Source of the DNA: Jannaschia pagri
GTDB lineage: Bacteria; Pseudomonadota; Alphaproteobacteria; Rhodobacterales; Rhodobacteraceae
Direction of reading: 5' to 3'
Length of the DNA stretch: 64,000 bases
Assembly (NCBI RefSeq): GCF_019655435.1
Contig: NZ_BPFH01000002.1
Span: forward strand, 558,001-622,000
Every line of letters begins with the position of its first letter. Within the stretch, counting starts at the first letter, position 1. Shown piece after piece: positions 1-64,000 of the stretch. A model generated the notes under the pieces. That model made no database searches. It was not told the DNA's origin and saw nothing but the letters and a program-made list of their open reading frames with translations. Position numbers and translations under genes: made by a program.

Positions 1-1006
1 CGTAGAGATGCACCTGGGTGTCCGGCGCGCGCAGCAGGTCGGGCAGGCGATCCACGTCGTCGCCGATCAGGTTCTCCATCACGACATCGGCGATGCGCCG
101 CCCGTCGCCCAGGGGGAGGCCTACGACCGCGCGAATATGTTGTTCGAACTGATCAACGGCGCATCCGGCCTGTGTCCAGTGACCGGAATTATGCACGCGG
201 GGGGCGATCTCATTGACCACCAAACCCGCGTCGGTCACGAACAACTCGACGCCGAGCACGCCCACATAGTCCAGGGCATTGGCAATGCGACCAGCCAGCA
301 GCGCGGCGTCCGTGCGTTGGGCCGCCGAAAGGGCGGCGGGCACGGTGGTTGTTCGCAGGATGCCGCCGCTGTGGACGTTTTCTCCCGGATCGAAACAGAC
401 TGTTTCGCCGTCCTGGCCACGGGCCACGATCACCGAGACTTCGCGCGAAAACGGCACGACGCCTTCGAGGATCGCGTCTGCACCGGACATGGCGTCAAAC
501 GCCGCCCCAGCGCTGGCGCTATCATCGATGCGGACCTGTCCCTTGCCATCGTAGCCGAGCCGCCGGGTCTTGAGGATTGCCGGTGTCCCCAGATCGACGA
601 GGGCGGCCACCAAGGCCCCCGCGTCGGGGACATCGCGATAGGGAGCGACGGTCAAGCCAATGGATTCGAGGAACGTCTTTTCGGTTAGTCGGTCTTGGCT
701 GACGCTGAGTGCCTGGCGCCCGGGTCGAATGGACTGGCTGACATCGAGCAGATCAAGGGTCGTCGCTGGGATGTTCTCAAACTCGTAGGTGATGACATCG
801 ACCGCGCCAGCGAAGGCGGCGAGAGCTGCGCCATCGCCATAGTCGGCCTTGGTCCAGGCGGTCGCGACCTGGGCCGCGGGTGCGTCACCTGGCTCATAGA
901 TATGGGTGTGATAGCCCAGGCGCGCCGCAGCCATGGCGAGCATGCGCCCCAGCTGCCCTCCGCCGAGAATGCCGATGGTGGACCCTGTGGGAAGCGGTGC
1001 GATCAT
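1..1006 (-). CDS. purK: N5-carboxyaminoimidazole ribonucleotide synthase, 3' end off the left edge
   Basis: ATP-grasp enzyme that carboxylates AIR with bicarbonate in de novo purine synthesis. Translating the minus strand from the ATG at 1006 gives an open frame to the window edge (335 codons). It has an N-terminal dinucleotide-type loop (TIGILGGGQLGRM, about residues 9-21), the ATP-grasp segment KTRRLGYDGKGQ and the conserved NEIAPRVHNSGHWT stretch. The C-terminal few dozen residues are outside the window. purE lies 64 bp upstream on the same strand, the usual purE-purK pair, so the two are probably co-transcribed. The family call is secure; only completeness is unknown. Confidence 0.95.
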   Translation of the reverse strand, partial: MIAPLPTGSTIGILGGGQLGRMLAMAAARLGYHTHIYEPGDAPAAQVATAWTKADYGDGAALAAFAGAVDVITYEFENIPATTLDLLDVSQSIRPGRQALSVSQDRLTEKTFLESIGLTVAPYRDVPDAGALVAALVDLGTPAILKTRRLGYDGKGQVRIDDSASAGAAFDAMSGADAILEGVVPFSREVSVIVARGQDGETVCFDPGENVHSGGILRTTTVPAALSAAQRTDAALLAGRIANALDYVGVLGVELFVTDAGLVVNEIAPRVHNSGHWTQAGCAVDQFEQHIRAVVGLPLGDGRRIADVVMENLIGDDVDRLPDLLRAPDTQVHLY

Positions 1007-1070
1007 GGAAAACCTCAGAGGATAATTGCGGCGCCAAGGACACCGGGGAACGACGATCGGGACGACGCGT

Positions 1071-1556
1071 TCAGTCTGGGCGGTCTGGGATCGAGGCAGA
1101 GAGGGCCGCGCGCCAGTCGTCGAGCCGTTTGGCAAGCGCCGCGTCACCGTTGGCCAGGATCGCCGCCGCCATCAACCCGGCGTTGGCGGCCCCGGCCGCG
1201 CCGATGGCCATGGTTGCCACCGGAAAGCCGCGCGGCATTTGGACAATGGAGTAAAGGCTGTCCACGCCCGACAACGCCTTAGTCTGGACCGGCACACCGA
1301 TCACCGGCACACGGGTTTTGGAGGCCATCATCCCAGGCAAATGCGCCGCGCCACCGGCCCCCGCGATGATCGCCTTCAAGCCACGATCAACCGCGCTGCG
1401 CCCATAGTCCCAGAGACGGTCGGGCGTGCGGTGGGCCGAGACGATGGCCGTCTCATAGGGGACGTCCAGGGCCTCCAGGATATCCGCCGCCTCGCGCATG
1501 GTCGGCCAGTCGGACGTGGAGCCCATGATGATGCCCACGGGTGGTGTCTGGGTCAT
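1071..1556 (-). CDS. purE: N5-carboxyaminoimidazole ribonucleotide mutase
   Basis: Class I PurE, 161 aa, the usual family length. It converts N5-CAIR to CAIR, the step after PurK. Visible signatures are the phosphate loop GSTSDWPTM (residues about 12-20), SAHRTPDR (about 40-47) and the glycine-rich [11 protein letters not shown] segment. It is preceded by the DUF465 gene 13 bp upstream on the same strand and followed by purK, giving a three-gene minus-strand operon. Nothing unusual is seen. Confidence 0.97.
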
Positions 1557-1569
1557 TTCGAAACCCCTG

Positions 1570-1791
1570 CTAAGCGATGATATCTGGGGTCAACTCATCC
1601 TCAATCCGGGCGATCCGGTCCTTGAGCAGGAGTTTTTGCTTTTTCAACCGTTTCACAGCCAGCATGTCCGGGTTGCGGCTTTCTTCGATTGCGCTGATGG
1701 CGGTGTCCAAGTCGCGGTGGTCTTGCCGCAGGACTTCCAGCCGGACGCGCAGCATGTCCTGCTGGGTCATCTCCTGCGGGGGCTGGGTCAT
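1570..1791 (-). CDS. DUF465 (YdcH-like) small coiled-coil protein
   Basis: 73-residue protein matching the DUF465 pattern: an N-terminal helix followed by the basic block [21 protein letters not shown] that forms a heptad-like helix. The function of this family is unknown. It sits directly upstream of purE on the same strand and divergent from the Hsp20 gene, an arrangement I associate with Rhodobacteraceae. The start is the ATG at 1791; a second Met at residue 8 is an alternative. Confidence 0.85.
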
Positions 1792-1880
1792 GGGGCGGCC
1801 TTGGATCGTGAACGCGTGGCTTCCCTAACACTCGCCAACGCGGTTTCAAAGGGTTTGCGAACACCGTCGCCGCCAGGGCC

Positions 1881-1907
1881 CTTGCGCCCGACCCGTGCGC
1901 TCCCCAT
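1881..1907 (+). promoter_or_regulatory. Candidate heat-shock (RpoH-type) promoter for the Hsp20 gene
   Basis: CTTGCG at 1881-1886 and CCCCAT at 1902-1907 are separated by 15 bp. This resembles the alphaproteobacterial sigma-32 pattern (CTTG.. and CCCCAT.). It lies about 70 bp upstream of the Hsp20 ATG, the position expected for a heat-shock promoter. The -35 half matches only at its CTTG core, so this is a motif-based inference. Confidence 0.5.
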
Positions 1908-1977
1908 TTTTGTATCTGAGAAACGGTGCCGCTTTTGGGCCGTGACCTTTCGGATCGCTTCAAGAAGGACCCGACAC

Positions 1978-2421
1978 ATGAGCAAACTTGGCTTTGGCAC
2001 TCACCCTTATCTGCTCGGCTTTGATGAGTTGGAGCGTCTGGTCGAACGCACGGCGCGCACCGGAAACGAAGGGTATCCTCCGTATAACATCGAACAAACC
2101 GGCGCGTCCGGGTTTCGGATCACCCTCGCCGTCGCAGGCTTCGCCGAACAGGACCTGTCGATCACCCTAGAGGATCGGCAACTGGTTATTCGCGGGAAAT
2201 CCCACGATGACAGTGATCGGGTCTACCTGCATCGCGGGATCGCCTCGCGGCAATTCCAGCGTGCGTTTGTCTTGGCCGATGGCGTCGAAGTCGCTGGGGC
2301 TTCGATGGAAAACGGCCTTCTGCACGTCGATTTGAACCGATCCACCCCGGAAAACGTTGTTCAAACGATCCGTATTTCGAGCGGCCCCGGTCGCCCCGAC
2401 CCTAAAGGAGACAGCCAATGA
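1978..2421 (+). CDS. Hsp20/alpha-crystallin family small heat-shock protein
   Basis: 147-aa small heat-shock protein (IbpA-like), an ATP-independent holdase. The alpha-crystallin domain spans roughly residues 30-135, including YNIEQTG, the ADGVEVAGASMENGLLHVDL strand region and a C-terminal I-x-I-type tail (IRI). The ATG at 1978 is chosen because it is preceded by AAGGAC and starts the family's usual N-terminus. The open frame upstream (to 1498) is antisense to DUF465 and purE. The stop overlaps the start of the DUF1150 gene (ATGA), suggesting translational coupling. Confidence 0.93.
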   Translation: MSKLGFGTHPYLLGFDELERLVERTARTGNEGYPPYNIEQTGASGFRITLAVAGFAEQDLSITLEDRQLVIRGKSHDDSDRVYLHRGIASRQFQRAFVLADGVEVAGASMENGLLHVDLNRSTPENVVQTIRISSGPGRPDPKGDSQ

Positions 2422-2651
2422 TCCGCGCCGCGTCCGACCCAACCGCCAAGTTTCCGTCCCTCGTCTATGTCCGCAAGGTCGCCACCGAGGACCTGCCGGA
2501 ACGGGTGCAGGAAGAAGCAGAGCTAAATGATCTCGATGCGATTTATGCGGTCTGTCGGCCCGATGGAGAGCAGGTTGCCTTGGCCAGCGACCGCCGGACG
2601 GCCTTCGCCCTCGCGCGGGAGAATTCTTTGACACCGGTTAGCGTTCACTAA
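2418..2651 (+). CDS. DUF1150 family protein
   Basis: 77-aa protein of the DUF1150 family, function unknown. It is typically found immediately after an Hsp20 gene in Rhodobacterales and Rhizobiales, as here with a 4-bp overlap. The conserved core is YVRKVATEDLP and the C-terminal FALARENSLTPVSVH segment. Co-transcription with the small heat-shock protein suggests a stress-related role, which is inference only. A hairpin follows directly after the stop. Confidence 0.88.
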   Translation: MIRAASDPTAKFPSLVYVRKVATEDLPERVQEEAELNDLDAIYAVCRPDGEQVALASDRRTAFALARENSLTPVSVH

Positions 2652-2655
2652 CCCC

Positions 2656-2679
2656 AAGGGCGCCCAATGCGGCGCCCTT
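2656..2679. terminator. Hairpin between convergent DUF1150 and response-regulator genes
   Basis: AAGGGCGCC (2656-2664) and GGCGCCCTT (2671-2679) form a perfect 9-bp stem with a 6-nt loop. It sits exactly between two convergent stop codons (2651 and 2678), so it can act in both directions. The flanking T-tract is weak. Confidence 0.7.
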
Positions 2680-3046
2680 AGTGCAGTTTGCGCCGCTTCA
2701 CCGCCTGCAGGGCCGTCACGATCATGTGGTCGTAGGTCGGTTTGACGAGAACGGGAATGTCATCGCCGTAACGGGCCTTGATGGTCTCGGGACCACACCG
2801 CCCGGTGTGAAACACGACCGACGTCCCGGCCTTGATCAGACGGTCTGCGACGGGAAAGACCAAGTCATCGTCCAGTTCCACGTCAAGGATCGCGGCATCG
2901 ATACCCTTGTCGATAAGCGTCATCGCCTCTTCGACGGTGCTGCACTTGCCTGCGACGGCGGCGCCCATTTCCTCGACAATCATCGACAGATCCATCGCGA
3001 CGAGCGCTTCATCCTCGACGATCAAAATGTTCAGGTCCGATAACAT
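2678..3046 (-). CDS. Single-domain response regulator (CheY-like receiver)
   Basis: 122-aa stand-alone receiver domain. It has the acidic pocket E11/D12, phospho-acceptor D55 (AILDVEL), switch residue T81 (FHTGR) and K102 (VLVKPT), so phosphorylation chemistry looks intact. No output domain follows. The start is the ATG at 3046 (MLSDLNILIVEDE); longer readings add an unstructured leader. There is no histidine kinase in the neighbourhood, so it is an orphan. Single-domain receivers with this KPT-type end are common in alphaproteobacterial stress or two-component relays, but the partner cannot be deduced here. Confidence 0.9.
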   Translation of the reverse strand: MLSDLNILIVEDEALVAMDLSMIVEEMGAAVAGKCSTVEEAMTLIDKGIDAAILDVELDDDLVFPVADRLIKAGTSVVFHTGRCGPETIKARYGDDIPVLVKPTYDHMIVTALQAVKRRKLH

Positions 3047-3257
3047 TGGGCTGTTCGTCTCCCTTTCGCTCCGGTCTGACGCCGATTTCGGGCGAACCCC
3101 GTGCGGCGAGTGAGACCCGTTCTCACTCAACCCATGGTAGGGCCAGAGGGATCCGTTTGGAACGCCACGGGACTGAGGAAGCGCCTTTGCAAAATGGAAA
3201 AGGGGGCAGTCCCTGCGAACTGCCCCCTCGAATAGCGTCAACCTTTTCCGGTCGATG

Positions 3258-5333
3258 TCAGCCGGAGATGAGACCCATGGCCTCAAGCTTCAGAAGCACC
3301 TGCTGCGCGCAGCTATCGACTTCCGCGCCTTCGGTATCCACGCGCAATTCGGGGGATGCGGGCTCTTCGTAGGGGTCCGAGATCCCGGTGAATTCCTTGA
3401 TCTTCCCTTCGCGCGCCAGCTTATAGAGCCCTTTCCGGTCCCGACGCTCACATTCCTCCAGCGAGGTGGCCACATGAACCTCCACGAAGGCGCCGTAATC
3501 CTCGATCATCTCCCGAGCGGCGCGGCGCGTGGCCGTGTAGGGCGCAATCGGCGCACAGATGGCGATGCCGCCGTTCTTGGTGATCTCGCTGGCTACATAG
3601 CCGATGCGGCGAATGTTGATGTCGCGGTGTTCTTTGCTGAAGGTCAGCTCCGACGACAGGTGCTTTCGCACGATGTCCCCATCCAGCAGCGTGACGGGAC
3701 GGCCGCCCATCTCCATCAGCTTGACCATGATGGCGTTCGCGATGGTGGACTTACCGGAGCCGGACAGACCGGTGAAGAAAACGGTGAACCCTTGCTTGGA
3801 CCGGGGCGGCGACGTGCGGCGCAACTCCGTCACGACCTCCGGGAAGGAGAACCACTCGGGAATCTCTAGGCCTTCACGCAAGCGGCGGCGCAGTTCCGTG
3901 CCCGAGATGTTAAGGATCGTGACGCTGTCGCGGTCTGCGATTTCGTCGTTCGGCTCATACTGGGCCCGCTCCTGCACATAGACCATGTGTTTGAAGTCGA
4001 CCATCTCGATGCCAATGTCGTCCTGATGGGCGCGGAAGAGCTCCTGGGCGTCATAGGGGCCGTAGAAGTCTTCCCCGGCGGAGTTCTTGCCGGGACCCGC
4101 GTGGTCGCGGCCAACAATCATGTGGGTACAGCCATGGTTGCGACGGATGATACCGTGCCACACCGCTTCGCGCGGACCGGCCATGCGCATCGCCAAGTTC
4201 AGAAGCGACATGGTCGTGGTCGATGGCTGGTATTTGTCCAGCACCGCCTCATAGCAGCGCACGCGCGTGAAGTGGTCCACATCGCCCGGCTTGGTCATGC
4301 CCACAACGGGGTGGATCAGCAGGTTGGCCTGGGCCTCACGCGCGGCGCGGAAGGTCAGTTCCTGGTGGGCACGGTGCAGCGGGTTGCGGGTCTGGAACGC
4401 CACAACCCGGCGCCAGCCCATCTTGCGGAAGTAGGCGCGCAGCTCATTCGGCGTATCGCGCCGCGCGCGGAAGTCGTAGTGCATCGGCGGCTGAATGCCG
4501 GTGATCGCGCCACCCAGATAGATATCACCTGCCGTGTTGTGCAGGTAGTTGACTGCGGGGTGGGCCAGATCATCGGCGCCAAAGACCATCTCGGCCTCGC
4601 GGGCCTTGTTGGGCGTGTATTTCGATGTGATCGACAGAATGGCCAGGATCACCCCTTCCTGGTCGCGCAGGGCGATGTCCTGCCCCTCTTCCACGCCTTT
4701 GGCGAAGGCTTCGTTCACGTCCAGGGTGATGGGCATGGGCCATAGCTGACCATCGGCCAAGCGCATGGTCTCAACGACGCTCTCGTAGTCTTCTTTGCCG
4801 AGGAAGCCCTTGAGCGGGTTAAAGCCCCCGTTCATCAAAAGCTCCAGATCGCAAATCTGGCGCGGCGTCAGATCCCAGCTGACCAGATCGGCAGCTTCGG
4901 TCTTCAGCTTCTGCGCACTCTCATAGCTGACATACAATTCGGGGATGGGAGAAAGATTTGTGTTCATCAGTTTTGCCCTGAACTTTAGGGGAGCAAGACC
5001 GGAGTTCGTTCCAGTCAGCTCTTCGTGGAGCGCGTCATATTCCGCAAGTTTCCGCGCAAGAAAGATGTCGGTGAGCCGGTTCTTTTCCGACGCGCCGCGT
5101 GGGGTGAGAACATACGAAAAGCGCTGGCGCCGGTCTGGCCCCTGGCGCGTATCGACCTTGATGAGCCCCGCTTCCGTCGCTGCACGCAGGAGCGTGTTCA
5201 GCCGTCCGAGGGACACGCCCACGGCGGCGGCAATGGCGCGCTGGGTCGCCGCAGGTGCCAGATCGAGCTGCCGAAGCATGCGGAAGAGGGTCTCATCCCC
5301 TTCGGTCATGTCTGTTTCGGATGCACGGGCCAT
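3258..5333 (-). CDS. MarR-type (EPS-associated) winged helix fused to bifunctional ATP sulfurylase/APS kinase
   Basis: One uninterrupted frame of 691 codons. Residues 1 to about 110 are a winged-helix regulator like the MarR EPS-associated family (helix-turn-helix near QRAIAAAVGVSLGRLN). From residue 123 (ATG at 4967) follows a normal-length 569-aa ATP sulfurylase/APS kinase: PUA-like N-domain, ATP sulfurylase active site with RNPLHRAH and GRDHAGPG, then APS kinase with P-loop GLSGSGKST at 522-530. It makes APS and then PAPS from sulfate and ATP. In relatives I know these are two separate adjacent genes. Here no stop separates them, so either a fusion is made or translation also starts at 4967 (AGGG eight bases upstream). 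Operator-like repeats lie just upstream. Confidence 0.85.
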   Translation of the reverse strand: MARASETDMTEGDETLFRMLRQLDLAPAATQRAIAAAVGVSLGRLNTLLRAATEAGLIKVDTRQGPDRRQRFSYVLTPRGASEKNRLTDIFLARKLAEYDALHEELTGTNSGLAPLKFRAKLMNTNLSPIPELYVSYESAQKLKTEAADLVSWDLTPRQICDLELLMNGGFNPLKGFLGKEDYESVVETMRLADGQLWPMPITLDVNEAFAKGVEEGQDIALRDQEGVILAILSITSKYTPNKAREAEMVFGADDLAHPAVNYLHNTAGDIYLGGAITGIQPPMHYDFRARRDTPNELRAYFRKMGWRRVVAFQTRNPLHRAHQELTFRAAREAQANLLIHPVVGMTKPGDVDHFTRVRCYEAVLDKYQPSTTTMSLLNLAMRMAGPREAVWHGIIRRNHGCTHMIVGRDHAGPGKNSAGEDFYGPYDAQELFRAHQDDIGIEMVDFKHMVYVQERAQYEPNDEIADRDSVTILNISGTELRRRLREGLEIPEWFSFPEVVTELRRTSPPRSKQGFTVFFTGLSGSGKSTIANAIMVKLMEMGGRPVTLLDGDIVRKHLSSELTFSKEHRDINIRRIGYVASEITKNGGIAICAPIAPYTATRRAAREMIEDYGAFVEVHVATSLEECERRDRKGLYKLAREGKIKEFTGISDPYEEPASPELRVDTEGAEVDSCAQQVLLKLEAMGLISG

Positions 5334-5342
5334 TGCGGTCGA

Positions 5343-5408
5343 CTCAAAGTTTGTTCACGGGTGAACGCGTATCGCAAGATAACTGTTCACGGAAGAACAA
5401 ACTTTGAG
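5343..5408. promoter_or_regulatory. Twin palindromic operators upstream of the regulator-sulfurylase gene
   Basis: Two GTTC-N6-GAAC palindromes lie at 5353-5366 and 5385-5398, centres 32 bp apart (about three helical turns). They are embedded in a larger perfect 14-nt inverted repeat: CTCAAAGTTTGTTC at 5343-5356 and its exact complement at 5395-5408. The block starts 10 bp upstream of the ATG at 5333. The symmetry and location suggest the autoregulatory binding site of the winged-helix domain encoded downstream. Binding is inferred. Confidence 0.7.
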
Positions 5409-5479
5409 AGACATGAAATGGTCATACTCCCGCTGGGGAAACCAATGACCTTTCGCGGGTCGCCTAGAGTGTCGCCCTG

Positions 5480-5782
5480 TCAGAAATAAGGCGCGAAACA
5501 CGCCAGTTGGTTCGGGTCCGCCGATGTACGCCCATCCACAACGGCCTTCGCCGCCACTGCGCGAGCGTCGCTAGGGTTCCGGGCCAGCGTGGCATCAATC
5601 GGGCCAACCGACCCCGTTCTAATCGCATCTACCAAAGGCCCGTCGCGCACCGGATCGGGATCGGGGCAAACGCCGGACCCAGCCGCAATGGCCGCCGGTG
5701 CCCGCCCACCCCCGGTTGGAGCGGGCGCCCCGCAGGCAGCCAACACAAAGGGAACAACGGCAAGCAACGTCAGCAGGCGCAT
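5480..5782 (-). CDS. Small predicted lipoprotein, function unknown
   Basis: 100-aa protein beginning with a signal peptide and a lipobox (FVLAACG, lipidated Cys at about residue 16), so probably anchored to a membrane on the periplasmic side. The mature part is Pro/Ala/Gly-rich at first and then has a short domain with four Asp-Pro or Arg-Asp pairs and a C-terminal CFAPYF. The ATG at 5782 is chosen because it places the signal peptide at the N-terminus; the frame is open further upstream. No family recognised. It is a single gene between the sulfurylase operator region and trxB. Confidence 0.7.
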   Translation of the reverse strand: MRLLTLLAVVPFVLAACGAPAPTGGGRAPAAIAAGSGVCPDPDPVRDGPLVDAIRTGSVGPIDATLARNPSDARAVAAKAVVDGRTSADPNQLACFAPYF

Positions 5783-5937
5783 GGGGGTCTCCAATAGGAC
5801 AAGATCGCCCCCACCCTGCCCGGCCCCACGGCGCACCTCAAGCGGAAGGGCCACGTCCCGCGACCGCGCGATGACAGCACACCAAAGGAAGGACGCCGCC
5901 AACCGAAAGACTCCGACAAGACGGCGGATGGAAGACC

Positions 5938-7020
<1,083 letters not shown>

Positions 7021-7028
7021 TCAGCAGC

Positions 7029-7102
7029 CTGTCACGTTTTCCTGACAGTTTTTGCGCAATTGAAAAGATATTGCGCGAAATAATCTTGCGCCTACCCTGC
7101 GC
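7029..7102. promoter_or_regulatory. Candidate regulator-binding cluster in the trxB/Lrp divergent promoter
   Basis: This AT-richer stretch carries an inverted repeat CTGTCA-N8-TGACAG (7029-7048), the perfect palindrome TTGCGCAA (7052-7059) and further TTGCGC-type copies at 7071, 7086 and 7097 (CTGCGC). Repeated short boxes are typical of multi-site binding by Lrp/AsnC octamers. An Lrp-family gene starts at 7147, so autoregulation is plausible. Not proven. Confidence 0.5.
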
Positions 7103-7146
7103 CCGTGTGAAACAACCCGCACGTCTCATTGCGCTGCGGAACGCCC

Positions 7147-7647
7147 ATGCCCACCACCAAGCTCGACCCCATCGACCGACAAATCCTTGCGGAATTGCAA
7201 GCGGACGGGCGTATGACCAATGTCGAATTGGCCCGCCGGGTCGGCATCAGCGCGCCCCCCTGCCTGCGGCGCGTGCGTGCCCTGGAAGAGGCGGGATATA
7301 TCCAAGGCTATCACGCCGACGTGGATGCGCGGGCCTTGGGATTTGAAGTGCAAGTCTTCGCCATGGTCTCGCTCCACCGCCAGGCTGAGGTCGATCTTTC
7401 GGCCTTTGAGGACCGCTGCCGGGCCTGGTCCCTCGTCCGGGAGTGTCACATGTTGAACGGTGAGATCGACTTTATCCTGAAGTGCGTGGCGCCCGATCTG
7501 TCGACGTTCCAGTCGTTCCTGACAGGCGACCTCACTGCCGCGGACAATGTGGCCAGCGTCAAGACATCCCTGGTCATCCGGGGGGCCAAAGACATTCCGG
7601 GCGTGCCGTTCGACGTCTTGGAAACCCGCCTCGCCCAAGAGGCCTGA
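7147..7647 (+). CDS. Lrp/AsnC family transcriptional regulator
   Basis: 166-aa feast/famine regulator: N-terminal helix-turn-helix (LDPIDRQILAELQADGR then VELARRVGISAPPCLRRVRAL, residues about 5-50) and C-terminal RAM ligand-binding domain from about residue 65. It is full length for the family. The ATG at 7147 is chosen; an upstream TTG at 7129 would add six residues. It is divergently transcribed from trxB, so it probably controls itself and possibly trxB. The ligand is unknown. Confidence 0.93.
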   Translation: MPTTKLDPIDRQILAELQADGRMTNVELARRVGISAPPCLRRVRALEEAGYIQGYHADVDARALGFEVQVFAMVSLHRQAEVDLSAFEDRCRAWSLVRECHMLNGEIDFILKCVAPDLSTFQSFLTGDLTAADNVASVKTSLVIRGAKDIPGVPFDVLETRLAQEA

Positions 7648-7658
7648 CCCAAGGGTCA

Positions 7659-8426
7659 TCACGGTCGGTCAGGCATGTACCCCGTCGCCAAGGCATGGGC
7701 CCAATCCAGGCGGCCCTGGTCCTGGGCCATCGCGATCATCCGACTGGCGTCATAGGGGACCACCCGCCAGGTCACGTCCCACCCAAACTCGGTTCGATCT
7801 AGGATCATGTAGCGCGCATCCGGAGCTCCCGCTTCCATCACATGATACACCGGCACGTCATCGTCGTAGGCGGGCAGCCCGACGCTACCAGGGTTAAGGA
7901 TGCGGCGCCCGTCGGACAGGATCACCTCTCCGGCCAGGTGCGAGTGACCACACAGCAGCAGTGGCGCGCGCTCGGCACCGGCCAAGGCATCTACCTCAGC
8001 CAAAGACCGGGGCCCGACGGTGCCATCCCCTTCGACACGGTGCATCCAATACGTCAGGTCGTCGCCGGGGGTAGCATGGCACGCGAAGATTTCGCCGCCC
8101 ATCTCGCAATTGCTCGGCAGCGCGCGCAGCCACTCCAAATCGTCCGGGGTCAGTTGATCGTAAGCCGCGCGATCCGATGCGCCCATCTCCTCGGGCGCTT
8201 GCTCCACCAGCCACCGGTCATGGTTGCCTCGCAGACAGACACCACCGGTGGACCGCAAGATTGCAGCCGTCTCCCGCGCCGCCAAGGGACCAGAGAACTG
8301 GTCCCCGAGGTTCACAATCAAGCCAGCCCCGTGGCTGTCGATATCAGACAGAACCGCCCGCAACGCGTCCGCGTTTCCATGAATGTCGGCGAGGACGGCA
8401 ATGCGGCTGGGCAGGTCGAGATCCAT
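7659..8426 (-). CDS. Calcineurin-like metallophosphoesterase
   Basis: 255-aa protein with the metallophosphoesterase signature set: D14-I-H16 (LADIHGN), a GDQFSGP motif, GNHD and the later CGHSHLAG histidines that bind the di-metal centre. It resembles YfcE/ApaH-like phosphodiesterases and serine/threonine phosphatase-type folds; the substrate cannot be read from sequence. Convergent with the Lrp gene (11-bp gap) and single. The start ATG at 8426 gives a natural N-terminus. Confidence 0.9.
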   Translation of the reverse strand: MDLDLPSRIAVLADIHGNADALRAVLSDIDSHGAGLIVNLGDQFSGPLAARETAAILRSTGGVCLRGNHDRWLVEQAPEEMGASDRAAYDQLTPDDLEWLRALPSNCEMGGEIFACHATPGDDLTYWMHRVEGDGTVGPRSLAEVDALAGAERAPLLLCGHSHLAGEVILSDGRRILNPGSVGLPAYDDDVPVYHVMEAGAPDARYMILDRTEFGWDVTWRVVPYDASRMIAMAQDQGRLDWAHALATGYMPDRP

Positions 8427-8511
8427 ACCTCAGTCAAGACTGGGCCGCGCCCCTGGGTCAAGGGACGACGGGCCGGAAGGGGACGGCGGGGCACATGGCC
8501 CCGCGCCACCA

Positions 8512-9432
8512 TCACAGTTTGAGCGCGGGGATGATCTGCTTCTTACGGCTCACGATACCCGGCAGGACAACGTCATCGCCGGAGACCTCGGCGCCAAAGC
8601 TCTTCTCAGCGACCGTCTTCACCAGATCGTTGGGGACCAACAGCGTGGCCTCTTCGTTCAGGATGTCGACAACGAACAGCAGGACCTGGGCCACGCCATC
8701 TTCGGACGCGACAGTCGGCATCGCCTCCATCAGCGCGGCCTTACGGTCGAGGACGGTCGCGGGCGAGGTCGTCTCCAGGACCGACACGCGGAAGGCGGTG
8801 CCCTCCACGGCGTATTCCTTGGAATCCATCCGCAGCAACTCCGCTTCGGAGAAGGCCGAGACGTCGGATTTGGCGGCAAACATGGCCTCGGCCAGCTCCG
8901 GGATGGACACGCCCAGGTCCTCGGCGAGGCGCTCCGCCACGGCCCGGTCGTGGTCCGTCGTGGTGGGGGAGCGGAACTCCAACGTATCGGACAGGATGCA
9001 GGTCAGCATGGCGCCCTTGATGCCATCGGGTGCCGCCGACAGGCTCTGGCCCATCATATCGGCCATGATCGTCGCGGTGCAGGCCAGCGGACGGATCGTG
9101 ATGTCGATCGGGCCTTTGGTTTCCAGACCACCGGTCAGCTTGTGGTGGTCGATGATCTGCTGGACGTCGGCGTTGGCGATATTGTCGGGCAGTTCGGCAG
9201 GATTGTTGGTGTCCACGACCACGCAGGCCTGGCCGTCGGTGACGTCGGCCACGATCTCGGGCATGTCGAGCCCCCAGCGCTCCACCATAAAAGCGGCTTC
9301 GGTGTTCGCCGTGCCCAGCAGGACCGGCTTGGCCGGTGTGCCCACGACCTCCGACAGGTACCACGCCCAGGCGATGGGGCTGCCGGTGGAATCGGTGTCA
9401 GGGGATTTGTGGCCAAAAACAAGCGTCGTCAT
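8512..9432 (-). CDS. ppaC: Manganese-dependent (family II) inorganic pyrophosphatase
   Basis: 306-aa DHH-superfamily enzyme hydrolysing pyrophosphate to phosphate. Metal ligands are H8, D12 and D14 (GHKSPDTDS), followed by VVDTNN and the IIDHHK motif; the C-terminal DHHA2 domain ends with SRKKQIIPAL. The length matches the family. The ATG at 9432 is chosen over the long upstream frame because it starts directly with the conserved strand TTLVFGHK. Divergent from the DUF2161 gene. Confidence 0.95.
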   Translation of the reverse strand: MTTLVFGHKSPDTDSTGSPIAWAWYLSEVVGTPAKPVLLGTANTEAAFMVERWGLDMPEIVADVTDGQACVVVDTNNPAELPDNIANADVQQIIDHHKLTGGLETKGPIDITIRPLACTATIMADMMGQSLSAAPDGIKGAMLTCILSDTLEFRSPTTTDHDRAVAERLAEDLGVSIPELAEAMFAAKSDVSAFSEAELLRMDSKEYAVEGTAFRVSVLETTSPATVLDRKAALMEAMPTVASEDGVAQVLLFVVDILNEEATLLVPNDLVKTVAEKSFGAEVSGDDVVLPGIVSRKKQIIPALKL

Positions 9433-9580
9433 GGGGGTCGTCCATTCTGCAATAAGGTCGCGGCGGCCATAGCGCGCCGACCCGGGAATGTCACCTGCCC
9501 GAGGAGCGCACCCCCGGCAATGCTGCATTGCAGCAACGGCGCCCCTTGCGCGGGCCATGCGGCGCCGTAGTCTGCAGACC

Positions 9581-10243
9581 ATGCGCGAAACCGATCTCTA
9601 TCCGCCCATCAAGGCCTTTCTTGTGAACCAAGGCTACGAGGTGAAGGGCGAAATCGGGGCAGCCGATGTGGTTGCCTGTCGGGGCGACGACCCGCCCGTG
9701 ATCGTCGAGTTGAAGACGGGCTTCTCGCTCACGCTCATCCACCAGGGTATCGACCGGCAGGCTGTCACGCCCCATGTCTATCTGGCGGTCCCCGATGGAC
9801 AGGGACGGCGGGCCTATGCGGCGCTGAAGGCTAACCTGAAACTGGCCCGTCGTTTGGGACTGGGGGTTCTCACTGTGCGCCCCGACACCGGCGCCGTGAC
9901 CGTTCACTGTGACCCCGGTCCGTTTCAGCCCCGCCTGCTGCGCAAACCGAAGGAGCGGTTGCTGCGTGAATTTGCGGCGCGACGGGGCGACCCGGCACAG
10001 GGGGGTGCGACCCGGGATGGGTTGATGACGGCTTACCGGCAAGACGCCCTCGCCCTTGCGCAGCATCTGGCGGAACATGGGGCCTGCAAAGGATCCCACG
10101 CCCGCGATGCCACGGGCGTGACACGGGCCACCCAAATCATGCGCGACAACCACTACGGCTGGTTTGAGCGGGTCAGACCCGGGGTCTACGCAGTCACACA
10201 CCTCGGCCACGCGGCCGCGCAACAGACGAAGACACCGGCTTAG
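9581..10243 (+). CDS. DUF2161 domain protein (nuclease-like fold, function unknown)
   Basis: 220-aa protein. Residues about 20-60 contain an E...GAADVVA...VIVELK pattern that resembles the D-(E/Q)xK core of PD-(D/E)XK nucleases. The C-terminal half, from about residue 170, has a short helix-turn-helix-like segment (THATGVTRATQIMRDNHYGWF is approximate in position). The family is conserved in Rhodobacterales without assigned function. The start at 9581 gives the usual N-terminus (MRETDLYPPIK). Confidence 0.8.
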   Translation: MRETDLYPPIKAFLVNQGYEVKGEIGAADVVACRGDDPPVIVELKTGFSLTLIHQGIDRQAVTPHVYLAVPDGQGRRAYAALKANLKLARRLGLGVLTVRPDTGAVTVHCDPGPFQPRLLRKPKERLLREFAARRGDPAQGGATRDGLMTAYRQDALALAQHLAEHGACKGSHARDATGVTRATQIMRDNHYGWFERVRPGVYAVTHLGHAAAQQTKTPA

Positions 10244-10382
10244 GAACCACCGGGCCGGGCGCACCGCCCCCTGCCCGGCGCGGCACACGCGCGGCACCTG
10301 CTCCCTGATACTGCGATCACAGTTGCGCGGACGGGGCGGATGGCACCTCGACAAGGGCGCGCGGCCCCGTCAGTCAGTCGCC

Positions 10383-11240
10383 ATGCGTTTGATAGCCCTC
10401 TCCGCCCTCGCCATGTGTTTCCTCGCCGCCAATTCCCTTTTGACCCGGGCAGGCGTGTTGGACGGCATGGACCCATTGGCCTTCGCCGCGATCCGTGTGG
10501 GCGCGGGCGCCTTGGTCCTGGCCATCCTGGCCGCGCGGAGGGGCATGACATGGACGGGCCCCCGCCGTTGGGGAGCCGCCCTGGCCCTCGTGACCTACCT
10601 CATCGGGTTCAGCCTGGCGTATCGAACGCTGGACGCCGGGGTCGGCGCGCTCATCCTGTTTGCCACGGTGCAACTGGGCCTCTTTGCAATCGGACTGGCG
10701 CGGGGAGAGGGCACGTCCGTCAAACAGGTCGCCGGTATGGGCGTGGCGTTGGGCGGTCTCGCATGGCTACTTTGGCCTGGGGCGGCAGTCACAATCGACC
10801 CCATTGATGCGGCTCTGATGATCGTCGCCGGGCTCGGCTGGGCCTTCTATACACTCGCCGGGCGGTTTGAGCCGCGCCCCCTTGCGGGGACCGCCAGCAA
10901 CTTTCTGTTGGCTGCCGGGCTCTTCACCCTTGCCCTGCCCATCTGGATCGGGGCGGCCATCACGCCCTTCGGCTTTGCCATGGCCATAGTGTCCGGCGCC
11001 ATCGCCTCTGGCCTGGGCTATGCGATGCTGTTCCGCGTTCTGCCCAGCATGGGCAGCGCGACCGCTGGCCTTGCCCAACTGTCGGTGCCGGTGATCGCCA
11101 TCGCGGCGGGCGCCGCGATCTTGGCGGAGGTCCCCTCCGCCCGGAGCCTGGCCGCAGCGGTGCTCGTCCTCGCGGGGATCGCGCTGGCGACGCTTCCCTG
11201 GCCATCCAGGCGCAAGCCGTTGGACGCGCCACGATCCTGA
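10383..11240 (+). CDS. EamA/DMT-superfamily permease
   Basis: 285-aa inner-membrane protein with about ten hydrophobic segments arranged as two EamA halves, the normal drug/metabolite transporter topology. The first segment (MRLIALSALAMCFLAANSLL) begins at the ATG chosen; the frame is open about 220 bp further upstream, but that part is hydrophilic and antisense-like. It probably exports or imports a small metabolite; the substrate is unknown. It lies 140 bp after DUF2161 and 49 bp before the hydrolase gene. Confidence 0.88.
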   Translation: MRLIALSALAMCFLAANSLLTRAGVLDGMDPLAFAAIRVGAGALVLAILAARRGMTWTGPRRWGAALALVTYLIGFSLAYRTLDAGVGALILFATVQLGLFAIGLARGEGTSVKQVAGMGVALGGLAWLLWPGAAVTIDPIDAALMIVAGLGWAFYTLAGRFEPRPLAGTASNFLLAAGLFTLALPIWIGAAITPFGFAMAIVSGAIASGLGYAMLFRVLPSMGSATAGLAQLSVPVIAIAAGAAILAEVPSARSLAAAVLVLAGIALATLPWPSRRKPLDAPRS

Positions 11241-11288
11241 CGCGATGTCCTGGATGGGCCTCACCGGCCAGGCACGATAGGGTGCGAT

Positions 11289-12035
11289 ATGCGTTGGATC
11301 CTTCCCATTGTATTGATCGCCAAGGCGACGTTTGCAGCCGCTGCACCCCCAGCTGACTGTGTGGTGCTGCTCCATGGTTTGGCACGGACAGAGGTTTCGT
11401 TTCTTGTGATGGAGGAGGCCCTGGCCGCCGAAGGCTATGCCACTGTCAACAGCGACTACGACAGCACCGCTGCACCGATCGAGACGCTGGCCGCAACCGC
11501 CGTGCCAGAGGCCATCGCGGCGTGCCCTGTGGATGCACCTAAGATCCACGTGGTGACGCACTCCATGGGCGGCATCCTCATGCGGCAGTGGATGGCCAAC
11601 GCGCCGCCGCCCGACCTCCTGGCGCGCCTAGGTCGGACTGTGATGCTGGCACCGCCAAACCAAGGGTCTGAACTGGTGAACACCCTAGCTGGCCTCGCCC
11701 CGTTCGACTGGATCAACGGCCCAGCGGGCGCGCAGCTTGGGACGGACGGGTTGCCCAGCCGGTTGGGACCCGTCTGGCCCGGCGTTGGCATCATAGCCGG
11801 GGATCGCAGCCTCAATCCGGTCTATTCGCGGCTGCTACCGGGTCCCGACGACGGCAAGGTCTCCGTCGCGTCGACCCGGGTGGACGGGATGGACGCCCAC
11901 CTGACACTGCCCTTGACCCATACCTTTCTGATGAACAGCCCCCTCGTGGTCGGTCAGGTGCTGACATTCCTTCGCCAGGGGCGTTTCGACCCCGATCTGG
12001 ACATGATCGACGTGCTTGGAGATCTGGCCGATTGA
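11289..12035 (+). CDS. Secreted lipase-like alpha/beta hydrolase
   Basis: 248-aa protein with an N-terminal signal peptide (cleavage likely after AAAA near residue 19), an oxyanion-type VVLLHGLART and the nucleophile elbow THSMGG (Ser about residue 92). A C-terminal His (TLPLTHTFL) is a candidate catalytic histidine. It resembles the PGAP1/lipase class 2 group of esterases, so periplasmic or secreted ester hydrolysis is likely. The substrate is unknown. Confidence 0.85.
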   Translation: MRWILPIVLIAKATFAAAAPPADCVVLLHGLARTEVSFLVMEEALAAEGYATVNSDYDSTAAPIETLAATAVPEAIAACPVDAPKIHVVTHSMGGILMRQWMANAPPPDLLARLGRTVMLAPPNQGSELVNTLAGLAPFDWINGPAGAQLGTDGLPSRLGPVWPGVGIIAGDRSLNPVYSRLLPGPDDGKVSVASTRVDGMDAHLTLPLTHTFLMNSPLVVGQVLTFLRQGRFDPDLDMIDVLGDLAD

Positions 12036-12183
12036 TCGGACCCGGACGGTTCGGCGCGTTTTCCGCAACCCGCTAATACTGCCCAGAAACCGATTGTTTC
12101 GTTCAGAGACGTTGATCGGATTGCATCAGACGCGCGATATTCGAGCTAGCGGTGGGGGCCGCAACTGCCAGGACATCTGCGAC

Positions 12184-12960
12184 ATGACCGCGTATCAGCG
12201 TCTGCCCTCTGCCTCTTTCCGGTCCGCTCTCGACCCAATGGTCGAAACCCACGAAGGCCGTTTCGGCACCCCCCAACGGGAAACAGCGGCCTACGACCTG
12301 GCTTGGATCAATGACCGTGGCTCAGCGATTTGGGATACGCGGCGCCTGCCGGACACTCCCGAAATCGAGGGCGTTGTGTCCTGTTTGGCCCGCGGCGCCA
12401 TGCTGCAGAGCCCACGGGGCCCGATTGCCGTTGAAGACCTTATTCCAGGGGACCGCGTGATGACCGCCGGGGGCGGGTCGACGCAAATCGATTGGATCGG
12501 AGCGCGCAGCTATCCAAGCATTTCGGACAGGCGCCCGCTGTTTTACCGGGTCGCGGCCCGTGCCTTTGGGGGCCAGGGACCGAAGGCGGACACCTTGCTG
12601 GGCGCGCACGCCCAGATCCTGATCGACAGCGACCGCTGCAAACCCCTCGTGGGCGCGCGGCAGGCCTTCGCCCCGCTCGCCGCTTTCGAAGACGGGATGA
12701 ACGTGGTCGCGGTGCAGCCCCCGGGCGAAGTCGCCGTCTACGGGATCGCCTGCTCCGGCCAGGAAGCGGTCCTGGTCTCGGGCATGGCGGTCGAGACCTA
12801 TCATCCGGCCCGGACCATCACCAACAGCCTGACCCGCGTAGTCCTCTCGGACATGGCGCGGCTGTTTCCCCATTTGACCCATGGGGCGGGCTTTGGTGCC
12901 CCGCGCATTCCTTATCTGAGCCTGTCCGAAGCCCAAGGGCTGTCGATGTACGGGCTCTGA
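12184..12960 (+). CDS. Hint (hedgehog/intein) domain protein
   Basis: 258-aa protein with a Hint domain starting at C67 (VVSCLARGAMLQSP..., ...VEDLIPGDRVMTA) and extending to about residue 215. The N-terminal 60 residues are unrelated and hydrophilic. Single short Hint proteins of this kind are frequent in Rhodobacteraceae; in inteins and hedgehog the same fold carries out N-S acyl shift and autocleavage, but whether this one is active is unknown. The C-terminus lacks an obvious His-Asn splice junction, so protein splicing is unlikely. Confidence 0.85.
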   Translation: MTAYQRLPSASFRSALDPMVETHEGRFGTPQRETAAYDLAWINDRGSAIWDTRRLPDTPEIEGVVSCLARGAMLQSPRGPIAVEDLIPGDRVMTAGGGSTQIDWIGARSYPSISDRRPLFYRVAARAFGGQGPKADTLLGAHAQILIDSDRCKPLVGARQAFAPLAAFEDGMNVVAVQPPGEVAVYGIACSGQEAVLVSGMAVETYHPARTITNSLTRVVLSDMARLFPHLTHGAGFGAPRIPYLSLSEAQGLSMYGL

Positions 12961-13153
12961 CCGGTCGCGCGACGACTGGTCGGCTGGGTCAGGGCGCCCA
13001 GCCTCTGGGGGCGGCTGTCTGCCATGGGCCGCCCCCGTTTTATGGTGGAAGGCGGCGCGATGCCGTCCGACGGGCGCGGCGCTGGCTGGACCTGGGGCCA
13101 GCAGTGTGTAGGTAACGCCTAAGCCATCCCGCGCCCCGAAAGGTTTTCATCCG

Positions 13154-14032
13154 ATGCAGATCATTGATGCCCTGGCGGACATTTCCGCCGCCTACGACGC
13201 CCTTTTCGTCGATCTCTGGGGCTGCGTCCACGACGGCGTGCGCGTCTATCCTGGCGCCAACGAAGCCCTCGCCGCCTATCGTGCTGCGGGGGGACGGGTT
13301 ATCCTGGTCACGAACTCTCCGCGCCCACGTGCAGGCGTTGCCGACCAACTGAAGGACTTCGGCGTCGCCCCCGACGCCTATGATGACATCGCCACTTCGG
13401 GGGATTCGGCCCGTCTGGCCATGTATCGGGGAATCGTCGGCCAAAAGGTCTGGCATATCGGCTACCGGGGCGAAGGCGATGGCGGCTTTTTCACGCCGCC
13501 CGCCATCCTGGACGACCCTTTGGCCATCACTACCGTTCCCCTAGACGAAGCAGAGGGGATCGTTTGCACCGGCCCGTTCGACCCGCAGGCGGACCCATCC
13601 GCTCTTCGACCCGAGTTCTTGGCCGCGAAAACCAAGGGCCTGAAGCTGCTCTGCGCCAACCCCGACATCGTCGTGGATCGGGGCGGTGTCCGGGAATGGT
13701 GTGCCGGGGCCTTGGCGCAGCTCTACACCGAGATGGGGGGCGAGAGCCTCTACTTCGGCAAGCCCCACCCCCCCATCTACGACTTGGCCCGTCGGCGCCT
13801 GGCCGCCATTGACCCCAACGTGGGGGAGCGAATCCTCGCCATCGGTGACGGCCCCGCGACGGATGCGGCTGGTGCCATGGGCGAAGACCTGGATTTGTTG
13901 TTCATCTCTGGCGGACTGGGGGCACGGGAAACCGGAACACCGCCCCTAGGCAGCCCAGATCCAGCCAAATTAGACGCCTATGTGGCGGAAACTGGGATCG
14001 TCCCCACCTATGTGATCGGCTCTCTGCGGTAA
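13154..14032 (+). CDS. TIGR01459 HAD-superfamily hydrolase
   Basis: 292-aa class IIA HAD phosphatase-like enzyme. Nucleophile D20 lies in FVDLWGCVHDG, motif II Thr/Ser in VTNSPRP, Lys in FGKPHPPIY, and the acidic motif in AIGDGPATDA. The architecture is that of NagD-type hydrolases, which act on small phosphorylated metabolites; the true substrate of this subfamily is unknown. Stand-alone gene. The frame and start are unambiguous. Confidence 0.9.
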   Translation: MQIIDALADISAAYDALFVDLWGCVHDGVRVYPGANEALAAYRAAGGRVILVTNSPRPRAGVADQLKDFGVAPDAYDDIATSGDSARLAMYRGIVGQKVWHIGYRGEGDGGFFTPPAILDDPLAITTVPLDEAEGIVCTGPFDPQADPSALRPEFLAAKTKGLKLLCANPDIVVDRGGVREWCAGALAQLYTEMGGESLYFGKPHPPIYDLARRRLAAIDPNVGERILAIGDGPATDAAGAMGEDLDLLFISGGLGARETGTPPLGSPDPAKLDAYVAETGIVPTYVIGSLR

Positions 14033-14139
14033 CATTATCGCACTTTGGTCGCGTACCGCGTATTTTTGTTACGCGCAGACTTGCCGCAACGCAGCAACTA
14101 GGCTATCTGCCAGTCATCCCAGCGTCGGAGGTCAGGACC

Positions 14140-14583
14140 ATGCTCGACAACATGCCCCGCGGCACGATCTGCATCGAAGATATCGAGATCGGCATGAGCC
14201 GCTCCCTGCGAAAAATCGTGACGGACCGCGACATTGAGATGTTTGCCGAGGTTTCGACGGACCACAATCCGGTGCACCTGGACGACGATTACGCCCAGGA
14301 CACCATCTTTGAGGGCCGCATTGCCCATGGGATGCTGACCGCCGGATTGATCTCGGCGGTGATTGGTGAGCAGCTGCCGGGCCATGGCACCGTTTACCTG
14401 GGTCAAACGCTCAAGTTCCTGGCGCCCGTGCGTCCGGGCGACATGGTGCAGGCCGTGGTGACCGTGACGGACATGGACATTGCCAAGCGCCGCGTGACCA
14501 TGGAAACCCACTGCGAAATCGACGGCAAGAAGGTCCTGAAGGGCGAAGCCGTCGTCCTAGCTCCGTCGCGCAAGTTCGACTGA
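14140..14583 (+). CDS. MaoC family (R)-specific enoyl-CoA hydratase
   Basis: 147-aa single hot-dog protein with hydratase motif 2: catalytic D41 and H46 (STDHNPVHLD). It resembles PhaJ, which hydrates trans-2-enoyl-CoA to (R)-3-hydroxyacyl-CoA and can feed polyhydroxyalkanoate synthesis. Full length. A strong hairpin follows, so the transcript probably ends here. The substrate chain length cannot be predicted. Confidence 0.9.
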   Translation: MLDNMPRGTICIEDIEIGMSRSLRKIVTDRDIEMFAEVSTDHNPVHLDDDYAQDTIFEGRIAHGMLTAGLISAVIGEQLPGHGTVYLGQTLKFLAPVRPGDMVQAVVTVTDMDIAKRRVTMETHCEIDGKKVLKGEAVVLAPSRKFD

Positions 14584-14593
14584 GACACTTGCC

Positions 14594-14620
14594 AGCGTCC
14601 CGCTGCACTGACGGGACGCT
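14594..14620 (+). terminator. Hairpin terminator after the MaoC hydratase gene
   Basis: AGCGTCCCG (14594-14602) and CGGGACGCT (14612-14620) form a perfect 9-bp stem with a 9-nt loop, 11 bases after the stop. No run of T follows, so efficiency is uncertain. Confidence 0.65.
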
Positions 14621-14654
14621 TGCGTGGCTGAACCGGGCGCGTTAGCCCGGCGCC

Positions 14655-15578
14655 ATGCGGATTTTCCGAGATCACCACAGGATACCCGCCGATGCGCGCC
14701 AGGCGTCGGCCGCCATTGGCAATTTCGACGGGGTCCACCTGGGCCACCAACACGTGATGGACATGGCCCGAGGCCGTGGCCCCCTGGGCATCGTTACGTT
14801 CACCCCGCACCCGCGCGAAGTGTTTGCGCCCAACGCCCCGCCGTTCCGCCTGATGTCCCCAGTTGCCCGGGCCAACCGGTTGGACAAGCTGGGGGTCGAG
14901 GTGCTGTTCGACCTGCCGTTCCCAGACATCGCCCCCCTGTCGCCCGATGCCTTCATGGAGGAGGTCTTGGCCAAGGGTCTGGGCCTCCGCCATGTGGTCG
15001 TGGGCGCCGACTTCTGCTTTGGCAAAGGGCGCGCGGGCACGGTCGATACGCTCCGCGAAGGGGGGGCCGCGCTGGGCTTCGACGTCTCGGTCGCGCCGCT
15101 GATGGGCGGGGCGACGCCCGTCTCCTCGACCGCCATCCGGCGCGCCCTGACCGAGGGGCGCCCCCGCGATGCCGCCAAGATGCTCGGGCATTGGCATCGG
15201 ATCGAGGGGCCGGTGATTCACGGCGAAAAGCGGGGCCGGACGCTCGGCTACCCCACCGCCAATATGGCGCTCGACGGCCTGCACCTGCCCCGTCTTGGGG
15301 TCTATGCGGTGCTGGTGGACGTGACCGATGGCCCCCACGCGGGCACCTATCACGGGGTCGCCTCCCTGGGTGTGCGGCCCATGTTTGGCGAAAACACCCC
15401 GAACCTAGAGACGTTCCTCTTCGATTTCTCAGGGGATCTGTACGGCGCCACGCTCTCCGTGGCCTTGGTGGACTTCCTGCGGCCTGAGATGACCTTCGAC
15501 GGCCTCGACCCCCTGATTCTGCAAATGGATGCCGACAGCGCCGAGGCGCGCCGGATCCTGGCCGCGCTCGATGGCTGA
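14655..15578 (+). CDS. ribF: Bifunctional riboflavin kinase/FAD synthetase
   Basis: 307-aa enzyme making FMN and FAD. The N-terminal nucleotidyltransferase domain has GNFDGVHLGH (about residues 22-31) and the STAIRRAL motif near 155-165; the C-terminal riboflavin kinase barrel begins around GKKRGRTLGYPTAN-like sequence at about residue 190 (here EKRGRTLGYPTAN). Its stop overlaps the start of the YcgN-like gene by 8 bp, so the two are co-translated. Confidence 0.96.
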   Translation: MRIFRDHHRIPADARQASAAIGNFDGVHLGHQHVMDMARGRGPLGIVTFTPHPREVFAPNAPPFRLMSPVARANRLDKLGVEVLFDLPFPDIAPLSPDAFMEEVLAKGLGLRHVVVGADFCFGKGRAGTVDTLREGGAALGFDVSVAPLMGGATPVSSTAIRRALTEGRPRDAAKMLGHWHRIEGPVIHGEKRGRTLGYPTANMALDGLHLPRLGVYAVLVDVTDGPHAGTYHGVASLGVRPMFGENTPNLETFLFDFSGDLYGATLSVALVDFLRPEMTFDGLDPLILQMDADSAEARRILAALDG

Positions 15579-16050
15579 GGATCCCATCGACCGCACGGGA
15601 CTCCGCGACCGCTTTTGGGACCGCCCCCTGGACACGCTCAACCGGAAGGAGTGGGAGGCGCTGTGCGACGGCTGCGGCAAATGCTGCCTCAACAAGCTGG
15701 AGGACGAAGAGACGGGCGCCGTCGCCCTGACCCGCATCGCCTGCCGCCTCTTCGACGATTCCACCTGCCGCTGCGCCAATTACACCCGCCGGTTGGAGTT
15801 CGTCCCCGAGTGCATCGTCCTGACACCGACAACCCTGCCCGAGGTAGTCTACTTCTTCCCCGACACCTGCGCCTATCGCCGCCTCTACGAGGGGCGCCCG
15901 CTGCCCCACTGGCACCCGCTGCTGACCGGCGACCCCATGTCGCCCCACACCGCGGGCGCGTCCCTGATGGATGAAACCGTGTCGGAAACCGACGTGCGGG
16001 AGGAGGATTGGGAGGATTTCCTGATCGAGGAACCCACCGGAGGCGCGTGA
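15571..16050 (+). CDS. YcgN family cysteine-cluster protein (UPF0260)
   Basis: 159-aa protein with the N-terminal WEALCDGCGKCCLNKLED cluster (Cys at about 27, 30, 33, 34) and later Cys in ACRLF, CRCANY and ECIVLTP, probably a metal or iron-sulfur site. The family is widespread and of unknown function. The ATG at 15571 overlaps the end of ribF and gives the conserved N-terminus. Followed 5 bp later by the threonine aldolase gene; all three appear to be one operon. Confidence 0.88.
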   Translation: MAEDPIDRTGLRDRFWDRPLDTLNRKEWEALCDGCGKCCLNKLEDEETGAVALTRIACRLFDDSTCRCANYTRRLEFVPECIVLTPTTLPEVVYFFPDTCAYRRLYEGRPLPHWHPLLTGDPMSPHTAGASLMDETVSETDVREEDWEDFLIEEPTGGA

Positions 16051-16055
16051 CAGCC

Positions 16056-17090
16056 ATGGACCAGCCCCTGAACCTGAACTTTGCCTCAGACAACACCGGG
16101 CCGGTCGCCGCGCCGATCATGCAAGCCATGGTCGAGGCGAACACCGGCGCGGCCATGCCTTACGGTGCGGACCCCTGGATGGACGACGTGCGCGACCGGT
16201 TGCGCGCGCTGTTTCACTGGCCCGAAGCAGAGGTCCTGCTGGTGGCCACCGGCACAGGCGCCAATGCGCTGGCACTCGCTGGCATGGTGCAGCCTTGGCA
16301 GACTATCTTCGCCCATCGCATTTCCCATATCGAGGAAGACGAATGCGGCGCGCCCGAGTTCTACACAGGCGGCGCAAAGCTGACCCTTGTCGAGGGACAG
16401 GACGGTAAAATGACGCCGGACACCCTGGCCGCCGCCATGGCCCCCGTGGGCAAAAAGGGCGTCCATGGGGTGCAGCGGGGTGCGCTGAGCCTGACGAATG
16501 TCACCGAAGCGGGGACGCTCTATTCCCTTGCCGAATTGGATGCGCTCACCACGCTCGCCCACGAGGCGGGGCTCCCGTGCCACTTGGACGGCGCCCGGTT
16601 CGCCAATGCCTGCGCGGCTTTGGAGTGCTCTGCGGCGGACATGGTCCGCGGCTTCAACATGGTCAGCTTCGGCGGCACCAAAAACGGGTGTATGGCGGTC
16701 GAAGCCGTCGTGCTGCGCGACCCGGCGCGGGGCTGGGAGTTGGAGCTGCGCCGCAAACGCGCTGCGCAGCTGTGGTCCAAACACCGGTATCTGTCGGTCC
16801 AGATGCGCGCCTATTTGGAGGACGATCTCTGGCTGCGAAACGCCGCGGCGGCAAACCGCGCTGGCCAACGTTTGGCCTCGGGGTTACGCAACATTGGCGC
16901 CGATCTGGTGTGGACGCCGCAAGCAAACATGATCTTCGCCCGCTTGGACCGCGCAGCCCACGCGCGCGCGCAAGCGGAGGCCCAGTATTATATCCTAGAT
17001 GACGCGGAGCGTCCGCTGTGCCGTCTGGTCTGTGATTTCACAAAGACGGATGCAGAGGTGGACCGGCTGCTTGAGATGGTGGCGGGCTGA
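16056..17090 (+). CDS. ltaE: Low-specificity L-threonine aldolase family PLP enzyme
   Basis: 344-aa fold-type I PLP enzyme of the beta-eliminating lyase/threonine aldolase family: N-terminal NFASDNTGPVAAPIM, PLP-contact HLDGARFANA and the Schiff-base Lys in FGGTKNG (about residue 207). It cleaves L-threonine or allo-threonine to glycine and acetaldehyde. The ATG at 16056 is chosen because the conserved start (LNFASDN) follows directly. Operon with ribF and ycgN-like. Confidence 0.92.
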   Translation: MDQPLNLNFASDNTGPVAAPIMQAMVEANTGAAMPYGADPWMDDVRDRLRALFHWPEAEVLLVATGTGANALALAGMVQPWQTIFAHRISHIEEDECGAPEFYTGGAKLTLVEGQDGKMTPDTLAAAMAPVGKKGVHGVQRGALSLTNVTEAGTLYSLAELDALTTLAHEAGLPCHLDGARFANACAALECSAADMVRGFNMVSFGGTKNGCMAVEAVVLRDPARGWELELRRKRAAQLWSKHRYLSVQMRAYLEDDLWLRNAAAANRAGQRLASGLRNIGADLVWTPQANMIFARLDRAAHARAQAEAQYYILDDAERPLCRLVCDFTKTDAEVDRLLEMVAG

Positions 17091-17131
17091 CACCGCCAGC
17101 CGGTCAACGTCCTATGGGGTCAGCCGGGTGC

Positions 17132-17155
17132 GAAAACTTTTCTGGAAAAGTTTTC
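17132..17155. terminator. Bidirectional terminator between ltaE and ubiK-like genes
   Basis: GAAAACTTTT (17132-17141) and AAAAGTTTTC (17146-17155) form a perfect 10-bp stem closed by a 4-nt loop. The arms themselves supply U-runs on either strand. It sits between convergent genes. Very similar A/T-type hairpins occur again at 32,251 and 32,277. Confidence 0.75.
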
Positions 17156-17204
17156 CAGCGCCCCAATCATAGGTCGTCGCGCCCCGATCGAGCGGGCGCG
17201 GCGT

Positions 17205-17444
17205 TTACTTCGCCTCCAGCGCCTCGATGCGGGCCTTGAGCGTCTCATTCTCTTCCCGGGCTTTCTGAGCCATGGCACGGACGGCATCGAACTCCTCGCG
17301 CGTGACGAAATCACGGTCTGCCATCCAGCGATCCAGCATGGATTTCATCGCCGTCTCCGCCTCGGTCCGAGCCCCCTGGGCCACGCCCATGGCGTTGGTC
17401 ATCAACTGGCTGAGGTCGTCCATGATACGGTTTCGGGTCTGCAT
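17205..17444 (-). CDS. UbiK-like (BMFP) accessory coiled-coil protein
   Basis: 79-aa protein of the BMFP/UbiK family: N-terminal DDLSQLMTNAMGVAQGARTEAE amphipathic helix and a C-terminal coiled coil (FVTREEFDAVRAMAQKAREENETLKARIEALE). UbiK assists ubiquinone biosynthesis in proteobacteria; the Rhodobacterales version is assigned by similarity only. The ATG at 17444 is preceded by AGGAGA. Divergent from lgt. Confidence 0.85.
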   Translation of the reverse strand: MQTRNRIMDDLSQLMTNAMGVAQGARTEAETAMKSMLDRWMADRDFVTREEFDAVRAMAQKAREENETLKARIEALEAK

Positions 17445-17536
17445 GCGATGTCTCCTGGGTGGCTGGTCCTCATATGGGCCGTTCCGGGCGCAGCGACAAG
17501 GTTGACCGACCCCGGGTGGCGGGGCAAAGCAACGCC

Positions 17537-18439
17537 ATGGTGTTCGCAATTCCCTTTCCCGATATCTCACCCGATATCTTCAGCATCGACTTGGGTGTCT
17601 TTGTCTTTACCCTGCGCTGGTACGCCCTCGCGTATATCGCGGGGATCATCGGCGGTTGGCTCATGGGACGCTGGGCGATTTCCCGGGTGACGCTCTGGCC
17701 CGGCAACAAAAGCCCCATGACCCGCGCCCAGATAGAAGATGTTATGACCTGGGTTGTCCTGGGTATCGTCCTAGGCGGGCGCTTGGGCTACGTCCTCTTC
17801 TATCAGCCGGGGTACTACCTGGAGAACCCGGGCGAGATCCTCGCCGTTTGGCAGGGTGGCATGGCGTTCCACGGGGGCGCCCTGGGCACAGCCATCGCCG
17901 TCGGCCTCTACGCCAAGCGCCACGGTATTTCGGTGCCGTCCATTCTGGACATCGCCGGGCTGGTGGCGCCCCTGGGGCTGGGCCTTGGGCGTGTGGCAAA
18001 CTTCATCAACGCGGAACTCTGGGGCCGTCCGACGGACCTCCCCTGGGGCGTCATCTTTCCTGGGGCCGCCGCCCAGGCTTGCACCAATGTGGGTGAATTC
18101 TGCGCCCGCCACCCCAGTCAGCTCTATGAAGCGGTGCTTGAGGGGGCTGTTCTGCTGGTGCTTCTCTGGGTGGTCGCGCTGCGCGGCGGGCTAAAGCGAC
18201 CCGGTTTGATCTTTGGCCTGTTTGTCGCGGGCTACGGCCTGGCGCGCACCTTTGTCGAGGGCGTGCGCCAAGCGGATGCTCAGTACATCACACCAGATAA
18301 CCCCTGGGGACACGTGGTGCGCCTAGGCGGTGACTGGGGGCTGACCATGGGACAGATCCTGTCCCTGCCAATGGTGGTCGTGGGCGGCCTGGTGGTGCTG
18401 GCCGTTCTGGTCCGGCCCCGGCCCAAGGCCCGGGCGTGA
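17537..18439 (+). CDS. lgt: Prolipoprotein diacylglyceryl transferase
   Basis: 300-aa integral inner-membrane enzyme that adds diacylglycerol to the lipobox Cys of prolipoproteins. Conserved features include LGGRLGYVLFY, the MAFHGGALG motif with its essential His/Gly, and LGRVANFINAELWGR. About seven hydrophobic segments. The ATG at 17537 places the first conserved segment correctly. It overlaps the next gene by 4 bp (GTGA), the known lgt-midA-pgeF arrangement. Confidence 0.96.
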   Translation: MVFAIPFPDISPDIFSIDLGVFVFTLRWYALAYIAGIIGGWLMGRWAISRVTLWPGNKSPMTRAQIEDVMTWVVLGIVLGGRLGYVLFYQPGYYLENPGEILAVWQGGMAFHGGALGTAIAVGLYAKRHGISVPSILDIAGLVAPLGLGLGRVANFINAELWGRPTDLPWGVIFPGAAAQACTNVGEFCARHPSQLYEAVLEGAVLLVLLWVVALRGGLKRPGLIFGLFVAGYGLARTFVEGVRQADAQYITPDNPWGHVVRLGGDWGLTMGQILSLPMVVVGGLVVLAVLVRPRPKARA

Positions 18440-19512
18440 CTCTCCGCGCGCAGATCAAACAGCGGATCGCCACCACAGGCCCCCTGACGGTGGCGGACTA
18501 CATGGCCGAATGCCTGTTGCACCCCACGTTCGGGTATTACGCCACACGCGATCCCCTTGGGGCCTCGGGCGACTTCACCACGGCACCCGAGATCAGCCAG
18601 ATGTTTGGTGAACTGCTGGGCCTGTGCTTGGCGCAAACCTGGATGACACAAGGTAGCCCCGCCCCCTTTGCCCTGGTGGAACTGGGACCCGGGCGCGGCA
18701 CCTGTATGGCCGACATGTTGCGCGCCACGCGGGGCGTCCCCGGCTTTCACGCCGCCGCCCAGATCCATCTGGTGGAGGCGTCGCCAACCCTGCGCGCAGT
18801 CCAGGCCAAAACCTTGGCGGACTATGCTCCGCAATGGCACGATACGGTGGGAACCCTGCCTGACCTCCCGACCTTCGCCGTCGCCAATGAGTTTCTGGAC
18901 GCCCTGCCCATCCGGCAGCATGTTCGCGACGTGGCAAGCTGGCGCGAGCGTCTGGTGACGGTGCAAGACGACGCACTGGCCTTTGCCCTCGGGCCCGCGA
19001 TGCCGGTGCCGGAACTGGACACCCATTCGGTCGCCGATGGCACCCTCGTGGAACGGTGCCCCGGCCTGCCCCCGGTGATCTCCACGTTGAGCGCGCGGGT
19101 GGCGCGCGGTGGGGCCGCATTGCTGATCGACTACGGCCACTGGCGGTCCCAGGGCGACACGCTGCAAGCCCTGCGCGCGCACCAGCCGGAGGATCCCCTG
19201 GCCAATCCCGGACAAGCAGATTTGACCGCCCATGTGGATTTCGAGGCCGTGGCCCAGGCAGCGGCCAACCCCTCGGAGCTGACCCGACAGGGCGTCTTCC
19301 TGGAACGTCTCGGCATCACGGCGCGCGCCCAGGCGCTGGCCCGTTCCTTAACCGGAGCAGCGCTTGAGTCGCACGTGGCGGCCCATCGGCGCTTGACCCA
19401 CCCTGCCGAGATGGGTGACCTGTTCAAAGTCATGGCTCTGATGCCCCCAGGGGCCGCCATGCCGCCCGGCCTCTATGCCCCCGAGACAGCCCAGGACGCC
19501 AAAGACCGATGA
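18436..19512 (+). CDS. SAM-dependent methyltransferase of the MidA/NDUFAF7 family
   Basis: 358-aa class I methyltransferase. It starts with a GTG that overlaps the lgt stop. The motif YYATRDPLGASGDFTTAPEISQMFGELLG (quoted in part) and LVELGPGRGT (SAM loop) identify the family. Mitochondrial NDUFAF7 methylates a complex I arginine; the bacterial role is inferred to be similar or unknown. The last 4 bp overlap pgeF. Confidence 0.92.
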   Translation: MTLRAQIKQRIATTGPLTVADYMAECLLHPTFGYYATRDPLGASGDFTTAPEISQMFGELLGLCLAQTWMTQGSPAPFALVELGPGRGTCMADMLRATRGVPGFHAAAQIHLVEASPTLRAVQAKTLADYAPQWHDTVGTLPDLPTFAVANEFLDALPIRQHVRDVASWRERLVTVQDDALAFALGPAMPVPELDTHSVADGTLVERCPGLPPVISTLSARVARGGAALLIDYGHWRSQGDTLQALRAHQPEDPLANPGQADLTAHVDFEAVAQAAANPSELTRQGVFLERLGITARAQALARSLTGAALESHVAAHRRLTHPAEMGDLFKVMALMPPGAAMPPGLYAPETAQDAKDR

Positions 19513-20255
19513 CGCTGGAAATCCTCCGCTCCAACATGCTGGGTGACGTGGCCCATGGGTTCTTTACCCGTAAAGGGGGGGCCTCCTCTGGGATTTTCGC
19601 AGGCCTGAATTGCGGTGTGGGGTCCTCCGACCAGGCGGAAGCCGTGGCAACCAACCGGGCCCGCGTGGCCGAGGCCATGGGCGGCCCGCTGCGCGCCGTC
19701 CATCAGGTGCATTCGGCCACGGCAATCGCGGTGGATGGTCCCCTGCCCGACCCACGTCCCCAAGCGGATGCCATGGTCTCGGCTCAGCCCGGAGAGGTCC
19801 TGACGATCTTGACCGCAGATTGTCAGCCCGTCCTGTTCCACGACCCCGTCAACCGTGTGATCGGTGCCGCCCACGCAGGCTGGAAGGGCGCCCTGGGTGG
19901 CGTGTTGGAGGCAACGGTGGACGAAATGGAAGCCCGCGGCGCCGACCGGAGCCAGATTCGCGCGGCCATCGGGCCCTCCATCAGCCAGCGCGCCTATGAA
20001 GTGGGGCCTGAGTTTCTGGATACCTTCATGGCCAAGGACCCCGAGGCGCGGGACCATTTCGCCCAGGGCGCCAACGGACGGTATCAGTTCGACCTGATCG
20101 GCTACGGGCTGCGGCGGTTGCGCGGGGCCGGTGTCCAGGCGGAATGGACGGGGCATTGCACCTATTCAGACCCAGCGCGCTTCTACTCCTACCGCCGCAC
20201 GACCCACGCGGGCGAGGCGGACTACGGACGGCTGATCGCGGCCATCCGCCTTTGA
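19509..20255 (+). CDS. pgeF: Peptidoglycan editing factor / multicopper polyphenol oxidase-like
   Basis: 248-aa protein of the YfiH/PgeF (laccase domain, DUF152) family. It has the metal-site residues in VHSATA (His), TADCQPVLF (Cys) and GAAHAGWKGAL (His). PgeF removes L-Ser mis-incorporated into peptidoglycan stems. Third gene of the lgt-midA-pgeF operon (4-bp overlap). No obvious terminator follows. Confidence 0.93.
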   Translation: MTLEILRSNMLGDVAHGFFTRKGGASSGIFAGLNCGVGSSDQAEAVATNRARVAEAMGGPLRAVHQVHSATAIAVDGPLPDPRPQADAMVSAQPGEVLTILTADCQPVLFHDPVNRVIGAAHAGWKGALGGVLEATVDEMEARGADRSQIRAAIGPSISQRAYEVGPEFLDTFMAKDPEARDHFAQGANGRYQFDLIGYGLRRLRGAGVQAEWTGHCTYSDPARFYSYRRTTHAGEADYGRLIAAIRL

Positions 20256-20464
20256 TCCGCGACCGCCGGTGGCAGACCGCTTGGCGCCTGATCCAACACT
20301 GAGAACCCCAACACGCCCCGCGTCGCACCAGTCAGCGCGCCCCAAACCAGCCGCATTTCCGATGCAGGGGCGCCGCGAAGGCTTCGCTGAATGGCCCTCG
20401 TCTTGCCGTGTCCTCGCCCGCCTGGCCGTCGATACCAGGGTTAACCGAGACACGGAGACACCCA

Positions 20465-20587
20465 ATGGCCCGCAAGACCTGGATCGACCGCACCATCGAA
20501 GCCACCCGCACCGAGACCCACGTCATGTGCTGGACCCGGACGGCCAAAGCCTCCCCGGCACCGATCAAGACCGCTGCCAGCGCCTGA
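20465..20587 (+). CDS. 40-residue basic small protein, unknown function
   Basis: An ATG with GGAG seven bases upstream opens a 40-codon frame: MARKTWIDRTIEATRTETHV then a basic Ala/Thr/Pro tail. It lies in a 411-bp stretch between pgeF and the FMN reductase that otherwise has no gene. The N-terminal pattern (MARKTWIDRTIEA) looks like a small conserved alphaproteobacterial protein, but I cannot name a family. A GGCCCA-ACT-TGGGCC hairpin at 20594-20608 follows directly. Confidence 0.5.
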   Translation: MARKTWIDRTIEATRTETHVMCWTRTAKASPAPIKTAASA

Positions 20588-20593
20588 CCCTAT

Positions 20594-20608
20594 GGCCCAA
20601 CTTGGGCC
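20594..20608 (+). terminator. Short hairpin after the 40-residue ORF
   Basis: GGCCCA (20594-20599) and TGGGCC (20603-20608) with a 3-nt loop, 7 bases after the small ORF's stop, followed by TGTTCCTT. It is a weak candidate terminator. Confidence 0.35.
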
Positions 20609-20666
20609 TGTTCCTTGATGCAGCCCTTCCTATGTCTTGACCCAAGACAGTTTGGAAGGACGTCAC

Positions 20667-21200
20667 ATGACACATGTTTTGGGCCTCTGCGGCTCTCTCC
20701 GGGCGGGCTCTCTCAACCGCGTACTTCTGCGGGAGGCCGCGCGCCTCTACGATGCCCCCCTCGTCGAAGGCGATCTGCGCCTTCCTCTCTATGATGGCGA
20801 TGTCGAAGAGGCTGACGGTCTGCCGGGGGGCGTGACCCGCCTGGGCGAGCAAATTGCCGCCGCGCCTGCCATCATCATCGCAACCCCTGAGTACAACAAA
20901 GGCCCGTCCGGCGTGCTGAAGAACGCCCTGGACTGGGTGAGCCGCGTGAAAGGCGGTGTTTGGACCGACAAGCCTGTCGCCATCGTATCGGCCACCGCCG
21001 GTCGCTCGGGCGGAGAGCGAGCGCAAACCATGCTCCGCGCGTGCATGGCCCCGTTCCGCGCCGACGCCTTAGCCGGACCAGAGGTTCTGGTGGGCGCCGC
21101 CGCGCAGCAGTTCGATGACGAGGGCCGCCTGACCAATGAGATCAACGCCAAAGCCCTCGCCGCGCTGATGGAGGCGTTGAAAGCCCGCGCAACGGGCTAA
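20667..21200 (+). CDS. NADPH-dependent FMN reductase (flavodoxin fold)
   Basis: 177-aa protein of the FMN_red family. It has the phosphate loop GSLRAGSLNR (residues about 7-16) and the TPEYNKGPSGVLKNALDWVSR motif region that binds FMN. It reduces FMN, quinones or azo compounds with NADPH; the physiological substrate is unknown. The ATG at 20667 has GAAGGA at normal spacing. Confidence 0.92.
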   Translation: MTHVLGLCGSLRAGSLNRVLLREAARLYDAPLVEGDLRLPLYDGDVEEADGLPGGVTRLGEQIAAAPAIIIATPEYNKGPSGVLKNALDWVSRVKGGVWTDKPVAIVSATAGRSGGERAQTMLRACMAPFRADALAGPEVLVGAAAQQFDDEGRLTNEINAKALAALMEALKARATG

Positions 21201-21483
21201 GGCCTCGCCCCTGCGTCCCAGGTACAAACCCGTTGCAATGGCCTTGGGGCGCGGGACCGCGCTTGGCACAGGCGCGGACTGGCGCAGCGAAGGCCGCACC
21301 ACGCTCCGAAGCGGAGTGCAGTCGGTCGGCCAACGCCATCGTCGGCGCTGGGCGTTCGTGAGGCCCCGCACACAGAACGCGCAGGCCTGAAGTATCCTCA
21401 TCGACAGACGACGGCTCTCCGCCAACAGATGGACCACCAAGGACCACTTGAACACAAGGAGACCGGTCGCTCCACGCCCGCGT

Positions 21484-22416
21484 TCACTCCGGCAAATCCC
21501 CCAAAAGCGGCACACCCTCAAAAGCGCTTAACTCCGCCAGGGCCTCCATCACGACCCCTTGGGCCGCCTCTGTCCGCCCCGCCACATCCGACAGGGTGGT
21601 CCGGGCAAGGTTGGCCAGGTCCGCGTCCATATCATCTCGGATCACAAGCCAGATGGGATAGGCAAACCGGGGCGCGTCTGGCACCAGATACAGCTTGCCC
21701 TGGTCCAAGAAAGATTGAACAGACCGGGCTGGCAGGTAGGCCGCGGCCCGACGGCCCAACACATACTCCACCGCCAAGGCGCCCAGACCCAGGGTGATGC
21801 CACCACGGGTCAACTCGGGCAGGCCAGTGGCATGGGCCTGGGTGAACTCCGGCCCCCAGTCCATGAACACATAGGCCTCGGCAACTGCTGCGGGATCAGC
21901 TGCCACGAACGAAGATACGAGGATCAGCTCGTCCTCCATCACCGGCGTCACGGTCAGACCGGGACGGGTTTGGGGCATATACGTCAAGGACGCCTGAATA
22001 ACGCCCTCGATCAGAAACCGCGTCAGCCGATCCGGCATGCCAATCTCGCCCCGCAGGGCAAGGTCGGGCGCAGCTGCTCGCAGCCTGTCAAACCATCCAA
22101 AGCCAAGGCGCGGCCAAAGGGAATACTGCGCGCCGATCGACAGGCTCCGGGCATAGCCCTCGGGCAGGGCCACTTGCTGGCGCGCTTCCTCCCACAGTTT
22201 CAACAGGCTGATGGCATAGCGTTCAAAGGCCGTCCCAGCGGGCGTCATCGCCACCCCTGCCTTGGAGCGTGTGAACAGCGTTTGGCCCAGGCTGTCCTCC
22301 AGCCGCTGGATGCGCAGGCTGACCGCCGATTGCGTTACGAATAGGCGGGCGGATGCGGCGACGAAACTGCCCGTGTCCGAGACGGCCAGAAAGGTGCGGA
22401 TCAGGGTGATGTCCAT
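21484..22416 (-). CDS. LysR family transcriptional regulator
   Basis: 310-aa LysR protein: helix-turn-helix at residues about 3-60 (ITLIRTFLAVSDTGSFVAASARLFVTQSAVSLRI in part), then a periplasmic-binding-like effector domain. The ATG at 22416 is chosen because LysR proteins begin this way; a further upstream Met would add eight residues. The divergent partner is the small lipoprotein gene at 22593, the candidate target. The effector is unknown. Confidence 0.9.
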   Translation of the reverse strand: MDITLIRTFLAVSDTGSFVAASARLFVTQSAVSLRIQRLEDSLGQTLFTRSKAGVAMTPAGTAFERYAISLLKLWEEARQQVALPEGYARSLSIGAQYSLWPRLGFGWFDRLRAAAPDLALRGEIGMPDRLTRFLIEGVIQASLTYMPQTRPGLTVTPVMEDELILVSSFVAADPAAVAEAYVFMDWGPEFTQAHATGLPELTRGGITLGLGALAVEYVLGRRAAAYLPARSVQSFLDQGKLYLVPDAPRFAYPIWLVIRDDMDADLANLARTTLSDVAGRTEAAQGVVMEALAELSAFEGVPLLGDLPE

Positions 22417-22592
22417 GGCAAATGTATCAGAGATACTCACCTGAAATGCAATTCTTATTCGTTATGCGAATGCAAGAGACTGCCGTATCGCTCCACCAAC
22501 AGAGCGGCAGGACCGCTCCGGCCCCCAAATGTGCCGCGCTGCGCACCAGGGAGGGACCGCAGCCAGGGCAGCGCGTCACGAAAGGATCTGCC

Positions 22593-22793
22593 ATGATCTC
22601 GAAGAAAACTGCCGTGGCCCTGGTGGTTGCCGTCGCCACGCTCTCGGCCTGCTCCACCGAACAAGTGGTCGACAACACGGTCGATGCGGGCCTCTTCGCC
22701 ACGCGGACGGTCGTCAAAACGGGGGTCGGCGCGGGTAAGTTGGTCGTCAAAGGCGGATCCGCCGCCGTCCGCTCGGTCACTTCCGACGACTGA
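22593..22793 (+). CDS. Small predicted lipoprotein (entericidin-like size)
   Basis: 66-aa product with a signal peptide and lipobox (TLSACS, lipidated Cys about residue 20). The mature part is short, has a glycine/valine-rich VVKTGVGAGKLVVKGG segment and no recognised domain. AAGGAT lies at proper spacing upstream of the ATG. Opposite strand to the LysR gene and followed by a strong terminator. Function unknown. Confidence 0.75.
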   Translation: MISKKTAVALVVAVATLSACSTEQVVDNTVDAGLFATRTVVKTGVGAGKLVVKGGSAAVRSVTSDD

Positions 22794-22855
22794 TCGACCC
22801 AGACATCTGCCTGACAGTCGGGACCGACCATGTGCACACGGGTCCCGAATGCAAA

Positions 22856-22885
22856 GGGGCGCGAGACCTTTCGGCCTCGCGCCCC
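22856..22885. terminator. Bidirectional terminator between the lipoprotein gene and rplY
   Basis: GGGGCGCGAG (22856-22865) pairs perfectly with CTCGCGCCCC (22876-22885), 10-nt loop. AATTTTCAT follows on the plus strand. The flanking genes converge here. Confidence 0.85.
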
Positions 22886-22924
22886 AATTTTCATCTCATC
22901 GCCTGCCCGAACCGGGCTGCGTGA

Positions 22925-23557
22925 TCAGCCTTCGGCGGCGGCTTCGCCGTCTTCGCCTTCGCCCTCGTCATCGGACGAGGCGGACAGACCCGACGGGGCC
23001 TGCATGTTGGCCAGAACGAAATCGCGGTCGATGGTCGGCTTCGCGCCCGACGGCAGATCCACATCCGAGATGGTGATCGTGTCGCCGATCTCGATCTTGG
23101 AGCAATCGACAGTGATCTGCTCGGGGATCTCACCGGCTGTCACGCGCAGTTCGACTTCGGGGCGCACGACGGTCAGAACACCGCCCTTTTTGTCGCCGGG
23201 GGCACCTTCGATGCCTTCGAAGACCACGGGGATGAACAGGTTCACCTTGGACGTGCGGCGCAGGCGCATCAGGTCCAGGTGGGTGGGCAGGTCCTTGACC
23301 ACGTCACGCTGAACATCGCGGCAGATGACGCGCACGTCTTCCTGGCCGTCGATCTTCAGGTTCCAAAGGGTGGAGCGGAACCGCCCGGCCTTCAGCTTTT
23401 TCAGCAGGTCGTTGAATGGCACCTGGATGGGCATCGGGTCGGCGCCACCGCCATAGACCACGCCGGGCACCATGCCTTCGCGGCGTGCTTGACGAGCGGC
23501 CCCCTTGCCCGTCCCCGTCCGTGCATGAGCAACGAGATCTGGAATCTCACCAGCCAT
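22925..23557 (-). CDS. rplY: 50S ribosomal protein L25/general stress protein Ctc
   Basis: 210-aa long form (TL5/CTC type) that binds 5S rRNA. It has an N-terminal L25 domain ([21 protein letters not shown] in part, residues about 15-35) and a C-terminal beta-barrel domain, ending in an acidic tail ([15 protein letters not shown]). The ATG at 23557 starts the conserved [10 protein letters not shown]. The acidic tail is normal for alphaproteobacteria. Usually followed by pth; not here within the window. Confidence 0.95.
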
Positions 23558-23763
23558 GTCAGTTCTCCAATCAGAATCGTTTGAGGCGGCCTCCAAGGGT
23601 GTCCGCCTGCGGTTGAAGGGCGCCTGATAGGAGGGTGTCGCCCCCGTGGCAACCCTGTTTTCGCCCCGTTGCGCCCCGGTGTCGCGGCTTTCCAGAACCG
23701 GGTGCGTTGCAACGTCGCTGTCGCGGGTCTAATCGGAACGGATGGCCCCGTGTGTCCGGGGCA

Positions 23764-24441
23764 ATGGGGGACAATGGCGTGAGCGACACAACCCATATCG
23801 CAGGCCTCTACTTGGGGCAGGTCCAGAACCTGTGGCCGGGCAAGGCCCCATCGGCCATCGCCAAAGTCGCGGCGCCGGGTCGTGTGGCCGTGGGCGCAAC
23901 CGGCCTTGTGGGCGATGCCCAGGCAGACCTGCGGGTCCATGGCGGCACGGGCAAGGCGATCCACGTCTATCCGGCGGTCCACTATCCGCGCTGGATCGAG
24001 GATTTGGGTCCCAACGCGCGGTTCACCCCCAGTGGGTTTGGTGAAAACATCTCCCTCCCCGATTGGACCGAAACAGAGGTGAGCATCGGCGACGTCTGGC
24101 GCCTGGGCACGGCGACCGTGGCTGTCAGCCAGGGACGGCAACCCTGTTGGAAGCTTTCGGCCCATGTGGGCGAGGACACGATGGCCTACCGCGTACGCAA
24201 GACACGGCGGACGGGCTGGTATCTCAGGGTCATCGAGGGAGGCTCGGTCGCGGTTGGGGACGCGGTCACCGTTTTAGAGCGGCCCCATCCCGAATGGACC
24301 GTGAACCGCGTGGCCCGTGCCCTGTTCGACCCCAAGCAGGCGGGCGATGACGAGGCCGCGCTGGCCCATCTGGCGGCGCTCGACCCCAGTTGGCGCGGGG
24401 TCTTCGCCGAACGGCATGCCCGGAAGGAGGCAGAGGTATGA
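23764..24441 (+). CDS. MOSC domain protein
   Basis: 225-aa protein with a MOSC domain (GLVGDAQADLRVHGG, GFGENI, and the conserved Cys in GRQPCWKL, about residue 125). MOSC domains bind sulfur or molybdenum cofactor and carry persulfide chemistry. It overlaps the rhodanese gene by 4 bp, which fits a sulfur-transfer pair. The start is uncertain: ATG 23764 or GTG 23779, both in frame with the conserved HIAGLYLGQV. Confidence 0.88.
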   Translation: MGDNGVSDTTHIAGLYLGQVQNLWPGKAPSAIAKVAAPGRVAVGATGLVGDAQADLRVHGGTGKAIHVYPAVHYPRWIEDLGPNARFTPSGFGENISLPDWTETEVSIGDVWRLGTATVAVSQGRQPCWKLSAHVGEDTMAYRVRKTRRTGWYLRVIEGGSVAVGDAVTVLERPHPEWTVNRVARALFDPKQAGDDEAALAHLAALDPSWRGVFAERHARKEAEV

Positions 24442-25310
24442 GTGATTTGACACCGGTGGTGGGGGACGATCCAGCCACGCTGGTCTCGACCGATTGGGTG
24501 GCCACGCGGCTGACCTCCCCGGATTTGCGCCTGATTGATGCGTCCTGGCACATGCCCGATACCGGCCGCGACCCCCTGGTTGAATACGGCGAGGCCCATA
24601 TTCCGGGCGCGCGGTTCATCGCGCTCGATGACGTGAGCGACGGACGCTCGGCCCTGCCCCATATGGCGCCGCCCCTGGAAAAGTTCATGTCCCGGATGCG
24701 TCGCCTGGGTGTGGGCGATGGGCATACCGTGGTGATCTATGACACGGCGGGGCTGTTTTCGGCTGCGCGCCTGTGGTGGTTGTTCCGGCTGTTCGGACAA
24801 CGGGCGGCGGTGCTGGACGGCGGTTTGCCCAAATGGGTGGCCGAAGGGCGCGAGGTCACGTCCGAACTGCCCCAGATCCGTGACCGGCACATGACCCCTG
24901 CCCCCCAGCCCCACCTGATGAAGGACGTCACCGAAGTCGCGCAGACCGCGAAGCTGGGCCATACCCAAGTGCTGGATGCCCGCGCGGCCACCCGGTTTCG
25001 GGGCGAGGTGGAGGAGCCTCGTCCAGGTCTGCGGGCCGGGCACATCCCCAAGTCGCGCAACCTGCCCTTCGCCGAGGTGCTGAACCCCGATCACACCATG
25101 AAAGACGCCACCGGGCTGCGCGCGGCCTTCGATGCCGCCGGAATTGAGCTGGATAAGCCCGTGATCACCTCCTGCGGGTCGGGGGTAACAGCGGCGATCT
25201 TGAACTTGGCTTTGGCGCGTTTGGGGCATAAGGACCACGCGCTCTACGATGGCTCCTGGGCTGAATGGGGCATGTACCCCGACCTGAAGATCGAGACCGG
25301 AGAGGCCTGA
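24438..25310 (+). CDS. sseA: 3-mercaptopyruvate sulfurtransferase (tandem rhodanese)
   Basis: 290-aa two-domain rhodanese. The catalytic loop of the second domain is CGSGVTA with C246, the mercaptopyruvate-type active site (rhodaneses proper have CRxGxT). The first domain lacks a Cys at the equivalent place. Starts within the MOSC stop (ATGA) and ends overlapping the aminotransferase start (TGATG). It transfers sulfur from 3-mercaptopyruvate to acceptors. The neighbouring aminotransferase could supply the keto acid. Confidence 0.92.
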   Translation: MSDLTPVVGDDPATLVSTDWVATRLTSPDLRLIDASWHMPDTGRDPLVEYGEAHIPGARFIALDDVSDGRSALPHMAPPLEKFMSRMRRLGVGDGHTVVIYDTAGLFSAARLWWLFRLFGQRAAVLDGGLPKWVAEGREVTSELPQIRDRHMTPAPQPHLMKDVTEVAQTAKLGHTQVLDARAATRFRGEVEEPRPGLRAGHIPKSRNLPFAEVLNPDHTMKDATGLRAAFDAAGIELDKPVITSCGSGVTAAILNLALARLGHKDHALYDGSWAEWGMYPDLKIETGEA

Positions 25311-26494
25311 TGCTGACCGCCCTGACCCCGCAAGCCCCTGACAAGATCCTCGCCTTGATGGCCGCCTTCCGGGAAGATCCCCGCCCCGGCAAGATCGACC
25401 TGGGTGTGGGCGTCTATAAGGATGCGAGCGGTCTGACCCCGGTCATGCGTGCCGTTAAGGCCGCCGAACGTCAGCTGGTCGAGGAACAGGACACCAAAGC
25501 CTATACAGGTCTGGCCGGGGATCCCGCCTACGCGGATGCTCTGTCGGACCTTGTGCTGGGCGACGCGCGCCCTGAAGGACGGCTGGCCGCCGTCGCCACG
25601 CCCGGCGGCACCGGCGCCATCCGCCAAGGGTTGGAGTTGATCCGCCTGGCCACGCCCGAGGCCCGCGTTTGGATGTCAAACCCCACCTGGCCGAACCACC
25701 CAGCCATCGTGGGCTACCTGGGGATGCCCACCGCCAGCTACCGCTATTTCGACGATGACACCCGCGGCGTGGATTTCGACGGGATGGTCGAGGATTTGGC
25801 CGGGGTCGCCGCTGGCGATGCGGTCATCCTGCACGGCTGCTGCCACAACCCGACGGGCGCCAACCTGACCTTGGACCAATGGCGCACCATCGCTGATCTC
25901 TTGGCCGACCGGGGCGCGGTGCCCTTCGTCGACATCGCCTACCAGGGCTTTGGCGACGGGTTGGAGGCGGACGCCGAAGCCACCCGGCTGATCCTTCAAT
26001 CCGTGCCCGAGGCGATCATCGCGGCCTCCTGCTCCAAGAATTTCGGCATCTACCGGGAACGCACTGGTCTGTTGATGGCCATGGCACCGTCCGCGGACCA
26101 CCTGAAGGTCACCCAAGGGGCCATGGCCTCGCTCAACCGGTTAAACTTCAGCTTTCCGCCCGACCACGGCGCGCGGGTGGTCACCATGATCTTGACCGAT
26201 GACACCCTCCGCGCCGATTGGGCCGCCGAGTTGGAGGAGGTGCGCCTGGGCATGCTGGGCCTGCGCGAGGCACTGGCCACAGCACTCCGAGACCGGGTCG
26301 GCTCGGATCGCTTCGGGTTCCTGGCCGCGCATCGGGGCATGTTCTCCCGCTTGGGCGCAACGCCCGAGCAAGTGGAGGCCATGCGCCGCGATCACGGCGT
26401 GTATATGGTGGGCGACTCCCGCCTCAACATCGCCGGGCTGAACGCACAGACCGTTCCGATTTTGGCGGATGCCATCGTCGCGGCTGGGGTCTAG
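25310..26494 (+). CDS. Aromatic amino acid / aspartate aminotransferase (class I, subgroup I alpha)
   Basis: 394-aa PLP-dependent aminotransferase of the AspC/TyrB group: N-terminal DLGVGVYKD, the substrate Trp segment PTWPNHPAI, HGCCHNPTGAN, the PLP Lys in SCSKNFGIYRER, and a C-terminal Arg for the alpha-carboxylate. It probably transaminates aromatic amino acids or aspartate. It overlaps sseA by 1 bp, so MOSC-sseA-aminotransferase form one operon. The presence of cysteine-type transamination (forming mercaptopyruvate for SseA) is an inference. Confidence 0.9.
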   Translation: MLTALTPQAPDKILALMAAFREDPRPGKIDLGVGVYKDASGLTPVMRAVKAAERQLVEEQDTKAYTGLAGDPAYADALSDLVLGDARPEGRLAAVATPGGTGAIRQGLELIRLATPEARVWMSNPTWPNHPAIVGYLGMPTASYRYFDDDTRGVDFDGMVEDLAGVAAGDAVILHGCCHNPTGANLTLDQWRTIADLLADRGAVPFVDIAYQGFGDGLEADAEATRLILQSVPEAIIAASCSKNFGIYRERTGLLMAMAPSADHLKVTQGAMASLNRLNFSFPPDHGARVVTMILTDDTLRADWAAELEEVRLGMLGLREALATALRDRVGSDRFGFLAAHRGMFSRLGATPEQVEAMRRDHGVYMVGDSRLNIAGLNAQTVPILADAIVAAGV

Positions 26495-26830
26495 GGGCCG
26501 GGACTGTCGCGCGGTGGGCCGGGCGCCTTGCCCCGGACGGGCTTCGTTGACGTGCCTCTGCGCTAGGCCGGGTGGGGTCGTCTCCCTAGCTTGACGGGCA
26601 CACACCTGCCGCCTAGCCTCAGGGTTCGGAACAAGCCCCATGCCCGCCTCCGATCTCAGACGTCTCGGCTCGGGTGAAAAGGCATATCGCGCGTCGCCTG
26701 CCCTTGGCAAGCGCAGAGCAGACGGCCGCTTCTGCACAGGGCCAAGGTCCCAACATCGCCCGTCGATGAAAGCCGCCAAAACACAGCAATCGGTCCAGGA
26801 CACCTGCGCACAAACGCCGACCCCGCGCCC
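26495..26830. other. 336-bp intergenic region without a supported gene
   Basis: This lies between the convergent aminotransferase and dehydratase genes. A 74-codon frame on the plus strand (from 26640) has no ribosome-binding site, no recognisable motif and runs into the neighbouring gene. No clear hairpin terminator, tRNA or repeat was seen. Confidence 0.6.
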
Positions 26831-27625
26831 CTACCCCCGGGCGCGCACCTCCGCGGTCATATAGGCTTCACCCGCCGCCCCACGCACCCAAGCCCGGGTC
26901 CCGTCCAGGCAAAACGTCACCGTCTCCCCCACCACGGCGGGGGCCGTCGCGCGGTAGCTCACATGGGCCAATGGGCCCAGTTCCGCCTCCGCCAGCGCGA
27001 TCAGCCCCTCTGCCAGCAACGGCCCATGCACCACGAGGCCCCGGTGGCCTTCGACCCCGGTGGCATAGCCTTTGTCCCAATGGATGCGATGTCCGTTCAT
27101 CGTCAGCGCGGAATACCGCAGCAAGGTCATGTCATCGAAGACCTGCACGCGCTCCACCGGGGCGCGCGCCGCTCGGGGTGGGGCGGGCGCCGGGCTGTCC
27201 GGCGCCGGATCTGGGCGATAGACCAGATCCTGCCGTTCGCGCAGACACAGGCGCCCGTCTTGCCAAACCTCGTGGTGCAGACACACCAACGCCAAGGGAC
27301 CGCTTCGCCCCTTCTTCTGTTGCACTGGCCCCAACCGCGTTTGCCGCTCCGCAGGGCGCCCCAGATGCAGCGGCGCGACCCAGTACACGGTCCCGCCCGC
27401 CCACATGCGGCGGGGCAGGCCCACGTCGGGAACCAAGCTCTTGCCCTGGGCCGGATGGCCATCGCGCCCCAGGGCATCTGGCGGGCTGACATCCCAAAAG
27501 TGAAGGTGGTGCCAGAACGGCGGCAGAACGTCGTTCGGGACGGGCCGCCCAAGGACAGCCGCGCAGGCAGCGGACCGGGCCGGATCCAAGACATCCTTGA
27601 CGACGCGCATAGGGGGCGGAGACAT
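26831..27625 (-). CDS. FAS1-like/MaoC N-terminal dehydratase domain protein (acyl-CoA hydratase)
   Basis: 264-aa double hot-dog protein: an N-terminal FAS1-like dehydratase half (WHHLHFWDV, GTVYWVAPLHLG) and a C-terminal half with RIHWDKGYA and VVHGPLLAEGL, the HTD2/mesaconyl-C4-CoA hydratase-like pattern. It likely hydrates a short dicarboxylic enoyl-CoA. The ATG at 27625 gives MSPPP; Met6 is an alternative. The reading frame continues upstream only as antisense of the VOC gene. Divergent from that gene by 36 bp. Confidence 0.8.
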   Translation of the reverse strand: MSPPPMRVVKDVLDPARSAACAAVLGRPVPNDVLPPFWHHLHFWDVSPPDALGRDGHPAQGKSLVPDVGLPRRMWAGGTVYWVAPLHLGRPAERQTRLGPVQQKKGRSGPLALVCLHHEVWQDGRLCLRERQDLVYRPDPAPDSPAPAPPRAARAPVERVQVFDDMTLLRYSALTMNGHRIHWDKGYATGVEGHRGLVVHGPLLAEGLIALAEAELGPLAHVSYRATAPAVVGETVTFCLDGTRAWVRGAAGEAYMTAEVRARG

Positions 27626-27661
27626 GGCATCACCGTTTCCCAGCCCAGAGGAAAGCGCAAG

Positions 27662-28054
27662 ATGAAGATCGACGCCCTCGACCACTTGGTTCTGACCGTT
27701 GCCGACCCGGAGGCCACTGCCGCTTGGTACGATCGGGTGTTGGGCACGCGGCGCGAAGTGTTCCGCCCCGCCGATGGCACCACCCGGTTGGCGCTGAGCT
27801 TCGGGTCGCAAAAGATCAACCTGCACGCTGCGGGGGCGGAGTTTCGGCCCCATGCGGCGCACCCCGGTCCCGGCACCGCCGACATGTGCTTCTTGTCGGA
27901 CGCGCCCCTGTCGGACTGGCAAACCCACCTGGCCGACGAAGGCGTTCCCATCGAGGAAGGTCCCGTGCCCCGGACCGGCGCCACGGGGCCGATCCTGTCG
28001 ATCTATCTGCGGGACCCCGACGGAAATCTGATCGAGATCGCCAACCGGGTCTGA
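27662..28054 (+). CDS. VOC (glyoxalase/dioxygenase superfamily) protein
   Basis: 130-aa protein with paired beta-alpha-beta-beta-beta modules: LDHLVLTVAD at the N-terminus and IYLRDPDGNLIEIANR at the C-terminus, with metal-ligand His7 or so and Glu near the end. The subclass (glyoxalase, fosfomycin resistance, dioxygenase) is not decidable. Divergent from the dehydratase gene. Confidence 0.87.
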   Translation: MKIDALDHLVLTVADPEATAAWYDRVLGTRREVFRPADGTTRLALSFGSQKINLHAAGAEFRPHAAHPGPGTADMCFLSDAPLSDWQTHLADEGVPIEEGPVPRTGATGPILSIYLRDPDGNLIEIANRV

Positions 28055-28335
28055 CAGCGAGGGTCCGGCCCACCCTCGGGCCAATAACCCCACGCCACAG
28101 CGGCGCACCGTCATTCCGCCTCAGACCCAATCGGCTGTCCGTGCGACGATAGATAATAAAGGCACCCAAAGACGGTCAGGACGCCCAGGCCTCGACACGC
28201 CCCCATCGGGCCACAGCAACAGGCCGCCCCGGCCAAGGCACACAAGCGCTCGGGCGCCACAGAGCTTCACCTAGCTCCCATCGCCCGACCCGGCCCCCTC
28301 AACGGGGTCACACCGAACGGCGTCCAGACGCCCCG

Positions 28336-29034
28336 TCAGCCGATCATTTCACGCAACACCGCGTCCGGGCCGCTCTTGGAGGGGTCCTCCGCCCGCGCTA
28401 TGGCAGGCGTTTCGCGCACGTGAAGGTCCTCCTCGACGCAGCGCAGCATGAAGGCCGCCAAATCTCCGGTACGGGTACGGATCAGCGAGGGTGGGATCAC
28501 CCGCTCGAACGTCTGATAATCCCCTGACATCGCTTCATCCAGCAGCCACCCCGGTCGCACCGCCGTCCACCGGAGCGTCTCGGTCGCCCGCAACAGGCGC
28601 TCCATCTCCGCCATTTGATCGAAGATCGCGCGCAGCCCCGTGGCAGCGGCGGCTCGAAACCAGATCGGCCCCCGGTCCAAGGTTTCCACGAAACTGGCAG
28701 AAATGGTCACCAAGCGATCCACCGAGGCCGCGCGCATGGCGAGGATCAGGTTTAACGTGCCTTCCGTGTGCAGTTTCGGCGGACAAACCGCCGTCTTAAC
28801 GCCCGCATCAATGCCAACCGCGTTCAACACCGCATCAAGACCATCCATCTGATGGGCCAAGCCCTCGGGCGCCATAAGATCGGCAGCCACCCATTCCAGG
28901 TTCGGATGGGACCTGTCGGGAGGGGGACCGGGCGTATGGGCCGCACGGACGCAATGCCCCCGCTCCAGCGCCAGATCGACCAACCTGGAGCCCGTGGCAC
29001 CCTCTGCACCATAAATCAAAAGCGACTTCGACAT
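28336..29034 (-). CDS. Atypical SDR / NmrA-like NAD(P)-binding protein
   Basis: 232-aa Rossmann-fold protein. A nucleotide-binding GAEGATGSRLV loop lies at residues about 8-18, and the body resembles NAD(P)H-binding (NmrA-like) proteins rather than classical SDRs, with no YxxxK. It may be an oxidoreductase or a redox sensor. The ATG at 29034 starts the Rossmann strand directly. About 280 bp of gene-free DNA follow on its 3' side (28055-28335) with nothing recognisable. Confidence 0.8.
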   Translation of the reverse strand: MSKSLLIYGAEGATGSRLVDLALERGHCVRAAHTPGPPPDRSHPNLEWVAADLMAPEGLAHQMDGLDAVLNAVGIDAGVKTAVCPPKLHTEGTLNLILAMRAASVDRLVTISASFVETLDRGPIWFRAAAATGLRAIFDQMAEMERLLRATETLRWTAVRPGWLLDEAMSGDYQTFERVIPPSLIRTRTGDLAAFMLRCVEEDLHVRETPAIARAEDPSKSGPDAVLREMIG

Positions 29035-29298
29035 GGGGATCTCCGCTTGGACATGGGACAAACCCAACCGAGGGCAGGCCAAAGGGTTCCCGCTGCCCGC
29101 CGCCCGCCGCCAATGCGCGGGTCGTGTGCCAACAGGAGATCAACCCAGACGGATGGGCAAACGGATCCTCGACCGTACGAAGCGCCATGGCTTACCGCTG
29201 GCTTTCGGGCCACCAACGGGGCGTACCACGGCGGCTCAGCCTATGCTCCTGCTCCCTGACGCCACCGACCACGCACCCTATGACAGAGAGCAACCCGA

Positions 29299-30285
29299 TC
29301 ACACAGCCGGGCGTCCTCCGGCGGCCGCATAGGCCATATCAATCACCCTCTGGGTGCCCGCCGCGTTTTCGAGGGTCCACGGGAACGGCGCCTCACCACG
29401 AATGGCCGCCCCAAAGGCCTCGACCTGCAAAACATACTGATCCAGGCCCGGCCAGCTGCGCCGATGGGTGATCCCGTCGCGCCCGCGCCAGTCGACCGAG
29501 GCCTCCCCAAAGCGCGCCGCATTGAAGGGCGTCGCCAAGCGGATCAGCCCAGCCTCGCCGTGGAACAGCATGAATTGCTCGGGCAACAGCCGCATGGAAT
29601 TGACCCAATGGGCCGTAAACCCCGGAAAACGGGCCGAAACGCGGGCCAGGACATCGCAGCCGTTCTCCCACTCGATGTCCGCATGGGTGATCGCATCAGG
29701 CTCCGCCCCAGTGGCCCAGCGCGTGCAACCATAGGTATAGACCCCGATATCCGGCAGCGCACCGCCCCCCATGGCCGCCGCGTTGCGGATGTTTCCCGGA
29801 TCCGCCGAATTGTCGTAGGTGAACACGCCCTCCACATGGCGCAGCCGCCCGATGGCGCCGTCCGACAGCAGGTCGCGGACCAAGGCCCATTGGGGATGAT
29901 GCACGATCATATAGGCCTCAGCGGCCTGCAGCCCGGTCCGATCCCGTGCGGCGATCAGGGGCGCGATCTCGGCCTCGGACATGGCGACGGGCTTTTCCAC
30001 CAGCACGTGTTTGCCGGCCTCCAGCGCCTTGATCCCCCAGTCCACATGCATCGTGTGGGGCAAGGGGACATAGACGGCGTCGATCTCGGGGTCCGCCAAA
30101 AGGGCGTCATAGTCGACATGGACGCGCAAACCAGGCGCGATGGCCGCGAAGGGCTCCGCCTTCTGGGGGGAGCGCGTGGCCAGCGCTGCAAGGACATGCC
30201 CACGGGCGGCGTGGATCGCGGGAGCCATGTCCTTGCGCGCAAAGTTCGACGCGCCCAGCACGCCCCAGCGGATCGGATCACTCAT
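29299..30285 (-). CDS. Gfo/Idh/MocA family oxidoreductase
   Basis: 328-aa NAD(P)-dependent sugar dehydrogenase-type protein: N-terminal Rossmann (WGVLGASNFARK), VEKPVAMS motif and the C-terminal GFO domain with GALPDIGVY. It resembles the dimeric dihydrodiol/xylose/1,5-anhydrofructose reductase subgroup. GGAGG lies eight bases before the ATG at 30285, so that start is better than 30300. The substrate is unknown and the gene is not part of the sugar operon further right. Confidence 0.88.
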   Translation of the reverse strand: MSDPIRWGVLGASNFARKDMAPAIHAARGHVLAALATRSPQKAEPFAAIAPGLRVHVDYDALLADPEIDAVYVPLPHTMHVDWGIKALEAGKHVLVEKPVAMSEAEIAPLIAARDRTGLQAAEAYMIVHHPQWALVRDLLSDGAIGRLRHVEGVFTYDNSADPGNIRNAAAMGGGALPDIGVYTYGCTRWATGAEPDAITHADIEWENGCDVLARVSARFPGFTAHWVNSMRLLPEQFMLFHGEAGLIRLATPFNAARFGEASVDWRGRDGITHRRSWPGLDQYVLQVEAFGAAIRGEAPFPWTLENAAGTQRVIDMAYAAAGGRPAV

Positions 30286-30371
30286 GGGGGCATCCTCCAT
30301 TCAACTCCCGTCCCCGGACGGTTGTCGGCGGGCGGTCGGGCGTCAACCCTGGACTGCGCGCGCGTGGCCCT

Positions 30372-30824
30372 TCAGTCGCGACCACGGACCGCGTCGCTGG
30401 CCTCTGCCAAAGCGCGTGTCAGAAGATCCTTCAGCGTCGCCTCCTCCGACGGTGTGATCGGGGTCAGGATCTCACTGATGGTCTCGGCCACAGCCGCCTG
30501 GAGGGCGCGAACCACGTCTTTCCCCTCTGGCGTCAGCGACACAAGCGTGACGCGGGCGTCCTGCGCGGAGGGGCTGCGACAGACCAGGCCCTTGCCCTCT
30601 AACGACCGGATGGTCCGGGTCATCTGCGATTTGTCCCGCGCTACCCGGCGGGTCAGGTCCTGCAAACCAACCTGGCCCATGTCCGCAAGCGTCAACAGCA
30701 CGATGCCCCCGCCAGGACCCACGTTCTGCGTGTCGAAATCATGGGACTTCGATTGGAGCCCAAAGTGAATGCGCCGCATGAAGCGATCAATCAAAAGGGC
30801 CAACTCGGTGTCTTGTGCCTGCAT
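30372..30824 (-). CDS. MarR family transcriptional regulator
   Basis: 150-aa MarR protein with the winged helix VGLQDLTRRVARDKSQMTRTIRSLEGKGLV (in part, residues about 48-80) and wing DARVTLVSLT. The ATG at 30824 is chosen because the upstream frame crosses the divergent promoter. It is divergent from a membrane protein gene (30918), the likely target. A candidate operator lies between them. Confidence 0.88.
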   Translation of the reverse strand: MQAQDTELALLIDRFMRRIHFGLQSKSHDFDTQNVGPGGGIVLLTLADMGQVGLQDLTRRVARDKSQMTRTIRSLEGKGLVCRSPSAQDARVTLVSLTPEGKDVVRALQAAVAETISEILTPITPSEEATLKDLLTRALAEASDAVRGRD

Positions 30825-30839
30825 AATTCTGTTGACTTT

Positions 30840-30863
30840 GTCTACCAATAGTAAATAGTGGAC
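30840..30863. promoter_or_regulatory. Candidate MarR operator in the divergent promoter
   Basis: GTCTAC (30840-30845) and GTGGAC (30858-30863) form an imperfect inverted repeat (5 of 6 pairs) over 24 bp. A further GTGGA-N5-TCCAC repeat at 30858-30872 overlaps it. TTGACT at 30832 could be a -35 element. The location between marR and its divergent neighbour supports an operator, but the evidence is weak. Confidence 0.35.
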
Positions 30864-30917
30864 TTCATCCACAATAAGCGGTCGCTTGCCCGCTCTCGTA
30901 TCGCAGAGGGGGCTCCC

Positions 30918-31373
30918 ATGGCCAACCAACAGTCGCTTGCCCTCAAGATCGCCGCGGTGCTGTGGGTCGTTTGGGGCCTTGTGCATATGTTTGCGGGCAT
31001 CATGACGATACTCAACGGGACAAGCGCGGCCGTGGCGGCCATCGCCGACGGGGTCGACCCTGCTTTCCTGGTCTTAGACTACCACCCAGCCGTCGGCGCC
31101 GTCCTCAACCAGCATGGGTTCAACCTGCTCTGGATCGGCACGTTTACGACGCTCGGCGCGGTCTTCGTTTGGCGCGGGTCGGCGGTCGGGATCTTCATGA
31201 CCGCCATTGTCGGCTGGGTCACGGATGTCGGCTACTTCGTGTTCATGGACCTCGGCGGGTTCGTGAAGGTCTTTCCCGGAACGGTCATGACCATCGTATC
31301 GACGGCGGCTGTCGTGCTCAGCCTTTGGGCCTATGCCACCGGTCGTCGAGGGCCCGCCAATGGGAGTTCGTAG
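30918..31373 (+). CDS. Small membrane protein, four predicted helices
   Basis: 151-aa protein with about four hydrophobic segments (for example AAVLWVVWGLVHMFAGIM and VMTIVSTAAVVLSLWAYAT). No family is recognised with certainty. It is probably controlled by the divergent MarR regulator. The Met at 30918 is chosen as start because the first membrane helix follows it; an in-frame ATG at 30858 would add 20 charged residues. Confidence 0.75.
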   Translation: MANQQSLALKIAAVLWVVWGLVHMFAGIMTILNGTSAAVAAIADGVDPAFLVLDYHPAVGAVLNQHGFNLLWIGTFTTLGAVFVWRGSAVGIFMTAIVGWVTDVGYFVFMDLGGFVKVFPGTVMTIVSTAAVVLSLWAYATGRRGPANGSS

Positions 31374-31648
31374 CGCTGTGCCTTGGAAAAGGTTTCCGAA
31401 CATCCAGGCATCGGAAAGGCATTGGGACCGCCGGGCAATTATGCCGCCAAAGACAGGGTGAATGTCCGCCGTCCGGGCGGGTATTGACGCAGTCCGCAGC
31501 GAACAGACGTGCCATGAACCCAGTCGGGACGAAGTGTGGGACGGCCCCCCTTGGCAAACCATATAGCCTCCCAAGTCTCCAGTGCCCCGCGTTGGCCCAT
31601 GCCGCCCGTGCCTCTCGACATCCGTTACCGGCGCATTAGGCTCCGACC

Positions 31649-32242
31649 ATGCAACTTCGCCGGTTTGTCCGCCCATACCTGAAACGCCTCCTGCTCTTAG
31701 GCTTTTTCGTAGGCGTCCTTTGGGCGCTGCAGATCGTCAATTGGATCACCGGCTACAGCCTCAACCGCGCCTTCGGCCTCGTCCCCAGATCGAGCTATGG
31801 CTTGGACGGGATCCTTGGCATGCCGCTTCTCCACGGGAGTTTCGGCCATCTGGCGGCGAACACGCCCCCGCTTGTCGTGATGGGCGGCCTGCTAGCCGTG
31901 ACGGGCACGCGGGCCCTGCTCGCGGTCAATGGTATCATCGTCGGGCTGGGTGGCGCGCTGGTTTGGCTTCTGGGCAGCGCCGCGATCCACATCGGCGCAT
32001 CGGGCCTTATCTTTGGATGGTTCGGCTTTTTGGTGGCCCGGGGCGCGGTGGACCGCGCGCCCGTCCCCTTGGCCGTAGCCCTTGGCGTTGGGCTCACCTA
32101 CGGGGCGATGGTTTGGGGCGTGGTGCCAGGCCAGCCCGGCATCTCCTGGGAGGCGCATTTGTTCGGGGCCGTCGCCGGGGTCGTGGCAGCCTTCGTCCTG
32201 CGCACGCAGGTGGACACCCTCACCCCCAGACGCCGTCCTTGA
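31649..32242 (+). CDS. Rhomboid family intramembrane serine protease
   Basis: 197-aa polytopic protein with the rhomboid catalytic dyad: S118 in GASGLIFG and H170 in WEAHLFG, plus the HxxxN-type segment GHLAANT in an early helix. Six hydrophobic helices are plausible. It cleaves transmembrane substrates within the inner membrane; the substrates are unknown. Tandem hairpins follow. The 275 bp upstream (31374-31648) contain no recognisable gene. Confidence 0.88.
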   Translation: MQLRRFVRPYLKRLLLLGFFVGVLWALQIVNWITGYSLNRAFGLVPRSSYGLDGILGMPLLHGSFGHLAANTPPLVVMGGLLAVTGTRALLAVNGIIVGLGGALVWLLGSAAIHIGASGLIFGWFGFLVARGAVDRAPVPLAVALGVGLTYGAMVWGVVPGQPGISWEAHLFGAVAGVVAAFVLRTQVDTLTPRRRP

Positions 32243-32250
32243 TCGGGGAC

Positions 32251-32297
32251 AAAAGTCTTCAGCGAAGACTTTTGCCAAACTTTTCAACGAAAAGTTT
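32251..32297. terminator. Two tandem bidirectional hairpins between rhomboid and aldehyde dehydrogenase genes
   Basis: First: AAAAGTCTTC (32251-32260) pairs with GAAGACTTTT (32264-32273), 3-nt loop. Second: AAACTTTTC (32277-32285) pairs with GAAAAGTTT (32289-32297), 3-nt loop. Both have A/T-rich arms that give U-runs on both strands, and both lie between convergent genes. They resemble the hairpin at 17132. Confidence 0.8.
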
Positions 32298-32304
32298 GCC
32301 CCCC

Positions 32305-33750
32305 TCAAATGCCGTCGATGCAGACATATTTCGTCTCTAGGTAATCCTCTAGCCCTTGGGATCCGCCTTCTTTCCCGAGACCGCTATCCTTCACACCGCC
32401 AAAAGGCGCCTCCACCGTGGTGATCAGGCCGGAGTTGATCCCGATCATCCCGTATTGCAGCCCCTCGTTCAGGCGGAACGCCCGCCCCAAATCCTTGGTG
32501 TAGGCGTAGCAGGCCAGCCCGTAGACCGTGTCATTGGCCATGGCGATGGCCTCCGCCTCGGTCTCGAACCTAAACACGGGCGCCAACGGGCCGAAGATCT
32601 CCTCCGTGGCGAACTTCATCGCCTGGGTCGCGCCGGTGACCACCGTCGGCTCAAAGAAGGTCCCGCCATTGCTATGCCGCGCGCCGCCTGTGACGATCTC
32701 GCCGCCTTGGGCGCGGGCATCTGCCACGAACTCCTCCACCTTCTCGACCGCATCCATGTCGATCATCGGCCCCTGTTCGACGCCGCTTTCCAAACCGTCG
32801 CCGACCTTGAGCGCACGGGTCTTCTCCACCAGCTTCGCGACAAACGCGTCATGCACCGCCGCCTGCACATAGATCCGGTTCGCGCAGACACATGTCTGGC
32901 CCGCATTGCGGAACTTGGACACCATGGCCCCCTCGACCGCAGCGTCCAAATCCGCATCGTCGAACACCACAAAGGGCGCATTGCCGCCCAACTCCATGGA
33001 GACCTTCTTGACCGTATCCGCCGACTGCCGGATCAGCTCCTTGCCCACTTCGGTGGACCCGGTAAACGTGATCTTGCGCACCTCTGGCGCGGCCATCATC
33101 GCGCCCGCGATTTCCCGTGCGGAGCCCGTGACCACATTGACCACACCAGCCGGATAGCCGACCTCCTCGGCCAAGGCGCCCCAGGCCAACCCGCTATAGG
33201 GCGTGGCCGTTGCGGGCTTGGCCACCACTGTACAGCCCACGGCCAGGGCTGGCGCCACCTTGCGCGCCAACATGGACGACGGAAAGTTCCAGGGCGTCAC
33301 CATCCCCACCACGCCAATGGCATGCTTGGTCACCAGAATGCGCCGCCCGTTCACCCCGGCGGGCACGATCTCCCCCTTGGCACGGCGCGCCTCCTCCGCG
33401 AACCAACGGACATATTGCGCACCGATGGCGATCTCACCCATGCTCTCGGCTAGGGGCTTGCCCATCTCGACAGTCAGCAGCTCCGCCAGGTCTTTCTGGT
33501 TGTCCATCAGCGCATCGTGCAGCTTCCACAGCAGGCCGCAGCGCTCCATCAGCGACATATCCCGGAACGCCGAGAAGGCCTCGGCGGCGGCGGCAATCGC
33601 CCGCTCCGTCTCGGCGGTGCCACCGCCAGGAACCGTGCCGATCACCGCGCCATCCACGGGGTTGGTCACATCGATGGTCTTGCCACTGTCTGCCCCCACC
33701 CAGGCGCCGCCGATCAGGTTGGCCTCTTTCATCCAGGTCTGGAATGCCAT
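32305..33750 (-). CDS. Aldehyde dehydrogenase of the succinate-semialdehyde (GabD) type
   Basis: 481-aa NAD(P)-dependent aldehyde dehydrogenase. Catalytic Glu lies in MELGGNAP and catalytic Cys in GQTCVCANR. The second Cys two residues after the nucleophile is typical of GabD-like enzymes. As the last gene of the sugar operon it could oxidise the C3 aldehyde released by the aldolase. In Pseudomonas putida SQ1 a GabD-type enzyme oxidises sulfolactaldehyde to sulfolactate, so that role is an attractive inference. It lies 3 bp downstream of the epimerase gene. Confidence 0.88.
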   Translation of the reverse strand: MAFQTWMKEANLIGGAWVGADSGKTIDVTNPVDGAVIGTVPGGGTAETERAIAAAAEAFSAFRDMSLMERCGLLWKLHDALMDNQKDLAELLTVEMGKPLAESMGEIAIGAQYVRWFAEEARRAKGEIVPAGVNGRRILVTKHAIGVVGMVTPWNFPSSMLARKVAPALAVGCTVVAKPATATPYSGLAWGALAEEVGYPAGVVNVVTGSAREIAGAMMAAPEVRKITFTGSTEVGKELIRQSADTVKKVSMELGGNAPFVVFDDADLDAAVEGAMVSKFRNAGQTCVCANRIYVQAAVHDAFVAKLVEKTRALKVGDGLESGVEQGPMIDMDAVEKVEEFVADARAQGGEIVTGGARHSNGGTFFEPTVVTGATQAMKFATEEIFGPLAPVFRFETEAEAIAMANDTVYGLACYAYTKDLGRAFRLNEGLQYGMIGINSGLITTVEAPFGGVKDSGLGKEGGSQGLEDYLETKYVCIDGI

Positions 33751-33753
33751 GGT

Positions 33754-34713
33754 TTAGTCCTTTGAAAACGAGAAGGTTGTGATCTGATGATAGGTCTCGC
33801 CCGGTCGCAGCGTCGCCTCCGGGAAATCGTCGTGATTGGGCGCATCGGGCCAGACCTGGGGTTCCAGCGCGACCCCGGCATGTGCGCCGTAGCGCCGCCC
33901 GTCCAACCCCGGCACGGGCGGGGACAGCTTGGCCCCGTCATAAACCTGCAAGCCCGGCTCCGTTGTGCAGATGGCCATGGCCACCCCGCTCACGCGGGAG
34001 CGCAGAACACCCACCTGCCGCAAGGCCTCCCGCCCGTCCGACAGACACAGGTTGTGGTCCAGCAACCCGTCCCCAGGCAGCGCCTGCCCGCCGCGGAAAT
34101 CGAACGCCGTGCCGTCAACGGGGGCCACGCCGACCGGGATCAACTCCGCGTCCACGGGCGTATAGCGATCCGCCGCCACGGTCAGAATGTGGTCCGCAAC
34201 GCTGCCGCTATCATCCAGACACCAATAGGAGTGGTGGGCGATATTGCACAGCGTCGCCGCGTCGGCCCGCGCGTGATAGTCGATCCGCAGCGTCGCCTCT
34301 GGACCGCAGCGAAACCGCGCCTCAAGGTGCATCGCACCGGGGTACCCCATCTCGCCGTCGGCTAGGTCGATCTGGAACGCGATCTCGTCGTCACCCTGCT
34401 CCACCACCCGCCAGACGCGTTTGCCGATCCCCGCGCTGCCCCCATGCAGGTGGTGTTTGTCCAGGAAGTTCCGATCCAGCTGGTGGACCTGGCCGTCCAA
34501 GGTGAACCGCCCCTGCGCCATCCGATTGGCACAGCGCCCGACCATCGCACCCATATAGCTGGCGTGACCCGCAGCGTAGCCCTCCAACTGCTCCAACCCC
34601 AGCACCAGGGGCGGGGCATGACCTTCCAGGCGCAGATCGACCAGCGAGGCGCCCCAGTCGGTAAACGTCGCGGTTAGCCCGTGGCCCGAGATGACATATC
34701 GGTTCAGGTCCAT
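33754..34713 (-). CDS. Aldose 1-epimerase (mutarotase) family protein
   Basis: 319-aa galactose-mutarotase-fold protein. It has the GRCANRMAQGRFTLDG segment, catalytic His pair in HHLHGG and NIAHHSYWCLDD, and the C-terminal Glu in GVALEPQVWPDAP. It equilibrates alpha- and beta-anomers; YihR of E. coli, a sulfoquinovose mutarotase, is in this family. ATG at 34713 is chosen; a GTG at 34719 overlaps the upstream stop and is equally possible, giving 321 aa. Part of the sugar operon. Confidence 0.87.
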   Translation of the reverse strand: MDLNRYVISGHGLTATFTDWGASLVDLRLEGHAPPLVLGLEQLEGYAAGHASYMGAMVGRCANRMAQGRFTLDGQVHQLDRNFLDKHHLHGGSAGIGKRVWRVVEQGDDEIAFQIDLADGEMGYPGAMHLEARFRCGPEATLRIDYHARADAATLCNIAHHSYWCLDDSGSVADHILTVAADRYTPVDAELIPVGVAPVDGTAFDFRGGQALPGDGLLDHNLCLSDGREALRQVGVLRSRVSGVAMAICTTEPGLQVYDGAKLSPPVPGLDGRRYGAHAGVALEPQVWPDAPNHDDFPEATLRPGETYHQITTFSFSKD

Positions 34714-34715
34714 GG

Positions 34716-35618
34716 TCACTCTAGCCCCAGATGCGCCGCCACCCGACGGGCCGTCATCTCTGACACCCGCGCGTTGGCCTCAGCTGTCACGCCGCCGATG
34801 TGGGGGGTCAGGATCAGGTTGGGCACGCCCGCGAAGGGGTGCGCGGCCCCCAGCGGTTCCGTCGCGAAGGTATCCAGCGCCGCGCCGCCCAGGTGGCCCG
34901 AGCGGAGCGCGTCGCAGACCGCCCCTTCGTCCACCACGCCGCCCCGCGCCGCGTTCACCAGGATGGCACCGGGTTTCATCCGCGCCAGTGCCGCGCCGTC
35001 GATCAGGTCGCGCGTCTCTTCGGTCAAGGGAACGTGCAGCGAGACCACATCGGCCTGCGCTATGACCTCATCGACAGACACCGCGCGCGCGCCCTCGAAG
35101 TCCTTGGCATAGGGGTCAGCGGCGATCACCTCCATCCCCAGCGCCCGGCCCAGCGCGCCAGTCTTGCGGGCGATCTCGCCATAGCCGAGCAGACCCAGCA
35201 CCTTGCCCGCGATCTCTCGCCCCTGCCCCGCAGGTCCGCGCGGCCAGGCCCCGGCTTCCATCTCGGCGCGCATCATATAGGCCCCGCGTAACAGCACGGC
35301 GGCGGTCGTCACGACGTATTCCGCAACCGATAGCGTATTGGCGCCCACCGCTGGGTAGACCTCGATCCCCCGCGCGGCACAGCCCTCCATGTCGATGTTG
35401 TCGAGGCCCACGCCCAACCGTCCGACGCAGGTGAACCCGGCGCCCAGCAGGTCCCCGCGCACCTGCGTCCGGTTGCGCACGATCAGCGCCCTGGCGGTTT
35501 GAACCATCGTCATCAACGCGTCCGGTCGATCCGGCAGGTCCGGCGCATAGGTCACCTCGGCCCGCGCCCGAAGCCAATCGACCCAAGCCTCATCCATGAA
35601 CTCTGTGATCAGGATCAT
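34716..35618 (-). CDS. D-isomer 2-hydroxyacid dehydrogenase family protein
   Basis: 300-aa NAD-dependent dehydrogenase: substrate strand VGRLGVGLDNID, Rossmann loop GLLGYGEIARKTG, catalytic Arg in NAARGGVVDE, Glu in ATEPL and His in LTPHIGG. It resembles phosphoglycerate dehydrogenase. SlcC, the (S)-sulfolactate dehydrogenase, belongs to the same family, so oxidation of sulfolactate to sulfopyruvate is a possible role here; this is inference. The start MILITEFMDEAW at 35618 is chosen. 112 bp separate it from the gene upstream. Confidence 0.85.
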   Translation of the reverse strand: MILITEFMDEAWVDWLRARAEVTYAPDLPDRPDALMTMVQTARALIVRNRTQVRGDLLGAGFTCVGRLGVGLDNIDMEGCAARGIEVYPAVGANTLSVAEYVVTTAAVLLRGAYMMRAEMEAGAWPRGPAGQGREIAGKVLGLLGYGEIARKTGALGRALGMEVIAADPYAKDFEGARAVSVDEVIAQADVVSLHVPLTEETRDLIDGAALARMKPGAILVNAARGGVVDEGAVCDALRSGHLGGAALDTFATEPLGAAHPFAGVPNLILTPHIGGVTAEANARVSEMTARRVAAHLGLE

Positions 35619-35730
35619 CGCACCAGTCTCCGGTCTCGCGCGCATGGGTCGGCGCCATCGGCGTCTGCACAGGGGGTGCACGGAAGGTGTACGCAGCGAC
35701 GCCCCCATCCCACGGCTAGGTCCAAAACGC

Positions 35731-36825
35731 TCATGGCCCCCGCCCAACCAACGAGATCGCCTGGCCCGAGCGCGCGGATTCCTCCGCCGCCTCGCCCACC
35801 ATCACGGACCAATATCCGTCCTCCAAGGTGACCTCGGGCACACCCTTGCCATCGCGCACAAGCCTCAGAAATCGCTCATGTTGATAGAAGGTCGAGCCGT
35901 GGTGATCCCCCGCGATCAACAACTCGGGCGGGGTATGCACCACCTCCCGCACTTCCTCCTTGAGCGCCCGCACAGACGTCACGAACTCCGCCTCGCGCGG
36001 GGCCCCGTCCGGCGCAAAGCGCGCAGGCCCAGGGATCAAAGCATCGCACCGCGCCCGCGGCCCTGTCACGGCCACGAACTCTTGCCAGTGGGAGCCTTCG
36101 GCGAACATACACAGGTCCAGCATCCCCCTGGTACCATTGGCGAAATCGACGACGACATAGGCATTGTCCACGATGTCCGGGATGCCGCCCGCATAGCGTT
36201 CGTCGCGATGATTGACGTCGACACCTGCACTCGCATAGACCCGCACCGGATCGGACTTCAGGATCAGCCGCATCAAGTCCCAGAAATGGCAACACTTCTC
36301 GACCAGCGTCCCCCCCGTCCGCGCGTTGAAGCGATTCCAATCGTCCACCTTGGGCAGGAAGGGAAAGCGATGCTCCCGGATGGATATCATGCGCGGATCA
36401 CCCGTCGCCCCCTGGTCGATTGCCTGCATAAGCCTTTGAATCGGCGGCATATACCGGTACTCCATAGCCACCCAAATAGGCGCCAGGCGCCCCCGCGACA
36501 TGGACAGCAGATCGCGGCAGTCGGCGGTCGTGGTGGCCAGCGGCTTCTCCACCAGGATCGGCTTCTCGGTCGCCATCAGGTCCTGCAGGATCCCCGCATG
36601 GAGGTCGTTGGGCGCGGCCACCAAATAGACATCGCAGTCGGCGTCGCGCAGCATCTCGGAGGTGGTGGCATAGCCCGTCCCGCCCTGGGCGGTGGCCAAG
36701 GAGAGCGCCCGCATCCCCTCGTCCGGGTCGGCCACGGCGGTCACCGCCGCGCCGTCCAACAGGTTGATATTGCGAATATGTTCCTGGCCCATCATGCCAG
36801 CCCCGATCAAACCGTATCGGATCAT
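35731..36825 (-). CDS. Gfo/Idh/MocA family protein
   Basis: 364-aa protein: Rossmann motif GLIGAGMMGQEH, VEKPLATT, and the signature GGTLVEKCCHFWDLM. It could be a sugar dehydrogenase, or one of the NAD-dependent glycoside hydrolases of the same fold (families like GH109 and GH188, the latter including sulfoquinovosidases). The position inside a sugar-catabolic operon fits either. It overlaps the isomerase stop by 4 bp. Confidence 0.85.
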   Translation of the reverse strand: MIRYGLIGAGMMGQEHIRNINLLDGAAVTAVADPDEGMRALSLATAQGGTGYATTSEMLRDADCDVYLVAAPNDLHAGILQDLMATEKPILVEKPLATTTADCRDLLSMSRGRLAPIWVAMEYRYMPPIQRLMQAIDQGATGDPRMISIREHRFPFLPKVDDWNRFNARTGGTLVEKCCHFWDLMRLILKSDPVRVYASAGVDVNHRDERYAGGIPDIVDNAYVVVDFANGTRGMLDLCMFAEGSHWQEFVAVTGPRARCDALIPGPARFAPDGAPREAEFVTSVRALKEEVREVVHTPPELLIAGDHHGSTFYQHERFLRLVRDGKGVPEVTLEDGYWSVMVGEAAEESARSGQAISLVGRGP

Positions 36826-38147
36826 GCGCCTAGCTCCAGAACCGGGATGCCCAGACCCGCCGCGACCCCGCGCAGCGCCTCGGCATGGTCGCCGTAGACC
36901 AGCGCCATGTGATGCTCCAACCCGCTGGCCATGACGTCCTTGCAGACGGCCTCGGCCCCTCGGTCGAACCGCACCACGCCGCTCGTGCCGGTAAACGCCA
37001 TGGGTCGGTCCAGCACCTCACCGGTCGCGATGACGGCCTGAGCCTGGCCGTAGGCCTGGCTCAAACGGAAGAGCGTCACGCGCCCCGCCTTCAGCGGAAA
37101 CTCCAACAAAAGCGCCTGCTTACGGTTCGTGTGCACCGTCGCCCCCGGCGCGCTTGCGGCCATGGACGCAGGCGCCTGACCACAGTGCCAGACAACGCCC
37201 GTCTCGGCATCCATATCCACCAAATCCGCCAGGAACACCGGCGCGTCCGCCACATCCTGCAAGATCGCCTGGGTCACCGCGCCGTAGACGTCTACCTCAC
37301 AGGCGCAGGGGGTGCGCGCCTCCCCCAGCATCGATACCGGACCACAGACCGCGCCCCCATATTCGGTAAAGGTCTCCGGCCAGCAGCGAATGGCCATTGC
37401 GTCGAACCCACGCTCCGCCTTAAGCCCATCCAGCGCGCCCGCAAGGCGCAGCGACCGGTCCAATTCTCCGGCGTCCAGATCGGCCAGCCCGCCCAGATCG
37501 GCGGCCTTGGCGGCGTAGGGCGCGACCTCCGCGTCGGGCAAGGCCCGCGCACGGGCAAACAGATCAGGCAGCGCAAGCTCCGTCACCCGAGCCCCCGTCA
37601 GCGCCTGCAACGCAGGCCCATCATAGTCGCAGGTGTGGAACCCCTCGGGCCGCTCCCCAATCCGCCCGATCCGCAGGTCCCGCCGGATCGCAACGGGCGC
37701 CGCCTCAGACGGCACCCCAACCCGAGGCTCCACCGGCGCTCCGGTCAACAGCGTGTCTAAGTCGACGCTATCGCCATAGGCCCAGGTGAACCGCCGGTCG
37801 TTCAGGCCCAAAGCGTGGGACAACAGATTGAGGCCGCAGAAGGCATTCAGGCGAAGCCGCCCGCCCAGCCGAGGCTCCGGCACGGCCCAGATGGCGACGG
37901 GTCCCTCAAAACCCATGGCAGCACGGGTGGCAAAGGCCGCATCGGTGAAGGTCACCTGTAATATCAACAGGATATCCGCTCCCGCAACAACCTCCAATGC
38001 CCCCTCGTCCGGCCCCATCAGCAGGTCGCGCGGCCCAATGATCTCATGCCCCGAGGCGTCCAACGCCCACAGCATCGCGGCCAGCTTTTCCTCGGCGAAG
38101 GGCACGTCGAACGTGGGCCGCGCCAGCGGCAGGATCCCCACCTTCAT
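36822..38147 (-). CDS. Sugar isomerase-like protein (L-fucose/L-arabinose isomerase superfamily)
   Basis: 441-aa protein. The N-terminal third (KVGILPLARPTFDVPFAEEK) and the C-terminal half with WPETF, SMLGEARTPCACEVDVYGAVTQAIL (in part) and VHTNRKQALLLEF resemble the fucose/arabinose isomerase fold. It probably interconverts an aldose and a ketose. If the operon is sulfoglycolytic it would replace YihS, which has a different fold; a fucose-isomerase-like enzyme is what I recall for the sulfo-EMP2 route. Overlaps both neighbours by 4 bp. The metal ligands were not assigned. Confidence 0.7.
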   Translation of the reverse strand: MKVGILPLARPTFDVPFAEEKLAAMLWALDASGHEIIGPRDLLMGPDEGALEVVAGADILLILQVTFTDAAFATRAAMGFEGPVAIWAVPEPRLGGRLRLNAFCGLNLLSHALGLNDRRFTWAYGDSVDLDTLLTGAPVEPRVGVPSEAAPVAIRRDLRIGRIGERPEGFHTCDYDGPALQALTGARVTELALPDLFARARALPDAEVAPYAAKAADLGGLADLDAGELDRSLRLAGALDGLKAERGFDAMAIRCWPETFTEYGGAVCGPVSMLGEARTPCACEVDVYGAVTQAILQDVADAPVFLADLVDMDAETGVVWHCGQAPASMAASAPGATVHTNRKQALLLEFPLKAGRVTLFRLSQAYGQAQAVIATGEVLDRPMAFTGTSGVVRFDRGAEAVCKDVMASGLEHHMALVYGDHAEALRGVAAGLGIPVLELGA

Positions 38148-39178
38148 AGGATGTCCCCGTAGCCATGGCGGAACCCGGCAGAGGGATCGACAAAGGCCAG
38201 ACCCGCACCGCCATAAGCCGGATGGGCGTGCCAAGGCGTCGCCTTGGCGTCCGTCAGCGCGTTCAATTCCGCCATGTAGGGCATCGACTCCTGAACCAAT
38301 CCGGCCTTCATCGCCTCCATATCCGGCCAGGCGTTGAACGCATCGAGCCAGATCGCCCGCCCCGCCAAATACCCAGACGCGCCAGCGGCATAGGCGTAGT
38401 CCAAAACCGTCTTGAAATCGCCCTTACCAGCCCCCGCCGACAGCATCACCCAAGGCCGCGCGGCCAGCCTCCCCATCTCATCGAACAGGTCCTGCACGGC
38501 CCTATCGCCGCCCGTGATGCCTTTGGCGGGCACGGGGCTTTCCAGCTTGAAGACGTCCACGCCGTAGTCCGCACCCGCAAAGTGCTCGACCGACCGCAGC
38601 ACGTGGTCCGAATGCTTGGTCGCCATCTCCGTGTACTCGGAGGTCTGCTCCGCATCGTTCTCCACGGGATGCACCAGCAGTTCGAACAGGAACGGGATGT
38701 CGAGGGCTGCGCATAAATCCCCGGTCCGCTTGACGAAATCTTCCTGCGCCACGCGCACCTCTTCCGAGATATCGGGCCGGAACCAGGCCAGCACCTTCAC
38801 CGCATCGCCACCCATCCGCTTGATCTTGCCCACGGACCAATCGTCGATCTCGGCTGAGAAGCGCCCCTGACCCGTGTCCCGAAACAGCGAGTCCTCCAAC
38901 GTCACGATCAGACCCTTGCGTGGGTCGAACGCCTGCCACCCGTGGGGGATCGCGTAATGGGGGTCCAGCAGCATTGCGGTGGAGGACGGCTGCAAAGCCT
39001 CCATCAGCGCGGTCTTGACCTCTGCCACCTTCTCCCACGGGGCCTCGCCCCCATGGGCGGCGGCGATGGGTCCCTTGATCGGCGGGCGCTGATCCACGGC
39101 GGTCATCTTGAAGCGGCCAGCCGCGTCGGACATGCGGCGGAAGCCCAGCTGTTTGCCGGGCGTCAGCGAGAGGGTCAT
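38144..39178 (-). CDS. Class I aldolase of the LacD/YihT family
   Basis: 344-aa TIM-barrel aldolase. Candidate Schiff-base K211 lies in DVFKLESP; other conserved spots are TAVDQR (residues about 26-31) and GASGYLAGRAIW near the C-terminus, which closely resembles the matching part of E. coli YihT as I remember it. The family splits tagatose-1,6-bisphosphate (LacD) or sulfofructose-1-phosphate (YihT) into DHAP and a C3 aldehyde. The start at 39178 overlaps the kinase stop (ATGA). It is longer than YihT by about 50 aa, including a C-terminal extension. Confidence 0.82.
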   Translation of the reverse strand: MTLSLTPGKQLGFRRMSDAAGRFKMTAVDQRPPIKGPIAAAHGGEAPWEKVAEVKTALMEALQPSSTAMLLDPHYAIPHGWQAFDPRKGLIVTLEDSLFRDTGQGRFSAEIDDWSVGKIKRMGGDAVKVLAWFRPDISEEVRVAQEDFVKRTGDLCAALDIPFLFELLVHPVENDAEQTSEYTEMATKHSDHVLRSVEHFAGADYGVDVFKLESPVPAKGITGGDRAVQDLFDEMGRLAARPWVMLSAGAGKGDFKTVLDYAYAAGASGYLAGRAIWLDAFNAWPDMEAMKAGLVQESMPYMAELNALTDAKATPWHAHPAYGGAGLAFVDPSAGFRHGYGDIL

Positions 39179-40017
39179 GGGGTCTCCAGTTCGGTATCTG
39201 TAGGATAGGCGTCCCAACCGCCCGCCCGCGTGCATTTCAGCGCGGCGGCCCGGTTGGCAAATGTGGATGCGGCGATGAGGTCCCGGCCACGCCCGAGGGC
39301 CAGCGCGAAGGCCCCGTGCCACAGATCCCCGGCCCCTAAGGTATCGACGGCTGTGACAGGAACGGCGGCAATCTGCGGGCCATGGGCCCAGTGAACGCCA
39401 TCTGGCCCATTGGTATAGGCGACTAATCCAGGCAAGCGTTTGGCGGCCTCGGCCAGGGCTTTAGGCAAGGCGTCGATCCCACTGAAGTCCCGCAACCCGG
39501 GCGCGCTGAACACCACATGGGTGGCAAGGGCCGCCAGGGGGTCGGGCGTGTATTTCTCTCCGTCGAGAACACCGGGCACCGCCGCGTGCTGCGCGGCCCT
39601 GAGCACGGCCTCGGCGGCCTCCGGCCATCGGCAATCCACCAAAGCCGCGTCACAAGGCGGCACAGCTGGCGGGTCCGACGGCAGGCCATCGCCCGGAAAG
39701 TTCACGATCATCCGCTCGCCCGCCGGGTCCACCATGACCGAACTCAGCGGGGTCCGCCCCCCGCGCGCAAAGGCGGGCCGCACGCCCCGCGCCATCAGCA
39801 TGGCGGCCAATTCGTCGCCCGTGGCATCGACACCCAGCCGCGTGATCAGCGTCACCTCTGCCCCCAATCTGGCGGCGCCCACAGCGGCGTTAGCGGCGCA
39901 TCCCCCACCGATCCGCTCAAACGAGGTCGAGCGATGCTTGCCCTCTCCCACCGGCAGCGCCGCGACCCGCTGGACGTAGTCCATGACCGCGATGCCCGCG
40001 ACAACCAGCCGTGTCAC
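39175..40017 (-). CDS. PfkB/ribokinase-family sugar kinase, YihV-like
   Basis: 280-aa kinase: GGGCAANAAVGAARLGA (residues about 37-53) and the catalytic DTLGAGD with D231. N106 (VNFPGD), R130 (VDCRW), LDGE and ALKCTRAGG resemble the corresponding stretches of E. coli YihV (6-deoxy-6-sulfofructose kinase) as I recall them. It would phosphorylate the ketose before aldol cleavage. Overlaps the peroxidase stop and the aldolase start by 4 bp each. The sulfosugar assignment is inference; fructose- or tagatose-type substrates are alternatives. Confidence 0.82.
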   Translation of the reverse strand: MTRLVVAGIAVMDYVQRVAALPVGEGKHRSTSFERIGGGCAANAAVGAARLGAEVTLITRLGVDATGDELAAMLMARGVRPAFARGGRTPLSSVMVDPAGERMIVNFPGDGLPSDPPAVPPCDAALVDCRWPEAAEAVLRAAQHAAVPGVLDGEKYTPDPLAALATHVVFSAPGLRDFSGIDALPKALAEAAKRLPGLVAYTNGPDGVHWAHGPQIAAVPVTAVDTLGAGDLWHGAFALALGRGRDLIAASTFANRAAALKCTRAGGWDAYPTDTELETP

Positions 40018-41276
40018 CGCTCGACCTCCAATCCGCTTGGGACGGCGTCAGGCACGCCGAGGCGCCCGTATTTGCTGTCGCCGCCTTCCAGTGCGCCGAG
40101 AAACGCCACCAGATCAGCCACATCACCGTCTGTCAGGGCCACAGGCGCGATGTCGACAGTGGCGCGCACCCGGGCCATCTCTCGCGCATCGCTCTGGATC
40201 ACGAAGTCGATGGCCTCCACAGCCGGCGCCTTAGGCAGGCGCGCCAGGTCGGGCGTCCATACGTCTAGGGCGGCCAAGGGATCGGCATGGTGCCGGATGA
40301 TCCCCTCCAACGTCGGATAGGCCCCGTTGTGCCCCCATGGCCCGGTCAGGGTCACGTTGCGCAAGCTGGGCGTGCGGAAGCGGTAGGCGTCCTCCAGGTC
40401 GTCCGTCTCCGCCATGCGGCCCACATCGCGGGGGATTGGGTCGAACCGCCGCGTGCGGCCAGGGCCAAAGGGCGGCAGGGCAAGGGCGTGGAACCCGTGG
40501 TCGGTGAACAACGGCCCGCCGTGACAGGTCGCGCACCCCCCCGCACCAAAGAAGAGGTCATGCCCGCGGGCCTGGGCGGGCGTCAGTTCCCCCTCCCCCG
40601 CAAGCCACAGATCATAGGGGCTGTCGAAGCTGCGCCACTCGCTGTTCATGAAATCCGCCAGCGCGATGGCGATATGGGTGATCGTGACATCCTCGGTCGA
40701 GGGCAGATCGAAGGAAGCCGCCAATGCCTCGCCGTAGGCCGGGATGGTTCGCACCCGCTTAGCCAGGATCGGCCAGCCCAGGTCGATCCGGTCCTGCACT
40801 GCGCCAATCACCTCGTTCTCGCCCGTGTTCCCGGCCATCTCGAACTGCGCGGTCAGTGGAAAGATCGCCTGCACGGCCAAAAGGTTGGGCAACCCTTCGG
40901 GCAGCCATTCCTCGGCGGGCGTGACATAGCCGTTGCCATAGTTCTCGCCATGGCTGACCCGTCCGTCATGGAAATAGGTCGTGAACTCCTTTGCTCCGAT
41001 GTTCCACAAGCCCGGCGCGTTGCGCGGCACACGCTTTCGGATCACATCCAAGCCCTCGCCCACCACGCGCTTTGGCCCGATCCCGCGTCCGCCCTCTCCG
41101 ATGCCAAGGCTCAGCCCGTCGGCAGAAAAGGTCTCATGGTGATGGCAGGTCGCGCAGGAGATGTTCTGATTTCCCGACAGGATGGGATCGTAGAACAGCA
41201 ATTGGCCAATGCGCGCCCGCGCATCATCGAAGGGATGGAACGGCACCTCTTGCGCCGCCAGGGGGGCCCCGGCCAT
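40014..41276 (-). CDS. Di-heme cytochrome c peroxidase / MauG family protein
   Basis: 420-aa protein from the first in-frame ATG. Two CxxCH heme sites are visible: CATCHH at residues 41-45 and CATCHG in the C-terminal half, with further axial-ligand regions; typical of bacterial cytochrome c peroxidases and MauG. It should be periplasmic, yet this ATG leaves only about nine residues before the mature-like sequence. The in-frame codons just upstream encode a signal-peptide-like KRKVFHGILLGAT but lack ATG, GTG or TTG. It leads the kinase gene by a 4-bp overlap. The redox role in this operon is unclear. Confidence 0.82.
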   Translation of the reverse strand: MAGAPLAAQEVPFHPFDDARARIGQLLFYDPILSGNQNISCATCHHHETFSADGLSLGIGEGGRGIGPKRVVGEGLDVIRKRVPRNAPGLWNIGAKEFTTYFHDGRVSHGENYGNGYVTPAEEWLPEGLPNLLAVQAIFPLTAQFEMAGNTGENEVIGAVQDRIDLGWPILAKRVRTIPAYGEALAASFDLPSTEDVTITHIAIALADFMNSEWRSFDSPYDLWLAGEGELTPAQARGHDLFFGAGGCATCHGGPLFTDHGFHALALPPFGPGRTRRFDPIPRDVGRMAETDDLEDAYRFRTPSLRNVTLTGPWGHNGAYPTLEGIIRHHADPLAALDVWTPDLARLPKAPAVEAIDFVIQSDAREMARVRATVDIAPVALTDGDVADLVAFLGALEGGDSKYGRLGVPDAVPSGLEVER

Positions 41277-41297
41277 GGTCGCGCCCAGGAGGATACC

Positions 41298-41765
41298 ATG
41301 AAATACCTTGCGCTTGTGGCCGCGTTGGCCAGCCCTGCGGCGGCGGACATCGAAGATGGACGCGACCTGATGGAAGCCGGTCGCTTTGAAGAGGCCCTGG
41401 CGGCGTTCTGGCCTGCCGCAAGGTCCGGCAATGCCGACGCGGAGGAGCTGATCGGCGTCATGTACGCCCTGGGCCTCGGCGTCGAAAAGGACGAGATCCG
41501 CGCGTTTGAATGGTACCTCCGCTCGGCGATGAAGGGGCATCCGGGCGCTCAATCGGGCGTCGGCTGGTACTATGAGGTCGGGCTGGGCATGCCCGCCCCG
41601 GACTTGGTGCGGGCCTATATGTGGTATGCCCTGTCGGCCATTGGCGGCGATCCCGACGCCGCGATCAGCCAAGAAGAGGTGGTCAAGAAAATGACCCCCG
41701 AGGAAATCGCCAAGGCCCATGATTTGATCGGAGACTACAAGGTCTGGATGTATCCGTTCCGCTAG
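41298..41765 (+). CDS. Secreted Sel1-repeat protein
   Basis: 155-aa protein with a signal peptide (cut after AAA near residue 16) and Sel1-like repeats: AEELIGVMYALGLGVEKDEIRAFEWYLRSA and GAQSGVGWYYEVGLGMPAPDLVRAYMWYALSA (quoted as patterns, about residues 48-115). Such repeats mediate protein contacts. AGGAGG is at perfect spacing. It is divergent from the peroxidase gene and their 5' ends are almost contiguous. Confidence 0.87.
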   Translation: MKYLALVAALASPAAADIEDGRDLMEAGRFEEALAAFWPAARSGNADAEELIGVMYALGLGVEKDEIRAFEWYLRSAMKGHPGAQSGVGWYYEVGLGMPAPDLVRAYMWYALSAIGGDPDAAISQEEVVKKMTPEEIAKAHDLIGDYKVWMYPFR

Positions 41766-41873
41766 CGTCGAAACGCCAGCCGCTGACCGGGCGGACGGAT
41801 TGGTTGGTTTTAACGGGCTGTTCAGGTCTGCGGGGTATGGGTCAGATGCCCTGTCCTGACCCGAGTTTGGCCC

Positions 41874-43439
41874 ATGTCTCCGCCCCTTGCATTCGAACGC
41901 CCAAGGCCACCCCGCACGGCGCAGGATGTCTGGCGCCTGTGCTGCTTGGATCTGGACGCGAACATTCGCCAGGTGCTGTCCCAGGCCAGCGGCGAGACGC
42001 CGGATCAGGTGGCGGCCCCGATCGTGGAACGCACGCGTCAACGGCTGGAGCATGCCTTTCTGCATCCCGACGATCCCCATCTGCCGACCAAACGACAGTC
42101 CCTTGCCGAGGATTTGACCCGGGAAGGTTTGACCTTTCACGATTTTTCGAAACGGCATCAGCAACTCCAAACGCTCATGCTGGCATCCCTCCTGAACCGG
42201 ACGTCGCGGTTCTTGGGCATTGGGTTCGAAGGGGCCGATGCTTTCCTGCGGGCCATGAACGAGGAGTTGATGGCCATGCTGCACGCCTTCAACCACCTGG
42301 ACCAATCGCAACGCAACGATGCCCGCGCCACGCTCGAAGCACGCCTGCGCGATGGTCTGGGGGCCGTGCTGCGCGGCGCCCAGAACGGTGACCTGTCCCA
42401 ACGGGTGGACGACCAGTTTTCCGACCCCGCCCTGGCAGCCATCAGCGGGGATCTGAACGCCCTGATGGAAACCTTGGAGCGGGGGCTCCAGGCCGCGATG
42501 ATGGCTCTGGATGGTCTGGCGCATGGCCGCCTGACGACCCGCATGGAAGGAGTCTTCACAGGCGATTTCAAGGCGCTGCAAGACAATATCTCGACCTCGA
42601 TCAATGCCATGGCCGTGGTCCTGTCGCGCATCCGGGACGCGGCGGCACAGGTGATGCGCGCGGCGAACGCCCTGGACGACCAAGCCCAGGCTCTCCAAGG
42701 GCGCGCCGCTGAGGAAAAGGCCCATCTGACGGTGCTCATGGACGAAGTGGTTGGGTTGCGAGACAGGCTCGACGGCAACCGCGCCGCCGCAGGGGAGGCG
42801 CAGACCGTCCTCGACACCATAGGGGCGGAGGCCGTGGACGCGGGCCAGGGCATGGCCCACATCACAGACACGATGGCGCGCATCGAACGGGGCAGCGCGT
42901 CGGTGCAAAAGCTGACCGAGCTAATCGACACGATTGCCCACCAGACGCACCTTTTATCCCTGAACGCGGCGGTCGAAGCCGCCCGCGCCGGGGAGGCAGG
43001 TCGCGGATTTGCCGTTGTCGCCACGGAGGTGCGGTCCCTGGCCACCCGCGTAACCACGGGGGCCGAGGATATCCGCGCGCTGGTTTCAGAAAACGCCCTA
43101 GAAGTCGCCGAAGGCCGCCGCCGCACGGACGAGACCCGGCAGGTCTTGGACAAGCTCCAAACCAGCCTGTCGGAGATACGCGCCGTGTTCGGGGCCATGA
43201 TCTCCGGCAACGAAGACCAAGCGGCGCGCTTTGGGGCCATTGAGGAAACCATGGGGGCGATGTCTCGATCCATGCAGGAAAACGTCGATGCGGCCGAACA
43301 GGGCGTCACCCTGTCGCGAAGCCTGGCACGGGCCACGCACGGCTTGACCGACCTCGTCGAAGACTTCGAGTTGGACGGCACAGCCGAAGGGGACCAAACC
43401 TGTGAGGCAAACCGCTCAGACGACACGCAGGCCGCCTGA
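41874..43439 (+). CDS. Soluble methyl-accepting chemotaxis protein
   Basis: 521-aa receptor without a transmembrane segment. The C-terminal signalling hairpin contains [23 protein letters not shown] (partial) and [15 protein letters not shown] at about residues 360-395. The N-terminal 130 residues are a helical sensor domain (possibly protoglobin-like, not certain), then a HAMP-like stretch (about 155-245). It is cytoplasmic and presumably senses an internal signal for motility. It lies between the catabolic operon and the TRAP genes on the opposite strand. Confidence 0.88.
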
Positions 43440-43487
43440 GCGAAACATATGGCGCACCCTAAGACTGGGTCCGTGCGCACCAGAGCG

Positions 43488-44555
43488 TCAGTTCAGATCA
43501 GCATCCCGGCGGGCGTTGATCTCTGCCTCGGCCTCGGCGATGGCCGCGCGGAAGGTGGCCAGCATCTCTTCGCCCCCGTCCACGTTCTCGGCAAACCAAT
43601 CGTAAACCGGCGCAGCGGCCTCTTGGAACGCAGCCTTTTGATCCGGCGTCGGCACATAGAGATTACCGCCACCGGCGACGAACTCTTCATAGGCCTGGAT
43701 CGACTTGCGCTTGGGCGAGGCAAAGGTCGCCTGCTGCAAAGCTGAGAAGCCGTCCACGATGACGCGCTTCATGTCGTCGTCCATCTCTTGGAACTTCTGA
43801 TTGTTCATCACCCAGATCGCCGCCATATATGCGTGCCCATCCAGCGTCACATACTGCAGCCCGGCATCCGGGAACTTCATCCCCATGATGTCGGTGATCC
43901 CGTTCTTGGACCCTTCGACCACGCCCGTCTGAAACGAGGTGAACAGCTCCGGCCAGGGGATCGGCGTGGGCGAGGCCCCAAGCGCGCGCACCAACTCCTG
44001 CGGCAGGTCGGCGACGACGGTACGGATCTTCAGACCAGCCAGGTCCTCCGGGTTCTCGACGGGCCGCTGGGTGTTTGCAAAGTTACGCCACCCACCAGTG
44101 TTGCCCACCGTCATAATGCGGATCGTGTCGCCCGAGTCCTCAAGCGCCTTCGCACGCAATTCGGACACAAGGTTGGTCCCGCTCAGGACTTCCTCGGCGA
44201 TCCGGTCATCGGCCATCAGGTAAGGCAGGTCAAAAATCTGCACGTAGGGAAAGATGCCAGCAGCCCCGCCCGAGGTCGTCACGAAGACATCGATAGACCC
44301 ATCGGCCACGCCCTGCAAACACTCGGCCCCATTGCCGCACAGCTGCGTCCCGATGAACAGCTCGACCGAAATCGCCCCGTTCGAGGCATTCTCGACGTAG
44401 TTCTTGAAAACAACCAGACCGTCATAGTCCTCGTCGTTTTCGTTGGAGTTGGCCGTGGCCCGAATGTTGATCGTGTGCCCATCGGCGGCGGCAACGCTGG
44501 GCAGCGCCAGGCTCGCGGCCAAGGCGACGGACGTCAGCAGTGACTTGAGTTTCAT
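43488..44555 (-). CDS. TRAP transporter substrate-binding protein (DctP family)
   Basis: 355-aa periplasmic protein with a signal peptide (VAAADG, cleavage about residue 24). The DctP core includes GLKIRT, whose Arg normally clamps the carboxylate or other anionic group of the ligand, and TSFQTGVVEG. The ligand is therefore an organic anion. Upstream lie DctM and DctQ. It is the last gene of the transporter operon; the ligand could be an anionic sugar processed by the next operon downstream, an inference. Confidence 0.93.
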   Translation of the reverse strand: MKLKSLLTSVALAASLALPSVAAADGHTINIRATANSNENDEDYDGLVVFKNYVENASNGAISVELFIGTQLCGNGAECLQGVADGSIDVFVTTSGGAAGIFPYVQIFDLPYLMADDRIAEEVLSGTNLVSELRAKALEDSGDTIRIMTVGNTGGWRNFANTQRPVENPEDLAGLKIRTVVADLPQELVRALGASPTPIPWPELFTSFQTGVVEGSKNGITDIMGMKFPDAGLQYVTLDGHAYMAAIWVMNNQKFQEMDDDMKRVIVDGFSALQQATFASPKRKSIQAYEEFVAGGGNLYVPTPDQKAAFQEAAAPVYDWFAENVDGGEEMLATFRAAIAEAEAEINARRDADLN

Positions 44556-44584
44556 TTGGTCTCTCTCCCTATTGGACCGGTGAT

Positions 44585-45877
44585 TTATAAGAAGCCGAAG
44601 AACCTGGGCACCGCCAGTGAGATGGCGGGCACGTAGGTGATCAGGAAAATCACAAAGATCTCCACGGCCAGGAATGGCAGGATCGCCTTAGCGATGGTCT
44701 CGACCCGCTCCCCACTGACAGACGAGGCCACAAACAGCACCAACCCCATGGGCGGCGTCGCTAGCCCCACGGTCAGGTTCACCGACATGATGATCGCGAA
44801 ATGAACCGGATCGACCCCCAGCGAGGTGAAGATAGGCCCCAAGATCGGCCCCAGGATGATAATCGCGGGGCCCGCATCCAGGAACATACCGACGATAAAC
44901 AGAAGCAAGTTGATCAGCAGCAGCAAGACCAGCGGGTTCTCGGACAGCGATAGGATAAAGGCCGCCAGGGTCTCCGGCGCGTGGCTCAGCGCCACGACCG
45001 TTTTGAAGGCCAGCGCCGCCCCGACCAGCAGCAAGACGACCGATGAAATCAGCGCCGCCTTGCCGAGGACATCGGGCAGGTCCTTCACGGACATCTCCCG
45101 CAGGATAAAGATCGAGACCACGGCCGCATAGGCCACCGCCACGGCGGAGGCTTCGGTCGGCGTGAAGATACCGCCCAGAATACCCCCAAGGATGATGACC
45201 GGCGTGAGCAACGGGAAGAACGCCTTGAGCGAGGCTTGCCCCTTCTCGGGCCAGGTCGCCCGACGCTTCAGGGCCGGCATTGCGTCCGGATTTCGCCGCG
45301 CCACAAGGTTGGTGACTGTCATCAGGCCAAGGCCCACAAGAACCCCCGGCACAATCCCGGCCAGGAACAGGGCGGCGACCGATTGCTCCATGACATAGGC
45401 GTAGATGATCATGATCCCCGATGGCGGAATGATCGGCCCGATCACCGAGGATGCTGCGGTCACCGCGGCCGCGAACCGACGGGTATACCCCTCTTTCTCC
45501 ATCGCCGGGATCAACATGGACCCCAGCGCGGAGGTATCGGCCACCGCCGACCCGGACAGCCCCGCGAACAGCATGGACGACAGAATATTCACCTGCGCCA
45601 GCCCTGCGCGAAAATGCCCGACGCAGGCCTGGGCAAACTCCACCAGACGCAGGGTAATCCCGCCCCGGTTCATCATCTCCCCCGCCAACATGAAGAACGG
45701 GATCGCCATCAACGGAAAACTGTCCATCCCGTTGTAGGTATTGCGGTAAAGCAGGACGAGGTCCTTCCCCTGCCCGTTCAGCCACAGCAAGATCCCGGGC
45801 GCAGCGAGCAGGGCAAAAAAGACCGGCAGCCCAACCATCAGGAAAATCAGAAAAAGGGGCAGAAACCAAACTAGCAT
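44585..45877 (-). CDS. TRAP transporter large permease (DctM family)
   Basis: 430-aa polytopic inner-membrane protein, with about 11-12 hydrophobic segments. It shows the DctM marks AIPFFMLAGEMMNRGG and SVNLTVGLATPPMGLVLF. It forms the sodium-coupled translocation channel with DctQ. Directly followed by dctP after 29 bp. A repeat-like block lies upstream (45898-45953). Confidence 0.93.
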   Translation of the reverse strand: MLVWFLPLFLIFLMVGLPVFFALLAAPGILLWLNGQGKDLVLLYRNTYNGMDSFPLMAIPFFMLAGEMMNRGGITLRLVEFAQACVGHFRAGLAQVNILSSMLFAGLSGSAVADTSALGSMLIPAMEKEGYTRRFAAAVTAASSVIGPIIPPSGIMIIYAYVMEQSVAALFLAGIVPGVLVGLGLMTVTNLVARRNPDAMPALKRRATWPEKGQASLKAFFPLLTPVIILGGILGGIFTPTEASAVAVAYAAVVSIFILREMSVKDLPDVLGKAALISSVVLLLVGAALAFKTVVALSHAPETLAAFILSLSENPLVLLLLINLLLFIVGMFLDAGPAIIILGPILGPIFTSLGVDPVHFAIIMSVNLTVGLATPPMGLVLFVASSVSGERVETIAKAILPFLAVEIFVIFLITYVPAISLAVPRFFGFL

Positions 45878-45897
45878 AACTGCCCCCGAACCCCTGC

Positions 45898-45953
45898 ATT
45901 AAGGTTAACTCGCACCGTCAAACAGCCGCGCGCCCCTCCCCCCATCACGGGTC
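45898..45953. repeat. Dispersed repeat block, copy A
   Basis: ATTAAGGTTAAC (45898-45909) and CCCATCACGGGTC (45941-45953) lie 31 bp apart between dctM and dctQ. The same two sequences, 10 bp apart, occur at 54961-54995. Both copies are in intergenic DNA. See copy B. Confidence 0.5.
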
Positions 45954-46016
45954 GCAAAATACTCATGACGCTCCGCTCGCCCCCCAGCGTACCGTGGCAG
46001 ACAACAGCGCCGCCCA

Positions 46017-46595
46017 TCACTCCGCCCCCACCGTCGAGGCCATGGGGATCTCCGCCAAATCCCCTCCGCGCCCGGCGAGTGTCGCGATCTGCCGGAGGAT
46101 CAGCTCAAGGGTGACGGAGACCATCATGACAATGCCCACCAGGAGCGACGCCATCATCCAACTGCGGGGCATCTTCTCCCACCCGTCGAGGGTCGGGTAA
46201 TACAAGGACGAGGTCTTGAACCGGCCCGAGAAGCCCGTCACCTCGGACCACCCAATTTGCGCGGCCACGATCAGCACCAACAGCGACAGAAGCAACAGAC
46301 ATAGCGTCAGCACACCACCCACAAATCGGGGCAAGGCCAGTTGGATCATGTCGATGGCGACAAACCCGCCACGCCGCAAAGCGGTCGGCGCCACGACCAT
46401 CAGCCAAAGCATGAGAAACCGCGCCGCCTCCTCGGGCCAGGGCAGCGGGTTGGACAGGACATAGCGCCAAAACACTTGGATCAGGATGAAGACGACCATC
46501 AGTGCCATGCAGACGATGCCCAGCGCGCGCCCAGCCGTCAGAACGGGCGCATTGATCTTCGCCAGCAGGTTCGCCGCTGTGACGTGCCAGGCCAT
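46017..46595 (-). CDS. TRAP transporter small permease (DctQ family)
   Basis: 192-aa protein with four hydrophobic segments and the conserved WRYVLSNPLPWPEEAARFLMLW segment (residues about 38-60). It pairs with DctM. AGGGGAGGA lies at good spacing before the ATG at 46595. The preceding frame to 46691 is not needed. 115 bp downstream of the DeoR regulator gene and probably co-regulated with it. Confidence 0.92.
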   Translation of the reverse strand: MAWHVTAANLLAKINAPVLTAGRALGIVCMALMVVFILIQVFWRYVLSNPLPWPEEAARFLMLWLMVVAPTALRRGGFVAIDMIQLALPRFVGGVLTLCLLLLSLLVLIVAAQIGWSEVTGFSGRFKTSSLYYPTLDGWEKMPRSWMMASLLVGIVMMVSVTLELILRQIATLAGRGGDLAEIPMASTVGAE

Positions 46596-46709
46596 TATTC
46601 CTCCCCTCACGCGGACTCCGCAGTGGAAAGCGATGCTTTCGAAACGGCGCGCGTTGTTTTCGATTTGGGCGGAACCGAAACCACCTGTCAAGAATGAACT
46701 ACAGATCCT

Positions 46710-47471
46710 TCATGACGTGGCGATGACCAGCTCCACCTCACAGGATGCGCAAAGCGGCGCGACCCAGGGCGGCAGCGGTCCCGCCGTCACAAGGGTGTGG
46801 ATGCTCGACAGATGTCCAAAGCGGCACGGGGCCGTGCGGCTGAACTTGCCCGGATCCACGGCCAGGATGATGTGGCGCGCGCCCTCCATCATCGCGCGAC
46901 AGACCTGCACTTCGCCCAGGTCGTAGTCCAACAAAACACCGTCTTCGGCCACAGCCGCCGCGCCGATCACCGCGTGGTCAGGGCGGAACTGGCGCACGTA
47001 GTCCACGGCCTCCGCCCCGAGGATCGCACCATCGCTGCGGCGCACGGCACCCCCGGGAACGACAACCTCAAGCCCCTGAAAAACCCTTATTTCCGATGCT
47101 AGATCGACGTTGTCGACGACGACGCGCAGGTGCTGGGCACGGGTAAGATGGCGGGCGACTTGGGCCGTCGTCGTGCCCGCGTTCAGGAAAACGGCCCCCG
47201 TCGGCGGCAGGCGTGCGGCCACTGCCGCACCGATAGCGATCTTCGCTGGTAGCGCCTCGGTCTCCCGCTCGGCGGGCGTCGCATATTCGGCCCCACCGAC
47301 CAGGGTGGCGCCACCGTGGAACCGCACGATGTGGTGCAGTTCCGCCAAGACCTGCAGATCCTTGCGAATGGTCTGGGGCGAGGTTGCGAAACGCGCGGAG
47401 AGGTCTTCGACCCGCACGCGCGATGTCTCTTCGATCAGCGATAAAATTTTCTGCTGGCGCTGAGTCAGCAT
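46710..47471 (-). CDS. DeoR/GlpR family transcriptional regulator
   Basis: 253-aa sugar-phosphate-sensing repressor: helix-turn-helix VEDLSARFATSPQTIRKDLQVL in part (residues about 20-45) and the C-terminal DeoRC domain with FLNAGTTTAQVA and HAVIGAAAVAEDG. Such regulators bind sugar phosphates; YihW/CsqR, the regulator of E. coli sulfoquinovose genes, is also a DeoR protein. Located upstream of the TRAP genes on the same strand. A hairpin that encloses the Shine-Dalgarno abuts its start. Confidence 0.92.
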   Translation of the reverse strand: MLTQRQQKILSLIEETSRVRVEDLSARFATSPQTIRKDLQVLAELHHIVRFHGGATLVGGAEYATPAERETEALPAKIAIGAAVAARLPPTGAVFLNAGTTTAQVARHLTRAQHLRVVVDNVDLASEIRVFQGLEVVVPGGAVRRSDGAILGAEAVDYVRQFRPDHAVIGAAAVAEDGVLLDYDLGEVQVCRAMMEGARHIILAVDPGKFSRTAPCRFGHLSSIHTLVTAGPLPPWVAPLCASCEVELVIATS

Positions 47472-47472
47472 C

Positions 47473-47492
47473 GCCCAACTCCCCCGTTGGGC
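47473..47492 (-). promoter_or_regulatory. Inverted repeat over the ribosome-binding site of the DeoR gene
   Basis: On the minus strand GCCCAAC and GTTGGGC (47492-47486 and 47479-47473) flank GGGGGA, so the Shine-Dalgarno would sit in the loop and the start codon follows one base later. It can be read as an operator or as an RNA hairpin limiting translation. Which is not known. Confidence 0.5.
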
Positions 47493-47504
47493 AACAATCT
47501 GACA

Positions 47505-47547
47505 GCATTTCGAAAGAAACGAAAGGCCCCAATGCGCGCGGCCTTTC
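47505..47547 (-). terminator. Rho-independent terminator after the ABC ATPase gene
   Basis: On the minus strand GAAAGGCC (47547-47540) pairs with GGCCTTTC (47528-47521), followed by a T-rich tract with GTTTCTTTC. It ends the regulator-ATPase transcript 23 bases past the stop. Confidence 0.8.
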
Positions 47548-47569
47548 GGATGAGTGGGTCAGCGCAGGC

Positions 47570-48625
<1,056 letters not shown>

Positions 48626-48627
48626 TC

Positions 48628-49347
48628 CTATCCCTCTCTCTTGTCCGGAAAGCGCCAGTCCCTCAGGTCGCCGGCGATTTTGATGACCGCATCGCGCAGA
48701 TGCGGCAGATGTTTTTCCATGTCCGCCAGGCTGCCCCGCACAGTCGAGGAGGTCACCGACACGGCCCCCTGGACGCGACCGCTGGACGACAACACCGGCA
48801 TGGCAATGCAATGGATGCCGGGCTCGTGTTCTTCCCGGTCGAAGGCATGGCCAGCGGCCCGGATCTCGGCAAGCTCCGCGCGCATCCCCTCGGGTGAGGT
48901 CAGCGTCGTATCGGTGAACCGGTGCCAACTTTGCTGGGCCAAAACGGGCGCCAAGTCCTCTTCCGGTAGCCAAGCCAGCATGGCCTTGCCAACCCCCGTG
49001 CAATAGGCCGGACCGATCTTTCCAGCGTCCGAATACATCGGCACGGGCGAGGCTGCGTTCCGCTTGTCGACATAAAGCACCGACGCGCCATCCAGCTGCG
49101 CAAGATGCACCGTTTCCCCAACGATGCGGCTGAGGTCGTCCAAATGCCCCCGCGCGATGGGCGCCAGACTAGATTGCGCCCAGGCCGCATGGGCCATGCG
49201 AACCAGCCTCATACCGGGGGCATAGGTGCCCCGGTCCGGGTCCACCATCAGCATGCCTTGATTCGTCAGCGTCTGGAGCAAGCGATAGAGCGTGGCCTTC
49301 GGGAACGGCGCGGTCTCCAACAACTCGGAAAAGCGCACGGGCCGCAT
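48628..49347 (-). CDS. IclR family regulator, N-terminus apparently truncated
   Basis: 239 aa from the ATG at 49347. The sequence starts in the middle of the IclR winged helix (VRFSELLETAPFPKATLYRLL) and then has a complete effector domain (about residues 65-235). The usual 20-25 residue first helix is missing. Upstream of residue 1 the frame runs through the antisense of a sugar-binding-protein remnant, so an internal deletion or misassembly is likely. Whether a functional repressor is made is doubtful. Confidence 0.75.
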   Translation of the reverse strand: MRPVRFSELLETAPFPKATLYRLLQTLTNQGMLMVDPDRGTYAPGMRLVRMAHAAWAQSSLAPIARGHLDDLSRIVGETVHLAQLDGASVLYVDKRNAASPVPMYSDAGKIGPAYCTGVGKAMLAWLPEEDLAPVLAQQSWHRFTDTTLTSPEGMRAELAEIRAAGHAFDREEHEPGIHCIAMPVLSSSGRVQGAVSVTSSTVRGSLADMEKHLPHLRDAVIKIAGDLRDWRFPDKREG

Positions 49348-49519
49348 GCTGTCCGAGAATGCCCCGGGCGGCATCGCGCAGTTCTTCGACCGGGACTTCC
49401 CGGCGGAAATGGCGGCGCTGGGGATGGAAGGTCTCCAGGAATTCATGGTGTTCCCCGACAACCTGGACGACATCCTGGGCCGCTTGGAACAGGCGCGTCA
49501 GCGTATCTACGCCAACTGA
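49346..49519 (+). pseudogene. C-terminal remnant of an ABC sugar-binding protein
   Basis: The plus-strand frame encodes about 57 residues (LSENAPGGIAQFFDRDFP, ...GMEGLQEFMVFPDNLDDIL, ...RQRIYAN) that look like the last helices of an extracellular solute-binding protein of family 1. The upstream part of such a gene, including signal peptide, is absent: left of about 49,345 the DNA encodes the IclR regulator on the other strand. It is followed by the permease genes of the same system, where a binding-protein gene belongs. Confidence 0.65.
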
Positions 49520-49675
49520 CCTTGCCTGGTCCCATCGGGGCGGCGGGAAACCCCGTCCCGGTGGGGCCGGGATACCCTTTGTAGGGCGGGGGCCTCTCCG
49601 CCCTACCCACTGACCCATTCGCGCGCTGGGCCGTCCATAGGCCATCGCCGCATGTGCCTGGAAAGGACCACCCGC

Positions 49676-50134
49676 ATGATCCGCGCCACCGCGATTGCCC
49701 TTCCGCTTGTGACCGCCGCGACCTTTGCGGCCGCCCAGGACGTGCAGGGCACCTGCCGGGATGGCGCGCTTTGGTGGGGTACGGCGGGGGCAGCCGGGCT
49801 CGGCCCGTGCGAGTCCCCCGAAGAGGGTTTTTTCGTTTTGACCTGCGCCGAGGGGCAAACCCGCCTCCGCGTCACCAGCCCCTACCCCGTAGCAGCAGGG
49901 CAGCGCGGCACGGTTGATGTGTCCGTCGACGGGCGCCGGTGGCGGCTGGAAGGCCGCGGCGCGGACGACGCCCGCACCGGTCAGCGCATCCTCGACCAAG
50001 TCGACATACCCGGCGACGTCCTGGATGCCTTGGCCGCCGGGGCCACGGCCAGCTTTTACATGCCGACTGAAACCCGACCCATCCATCTCACCGGATCGCA
50101 GGCGGCCCTCACCGCCATGCGGACCGACTGCTGA
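49676..50134 (+). CDS. Hypothetical secreted protein
   Basis: 152-aa protein with a signal peptide (LVTAATFAAAQDV, cleavage near residue 21) and a mature part containing four Cys (two Cys near residues 27 and 45, one near 58 and one at the C-terminus). No family recognised. It lies between the binding-protein remnant and the first permease, an unusual insertion into an ABC operon. Confidence 0.7.
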   Translation: MIRATAIALPLVTAATFAAAQDVQGTCRDGALWWGTAGAAGLGPCESPEEGFFVLTCAEGQTRLRVTSPYPVAAGQRGTVDVSVDGRRWRLEGRGADDARTGQRILDQVDIPGDVLDALAAGATASFYMPTETRPIHLTGSQAALTAMRTDC

Positions 50135-50189
50135 GGCGTGGTGACGTGCCCCAATCCACCCGACGGTCCCCGCTGAAGGAGTTCGCCCG

Positions 50190-51128
50190 ATGACCAACGT
50201 ATCCCCGGCCGTCCCGACGACATCGTCCTCCGGCGACACGCGTGGTTGGTACCGCCGCAATGAGATCGCGGTGACCCCCTGGCTGTTTTTGGCGCCGGGC
50301 CTGCTGTTCTTTGCGTTCTACGTCATCATTCCGATCTTTCAGTCGTTCAACATCTCGCTCTACCGCTGGGATGGCCTCGGCGAAGCGACCTACATCGGCC
50401 TCGCCAACTACCAAGAGTTGATGACCGACCGCGCCTTTGAGATCAGCTTTTGGAACAACGCCAAATGGCTGCTGCTCTATCTGCTAGCGATCCCCATGGG
50501 GCTGGGCATCGCCCTGTTCTTGAACCAGACGGTGGTGGGGATCCGGCTGTATAAGTCGCTGTTCTTCTTCCCCTTCGTCATCAGCCAGGTGGTCGTGGGC
50601 CTAGTGTTCTCGTGGTTCTACCTGCCGAAAGAAGGGCTGCTGAACGCCTTCCTGGGTGTCTTTGGCCTGGGACCCGTCAACATCCTGGGCGACCCGACGA
50701 TGGCGACCTATGGCATCATCGCCGCCGGTCTCTGGCCCCAGACGGCCTATTGCATGATCCTCTATCTCACGGGCCTCAACGCCGTGGACCCAGAACAGGT
50801 CGAAGCGGCCCGCCTCGATGGGGCTAAGGGGCACAAGATGCTCTGGTACGTCATCATCCCGCAGTTGAAGCCCGCGACCTTCATCGCCTTCGTCGTCACG
50901 ATCATCGGCGCTTTGCGGTCGTTCGACCTCATCTCAATCATGACGAACGGAGGCCCCTTCGGCTCCACCAGGGTCCTGTCCTTCTACATGTTCGAAAAGG
51001 CCCTGGCCGAGTTCGGCTTCCGCATGGGCTACGGCGCGGCCATCGCGGTTGTTCTGTTCCTCATAATGCTGGTGTTTATCGCTTATTTCCTGTGGTCCAT
51101 GTACCGCGACGAAAAGGTGGCACGGTGA
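50190..51128 (+). CDS. ABC sugar transporter permease (MalF/UgpA type)
   Basis: 312-aa inner-membrane protein with six hydrophobic segments. The EAA loop is EQVEAARLDGAKGHKMLWYVIIPQLKP (partial, residues about 190-216), where the ATPase docks. First permease of the galactoside importer. Its stop overlaps the start of the next gene (TGATG). Confidence 0.93.
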   Translation: MTNVSPAVPTTSSSGDTRGWYRRNEIAVTPWLFLAPGLLFFAFYVIIPIFQSFNISLYRWDGLGEATYIGLANYQELMTDRAFEISFWNNAKWLLLYLLAIPMGLGIALFLNQTVVGIRLYKSLFFFPFVISQVVVGLVFSWFYLPKEGLLNAFLGVFGLGPVNILGDPTMATYGIIAAGLWPQTAYCMILYLTGLNAVDPEQVEAARLDGAKGHKMLWYVIIPQLKPATFIAFVVTIIGALRSFDLISIMTNGGPFGSTRVLSFYMFEKALAEFGFRMGYGAAIAVVLFLIMLVFIAYFLWSMYRDEKVAR

Positions 51129-51523
51129 TGCGATCTATGCTCCTCCTACCCCTGCTCGCTATCGCAGGGCCCGCATTCGGGGATCTGCTCGACGTGACCG
51201 CGCCGATTACGCGCGATCTGCCGGTCCGCGAAGGCACCTTCGGGACGGACAGATGCGGCGGCCTGATGATGCTCGTCCTTGCGGGCGAAGTGATAAACGA
51301 ACCGGACCGTCATAACCCGCAGATAAACCTTGCGCTCATGGGCTTTATAGAAAGCGGCATGAGGCGAACCACCCGGACCCAGGCCGAAGTGATGGCGAAG
51401 ATGAAGGACTACGCGGTAGCCTATTCAAAACAGCCGATCGGTAAGCCGGAGTCTTATGAGGTCATGATGGATGATGCCCGCTATTGTCGGGCATTGGCTC
51501 GGAGCATCGGCAAGCTTCCATGA
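51128..51523 (+). CDS. Hypothetical secreted protein
   Basis: 131-aa protein with a signal peptide (LLLLPLLAIAGPAFG, cut after Ala near residue 14). The body has CGGLMML near residue 45 and a C-terminal YCRALARSIG. No family recognised. It overlaps the permease stop by 1 bp, so it is translated with the transporter, but nothing connects it to transport. Confidence 0.65.
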   Translation: MRSMLLLPLLAIAGPAFGDLLDVTAPITRDLPVREGTFGTDRCGGLMMLVLAGEVINEPDRHNPQINLALMGFIESGMRRTTRTQAEVMAKMKDYAVAYSKQPIGKPESYEVMMDDARYCRALARSIGKLP

Positions 51524-51882
51524 CCCGCACTGAATTCGACATCCTCTGCGCCCGGCACCCCGGCGCCGTTCTGTCAGGCCCCGGAGAACTGGACGCCTGG
51601 AAGATCGGCGGAAAGATGTTCGCCTGTTTCGGCCATACCGACACGCGTGCCACCAACGACGACCATGCTGTCGTTCGATGCGCGGACGGTGAAATGGCCA
51701 AGATGCTTATCGAGACCGGGACCGCCCGAAAACCCGCCTATTTCCGGGGCGCTTGGGTCCGGTTGGACTTGGCCGACCTCGACCCGGAGGAGGCCGCGCA
51801 CCGCATCGCCGTCTCCTACGATACCATTCGCGCCGGCCTGACCAAAAAGGTCCAAGCCACCCTGCCACCACAGGAGACTTAG
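51520..51882 (+). CDS. MmcQ/YjbR family protein (DUF419)
   Basis: 120-aa protein of the YjbR/CyaY-like family: N-terminal TEFDILCARHPGAV, WKIGGKMFACFG and C-terminal ISYDTIRAGL-like (here VSYDTIRAGL). Proteins of this fold are of unknown function, sometimes called DNA-binding. It overlaps the upstream gene by 4 bp and precedes the second permease by 3 bp. Its presence inside a transporter operon is unusual. Confidence 0.85.
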   Translation: MTRTEFDILCARHPGAVLSGPGELDAWKIGGKMFACFGHTDTRATNDDHAVVRCADGEMAKMLIETGTARKPAYFRGAWVRLDLADLDPEEAAHRIAVSYDTIRAGLTKKVQATLPPQET

Positions 51883-51885
51883 ACG

Positions 51886-52734
51886 ATGTTCCCCACCCCC
51901 ATCGAAAAATCCTCCCGACAGTGGCAAATCACCTATCAGGCGATCCTGCCCTTGGCGCTCATCCTCTGGTTGCTGCCCCTGATCGCGGTGATGATCTTTT
52001 CGATCAAGCCCGATGCTGATTTCACCAACGGCAACTACTGGGGCATGCCCTCGTCCTTCAACCTGTTCGAGAACTACGGCAAGGTCTTCTTCGAGAGCGA
52101 CATGCCGCGCTATTTGCTCAACAGCTTGGTCATCACCATTCCGACCGTGATCGGCACCGTCGCCCTGTCCTGTATGACGGGCTTTGCCCTCGGCGTGTAT
52201 AAATTCAAGGGCAACCTGCTGATCTTCTTCATGTTCATCGCAGGCAACTTCGTGCCCTTCCAAATCCTGATGGTGCCCGTGCGCGATTTCACCATCGACC
52301 TGAACCTCTACGACACGAAGACCGGGCTGATCCTCTTCCACATCGCGTTCCAAACCGGGTTCTGTACGCTCTTCATGCGCAACTTCATCCGCGCCCTACC
52401 CTATCCCCTGATCGAGGCCGCGCGGGTCGAGGGCGTCGCCGAATGGCGCATCTTCTGGTTCGTCGTCATGCCCCTGATGAAGCCCGCCATCGCCGCCCTA
52501 GCGGTGCTGATATTCACCTTCATCTGGAACGACTTCTTCTGGGCCATCGTCCTGACCCAGGGCCCCGACAGCCAGCCGGTGACCGCAGGCATCACCTCCT
52601 TCAACTCGGAGTATCGCGCCGCCTATCACCTGATGAGCGCAGGCAGCATCGTCGCCGCCCTGCCGCCGGTGGCCATGTTCTTTCTGATGCAAAAGCACTT
52701 CATCGCGGGCCTCACGCTGGGCGCCGTCAAGTAA
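51886..52734 (+). CDS. ABC sugar transporter permease (MalG/UgpE type)
   Basis: 282-aa inner-membrane protein with six hydrophobic segments and the EAA loop YPLIEAARVEGVAEWRIFWFVVMPLMKP (partial, residues about 170-196). Second permease of the galactoside importer. Separated from the first permease by two unrelated genes. Followed 28 bp later by the alpha-galactosidase gene. Confidence 0.93.
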   Translation: MFPTPIEKSSRQWQITYQAILPLALILWLLPLIAVMIFSIKPDADFTNGNYWGMPSSFNLFENYGKVFFESDMPRYLLNSLVITIPTVIGTVALSCMTGFALGVYKFKGNLLIFFMFIAGNFVPFQILMVPVRDFTIDLNLYDTKTGLILFHIAFQTGFCTLFMRNFIRALPYPLIEAARVEGVAEWRIFWFVVMPLMKPAIAALAVLIFTFIWNDFFWAIVLTQGPDSQPVTAGITSFNSEYRAAYHLMSAGSIVAALPPVAMFFLMQKHFIAGLTLGAVK

Positions 52735-52762
52735 GACAACCCTCCAGACTGGGACCCCACCG

Positions 52763-54943
52763 ATGTCCTCACCCCTCGACACCGACGCGGCATCTGCGTC
52801 GGCGCTCCCCTTGGCGGCCCGCGCAACCAAGGCGCCCCCCGACGTCCGGACCTGGCGACTGGACGATTGGCACCCCGAGACCGGCGGGCGCCAAACCATG
52901 GTGCTGGCCGCGATGGGGGATCGCCTGCCACAGGTTATCTATTGGGGCGCCCCCCTACCCCAGACCGCGAACCTCGACACCCTGCACGCGGCCCATGCCA
53001 TCGACGTCACCGGCGGGATGCTGGACGAGAACCCGGACCTCAGCCTCTGCCCCGAGGCGGCCCGCACATTCCCCGGCCAGCCCGGCCTGATCCTGCGGGA
53101 CCACGACAGCACACCTCTGCTGCCGAAATTCTGCTACCAGTCTGAGGATACCACCGACGGCCTGGCGCTCACCTATGCCGATGCGGAGGCGGGCATTACC
53201 CTGACCTTCCGCTTCACGACCGATCCATCCACCCGGATCATCACCGCCAAGACCATCCTCCAGGCCACGCGCCCCGTCCACCTGCACTGGCTGGCCGCGC
53301 CCGTCCTGCCAGCCCCCCAGCAATCGGCCGAGATGATTGACGTCTCGGGCCGCTGGTGCGGGGAGTTCCAGCTCAACCGCACCGCCTGGTCGCCGGGCAT
53401 TCGCTACCGCGAGAACCGCACGGGCCGCACCGGGCACGAACATTTCCCGGGCCTGCTGATCCCCTCCTTTGGCGCCACCAACACCCAGGGCGAATGCTAC
53501 GGCTTCCACTACGGTTGGTCCGGCGGCCACAAGATGATCGCCGAGGAATTGCCCGACGGGCGCCGTCAGATCCAATGGGGCCATTCCGCTCGGATGGAGA
53601 CGAAACCGGCCACGCGGTTTGAAAGCGCCACGCTCTACGCCACCTACTCCCAGACCGGTCTCAACGGCTGCGCCGTGGCGTTCCAGCGCCACACCCGCGA
53701 CCGCATCGTCACCTGGCCCCGCGGGGCGGCCCACCCCCGCCCGGTCCACTACAACTGCTGGGAAGCGGTCTACTTCGATCACAAGCTGGAGGTTCTGAAG
53801 GACATCGCCAGCCGCGCTGCCGCCCTTGGCGCCGAACGCTTCGTCCTGGATGACGGCTGGTTCGGTCAGCGGGACGACGACACCCGCAGCCTGTCCGATT
53901 GGGAGGTCGACCCGAGGAAATACCCCGATGGCCTGGGCCCCCTGATCGACCATGTCCACGGCGAGGGGATGACCTTCGGCATTTGGTTCGAGCCGGAGAT
54001 GATCAACCCCGACAGCGACATCCACCGCGCCCACCCCGATTGGGCCCTGGGCGGGGAGGATCAGACCCTGGGCCGCCAGCAAAAGGCCCTGAACATGGCC
54101 CTGCCCGAGGTCCGCGATTTCATCTACGACCGCATGGCGGCGGTCCTCTCCGCCCATCCGATCGACTACATCAAATGGGACCACAACCGCGTGCTGCCCA
54201 TGCCGGATGCGGACCAGACCCGTGGCTCCTATGCGCTGATCGACCGGCTGCGCGCCGACTTCCCGAACGTGGAAATCGAAAGCTGCGCCTCGGGCGGCGG
54301 GCGCATCGACATGGGCATCCTCAAGCGCACCCAACGGGTCTGGCTCTCCGACAGCAACGACGCGCTCGAACGCCTCCGCATTCAGCACGACGCGGCGCTC
54401 TTCCTGCCCCTCGCCGTCACCGGCAGCCACGTGGGCCCCCGACGCTGCCACACCTCTGGCCGTGTCCTCGACATCTCTTTCCGCGCTTGGGTCGCCGCCC
54501 AACGCCACATGGGGTTCGAAATGGACCCGAGGGAACTCGACGACCGGGAGACGGCGGTCCTCACGGAGGTCACCGCCTGGTGGAAACGCAACCGCGATTG
54601 GATGACCGAGGCGGATATCCTGCGCCTCGACAGCCCGGATCCCGCCGTCCTGGCCGAACAACAGCAGGACCGCGACGGCAGCCGCTTCGTCGTCTTCGCT
54701 GGCAAGGCCGCCACCTCGGTCCAGATCGCGCCGCGCCCCTTGCGGCTGACGGCCCTGGACCCAGAGGCGACGTACCGGATCGAACTCCTCAACCGCACCA
54801 ATGCCCCCGCCCTCAGCCGGGGCCACCAGGTCCTCAAGGAACAGGCCATCGAGGTCTCGGGCGCCTACCTAATGCACCACGGACTGACCCTGCCCTGGAC
54901 CTATCCCGACACCATGTGGGTGGTGGAGGGCCGCCGCCTGTGA
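52763..54943 (+). CDS. Alpha-galactosidase, GH36
   Basis: 726-aa glycoside hydrolase family 36 enzyme, full length for bacterial forms, without a signal peptide, so cytoplasmic. It has the N-terminal beta-sandwich, then the barrel with RFVLDDGWFG, the nucleophile Asp in YIKWDHNR, SCASGGGRID and acid/base Asp in WLSDSNDALER. It hydrolyses alpha-1,6-galactosides such as raffinose or melibiose imported by the ABC system, releasing galactose for the downstream pathway. Confidence 0.95.
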   Translation: MSSPLDTDAASASALPLAARATKAPPDVRTWRLDDWHPETGGRQTMVLAAMGDRLPQVIYWGAPLPQTANLDTLHAAHAIDVTGGMLDENPDLSLCPEAARTFPGQPGLILRDHDSTPLLPKFCYQSEDTTDGLALTYADAEAGITLTFRFTTDPSTRIITAKTILQATRPVHLHWLAAPVLPAPQQSAEMIDVSGRWCGEFQLNRTAWSPGIRYRENRTGRTGHEHFPGLLIPSFGATNTQGECYGFHYGWSGGHKMIAEELPDGRRQIQWGHSARMETKPATRFESATLYATYSQTGLNGCAVAFQRHTRDRIVTWPRGAAHPRPVHYNCWEAVYFDHKLEVLKDIASRAAALGAERFVLDDGWFGQRDDDTRSLSDWEVDPRKYPDGLGPLIDHVHGEGMTFGIWFEPEMINPDSDIHRAHPDWALGGEDQTLGRQQKALNMALPEVRDFIYDRMAAVLSAHPIDYIKWDHNRVLPMPDADQTRGSYALIDRLRADFPNVEIESCASGGGRIDMGILKRTQRVWLSDSNDALERLRIQHDAALFLPLAVTGSHVGPRRCHTSGRVLDISFRAWVAAQRHMGFEMDPRELDDRETAVLTEVTAWWKRNRDWMTEADILRLDSPDPAVLAEQQQDRDGSRFVVFAGKAATSVQIAPRPLRLTALDPEATYRIELLNRTNAPALSRGHQVLKEQAIEVSGAYLMHHGLTLPWTYPDTMWVVEGRRL

Positions 54944-54960
54944 CCCTGCCTTTACCCAAT

Positions 54961-54995
54961 ATTAAGGTTAACGCGCGTCCTGCCCATCACGGGTC
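54961..54995. repeat. Dispersed repeat block, copy B
   Basis: ATTAAGGTTAAC (54961-54972) and CCCATCACGGGTC (54983-54995), matching copy A at 45898-45953 but with closer spacing. It lies just after the alpha-galactosidase stop. Confidence 0.5.
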
Positions 54996-55010
54996 CTCAA
55001 GTACCTCCGG

Positions 55011-55038
55011 GGAGCGCGAGGGGCTGGCCCCTCGCTCC
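55011..55038 (+). terminator. GC-rich hairpin between alpha-galactosidase and SDR genes
   Basis: CGAGGGG (55017-55023) and CCCCTCG (55028-55034) form a 7-bp stem with a 4-nt loop, extended by GGAG/CTCC across a 2-nt bulge. No T-tract follows, so it could be a partial terminator or an mRNA-stabilising element inside the operon. Confidence 0.5.
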
Positions 55039-55133
55039 GCACCGAACATCCAGCGTCAGCGCCAAATCGTGCGCCCATCGCGTATGACCCATATCCCCCA
55101 AGGATCACCCCGCCATCACCCACGGAGTCTCCG

Positions 55134-55901
55134 ATGACAGATCCCACCTATCCTGACCTCCGCGACGCCTCCGTTTTCATCACCGGGGGCGGCTCCGGCA
55201 TCGGCGCGAACCTGACCGAAGGCTTCCTGCGCCAAGGGGCCCGTGTCGCCTTCATCGGTCGCTCAGACGCCAGTGCCTTCGTCACAGAGGTCTCGGACCG
55301 CACGGGAAACACACCGCTTTTCATCCAAGGCGATATCACCGACATCGCCGCCCTGCGCGCAGCCATGGACGAGGCGGCGGCGGCCCACGGACCCATCACT
55401 CGCCTCATCAACAATGCCGCCAACGATCAGCGCCACGCCACACTCGACGTGGACGAAGCCTTTTGGGAGTGGTCCATCGCCATCAACCTCAAGGCCTATT
55501 TCTTCGCCTGCCAACACGCCATTCATGGCATGAAAACAGCCGGTTACGGCCATATCGTGAACTTCTCTTCCATCAGCTATATGATGGGGAACGCGGGCTA
55601 TGCGATCTACACCTCCGCCAACTCCGGCATCAACGGCATGACCCGCTCCCTGGCCCGTGAGTTCGGACCGGACAAAATCCGTGTCAACGCGCTCGCCCCC
55701 GGTTGGGTGCTGACCCAAAAGCAGCTCGACAAATGGGCCGACCCCGACAGCCTCGCCGCCCACCTGGACCGCCAATGCCTCAAGGACACGCTTCAACCCG
55801 AAGACATTGTGAACCCTACGCTTTTCCTGTCCTCCGAGGCTTCCCGCATGATGACCGGGCAGGCCATGGTGGTGGACGGCGGTGTCGTGGTAACAGGCTG
55901 A
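55134..55901 (+). CDS. SDR dehydrogenase, probably D-galactose (aldose) 1-dehydrogenase
   Basis: 255-aa classical short-chain dehydrogenase with cofactor loop GGGSGIG (residues 18-24), NNAAN and catalytic S146 and Y159. The usual Lys four residues after the Tyr is Asn163 (Y-T-S-A-N). I believe related Rhodobacterales proteins share this change, but cannot confirm. Position between alpha-galactosidase and dgoK/dgoA/lactonase suggests it oxidises galactose to galactonolactone. Confidence 0.82.
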   Translation: MTDPTYPDLRDASVFITGGGSGIGANLTEGFLRQGARVAFIGRSDASAFVTEVSDRTGNTPLFIQGDITDIAALRAAMDEAAAAHGPITRLINNAANDQRHATLDVDEAFWEWSIAINLKAYFFACQHAIHGMKTAGYGHIVNFSSISYMMGNAGYAIYTSANSGINGMTRSLAREFGPDKIRVNALAPGWVLTQKQLDKWADPDSLAAHLDRQCLKDTLQPEDIVNPTLFLSSEASRMMTGQAMVVDGGVVVTG

Positions 55902-55902
55902 T

Positions 55903-56784
55903 ATGAGCCGTTGGATTGCAGTCGATTGGGGCACCTCGACCCTGCGGGCCACCCTGATGCAGGGCGAGGTCGTCCAAGACAGGCGCGAAGCCGGGACCGG
56001 CATGAACAGCCTGACCCAAGAGATGTTCGAACCGACCCTTCTGGGCCTGATCGACGATTGGCTTGCGGGGCCGACACCGGTTTTAGCCTGCGGCATGGTT
56101 GGGGCGCGGCAAGGCTGGGCCGAGGCGCGCTATGCTGCGGTGCCCTGCGCTCCGATGGGGACCGGGCTGACCCAGGTGAAGACAAGCGATCCGCGTCTCG
56201 ATGTCCGCATCGTGCCGGGTCTCAAGCAATTGAAACCCCACGCAGATGTCATGCGCGGGGAGGAAACGCAAATCGCGGGTATCCTGGCCACCCTACCCGA
56301 TTTCGACGGGGTCGCCTGCCTGCCGGGCACCCATACCAAATGGGTCCACCTCAGCGCTGGAGAGGTCGTCAGTTTTCGCACGGTCATGACCGGAGAATTG
56401 TTCGCCACGATCACCGGTCAGACCGTTTTGCGTCATTCCCTGGACGGCGACGGGTGGGACGAAGGCCCTTTCATCGACGCCGTCTCCGACGCCCTGTCCC
56501 GCCCTGAAACCCTGGCCGCGCGCCTGTTCGAACTGCGCGCCGCAGACCTCCTGCACGGCCAAACCGCCACCATGGGCCGCAGCGTCCTGTCGGGCCTGTT
56601 GATCGGCGCTGAGTTAGCCGCCACCCGCCCCTGGTGGTTGGGCCGCGATGTCGTCATCACCGGCTCGCCCCGCACGACGCAAGCCTATGATGCCGCACTG
56701 AAATCCCAAGGGGTCGCGCCCCGCTTGCTGCCTGCGGATGAGATGACGCTCAAGGGCCTCGCCACAGCAAAGGACCTGCCATGA
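55903..56784 (+). CDS. dgoK: 2-dehydro-3-deoxygalactonokinase
   Basis: 293-aa kinase of the DgoK family: N-terminal [10 protein letters not shown] phosphate loop, [20 protein letters not shown] and LPGTHTKWV. It phosphorylates KDGal to KDPGal in the De Ley-Doudoroff pathway. 1 bp after the SDR stop and overlapping dgoA by 4 bp. Confidence 0.95.
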
Positions 56785-57392
56785 CCCGTCCCCTGATCGC
56801 CATCCTGCGGGGCATTACGCCCGATGACGCCGCCCCCGCCTGCGCCGCCCTGATTGAGGCCGGGATTACAACGATTGAGGTCCCCCTGAACTCGCCCGAG
56901 CCCCTGCGCTCCATCGCCGCCATGGTTGATGCGCACGGAAACCAAGCAACCATCGGAGCGGGCACCGTCCTGACTGTGGCGGAGGTCCAGGCGGTCGCCG
57001 AGGCGGGCGGACGCATCGTCGTCTCGCCCAACACGGACCCCGAAGTGATTGGCAAGACAGGGGAATTGGGTCTGGAAAGCTGGCCCGGCGTTTTCACCCC
57101 GTCCGAGGCCTTCGCCGCGCTCAAGGCTGGGGCCACCGGGCTGAAACTGTTTCCCGGCGCCATGGCCGGACCCGGCGGGCTGAAAGCGATGCGTGCCATC
57201 CTGCCGCCCGGCTGTCAGGTCTATGCCGTCGGCGGCGCAGGGCCTGACAATTTTGGCGATTGGCTGGCCGCAGGGGCCGACGGCTTTGGCCTCGGCACGG
57301 CCTGCTACACGCCCGGCATCAGCATCGCTGAGATCGCGACCCGCGCGCGCACCATCGTTGCCGCCTACGACGCAGCGGTCGGGACACGATGA
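56781..57392 (+). CDS. dgoA: 2-dehydro-3-deoxy-6-phosphogalactonate aldolase
   Basis: 203-aa class I aldolase of the KDPG/KHG family: Schiff-base K122 in GLKLFPG, catalytic Glu33 in TIEVPLNSP and IGAGTVL. It splits KDPGal to pyruvate and glyceraldehyde-3-phosphate. The context (dgoK, galactosidases) fixes the galacto preference over KDPG. Overlaps both neighbours by 4 bp. Confidence 0.95.
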
Positions 57393-58249
57393 GCGCCCTC
57401 GTCTTTGACGCACGCGCCTGCGCCCTGGGCGAGGGCCCGCTCTGGCATCCTGAGCGCAATCAGTTGTTCTGGTTCGACATTCTGGATCGAAAGCTGCTGA
57501 CCCGTACGGACGACGGGCAACAGGACTGGTCCTGGGACGAAGCGGTCAGCGCGGCGGGTTGGATCGACCGGGACACGCTCTTCGTCGCCGGAGAGAGCGG
57601 CTTCTGGCGGTTCGAGATCGCAACCGGCGCGCGGGAAAAACTCCTGGACCTGGAGGCCGAGTCACCCATCACGCGCTCCAACGATGGGCGAGCCGACCCG
57701 GTGGGCGGGTTTTGGATTGGCACCATGGGTTGGAACGCCGAGGAGGCGGCGGGCGCCATCTATCGCTATTTCCGGGGCGAGGTGCGGAAGCTCTATCAGG
57801 ATGTCACGATCCCCAACGCCACCTGTTTCTCGCCCGATGGCATGTGGGCCTATTTCGCGGACACGGGGACGGGCATTCTCTGGAAACAGCACATCGACCG
57901 CGCGGGCTGGCCTTCGGGAAAGGCAGAGGTTTTCGTGGACTTCTCCGGCGTTGGTCTCAACCCGGATGGAGCCGTTTGCGATGCCCAGGGCAATGTCTGG
58001 GTCGCGCAGTGGGGCGCAGGGCGCGTTGCCTGCCATGCCCCGGATGGGACCTTCCTGGGCGAGGTCACCTGCGGCGCCACGCGAACCACCTGCCCCGCGT
58101 TTGGGGGTCCCGATCTGGACCGCATGTTCGTCACCTCCGCCCATGACGGCCTGGACGATGCAACGCGCGCCCACCAACCGGGCGCGGGCCTCACCTGGGT
58201 GGCCGTGCCCGGCGTGACGGGTCAGCGCGAACACAGGGTCGTGCTGTGA
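57389..58249 (+). CDS. SMP-30/gluconolactonase family lactonase (galactonolactonase)
   Basis: 286-aa beta-propeller: N-terminal [10 protein letters not shown] with a metal-ligand Glu, [18 protein letters not shown] (partial) with Asn/Asp ligands, and [20 protein letters not shown] (partial). It hydrolyses sugar lactones; here probably galactono-lactone from the SDR. Overlaps dgoA and the GH42 gene by 4 bp each. Confidence 0.92.
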
Positions 58250-60141
58250 AGCGGACGCTGGGCACCTGCTACTACCCAGAACATTGGCCCGAAACACAAT
58301 GGCCGGAAGACGCCGCCCGCATGGTCGATCTGGGTCTGACCTGGGTGCGCATCGGGGAGTTCGCTTGGTCCCGGCTAGAGCCCGCACCGGGCGCCTATGA
58401 CTGGGGCTGGCTGGACCGTGCGGTCGATGTGCTGACAGATGCGGGGCTACGCATCGTCATGGGCACCCCCTCCGCCACACCGCCACGCTGGATGCTCGAC
58501 CGGTACCCGGACATGTTGGCCGTGGATGCCGAGGGACGGCCCCGGGGCTTTGGATCCCGCAGGCACTATTGCTTTAGTCACCGGGGCTATCGCGAGGACG
58601 CCGCGCGGATGGCCGGCCTTATGTCCGAACGCTACGGCGCCCGCGTCAGCGCATGGCAGACCGACAATGAATACGGCTGCCACGACACCACGCTCAGCTA
58701 TTCGGAGGCGGCGCGCCTGGCGTTTCGCGCGTGGCTGCGGCGAAGGTATCAGACCACGGATGACCTGAACGCTGCCTGGGGTAATGTGTTCTGGTCCATG
58801 ACCTATTCGGATTTCGACCAGATCGACCTGCCGAACCTGACAGTGACCGAGCCGAACCCGAGCCATCTCCTGGCCTTCCGCCGGTTTGCCAGTGACGAGG
58901 TCGTTGCCTGGAACCGGGCGCAAGTCGACGCGATTCGGGCCCATTCCGACGCGCCCATCTCGCACAATTACATGGGCCGCGTGCTGGAGTTTGACCACTA
59001 CGCAGTCGGCGCCGATATGGAGATCGCCACATGGGACAGCTATCCCATGGGCTTTCTGCTGGACCGCGTGCCCGATGGGGACCGCGGGGCCTATCTGCGG
59101 CAGGGGGACCCAGATTTTCAGGCCTTTCACCATGATCTCTATCGCGCCGTGGGGCGCGGGCGCTGGTGGATCATGGAGCAACAGCCCGGCCCGGTGAACT
59201 GGGCCCCTTGGAACCCCGCGCCGCTGCCTGGCATGGTGCGGCTGTGGTCCTGGGAGGCCTTCGCACATGGCGCCGAAACGGTGGCTTGGTTCCGCTGGCG
59301 ACAGGCCCCCTTTGCGCAGGAACAGCAGCACGCGGGCTTGCTGCGGCCCGACAGCACTCCGGCCCAAGGGTTTCACGAGGCCGCCCAGGTTGCGCAGGAG
59401 GTGGCGGAGGCACCGGACACCGCCCCTGTGCAAGCCCCCGTGGCGCTGATCTTCGACTATGCGTCGCAATGGGCCTGGGAGGTGCAGCCCCAGGGCGCTG
59501 ACTTCGACTACTTCGGGCTGTGCCTCGATATGTATCGGGCGTTGCGGGCGCTTGGGCTGTCGGTGGACATCTTGCCGCCCGACACCCCAACTTTGGATGG
59601 CTACGCCCTGACCCTCGTCCCTGGCCTGCTGACCCTGGCGGAGCCGTTGCGCAGGGCGATTGCCACGGCCAAAGGACGCGTGTTGACCGGGCCACGCACG
59701 GACCTCAAGACGGCGGAGTTGACGACCAAATTACCGCTGGGGCCAGACCTGCCGGGGCTGGCGGCAACCTCGGTCATGGAGGAAAGCTTTCCCGCCGACC
59801 TGCCGCGCCCCCTGCCCGGCGGAGGGCGCATCGTAAAATGGCTGGAGCATCTGGAGACCGATGCCCAGGTGGTCGACGTCACCGACGAGGGCACGCCGCT
59901 GCTGTTGCGCGATGGCAACCGGCTCCATCTGGCGGCCTGGCCCGATAAGATCGCAGCGCGTCGTCTGCTTGGGGAACTGGCGCGGGAAGCTGGTCTTGAG
60001 ACTATGGATCTGCCCGAAGGCCTGCGGGTCCGGGACACCGCGACCGAGCGCTTCGTTTTCAACTATGGGGCGCAGGCGCAAGACTATGACGGGCACAGCC
60101 TGCCGCCTGCGGGGGTCTTAAGGCTTAACCGGCCATCCTAA
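58246..60141 (+). CDS. Beta-galactosidase, GH42
   Basis: 631-aa intracellular GH42 enzyme: acid/base E142 in QTDNEYG and nucleophile E311 in WWIMEQQPGP, with a C-terminal trimerisation and beta domain. It starts with a GTG that overlaps the lactonase stop. The 3' end overlaps the convergent GAPDH gene by 17 bp. It supplies galactose from beta-galactosides to the same pathway as the GH36 enzyme. Confidence 0.95.
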   Translation: MKRTLGTCYYPEHWPETQWPEDAARMVDLGLTWVRIGEFAWSRLEPAPGAYDWGWLDRAVDVLTDAGLRIVMGTPSATPPRWMLDRYPDMLAVDAEGRPRGFGSRRHYCFSHRGYREDAARMAGLMSERYGARVSAWQTDNEYGCHDTTLSYSEAARLAFRAWLRRRYQTTDDLNAAWGNVFWSMTYSDFDQIDLPNLTVTEPNPSHLLAFRRFASDEVVAWNRAQVDAIRAHSDAPISHNYMGRVLEFDHYAVGADMEIATWDSYPMGFLLDRVPDGDRGAYLRQGDPDFQAFHHDLYRAVGRGRWWIMEQQPGPVNWAPWNPAPLPGMVRLWSWEAFAHGAETVAWFRWRQAPFAQEQQHAGLLRPDSTPAQGFHEAAQVAQEVAEAPDTAPVQAPVALIFDYASQWAWEVQPQGADFDYFGLCLDMYRALRALGLSVDILPPDTPTLDGYALTLVPGLLTLAEPLRRAIATAKGRVLTGPRTDLKTAELTTKLPLGPDLPGLAATSVMEESFPADLPRPLPGGGRIVKWLEHLETDAQVVDVTDEGTPLLLRDGNRLHLAAWPDKIAARRLLGELAREAGLETMDLPEGLRVRDTATERFVFNYGAQAQDYDGHSLPPAGVLRLNRPS

Positions 60142-61102
60142 GACCCAAGTCTATCATCCGGTTGGCGAAGCCCCATTCGTTGTCATACCAGCCAAAGACT
60201 CGGATCAAGCCACCCTCGGCCACCCGGGTCTCAGCGGGCATTTGGATCAGGCTTTCCGGTCGACCGCGCAGGTCAGACGAGACGACAGGCGCGGGTTCCA
60301 CGCCGATTACTCCACCGGCCTGCGCGATGGCCCGGTTGACCTCATCGGACGTGGCCGTCCTCTTCGGTAGGAACGCCAAATCCACCGCAGAGACGCTCGC
60401 CACGGGCACGCGCACCGATTGACAGGGCACGCGGCCCGCCAGATGGGGCAAGACCTGGTCCGCGAGGCGCCCTGCGCTTGTCGTTGTGGGCACCATGGAC
60501 AGCGCTGCTGCCCGGCTGCGCGCCAGTGCGTTGCCCATGGGCATGTCCACCGTCGGTTGACTACCGGTATAGCAGTGGATCGTCGTCATCGTGCCAGAGA
60601 CGATCCCAAAGGCCGCATCCAACACCGCGAGCAAAGGCGCCACGGCGTTCGTCGTACAAGACGCGTTGGAGACAACGCGATGATCGGGGGACAACGTGGC
60701 CTCATTGGCGCCCAGTACGATAGTGGCATCCGCCACAGCGGACGGCCCGGACATCAAGACCTTGCCCGCCCCGGCCAGCAGCCCCCGCTCCGCCTCGGGG
60801 CGGTTTTCGGTGCGGCCGGTGCATTCCATGACCAGGTCCACACCGCCTAGGGACAGGCTCCGCAAATCAGGTGTCCGGCGAAACGGGATCGCACGGTCGC
60901 CAATATGCAGCACTTCGTCCCCGGCATGGACGGGGTCATTCCAGGGCCCAAAGACACTGTCGTATTTGAACAGGTAAGCGCAGGTCTCCAGCGGGGCGAT
61001 ATCGTTGATGCCCACGATCTCAAGCTCTGGTCCAGCACCCGCAAGGTGGGCTCGAAGGATCGACCGACCAATGCGGCCAAAGCCATTGATAAAGACCTTC
61101 AT
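60125..61102 (-). CDS. Glyceraldehyde-3-phosphate dehydrogenase, divergent type
   Basis: 325-aa GAPDH: NAD loop INGFGRIGRS, Asp34 in GINDIAP (NAD preference), catalytic C149 in SNASCTTN and the His in TIHCYTG. The segment after the active site differs from standard GapA (MVPTTTSAGR, RVPVASVSAVDL in place of the RVPTPNVS region), so it may be a specialised paralogue. It can take the GAP formed by DgoA. The ATG at 61102 has GGAGG eight bases upstream; 61108 is too close. Convergent, overlapping GH42 by 17 bp. Confidence 0.88.
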   Translation of the reverse strand: MKVFINGFGRIGRSILRAHLAGAGPELEIVGINDIAPLETCAYLFKYDSVFGPWNDPVHAGDEVLHIGDRAIPFRRTPDLRSLSLGGVDLVMECTGRTENRPEAERGLLAGAGKVLMSGPSAVADATIVLGANEATLSPDHRVVSNASCTTNAVAPLLAVLDAAFGIVSGTMTTIHCYTGSQPTVDMPMGNALARSRAAALSMVPTTTSAGRLADQVLPHLAGRVPCQSVRVPVASVSAVDLAFLPKRTATSDEVNRAIAQAGGVIGVEPAPVVSSDLRGRPESLIQMPAETRVAEGGLIRVFGWYDNEWGFANRMIDLGLRMAG

Positions 61103-61164
61103 GGACATGCCCTCCTGCGGCCATAGGGAGGGCCGCGCCGGGCGATGTCAAAGGCGGATGCGTA

Positions 61165-61515
61165 TCAGTACAAACCCCATTCGTCTTCGCCCACGGCCTC
61201 TCCGATGGCGGTCCAATCGGCCCGAACGCGGGCGACCCGACTGTCCCCCCAGGTGCGAAAGACCAGATCGAACCCTTCGGGCGAAACACGGCTATGGCTG
61301 AGATCGGCGCGTTGATTGCTGGAATCATCCATGTCGAACATTGCCAGGGCTGTCATGATGACCGGCGTCGTCTTGAAGGCCTCTGGGAACTCGATGCGGA
61401 CGCGGGCCTCACGCGGGCCGCGACCGGTCCACATCTCTCCGCCGTCTTCAAAGTCGGAAAAGATCACCCTGGAGCCTTGCTGGATCCCGATAGCGTGGTT
61501 TGTCAGCTTGCGCAT
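61165..61515 (-). CDS. H-type lectin domain protein
   Basis: 116-aa protein consisting almost entirely of an H-type lectin domain, with RVIFSDFEDGG, the RVRIEFPEAFKTTPVIMTAL region and FDLVFRTWGDSRVARVRADW. Such domains (discoidin/H. pomatia agglutinin type) bind galactose or GalNAc. No signal peptide. It sits between the galactoside genes and the atp operon. Relation to either is unknown. Confidence 0.82.
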   Translation of the reverse strand: MRKLTNHAIGIQQGSRVIFSDFEDGGEMWTGRGPREARVRIEFPEAFKTTPVIMTALAMFDMDDSSNQRADLSHSRVSPEGFDLVFRTWGDSRVARVRADWTAIGEAVGEDEWGLY

Positions 61516-61578
61516 GGTGCCCCCGTCTCCCCCCAGGTGCGAGGGACCGGCCCCAGGCGGGTCAACCCCTCGTCAGAC

Positions 61579-61617
61579 CATAGAAAAGCAAAGGCCCCAG
61601 GACAATCCCAGGGCCTT
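61579..61617 (-). terminator. Terminator of the atp operon
   Basis: On the minus strand AAGGCCC (61617-61611) pairs with GGGCCTT (61597-61591), followed by TTGCTTTTCT. It is 46 bases past the atpC stop. Confidence 0.85.
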
Positions 61618-61662
61618 CGAAACGGTGTGTGTCTGACTGGCGTTGGCCCGTCAGTGGGTCTG

Positions 61663-62057
61663 TTACTTGGCGTTCAAACCGATTTCGCCGCCCAGGGCCA
61701 CCATGTCGGCCACCAGCTTAGCTGCAGATTCGATGGCATCGTCAGGTGCGTTGGTCTGGGCCTCCGTCGCTTCGGCGACCCAGCCGTCGAAGGTCTCTTG
61801 CGAGACCTCGGACACGGGCAGCGCCCGCTCGGCCAGAACGCTGACACCGGCACCGATCTCGGCGAAGCCCCCGGTCACGGCATAGCTTTCCTCGCCCGAG
61901 GCGGTTTCTATGGTCAGCACGCCAGGGCGCAACGAGGTGATGGTCGGCGCGTGGTCGGCCATCGCGGTCATATCCCCGTCCGCGCCGGGGATGCGGACGG
62001 CCTTGGCGTCGTCATAGGACGCCAGCCGCCGCTCGGGTGAGACGAGTTCGACCTGCA

Positions 62058-62058
<1 letters not shown>
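61663..62058 (-). CDS. atpC: ATP synthase F1 epsilon subunit
   Basis: 131-aa epsilon subunit: N-terminal beta-sandwich (MQVELVSPERRL, DGDMTAMADHAPTITSL in part) and a short C-terminal helical part. It regulates rotation and catalysis. Its ATG overlaps the atpD stop by 1 bp (TGATG). Last gene of the atp operon, as usual. Confidence 0.96.

Positions 62059-64000
<1,942 letters not shown>

Follow-up and report, generated by a model that had tools for sequence, protein, structure and literature searches.

Sulfoquinovose (SQ), an abundant sulfur sugar of plants and algae, is among the largest organic sulfur pools. In hybrid sulfo-EMP/EMP2 clusters for its degradation, SqvD replaces the isomerase YihS (PMC9594981, PMC10599462), and in actinobacteria, GH188 clusters of the Y160/Y158 type carry ABC transporters and sulfolactate sulfo-lyase genes, and position 170 of their GH188 is a tyrosine (Backlund and Higgins 2024, PMC11465081). 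The Fig. 5c legend of Kaur et al. 2023 (PMC10755693) lists Jannaschia faecimaris A0A1H3MHE8 among representative sulfoglycolysis and sulfolysis GH188 clusters. A 2026 review assigns sulfo-EMP in its table to gammaproteobacteria and actinobacteria and mentions hybrids in Proteobacteria in its text, while roseobacters are described in the literature as monooxygenase users. The kind of cluster considered here is thus already known, a GH188 cluster having been listed for J. faecimaris and hybrid sulfo-EMP clusters having been published.

The window, i.e., the whole stretch of Jannaschia pagri DNA analysed, is 64,000 nucleotides long. A preliminary description had proposed that it contains a catabolic cluster for an SQ-type sulfosugar, an interpretation that proved largely right and is supported at family level. 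We read the locus as a predicted hybrid sulfo-EMP cassette for SQ and its glycosides, up to sulfolactate, with a probability of roughly 0.87. Its features are given below; fractions are the share of 80 named loci carrying cassette genes in which the gene was matched.

32305..33750, minus strand: GabD/SSADH-type aldehyde dehydrogenase (PF00171), proposed sulfolactaldehyde dehydrogenase
33754..34719, minus strand: aldose 1-epimerase (PF01263), proposed SQ mutarotase; 48/80
34716..35618, minus strand: D-2-hydroxyacid dehydrogenase (D2HDH), PGDH-like (PF02826/PF00389), proposed (S)-sulfolactate dehydrogenase; 53/80
35731..36825, minus strand: GH188 NAD-dependent sulfoquinovosidase, a Gfo/Idh/MocA protein, assigned from PDB matches and residues; 73/80
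36822..38147, minus strand: SqvD/SftI-type sulfoquinovose isomerase with the L-arabinose/L-fucose isomerase fold (PF02952, SftI model)
38144..39178, minus strand: class I DeoC/LacD-family aldolase (PF01791, PRK12858), proposed sulfofructose-1-phosphate aldolase
39175..40017, minus strand: PfkB-family kinase (best PDB match 7ag6), proposed sulfofructose kinase
40014..~41276 (start approximate), minus strand: MauG/cytochrome c peroxidase-like di-haem protein (PF03150, two CXXCH); 61/80
41298..41765, plus strand: small Sel1-repeat protein (PF08238), its start signal-peptide-like by eye
41874..43439, plus strand: chemotaxis-receptor-like gene
43488..44555, minus strand: TRAP solute-binding protein DctP (PF03480); 67/80
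44585..45877, minus strand: TRAP large permease DctM, named from sequence; 65/80
46017..46595 (start approximate), minus strand: TRAP small permease DctQ, named from sequence and place; 61/80
46710..47471, minus strand: DeoR-family regulator (PF00455/PF08220); 46/80

All named enzyme, regulator and TRAP genes between 32305 and 47471 lie on the minus strand. The block of overlapping starts and stops described earlier was recovered with every gene named in it and with four 4-base overlaps between enzyme genes (kinase/aldolase, aldolase/isomerase, isomerase/GH188 and mutarotase/D2HDH), GH188 and D2HDH being separated by 112 bases (ORF coordinates with re-chosen starts). The DeoR regulator and TRAP transporter reported on the same strand were likewise found, by PF00455/PF08220 and PF03480, and DctQ is the next matched gene in 41 of the 46 loci with the regulator. 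Three genes in this region go beyond the earlier list, namely, the MauG-like gene, which overlaps the kinase start by 4 bases, the Sel1-repeat gene and the chemotaxis-receptor-like gene. The enzyme block is more than a chance assemblage, because all seven enzyme genes occur in the same order in 11 of 16 other Jannaschia neighbourhoods and the kinase, aldolase, isomerase and GH188 are jointly present in 63 of the 80 loci.

Every reaction and substrate, as well as the direction of transport and the regulation, we infer from families, residues, synteny and co-occurrence. The TRAP transporter would import SQ or SQ-glycerol, GH188 would release SQ from the glycoside, and the aldose 1-epimerase would speed the exchange of SQ anomers. 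SQ would then be isomerised to sulfofructose by the SqvD-type enzyme, phosphorylated to sulfofructose-1-phosphate by the YihV-type kinase and cut by the class I aldolase into DHAP and sulfolactaldehyde; the latter would be converted by the GabD-type enzyme to sulfolactate, and this by D2HDH to sulfopyruvate.

The suggestion that the Gfo/Idh/MocA protein is GH188-like held, its best PDB match being 8zn9 (4e-119), with 8qc3 (6e-108) and 8qc2 (2e-104) also matched. Residues R153, L157 and K159 correspond to the sulfonate triad R166, L170 and K172 of ArSqgA, and K94, Y123, E176, H180 and H308 to its active-site residues K107, Y136, E189, H193 and H321, both sets being kept in 72/72 aligned relatives. 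A lack of sulfonate-binding residues, which the preliminary description regarded as a sign against its reading, is the opposite of what this enzyme displays. GH188 had also been expected, like DctP, to be common to SMO and EMP loci; this was ruled out by a tree (all trees being quick LG+G4 only) with two separate clades.

The isomerase has the SQ isomerase SftI (NF048012) as its sole NCBIfam match (2.8e-76), but its score of 257 bits is below the 700-bit cut-off, which places it outside the curated SftI family; in the class sample, 0 of 385 genomes reached that cut-off and 11 match at E 0.001. A PDB search with its sequence gave no match up to E 0.1, and a 15-row profile returned only two non-significant chains, an NADH dehydrogenase subunit (E 0.5) and an L-arabinose isomerase (E 0.99). 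Because neither search found anything significant, a structure model was needed, and its comparison revealed the AraA/FucI fold. E284, D308 and H413, invariant in a 38-row alignment, fall on FucI E337, D361 and H528 in an hhalign alignment counted by hand and not in itself significant (probability 0.8%); we take these FucI residues to be its three metal ligands. The YihS- or SqvD-family SQ isomerase that sulfo-EMP requires is present at family level as predicted from these data, and the SftI match, albeit below cut-off, agrees with the non-YihS isomerase originally proposed.

For the kinase, previously likened to YihV, the top PDB match is the sulfofructose kinase 7ag6 (5.2e-50), and identity to E. 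coli YihV is 39%. N106 and R130, the two residues singled out in advance, are present and align with YihV N109 and R138, which presumably bind the sulfonate, while K27 and D231 align with K27 and D244; the YihV N109 position is A or S in 16 of 72 aligned kinases. A YihV-type sulfofructose kinase, which sulfo-EMP also requires, is thereby predicted for the cassette.

The proposed LacD/YihT-like aldolase stood as to superfamily and the YihT lysine and arginine, but the protein is closer to PDB 8tnf and LacD-type chains than to YihT. K211 and R274, kept in 70/70 aligned relatives, align with YihT K193, presumably the Schiff-base lysine, and R253; LacD chains carry the same two letters, and no aldolase residue separating sulfofructose-1-phosphate from tagatose bisphosphate was found. 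The best NCBIfam family, above cut-off, is PRK12858, "tagatose 1,6-diphosphate aldolase." Such best hits to tagatose enzymes, held earlier to count against a sulfosugar, were obtained for the aldolase; the isomerase and kinase match sulfo enzymes. A literature search gave no paper on 8tnf among the matches listed. Of the 17 Jannaschia genomes that carry the isomerase, 5 lack a match to this aldolase. We propose the protein as the sulfofructose-1-phosphate aldolase, a substrate that we infer.

The GabD-type enzyme matches the NCBIfam SSADH models below cut-off and has PDB 8c54, which we take to be the R. leguminosarum enzyme, as its third match. W154, N155, R163, E253, R281 and C287 occur at RlGabD positions in 44/44 aligned relatives; these residues, including R163/R281, are not diagnostic because SSADH shares such residues. 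Together with D2HDH, the enzyme supports at family level the route to sulfolactate and sulfopyruvate put forward before. Among the 53 loci with D2HDH, ComD and then ComE are the next matched genes in 16 and SuyB is present in 7, never both, so that one or the other accompanies D2HDH in 23.

As regards the genes whose presence elsewhere in the genome had been considered (Xsc, SuyAB or ComDE), Xsc and ComDE were found, but SuyB was not, the single PF04295 match in the J. pagri genome being galactarate-dehydratase-like; glycerol kinase (PF02595) had no match in this genome. Xsc, ComD, ComE and Pta are encoded over cut-off outside the cassette (ComD by 0.2 bits only), which is enough on paper to reach sulfite. 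It is fairly probable that ComDE and Xsc would give sulfoacetaldehyde and then acetyl phosphate and sulfite, which the Soe-like complex adjoining Xsc may oxidise. The competing possibility, that the pathway ends at sulfolactate, which is excreted, and that ComDE and Xsc serve taurine, DHPS or cysteate, would fit the position of Xsc among genes read as a taurine operon (locus L028) and that of ComDE beside two HisD-family genes read as HpsN-like (locus L030). ComDE, expected to track the cassette within Jannaschia, did not do so: ComE is over cut-off in 11/17 genomes with the isomerase and 3/3 without, and is thus not co-inherited with it. However, the D2HDH within the cassette implies onward oxidation, and the 23 loci with ComDE or SuyB also speak against excretion, which we consider unlikely.

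The kinase is the next matched gene to the MauG-like gene in 54 cases among the 80 loci, and the Sel1 gene is on the strand opposite MauG in 61/61 loci with both. MauG as a gene of the kinase operon only was ruled out, since it lies with TRAP genes on the other strand in L097, L123 and L130 and after DctP and Sel1 in 16 SMO-type loci. In 20 MauG neighbourhoods of other genera, picked by similarity to the window's MauG, the TRAP-Sel1-MauG module adjoins SmoA/B/C-like genes in 16. DctP occurs in 17 of the other-genera MauG neighbourhoods, at 68 to 77% identity, and Smo-type genes accompany it in 16; the monooxygenase of these loci has 7olf/7oh2 as best PDB matches. The line of 51% identity for MauG was set after viewing the match list, at a gap of 443 versus 412 bits, and some MauG-family match occurs in 150 of 198 genomes. 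The predicted import genes, including that of the haem enzyme, turn out to be common to the sulfo-EMP cassette and a different route, sulfo-SMO.

MauG and MbnH modify their partner proteins. Tentatively, the TRAP, MauG-like and Sel1 genes could constitute one import module for SQ or SQ-glycerol that was coupled anew on several occasions to two catabolic cores excluding each other (sulfo-EMP and sulfo-SMO); the di-haem enzyme would work in uptake, e.g., with the binding protein or the Sel1 protein as the partner that it modifies. In the literature searched, we found no description of a TRAP importer in recurrent linkage with a MauG-like di-haem gene and a divergently oriented Sel1 gene, nor of such a module next to sulfo-SMO genes elsewhere in the family. 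The module may serve as a marker for SQ uptake, and it poses the puzzle of what an importer would need a di-haem enzyme for.

SmoC-type (87) and SqvD-clade (18) genes show 0 overlap in 198 genomes, compared to 7.9 expected; the 18 leave out seven genomes with isomerase relatives only 29 to 34% identical, five of which do carry a SmoC-type gene. In the J. pagri genome, nothing matches SsuD-type proteins at E 0.001 or SmoC-type proteins at 1e-80, in line with the earlier view that its route differs from the roseobacter monooxygenase route. Judging from gene content, many marine alphaproteobacteria carry the predicted sulfo-EMP cassette, which replaces the monooxygenase route within the 198 genomes sampled, and surveys for SmoC or YihS alone would therefore miss these genomes.

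A very improbable alternative substrate is sulfofucose (6-deoxy-6-sulfo-D-galactose), degraded EMP-like by isomerisation to sulfotagatose, phosphorylation and cleavage by a LacD-like aldolase. Sulfofucose is used by a Paracoccus for which the authors considered an EMP-like branch, but the organism uses an ED route (PMC12421959). The tagatose name of the aldolase family and the fucose/arabinose isomerase fold would suit this substrate, whereas GH188, present in 73 of the 80 loci, is a characterised SQ-glycoside hydrolase, the only family match of the isomerase is an SQ isomerase, and the TRAP module is common to SmoABC-type loci. That the substrate is a common sugar or sugar acid lacking a sulfonate group (of the tagatose, inositol or fucose type), the sulfo-resemblance being only familial, is scarcely credible, for although the PfkB, LacD, Gfo/Idh/MocA, GabD and PGDH families have many ordinary members and TRAP systems often carry sugar acids, the GH188 sulfonate triad is identical in 72/72 aligned sequences, ComDE or SuyB accompanies D2HDH in 23/53 loci, and SqvD-clade genes never co-occur with SmoC-type genes in the 198 genomes.

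Taken as a hybrid sulfo-EMP cassette, the locus shares with E. coli yih a PfkB kinase, a class I aldolase, the mutarotase family and a DeoR-type regulator, but has a different isomerase, GH188 instead of GH31 and TRAP instead of YihO, and its sulfolactaldehyde is proposed to be oxidised, not reduced. Roseobacter sulfo-SMO clusters share the TRAP-Sel1-MauG module, and the GH188 family in 11/20 stretches, but have a monooxygenase core, and their GH188 proteins (7 of the 11 in the tree) form a separate clade. Going by the functions proposed here, the window resembles the actinobacterial Y160/Y158 clusters (PMC11465081) in having GH188, a fucose isomerase, a predicted SF kinase, a D-3-phosphoglycerate dehydrogenase-like protein and a putative SLA dehydrogenase, and Y160 alone also in a putative SFP aldolase; unlike them, the window has a TRAP transporter and GH188 Leu157, and SuyB was not found in its genome. 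As in the hybrid sulfo-EMP/EMP2 clusters, an SqvD-type isomerase is paired with sulfo-EMP enzymes, although the example in PMC9594981 has an SqiA aldolase and the window a class I aldolase. The J. faecimaris locus (L066) has the order of the window: DctQ-DctM-DctP-MauG-kinase-aldolase-SqvD-GH188-D2HDH-mutarotase-SLADH.

The minus-strand gene block of the window, on contig 2 of the 3.9-Mb Jannaschia pagri genome, very probably represents a predicted sulfoquinovose (SQ) cassette of the sulfo-EMP type, i.e., one built on an SqvD/SftI-type isomerase, a YihV-type kinase, and an aldolase. DctQ and DctM were identified from their sequence and the other genes of the block by family scans, in which some of the open frames used were longer than the genes of the parts list. 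The layout is as follows.

32305-47471, minus strand: gene block, in reading order DeoR, DctQ, DctM, DctP, MauG-like, PfkB kinase, DeoC/LacD-family aldolase, isomerase, Gfo/Idh/MocA, D-2-hydroxyacid dehydrogenase (D2HDH), aldose 1-epimerase, and aldehyde dehydrogenase
40014-41276, minus strand: MauG-like di-haem gene, divergent from the Sel1 gene, the two starts nearly touching
41298-41765, plus strand: Sel1-repeat gene, between DctP and the MauG-like gene
41874-43439, plus strand: chemotaxis-receptor-like gene, between DctP and Sel1

A match to the chemotaxis-receptor-like gene (41874-43439) is present in four of 16 loci from Jannaschia and in three of the 80 named loci described below. Directly upstream of DeoR, an ABC-transporter ATPase and an IclR-type regulator occupy positions 47570-49473 (minus strand), and a number of loci from Jannaschia and Litoreibacter likewise have such a pair upstream of their cassette.

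The Gfo/Idh/MocA protein had been compared with the GH188 sulfoquinovosidases, and at the family level this was borne out by its PDB matches 8zn9, 8qc3, and 8qc2 (4e-119 to 2e-104; next chain, 1e-20), 8QC2 being a GH188 structure according to PMC11465081. The residues given for GH188 in PMC10755693, R166, L170, and K172 for the sulfonate and K107, Y136, E189, H193, and H321 in the active site, have counterparts in the window protein, each shifted by 13 positions: R153, L157, K159, K94, Y123, E176, H180, and H308. Each of these eight residues is identical in all 72 aligned relatives. The kinase is closest in the PDB to sulfofructose kinase 7ag6 (5.2e-50), followed by 2rbc (1.1e-40) and ribokinases, and the two residues singled out in the preliminary description, N106 and R130, do fall at N109 and R138 of YihV, which we take to be sulfonate-binding residues. 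Arginine occupies the second position in 72/72 aligned kinase relatives and asparagine the first in 56/72, with alanine in 13 and serine in 3; these 16 kinases are from loci L070-L077, L081, L082, L090, L092, L106, L119, L137, and L140.

For the aldolase, the suggested likeness to YihT held only in part. The letters of YihT K193 and R253 are present, and retained in 70/70 aligned aldolase relatives, but LacD chains carry the same two letters, which therefore do not separate the substrates. The family model PRK12858 (tagatose 1,6-diphosphate aldolase) is matched above its cut-off. In the PDB, the protein's best match, 8tnf (5.6e-83), for which the literature search found no function, is followed by LacD chains (1.5e-33 and weaker) that outscore the YihT-type chains (1e-18 and weaker).

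In the genome contigs searched, 302 places encode a relative. The best 80, some of them cut by contig ends, were kept as named loci; by their titles these were mostly from Rhodobacterales and Rhizobiales. Genes were counted by tblastn matches covering 40% or more of the query; for kinase and DeoR, best matches were taken to either the protein of the window or the corresponding one of E. coli. Among these best 80 of the 302 loci, the enzymes matched were kinase (73), GH188 (73), aldolase (71), D2HDH (53), mutarotase (48), and the aldehyde dehydrogenase (45), with kinase, aldolase, isomerase, and GH188 all present in 63. Import and regulator genes comprised DctP (67), DctM (65), Sel1 (62), MauG (61), DctQ (61), and DeoR (46), and sulfonate genes ComD (16), ComE (16), SuyA (9), and SuyB (7). 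In 16 of the 53 loci with D2HDH, the next genes after it are ComD-ComE, and ComE was found without D2HDH in none of the best 80; SuyB is present in 7/53, never together with ComDE. The SuyAB label is our own reading of the sequences, for which NCBIfam matches only galactarate dehydratase, below cut-off. A SuyA/SuyB-like pair lies within the cassette in a Hoeflea locus (L089:13338-14814). Five Silicimonas and Boseongicola loci (L104, L107, L109, L126, and L139), in which kinase, SqvD, aldehyde dehydrogenase, and D2HDH were matched and no aldolase, GH188, or TRAP gene was, are a predicted aldolase-less variant; for L104, L107, and L109 the gene lists were also inspected.

Within Jannaschia, the source of the nearest named isomerase homologues, the isomerase is encoded by 17 of 20 genomes, the window's own included. 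Examination of the 16 other neighbourhoods, 20 kb each, found all seven enzyme genes in the window order in 11 (L032-L042). In L043, L044, and L045 a kinase is present with no aldolase match, L044 additionally lacking mutarotase and aldehyde dehydrogenase matches, and the window aldolase had no match elsewhere in these three genomes (G006, G001, and G015). No kinase, aldolase, MauG, or TRAP gene was matched in L046, and in L047 only the isomerase and GH188 were matched of the cassette. Overall, a window-type aldolase was matched in 12/20 Jannaschia genomes, all isomerase positive, leaving 5/17 isomerase genomes with no aldolase match.

At the end of the pathway, the residues proposed for sulfolactaldehyde binding in RlGabD (PMC10599462) are present in the window aldehyde dehydrogenase and in 44/44 aligned relatives, although SSADH shares such residues. 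The sulfosugar assignment had been linked to sulfonate-processing genes elsewhere in the genome, and several were indeed found: Xsc (900 bits; cut-off, 676), next to a phosphotransacetylase above the PRK09653 cut-off and to molybdopterin-oxidoreductase genes that we read as Soe-type; ComE (245 bits; cut-off, 221.5); and, narrowly, ComD (148.1 bits; cut-off, 147.95). SuyB was not found in this genome, since its only PF04295 match is galactarate-dehydratase-like, nor did an SsuD-type monooxygenase have a match there. In the same genome, L030:4371-15671 holds ComDE near two HisD-family genes, which we read as HpsN-like, and an RbsB-type binding protein, and is perhaps a DHPS or sulfolactate locus. 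ComE scored above cut-off in 14/20 Jannaschia genomes, 11/17 with versus 3/3 without the isomerase, and thus does not follow the cassette inside the genus.

The Sel1/MauG-like pair adjoins SQ TRAP genes in loci of both the sulfo-EMP and the monooxygenase-based sulfo-SMO type. The two genes are on opposite strands in all 61 named loci that have both, and in L097, L123, and L130 MauG stands with the TRAP genes, separate from the enzyme genes. Co-occurrence was analyzed across the window's family with one genome for each genus, 198 in all, counting the window's own. Of these, 18 have a member of the SqvD clade (46% identity or more; 25 with any isomerase match), 87 a SmoC-type monooxygenase (E ≤1e-80), and 56 a MauG homologue with 51% identity or more (150 with any MauG match). 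No genome carried both SmoC-type and SqvD-clade genes, against 7.9 expected (hypergeometric 1.5e-5, uncorrected for phylogeny). Seven genomes whose isomerase relatives reach only 29-34% identity were excluded from the SqvD clade, and five of them (G445, G467, G478, G559, and G566) carry SmoC. The MauG homologue was present in 54/105 genomes with either core versus 2/93 with neither (Fisher 1.5e-16), including 38 of the 87 SmoC genomes, and lay within 20 kb of SmoC in 29/38 and of SqvD in 12/16.

Twenty MauG neighbourhoods were taken, 19 of them from genomes that lack the SqvD clade; the genome of the other (L249) has its SqvD elsewhere. All 20 contain Sel1 and MauG, 17 DctQMP, 11 GH188, and 16 SmoA-, SmoB-, and SmoC-like genes, a proportion that does not extend to SMO loci in general, since the neighbourhoods were picked by similarity to the window MauG. 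The remaining three of the 19 SqvD-less genomes have a SmoC-type gene elsewhere. The SmoC-like protein matched PDB chains 7olf (5e-216) and 7oh2 (7e-214), presumably SQ monooxygenases; the chain ranked after these had 2e-54. What SmoA, SmoB, and SmoC do is described in PMC13372026. A quick tree built from 84 DctP proteins requires nine changes of the EMP/SMO label, at least three of them forced by starred branches; in a tree of 80 GH188 proteins, seven from SMO loci, the two types split in one change. We read these patterns, drawn from sequence comparison, as a single SQ import module that would serve two interchangeable cores.

This import module was not found in print among the papers listed in searches of the open literature on sulfoquinovose, on which Liu et al. 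2023 (roseobacters) and Sharma et al. 2021 may say more. What makes the locus interesting is how widely the cassette occurs, that it excludes the monooxygenase core within the genomes sampled, and that the shared importer comes with an unexplained di-haem/Sel1 pair. The cassette is a further case of a published kind of cluster and is not new as such. Jannaschia faecimaris (A0A1H3MHE8) is named in the legend of Fig. 5c of PMC10755693, and hybrid clusters are described in PMC9594981, PMC10599462, and the 2026 review PMC12890257. PMC12421959 reports for Paracoccus, with sulfofucose, a tandem route that leads from sulfosugar to sulfite within a single cell, and the Actinobacteria clusters described in PMC11465081 have a gene list very similar to that of the window cassette.
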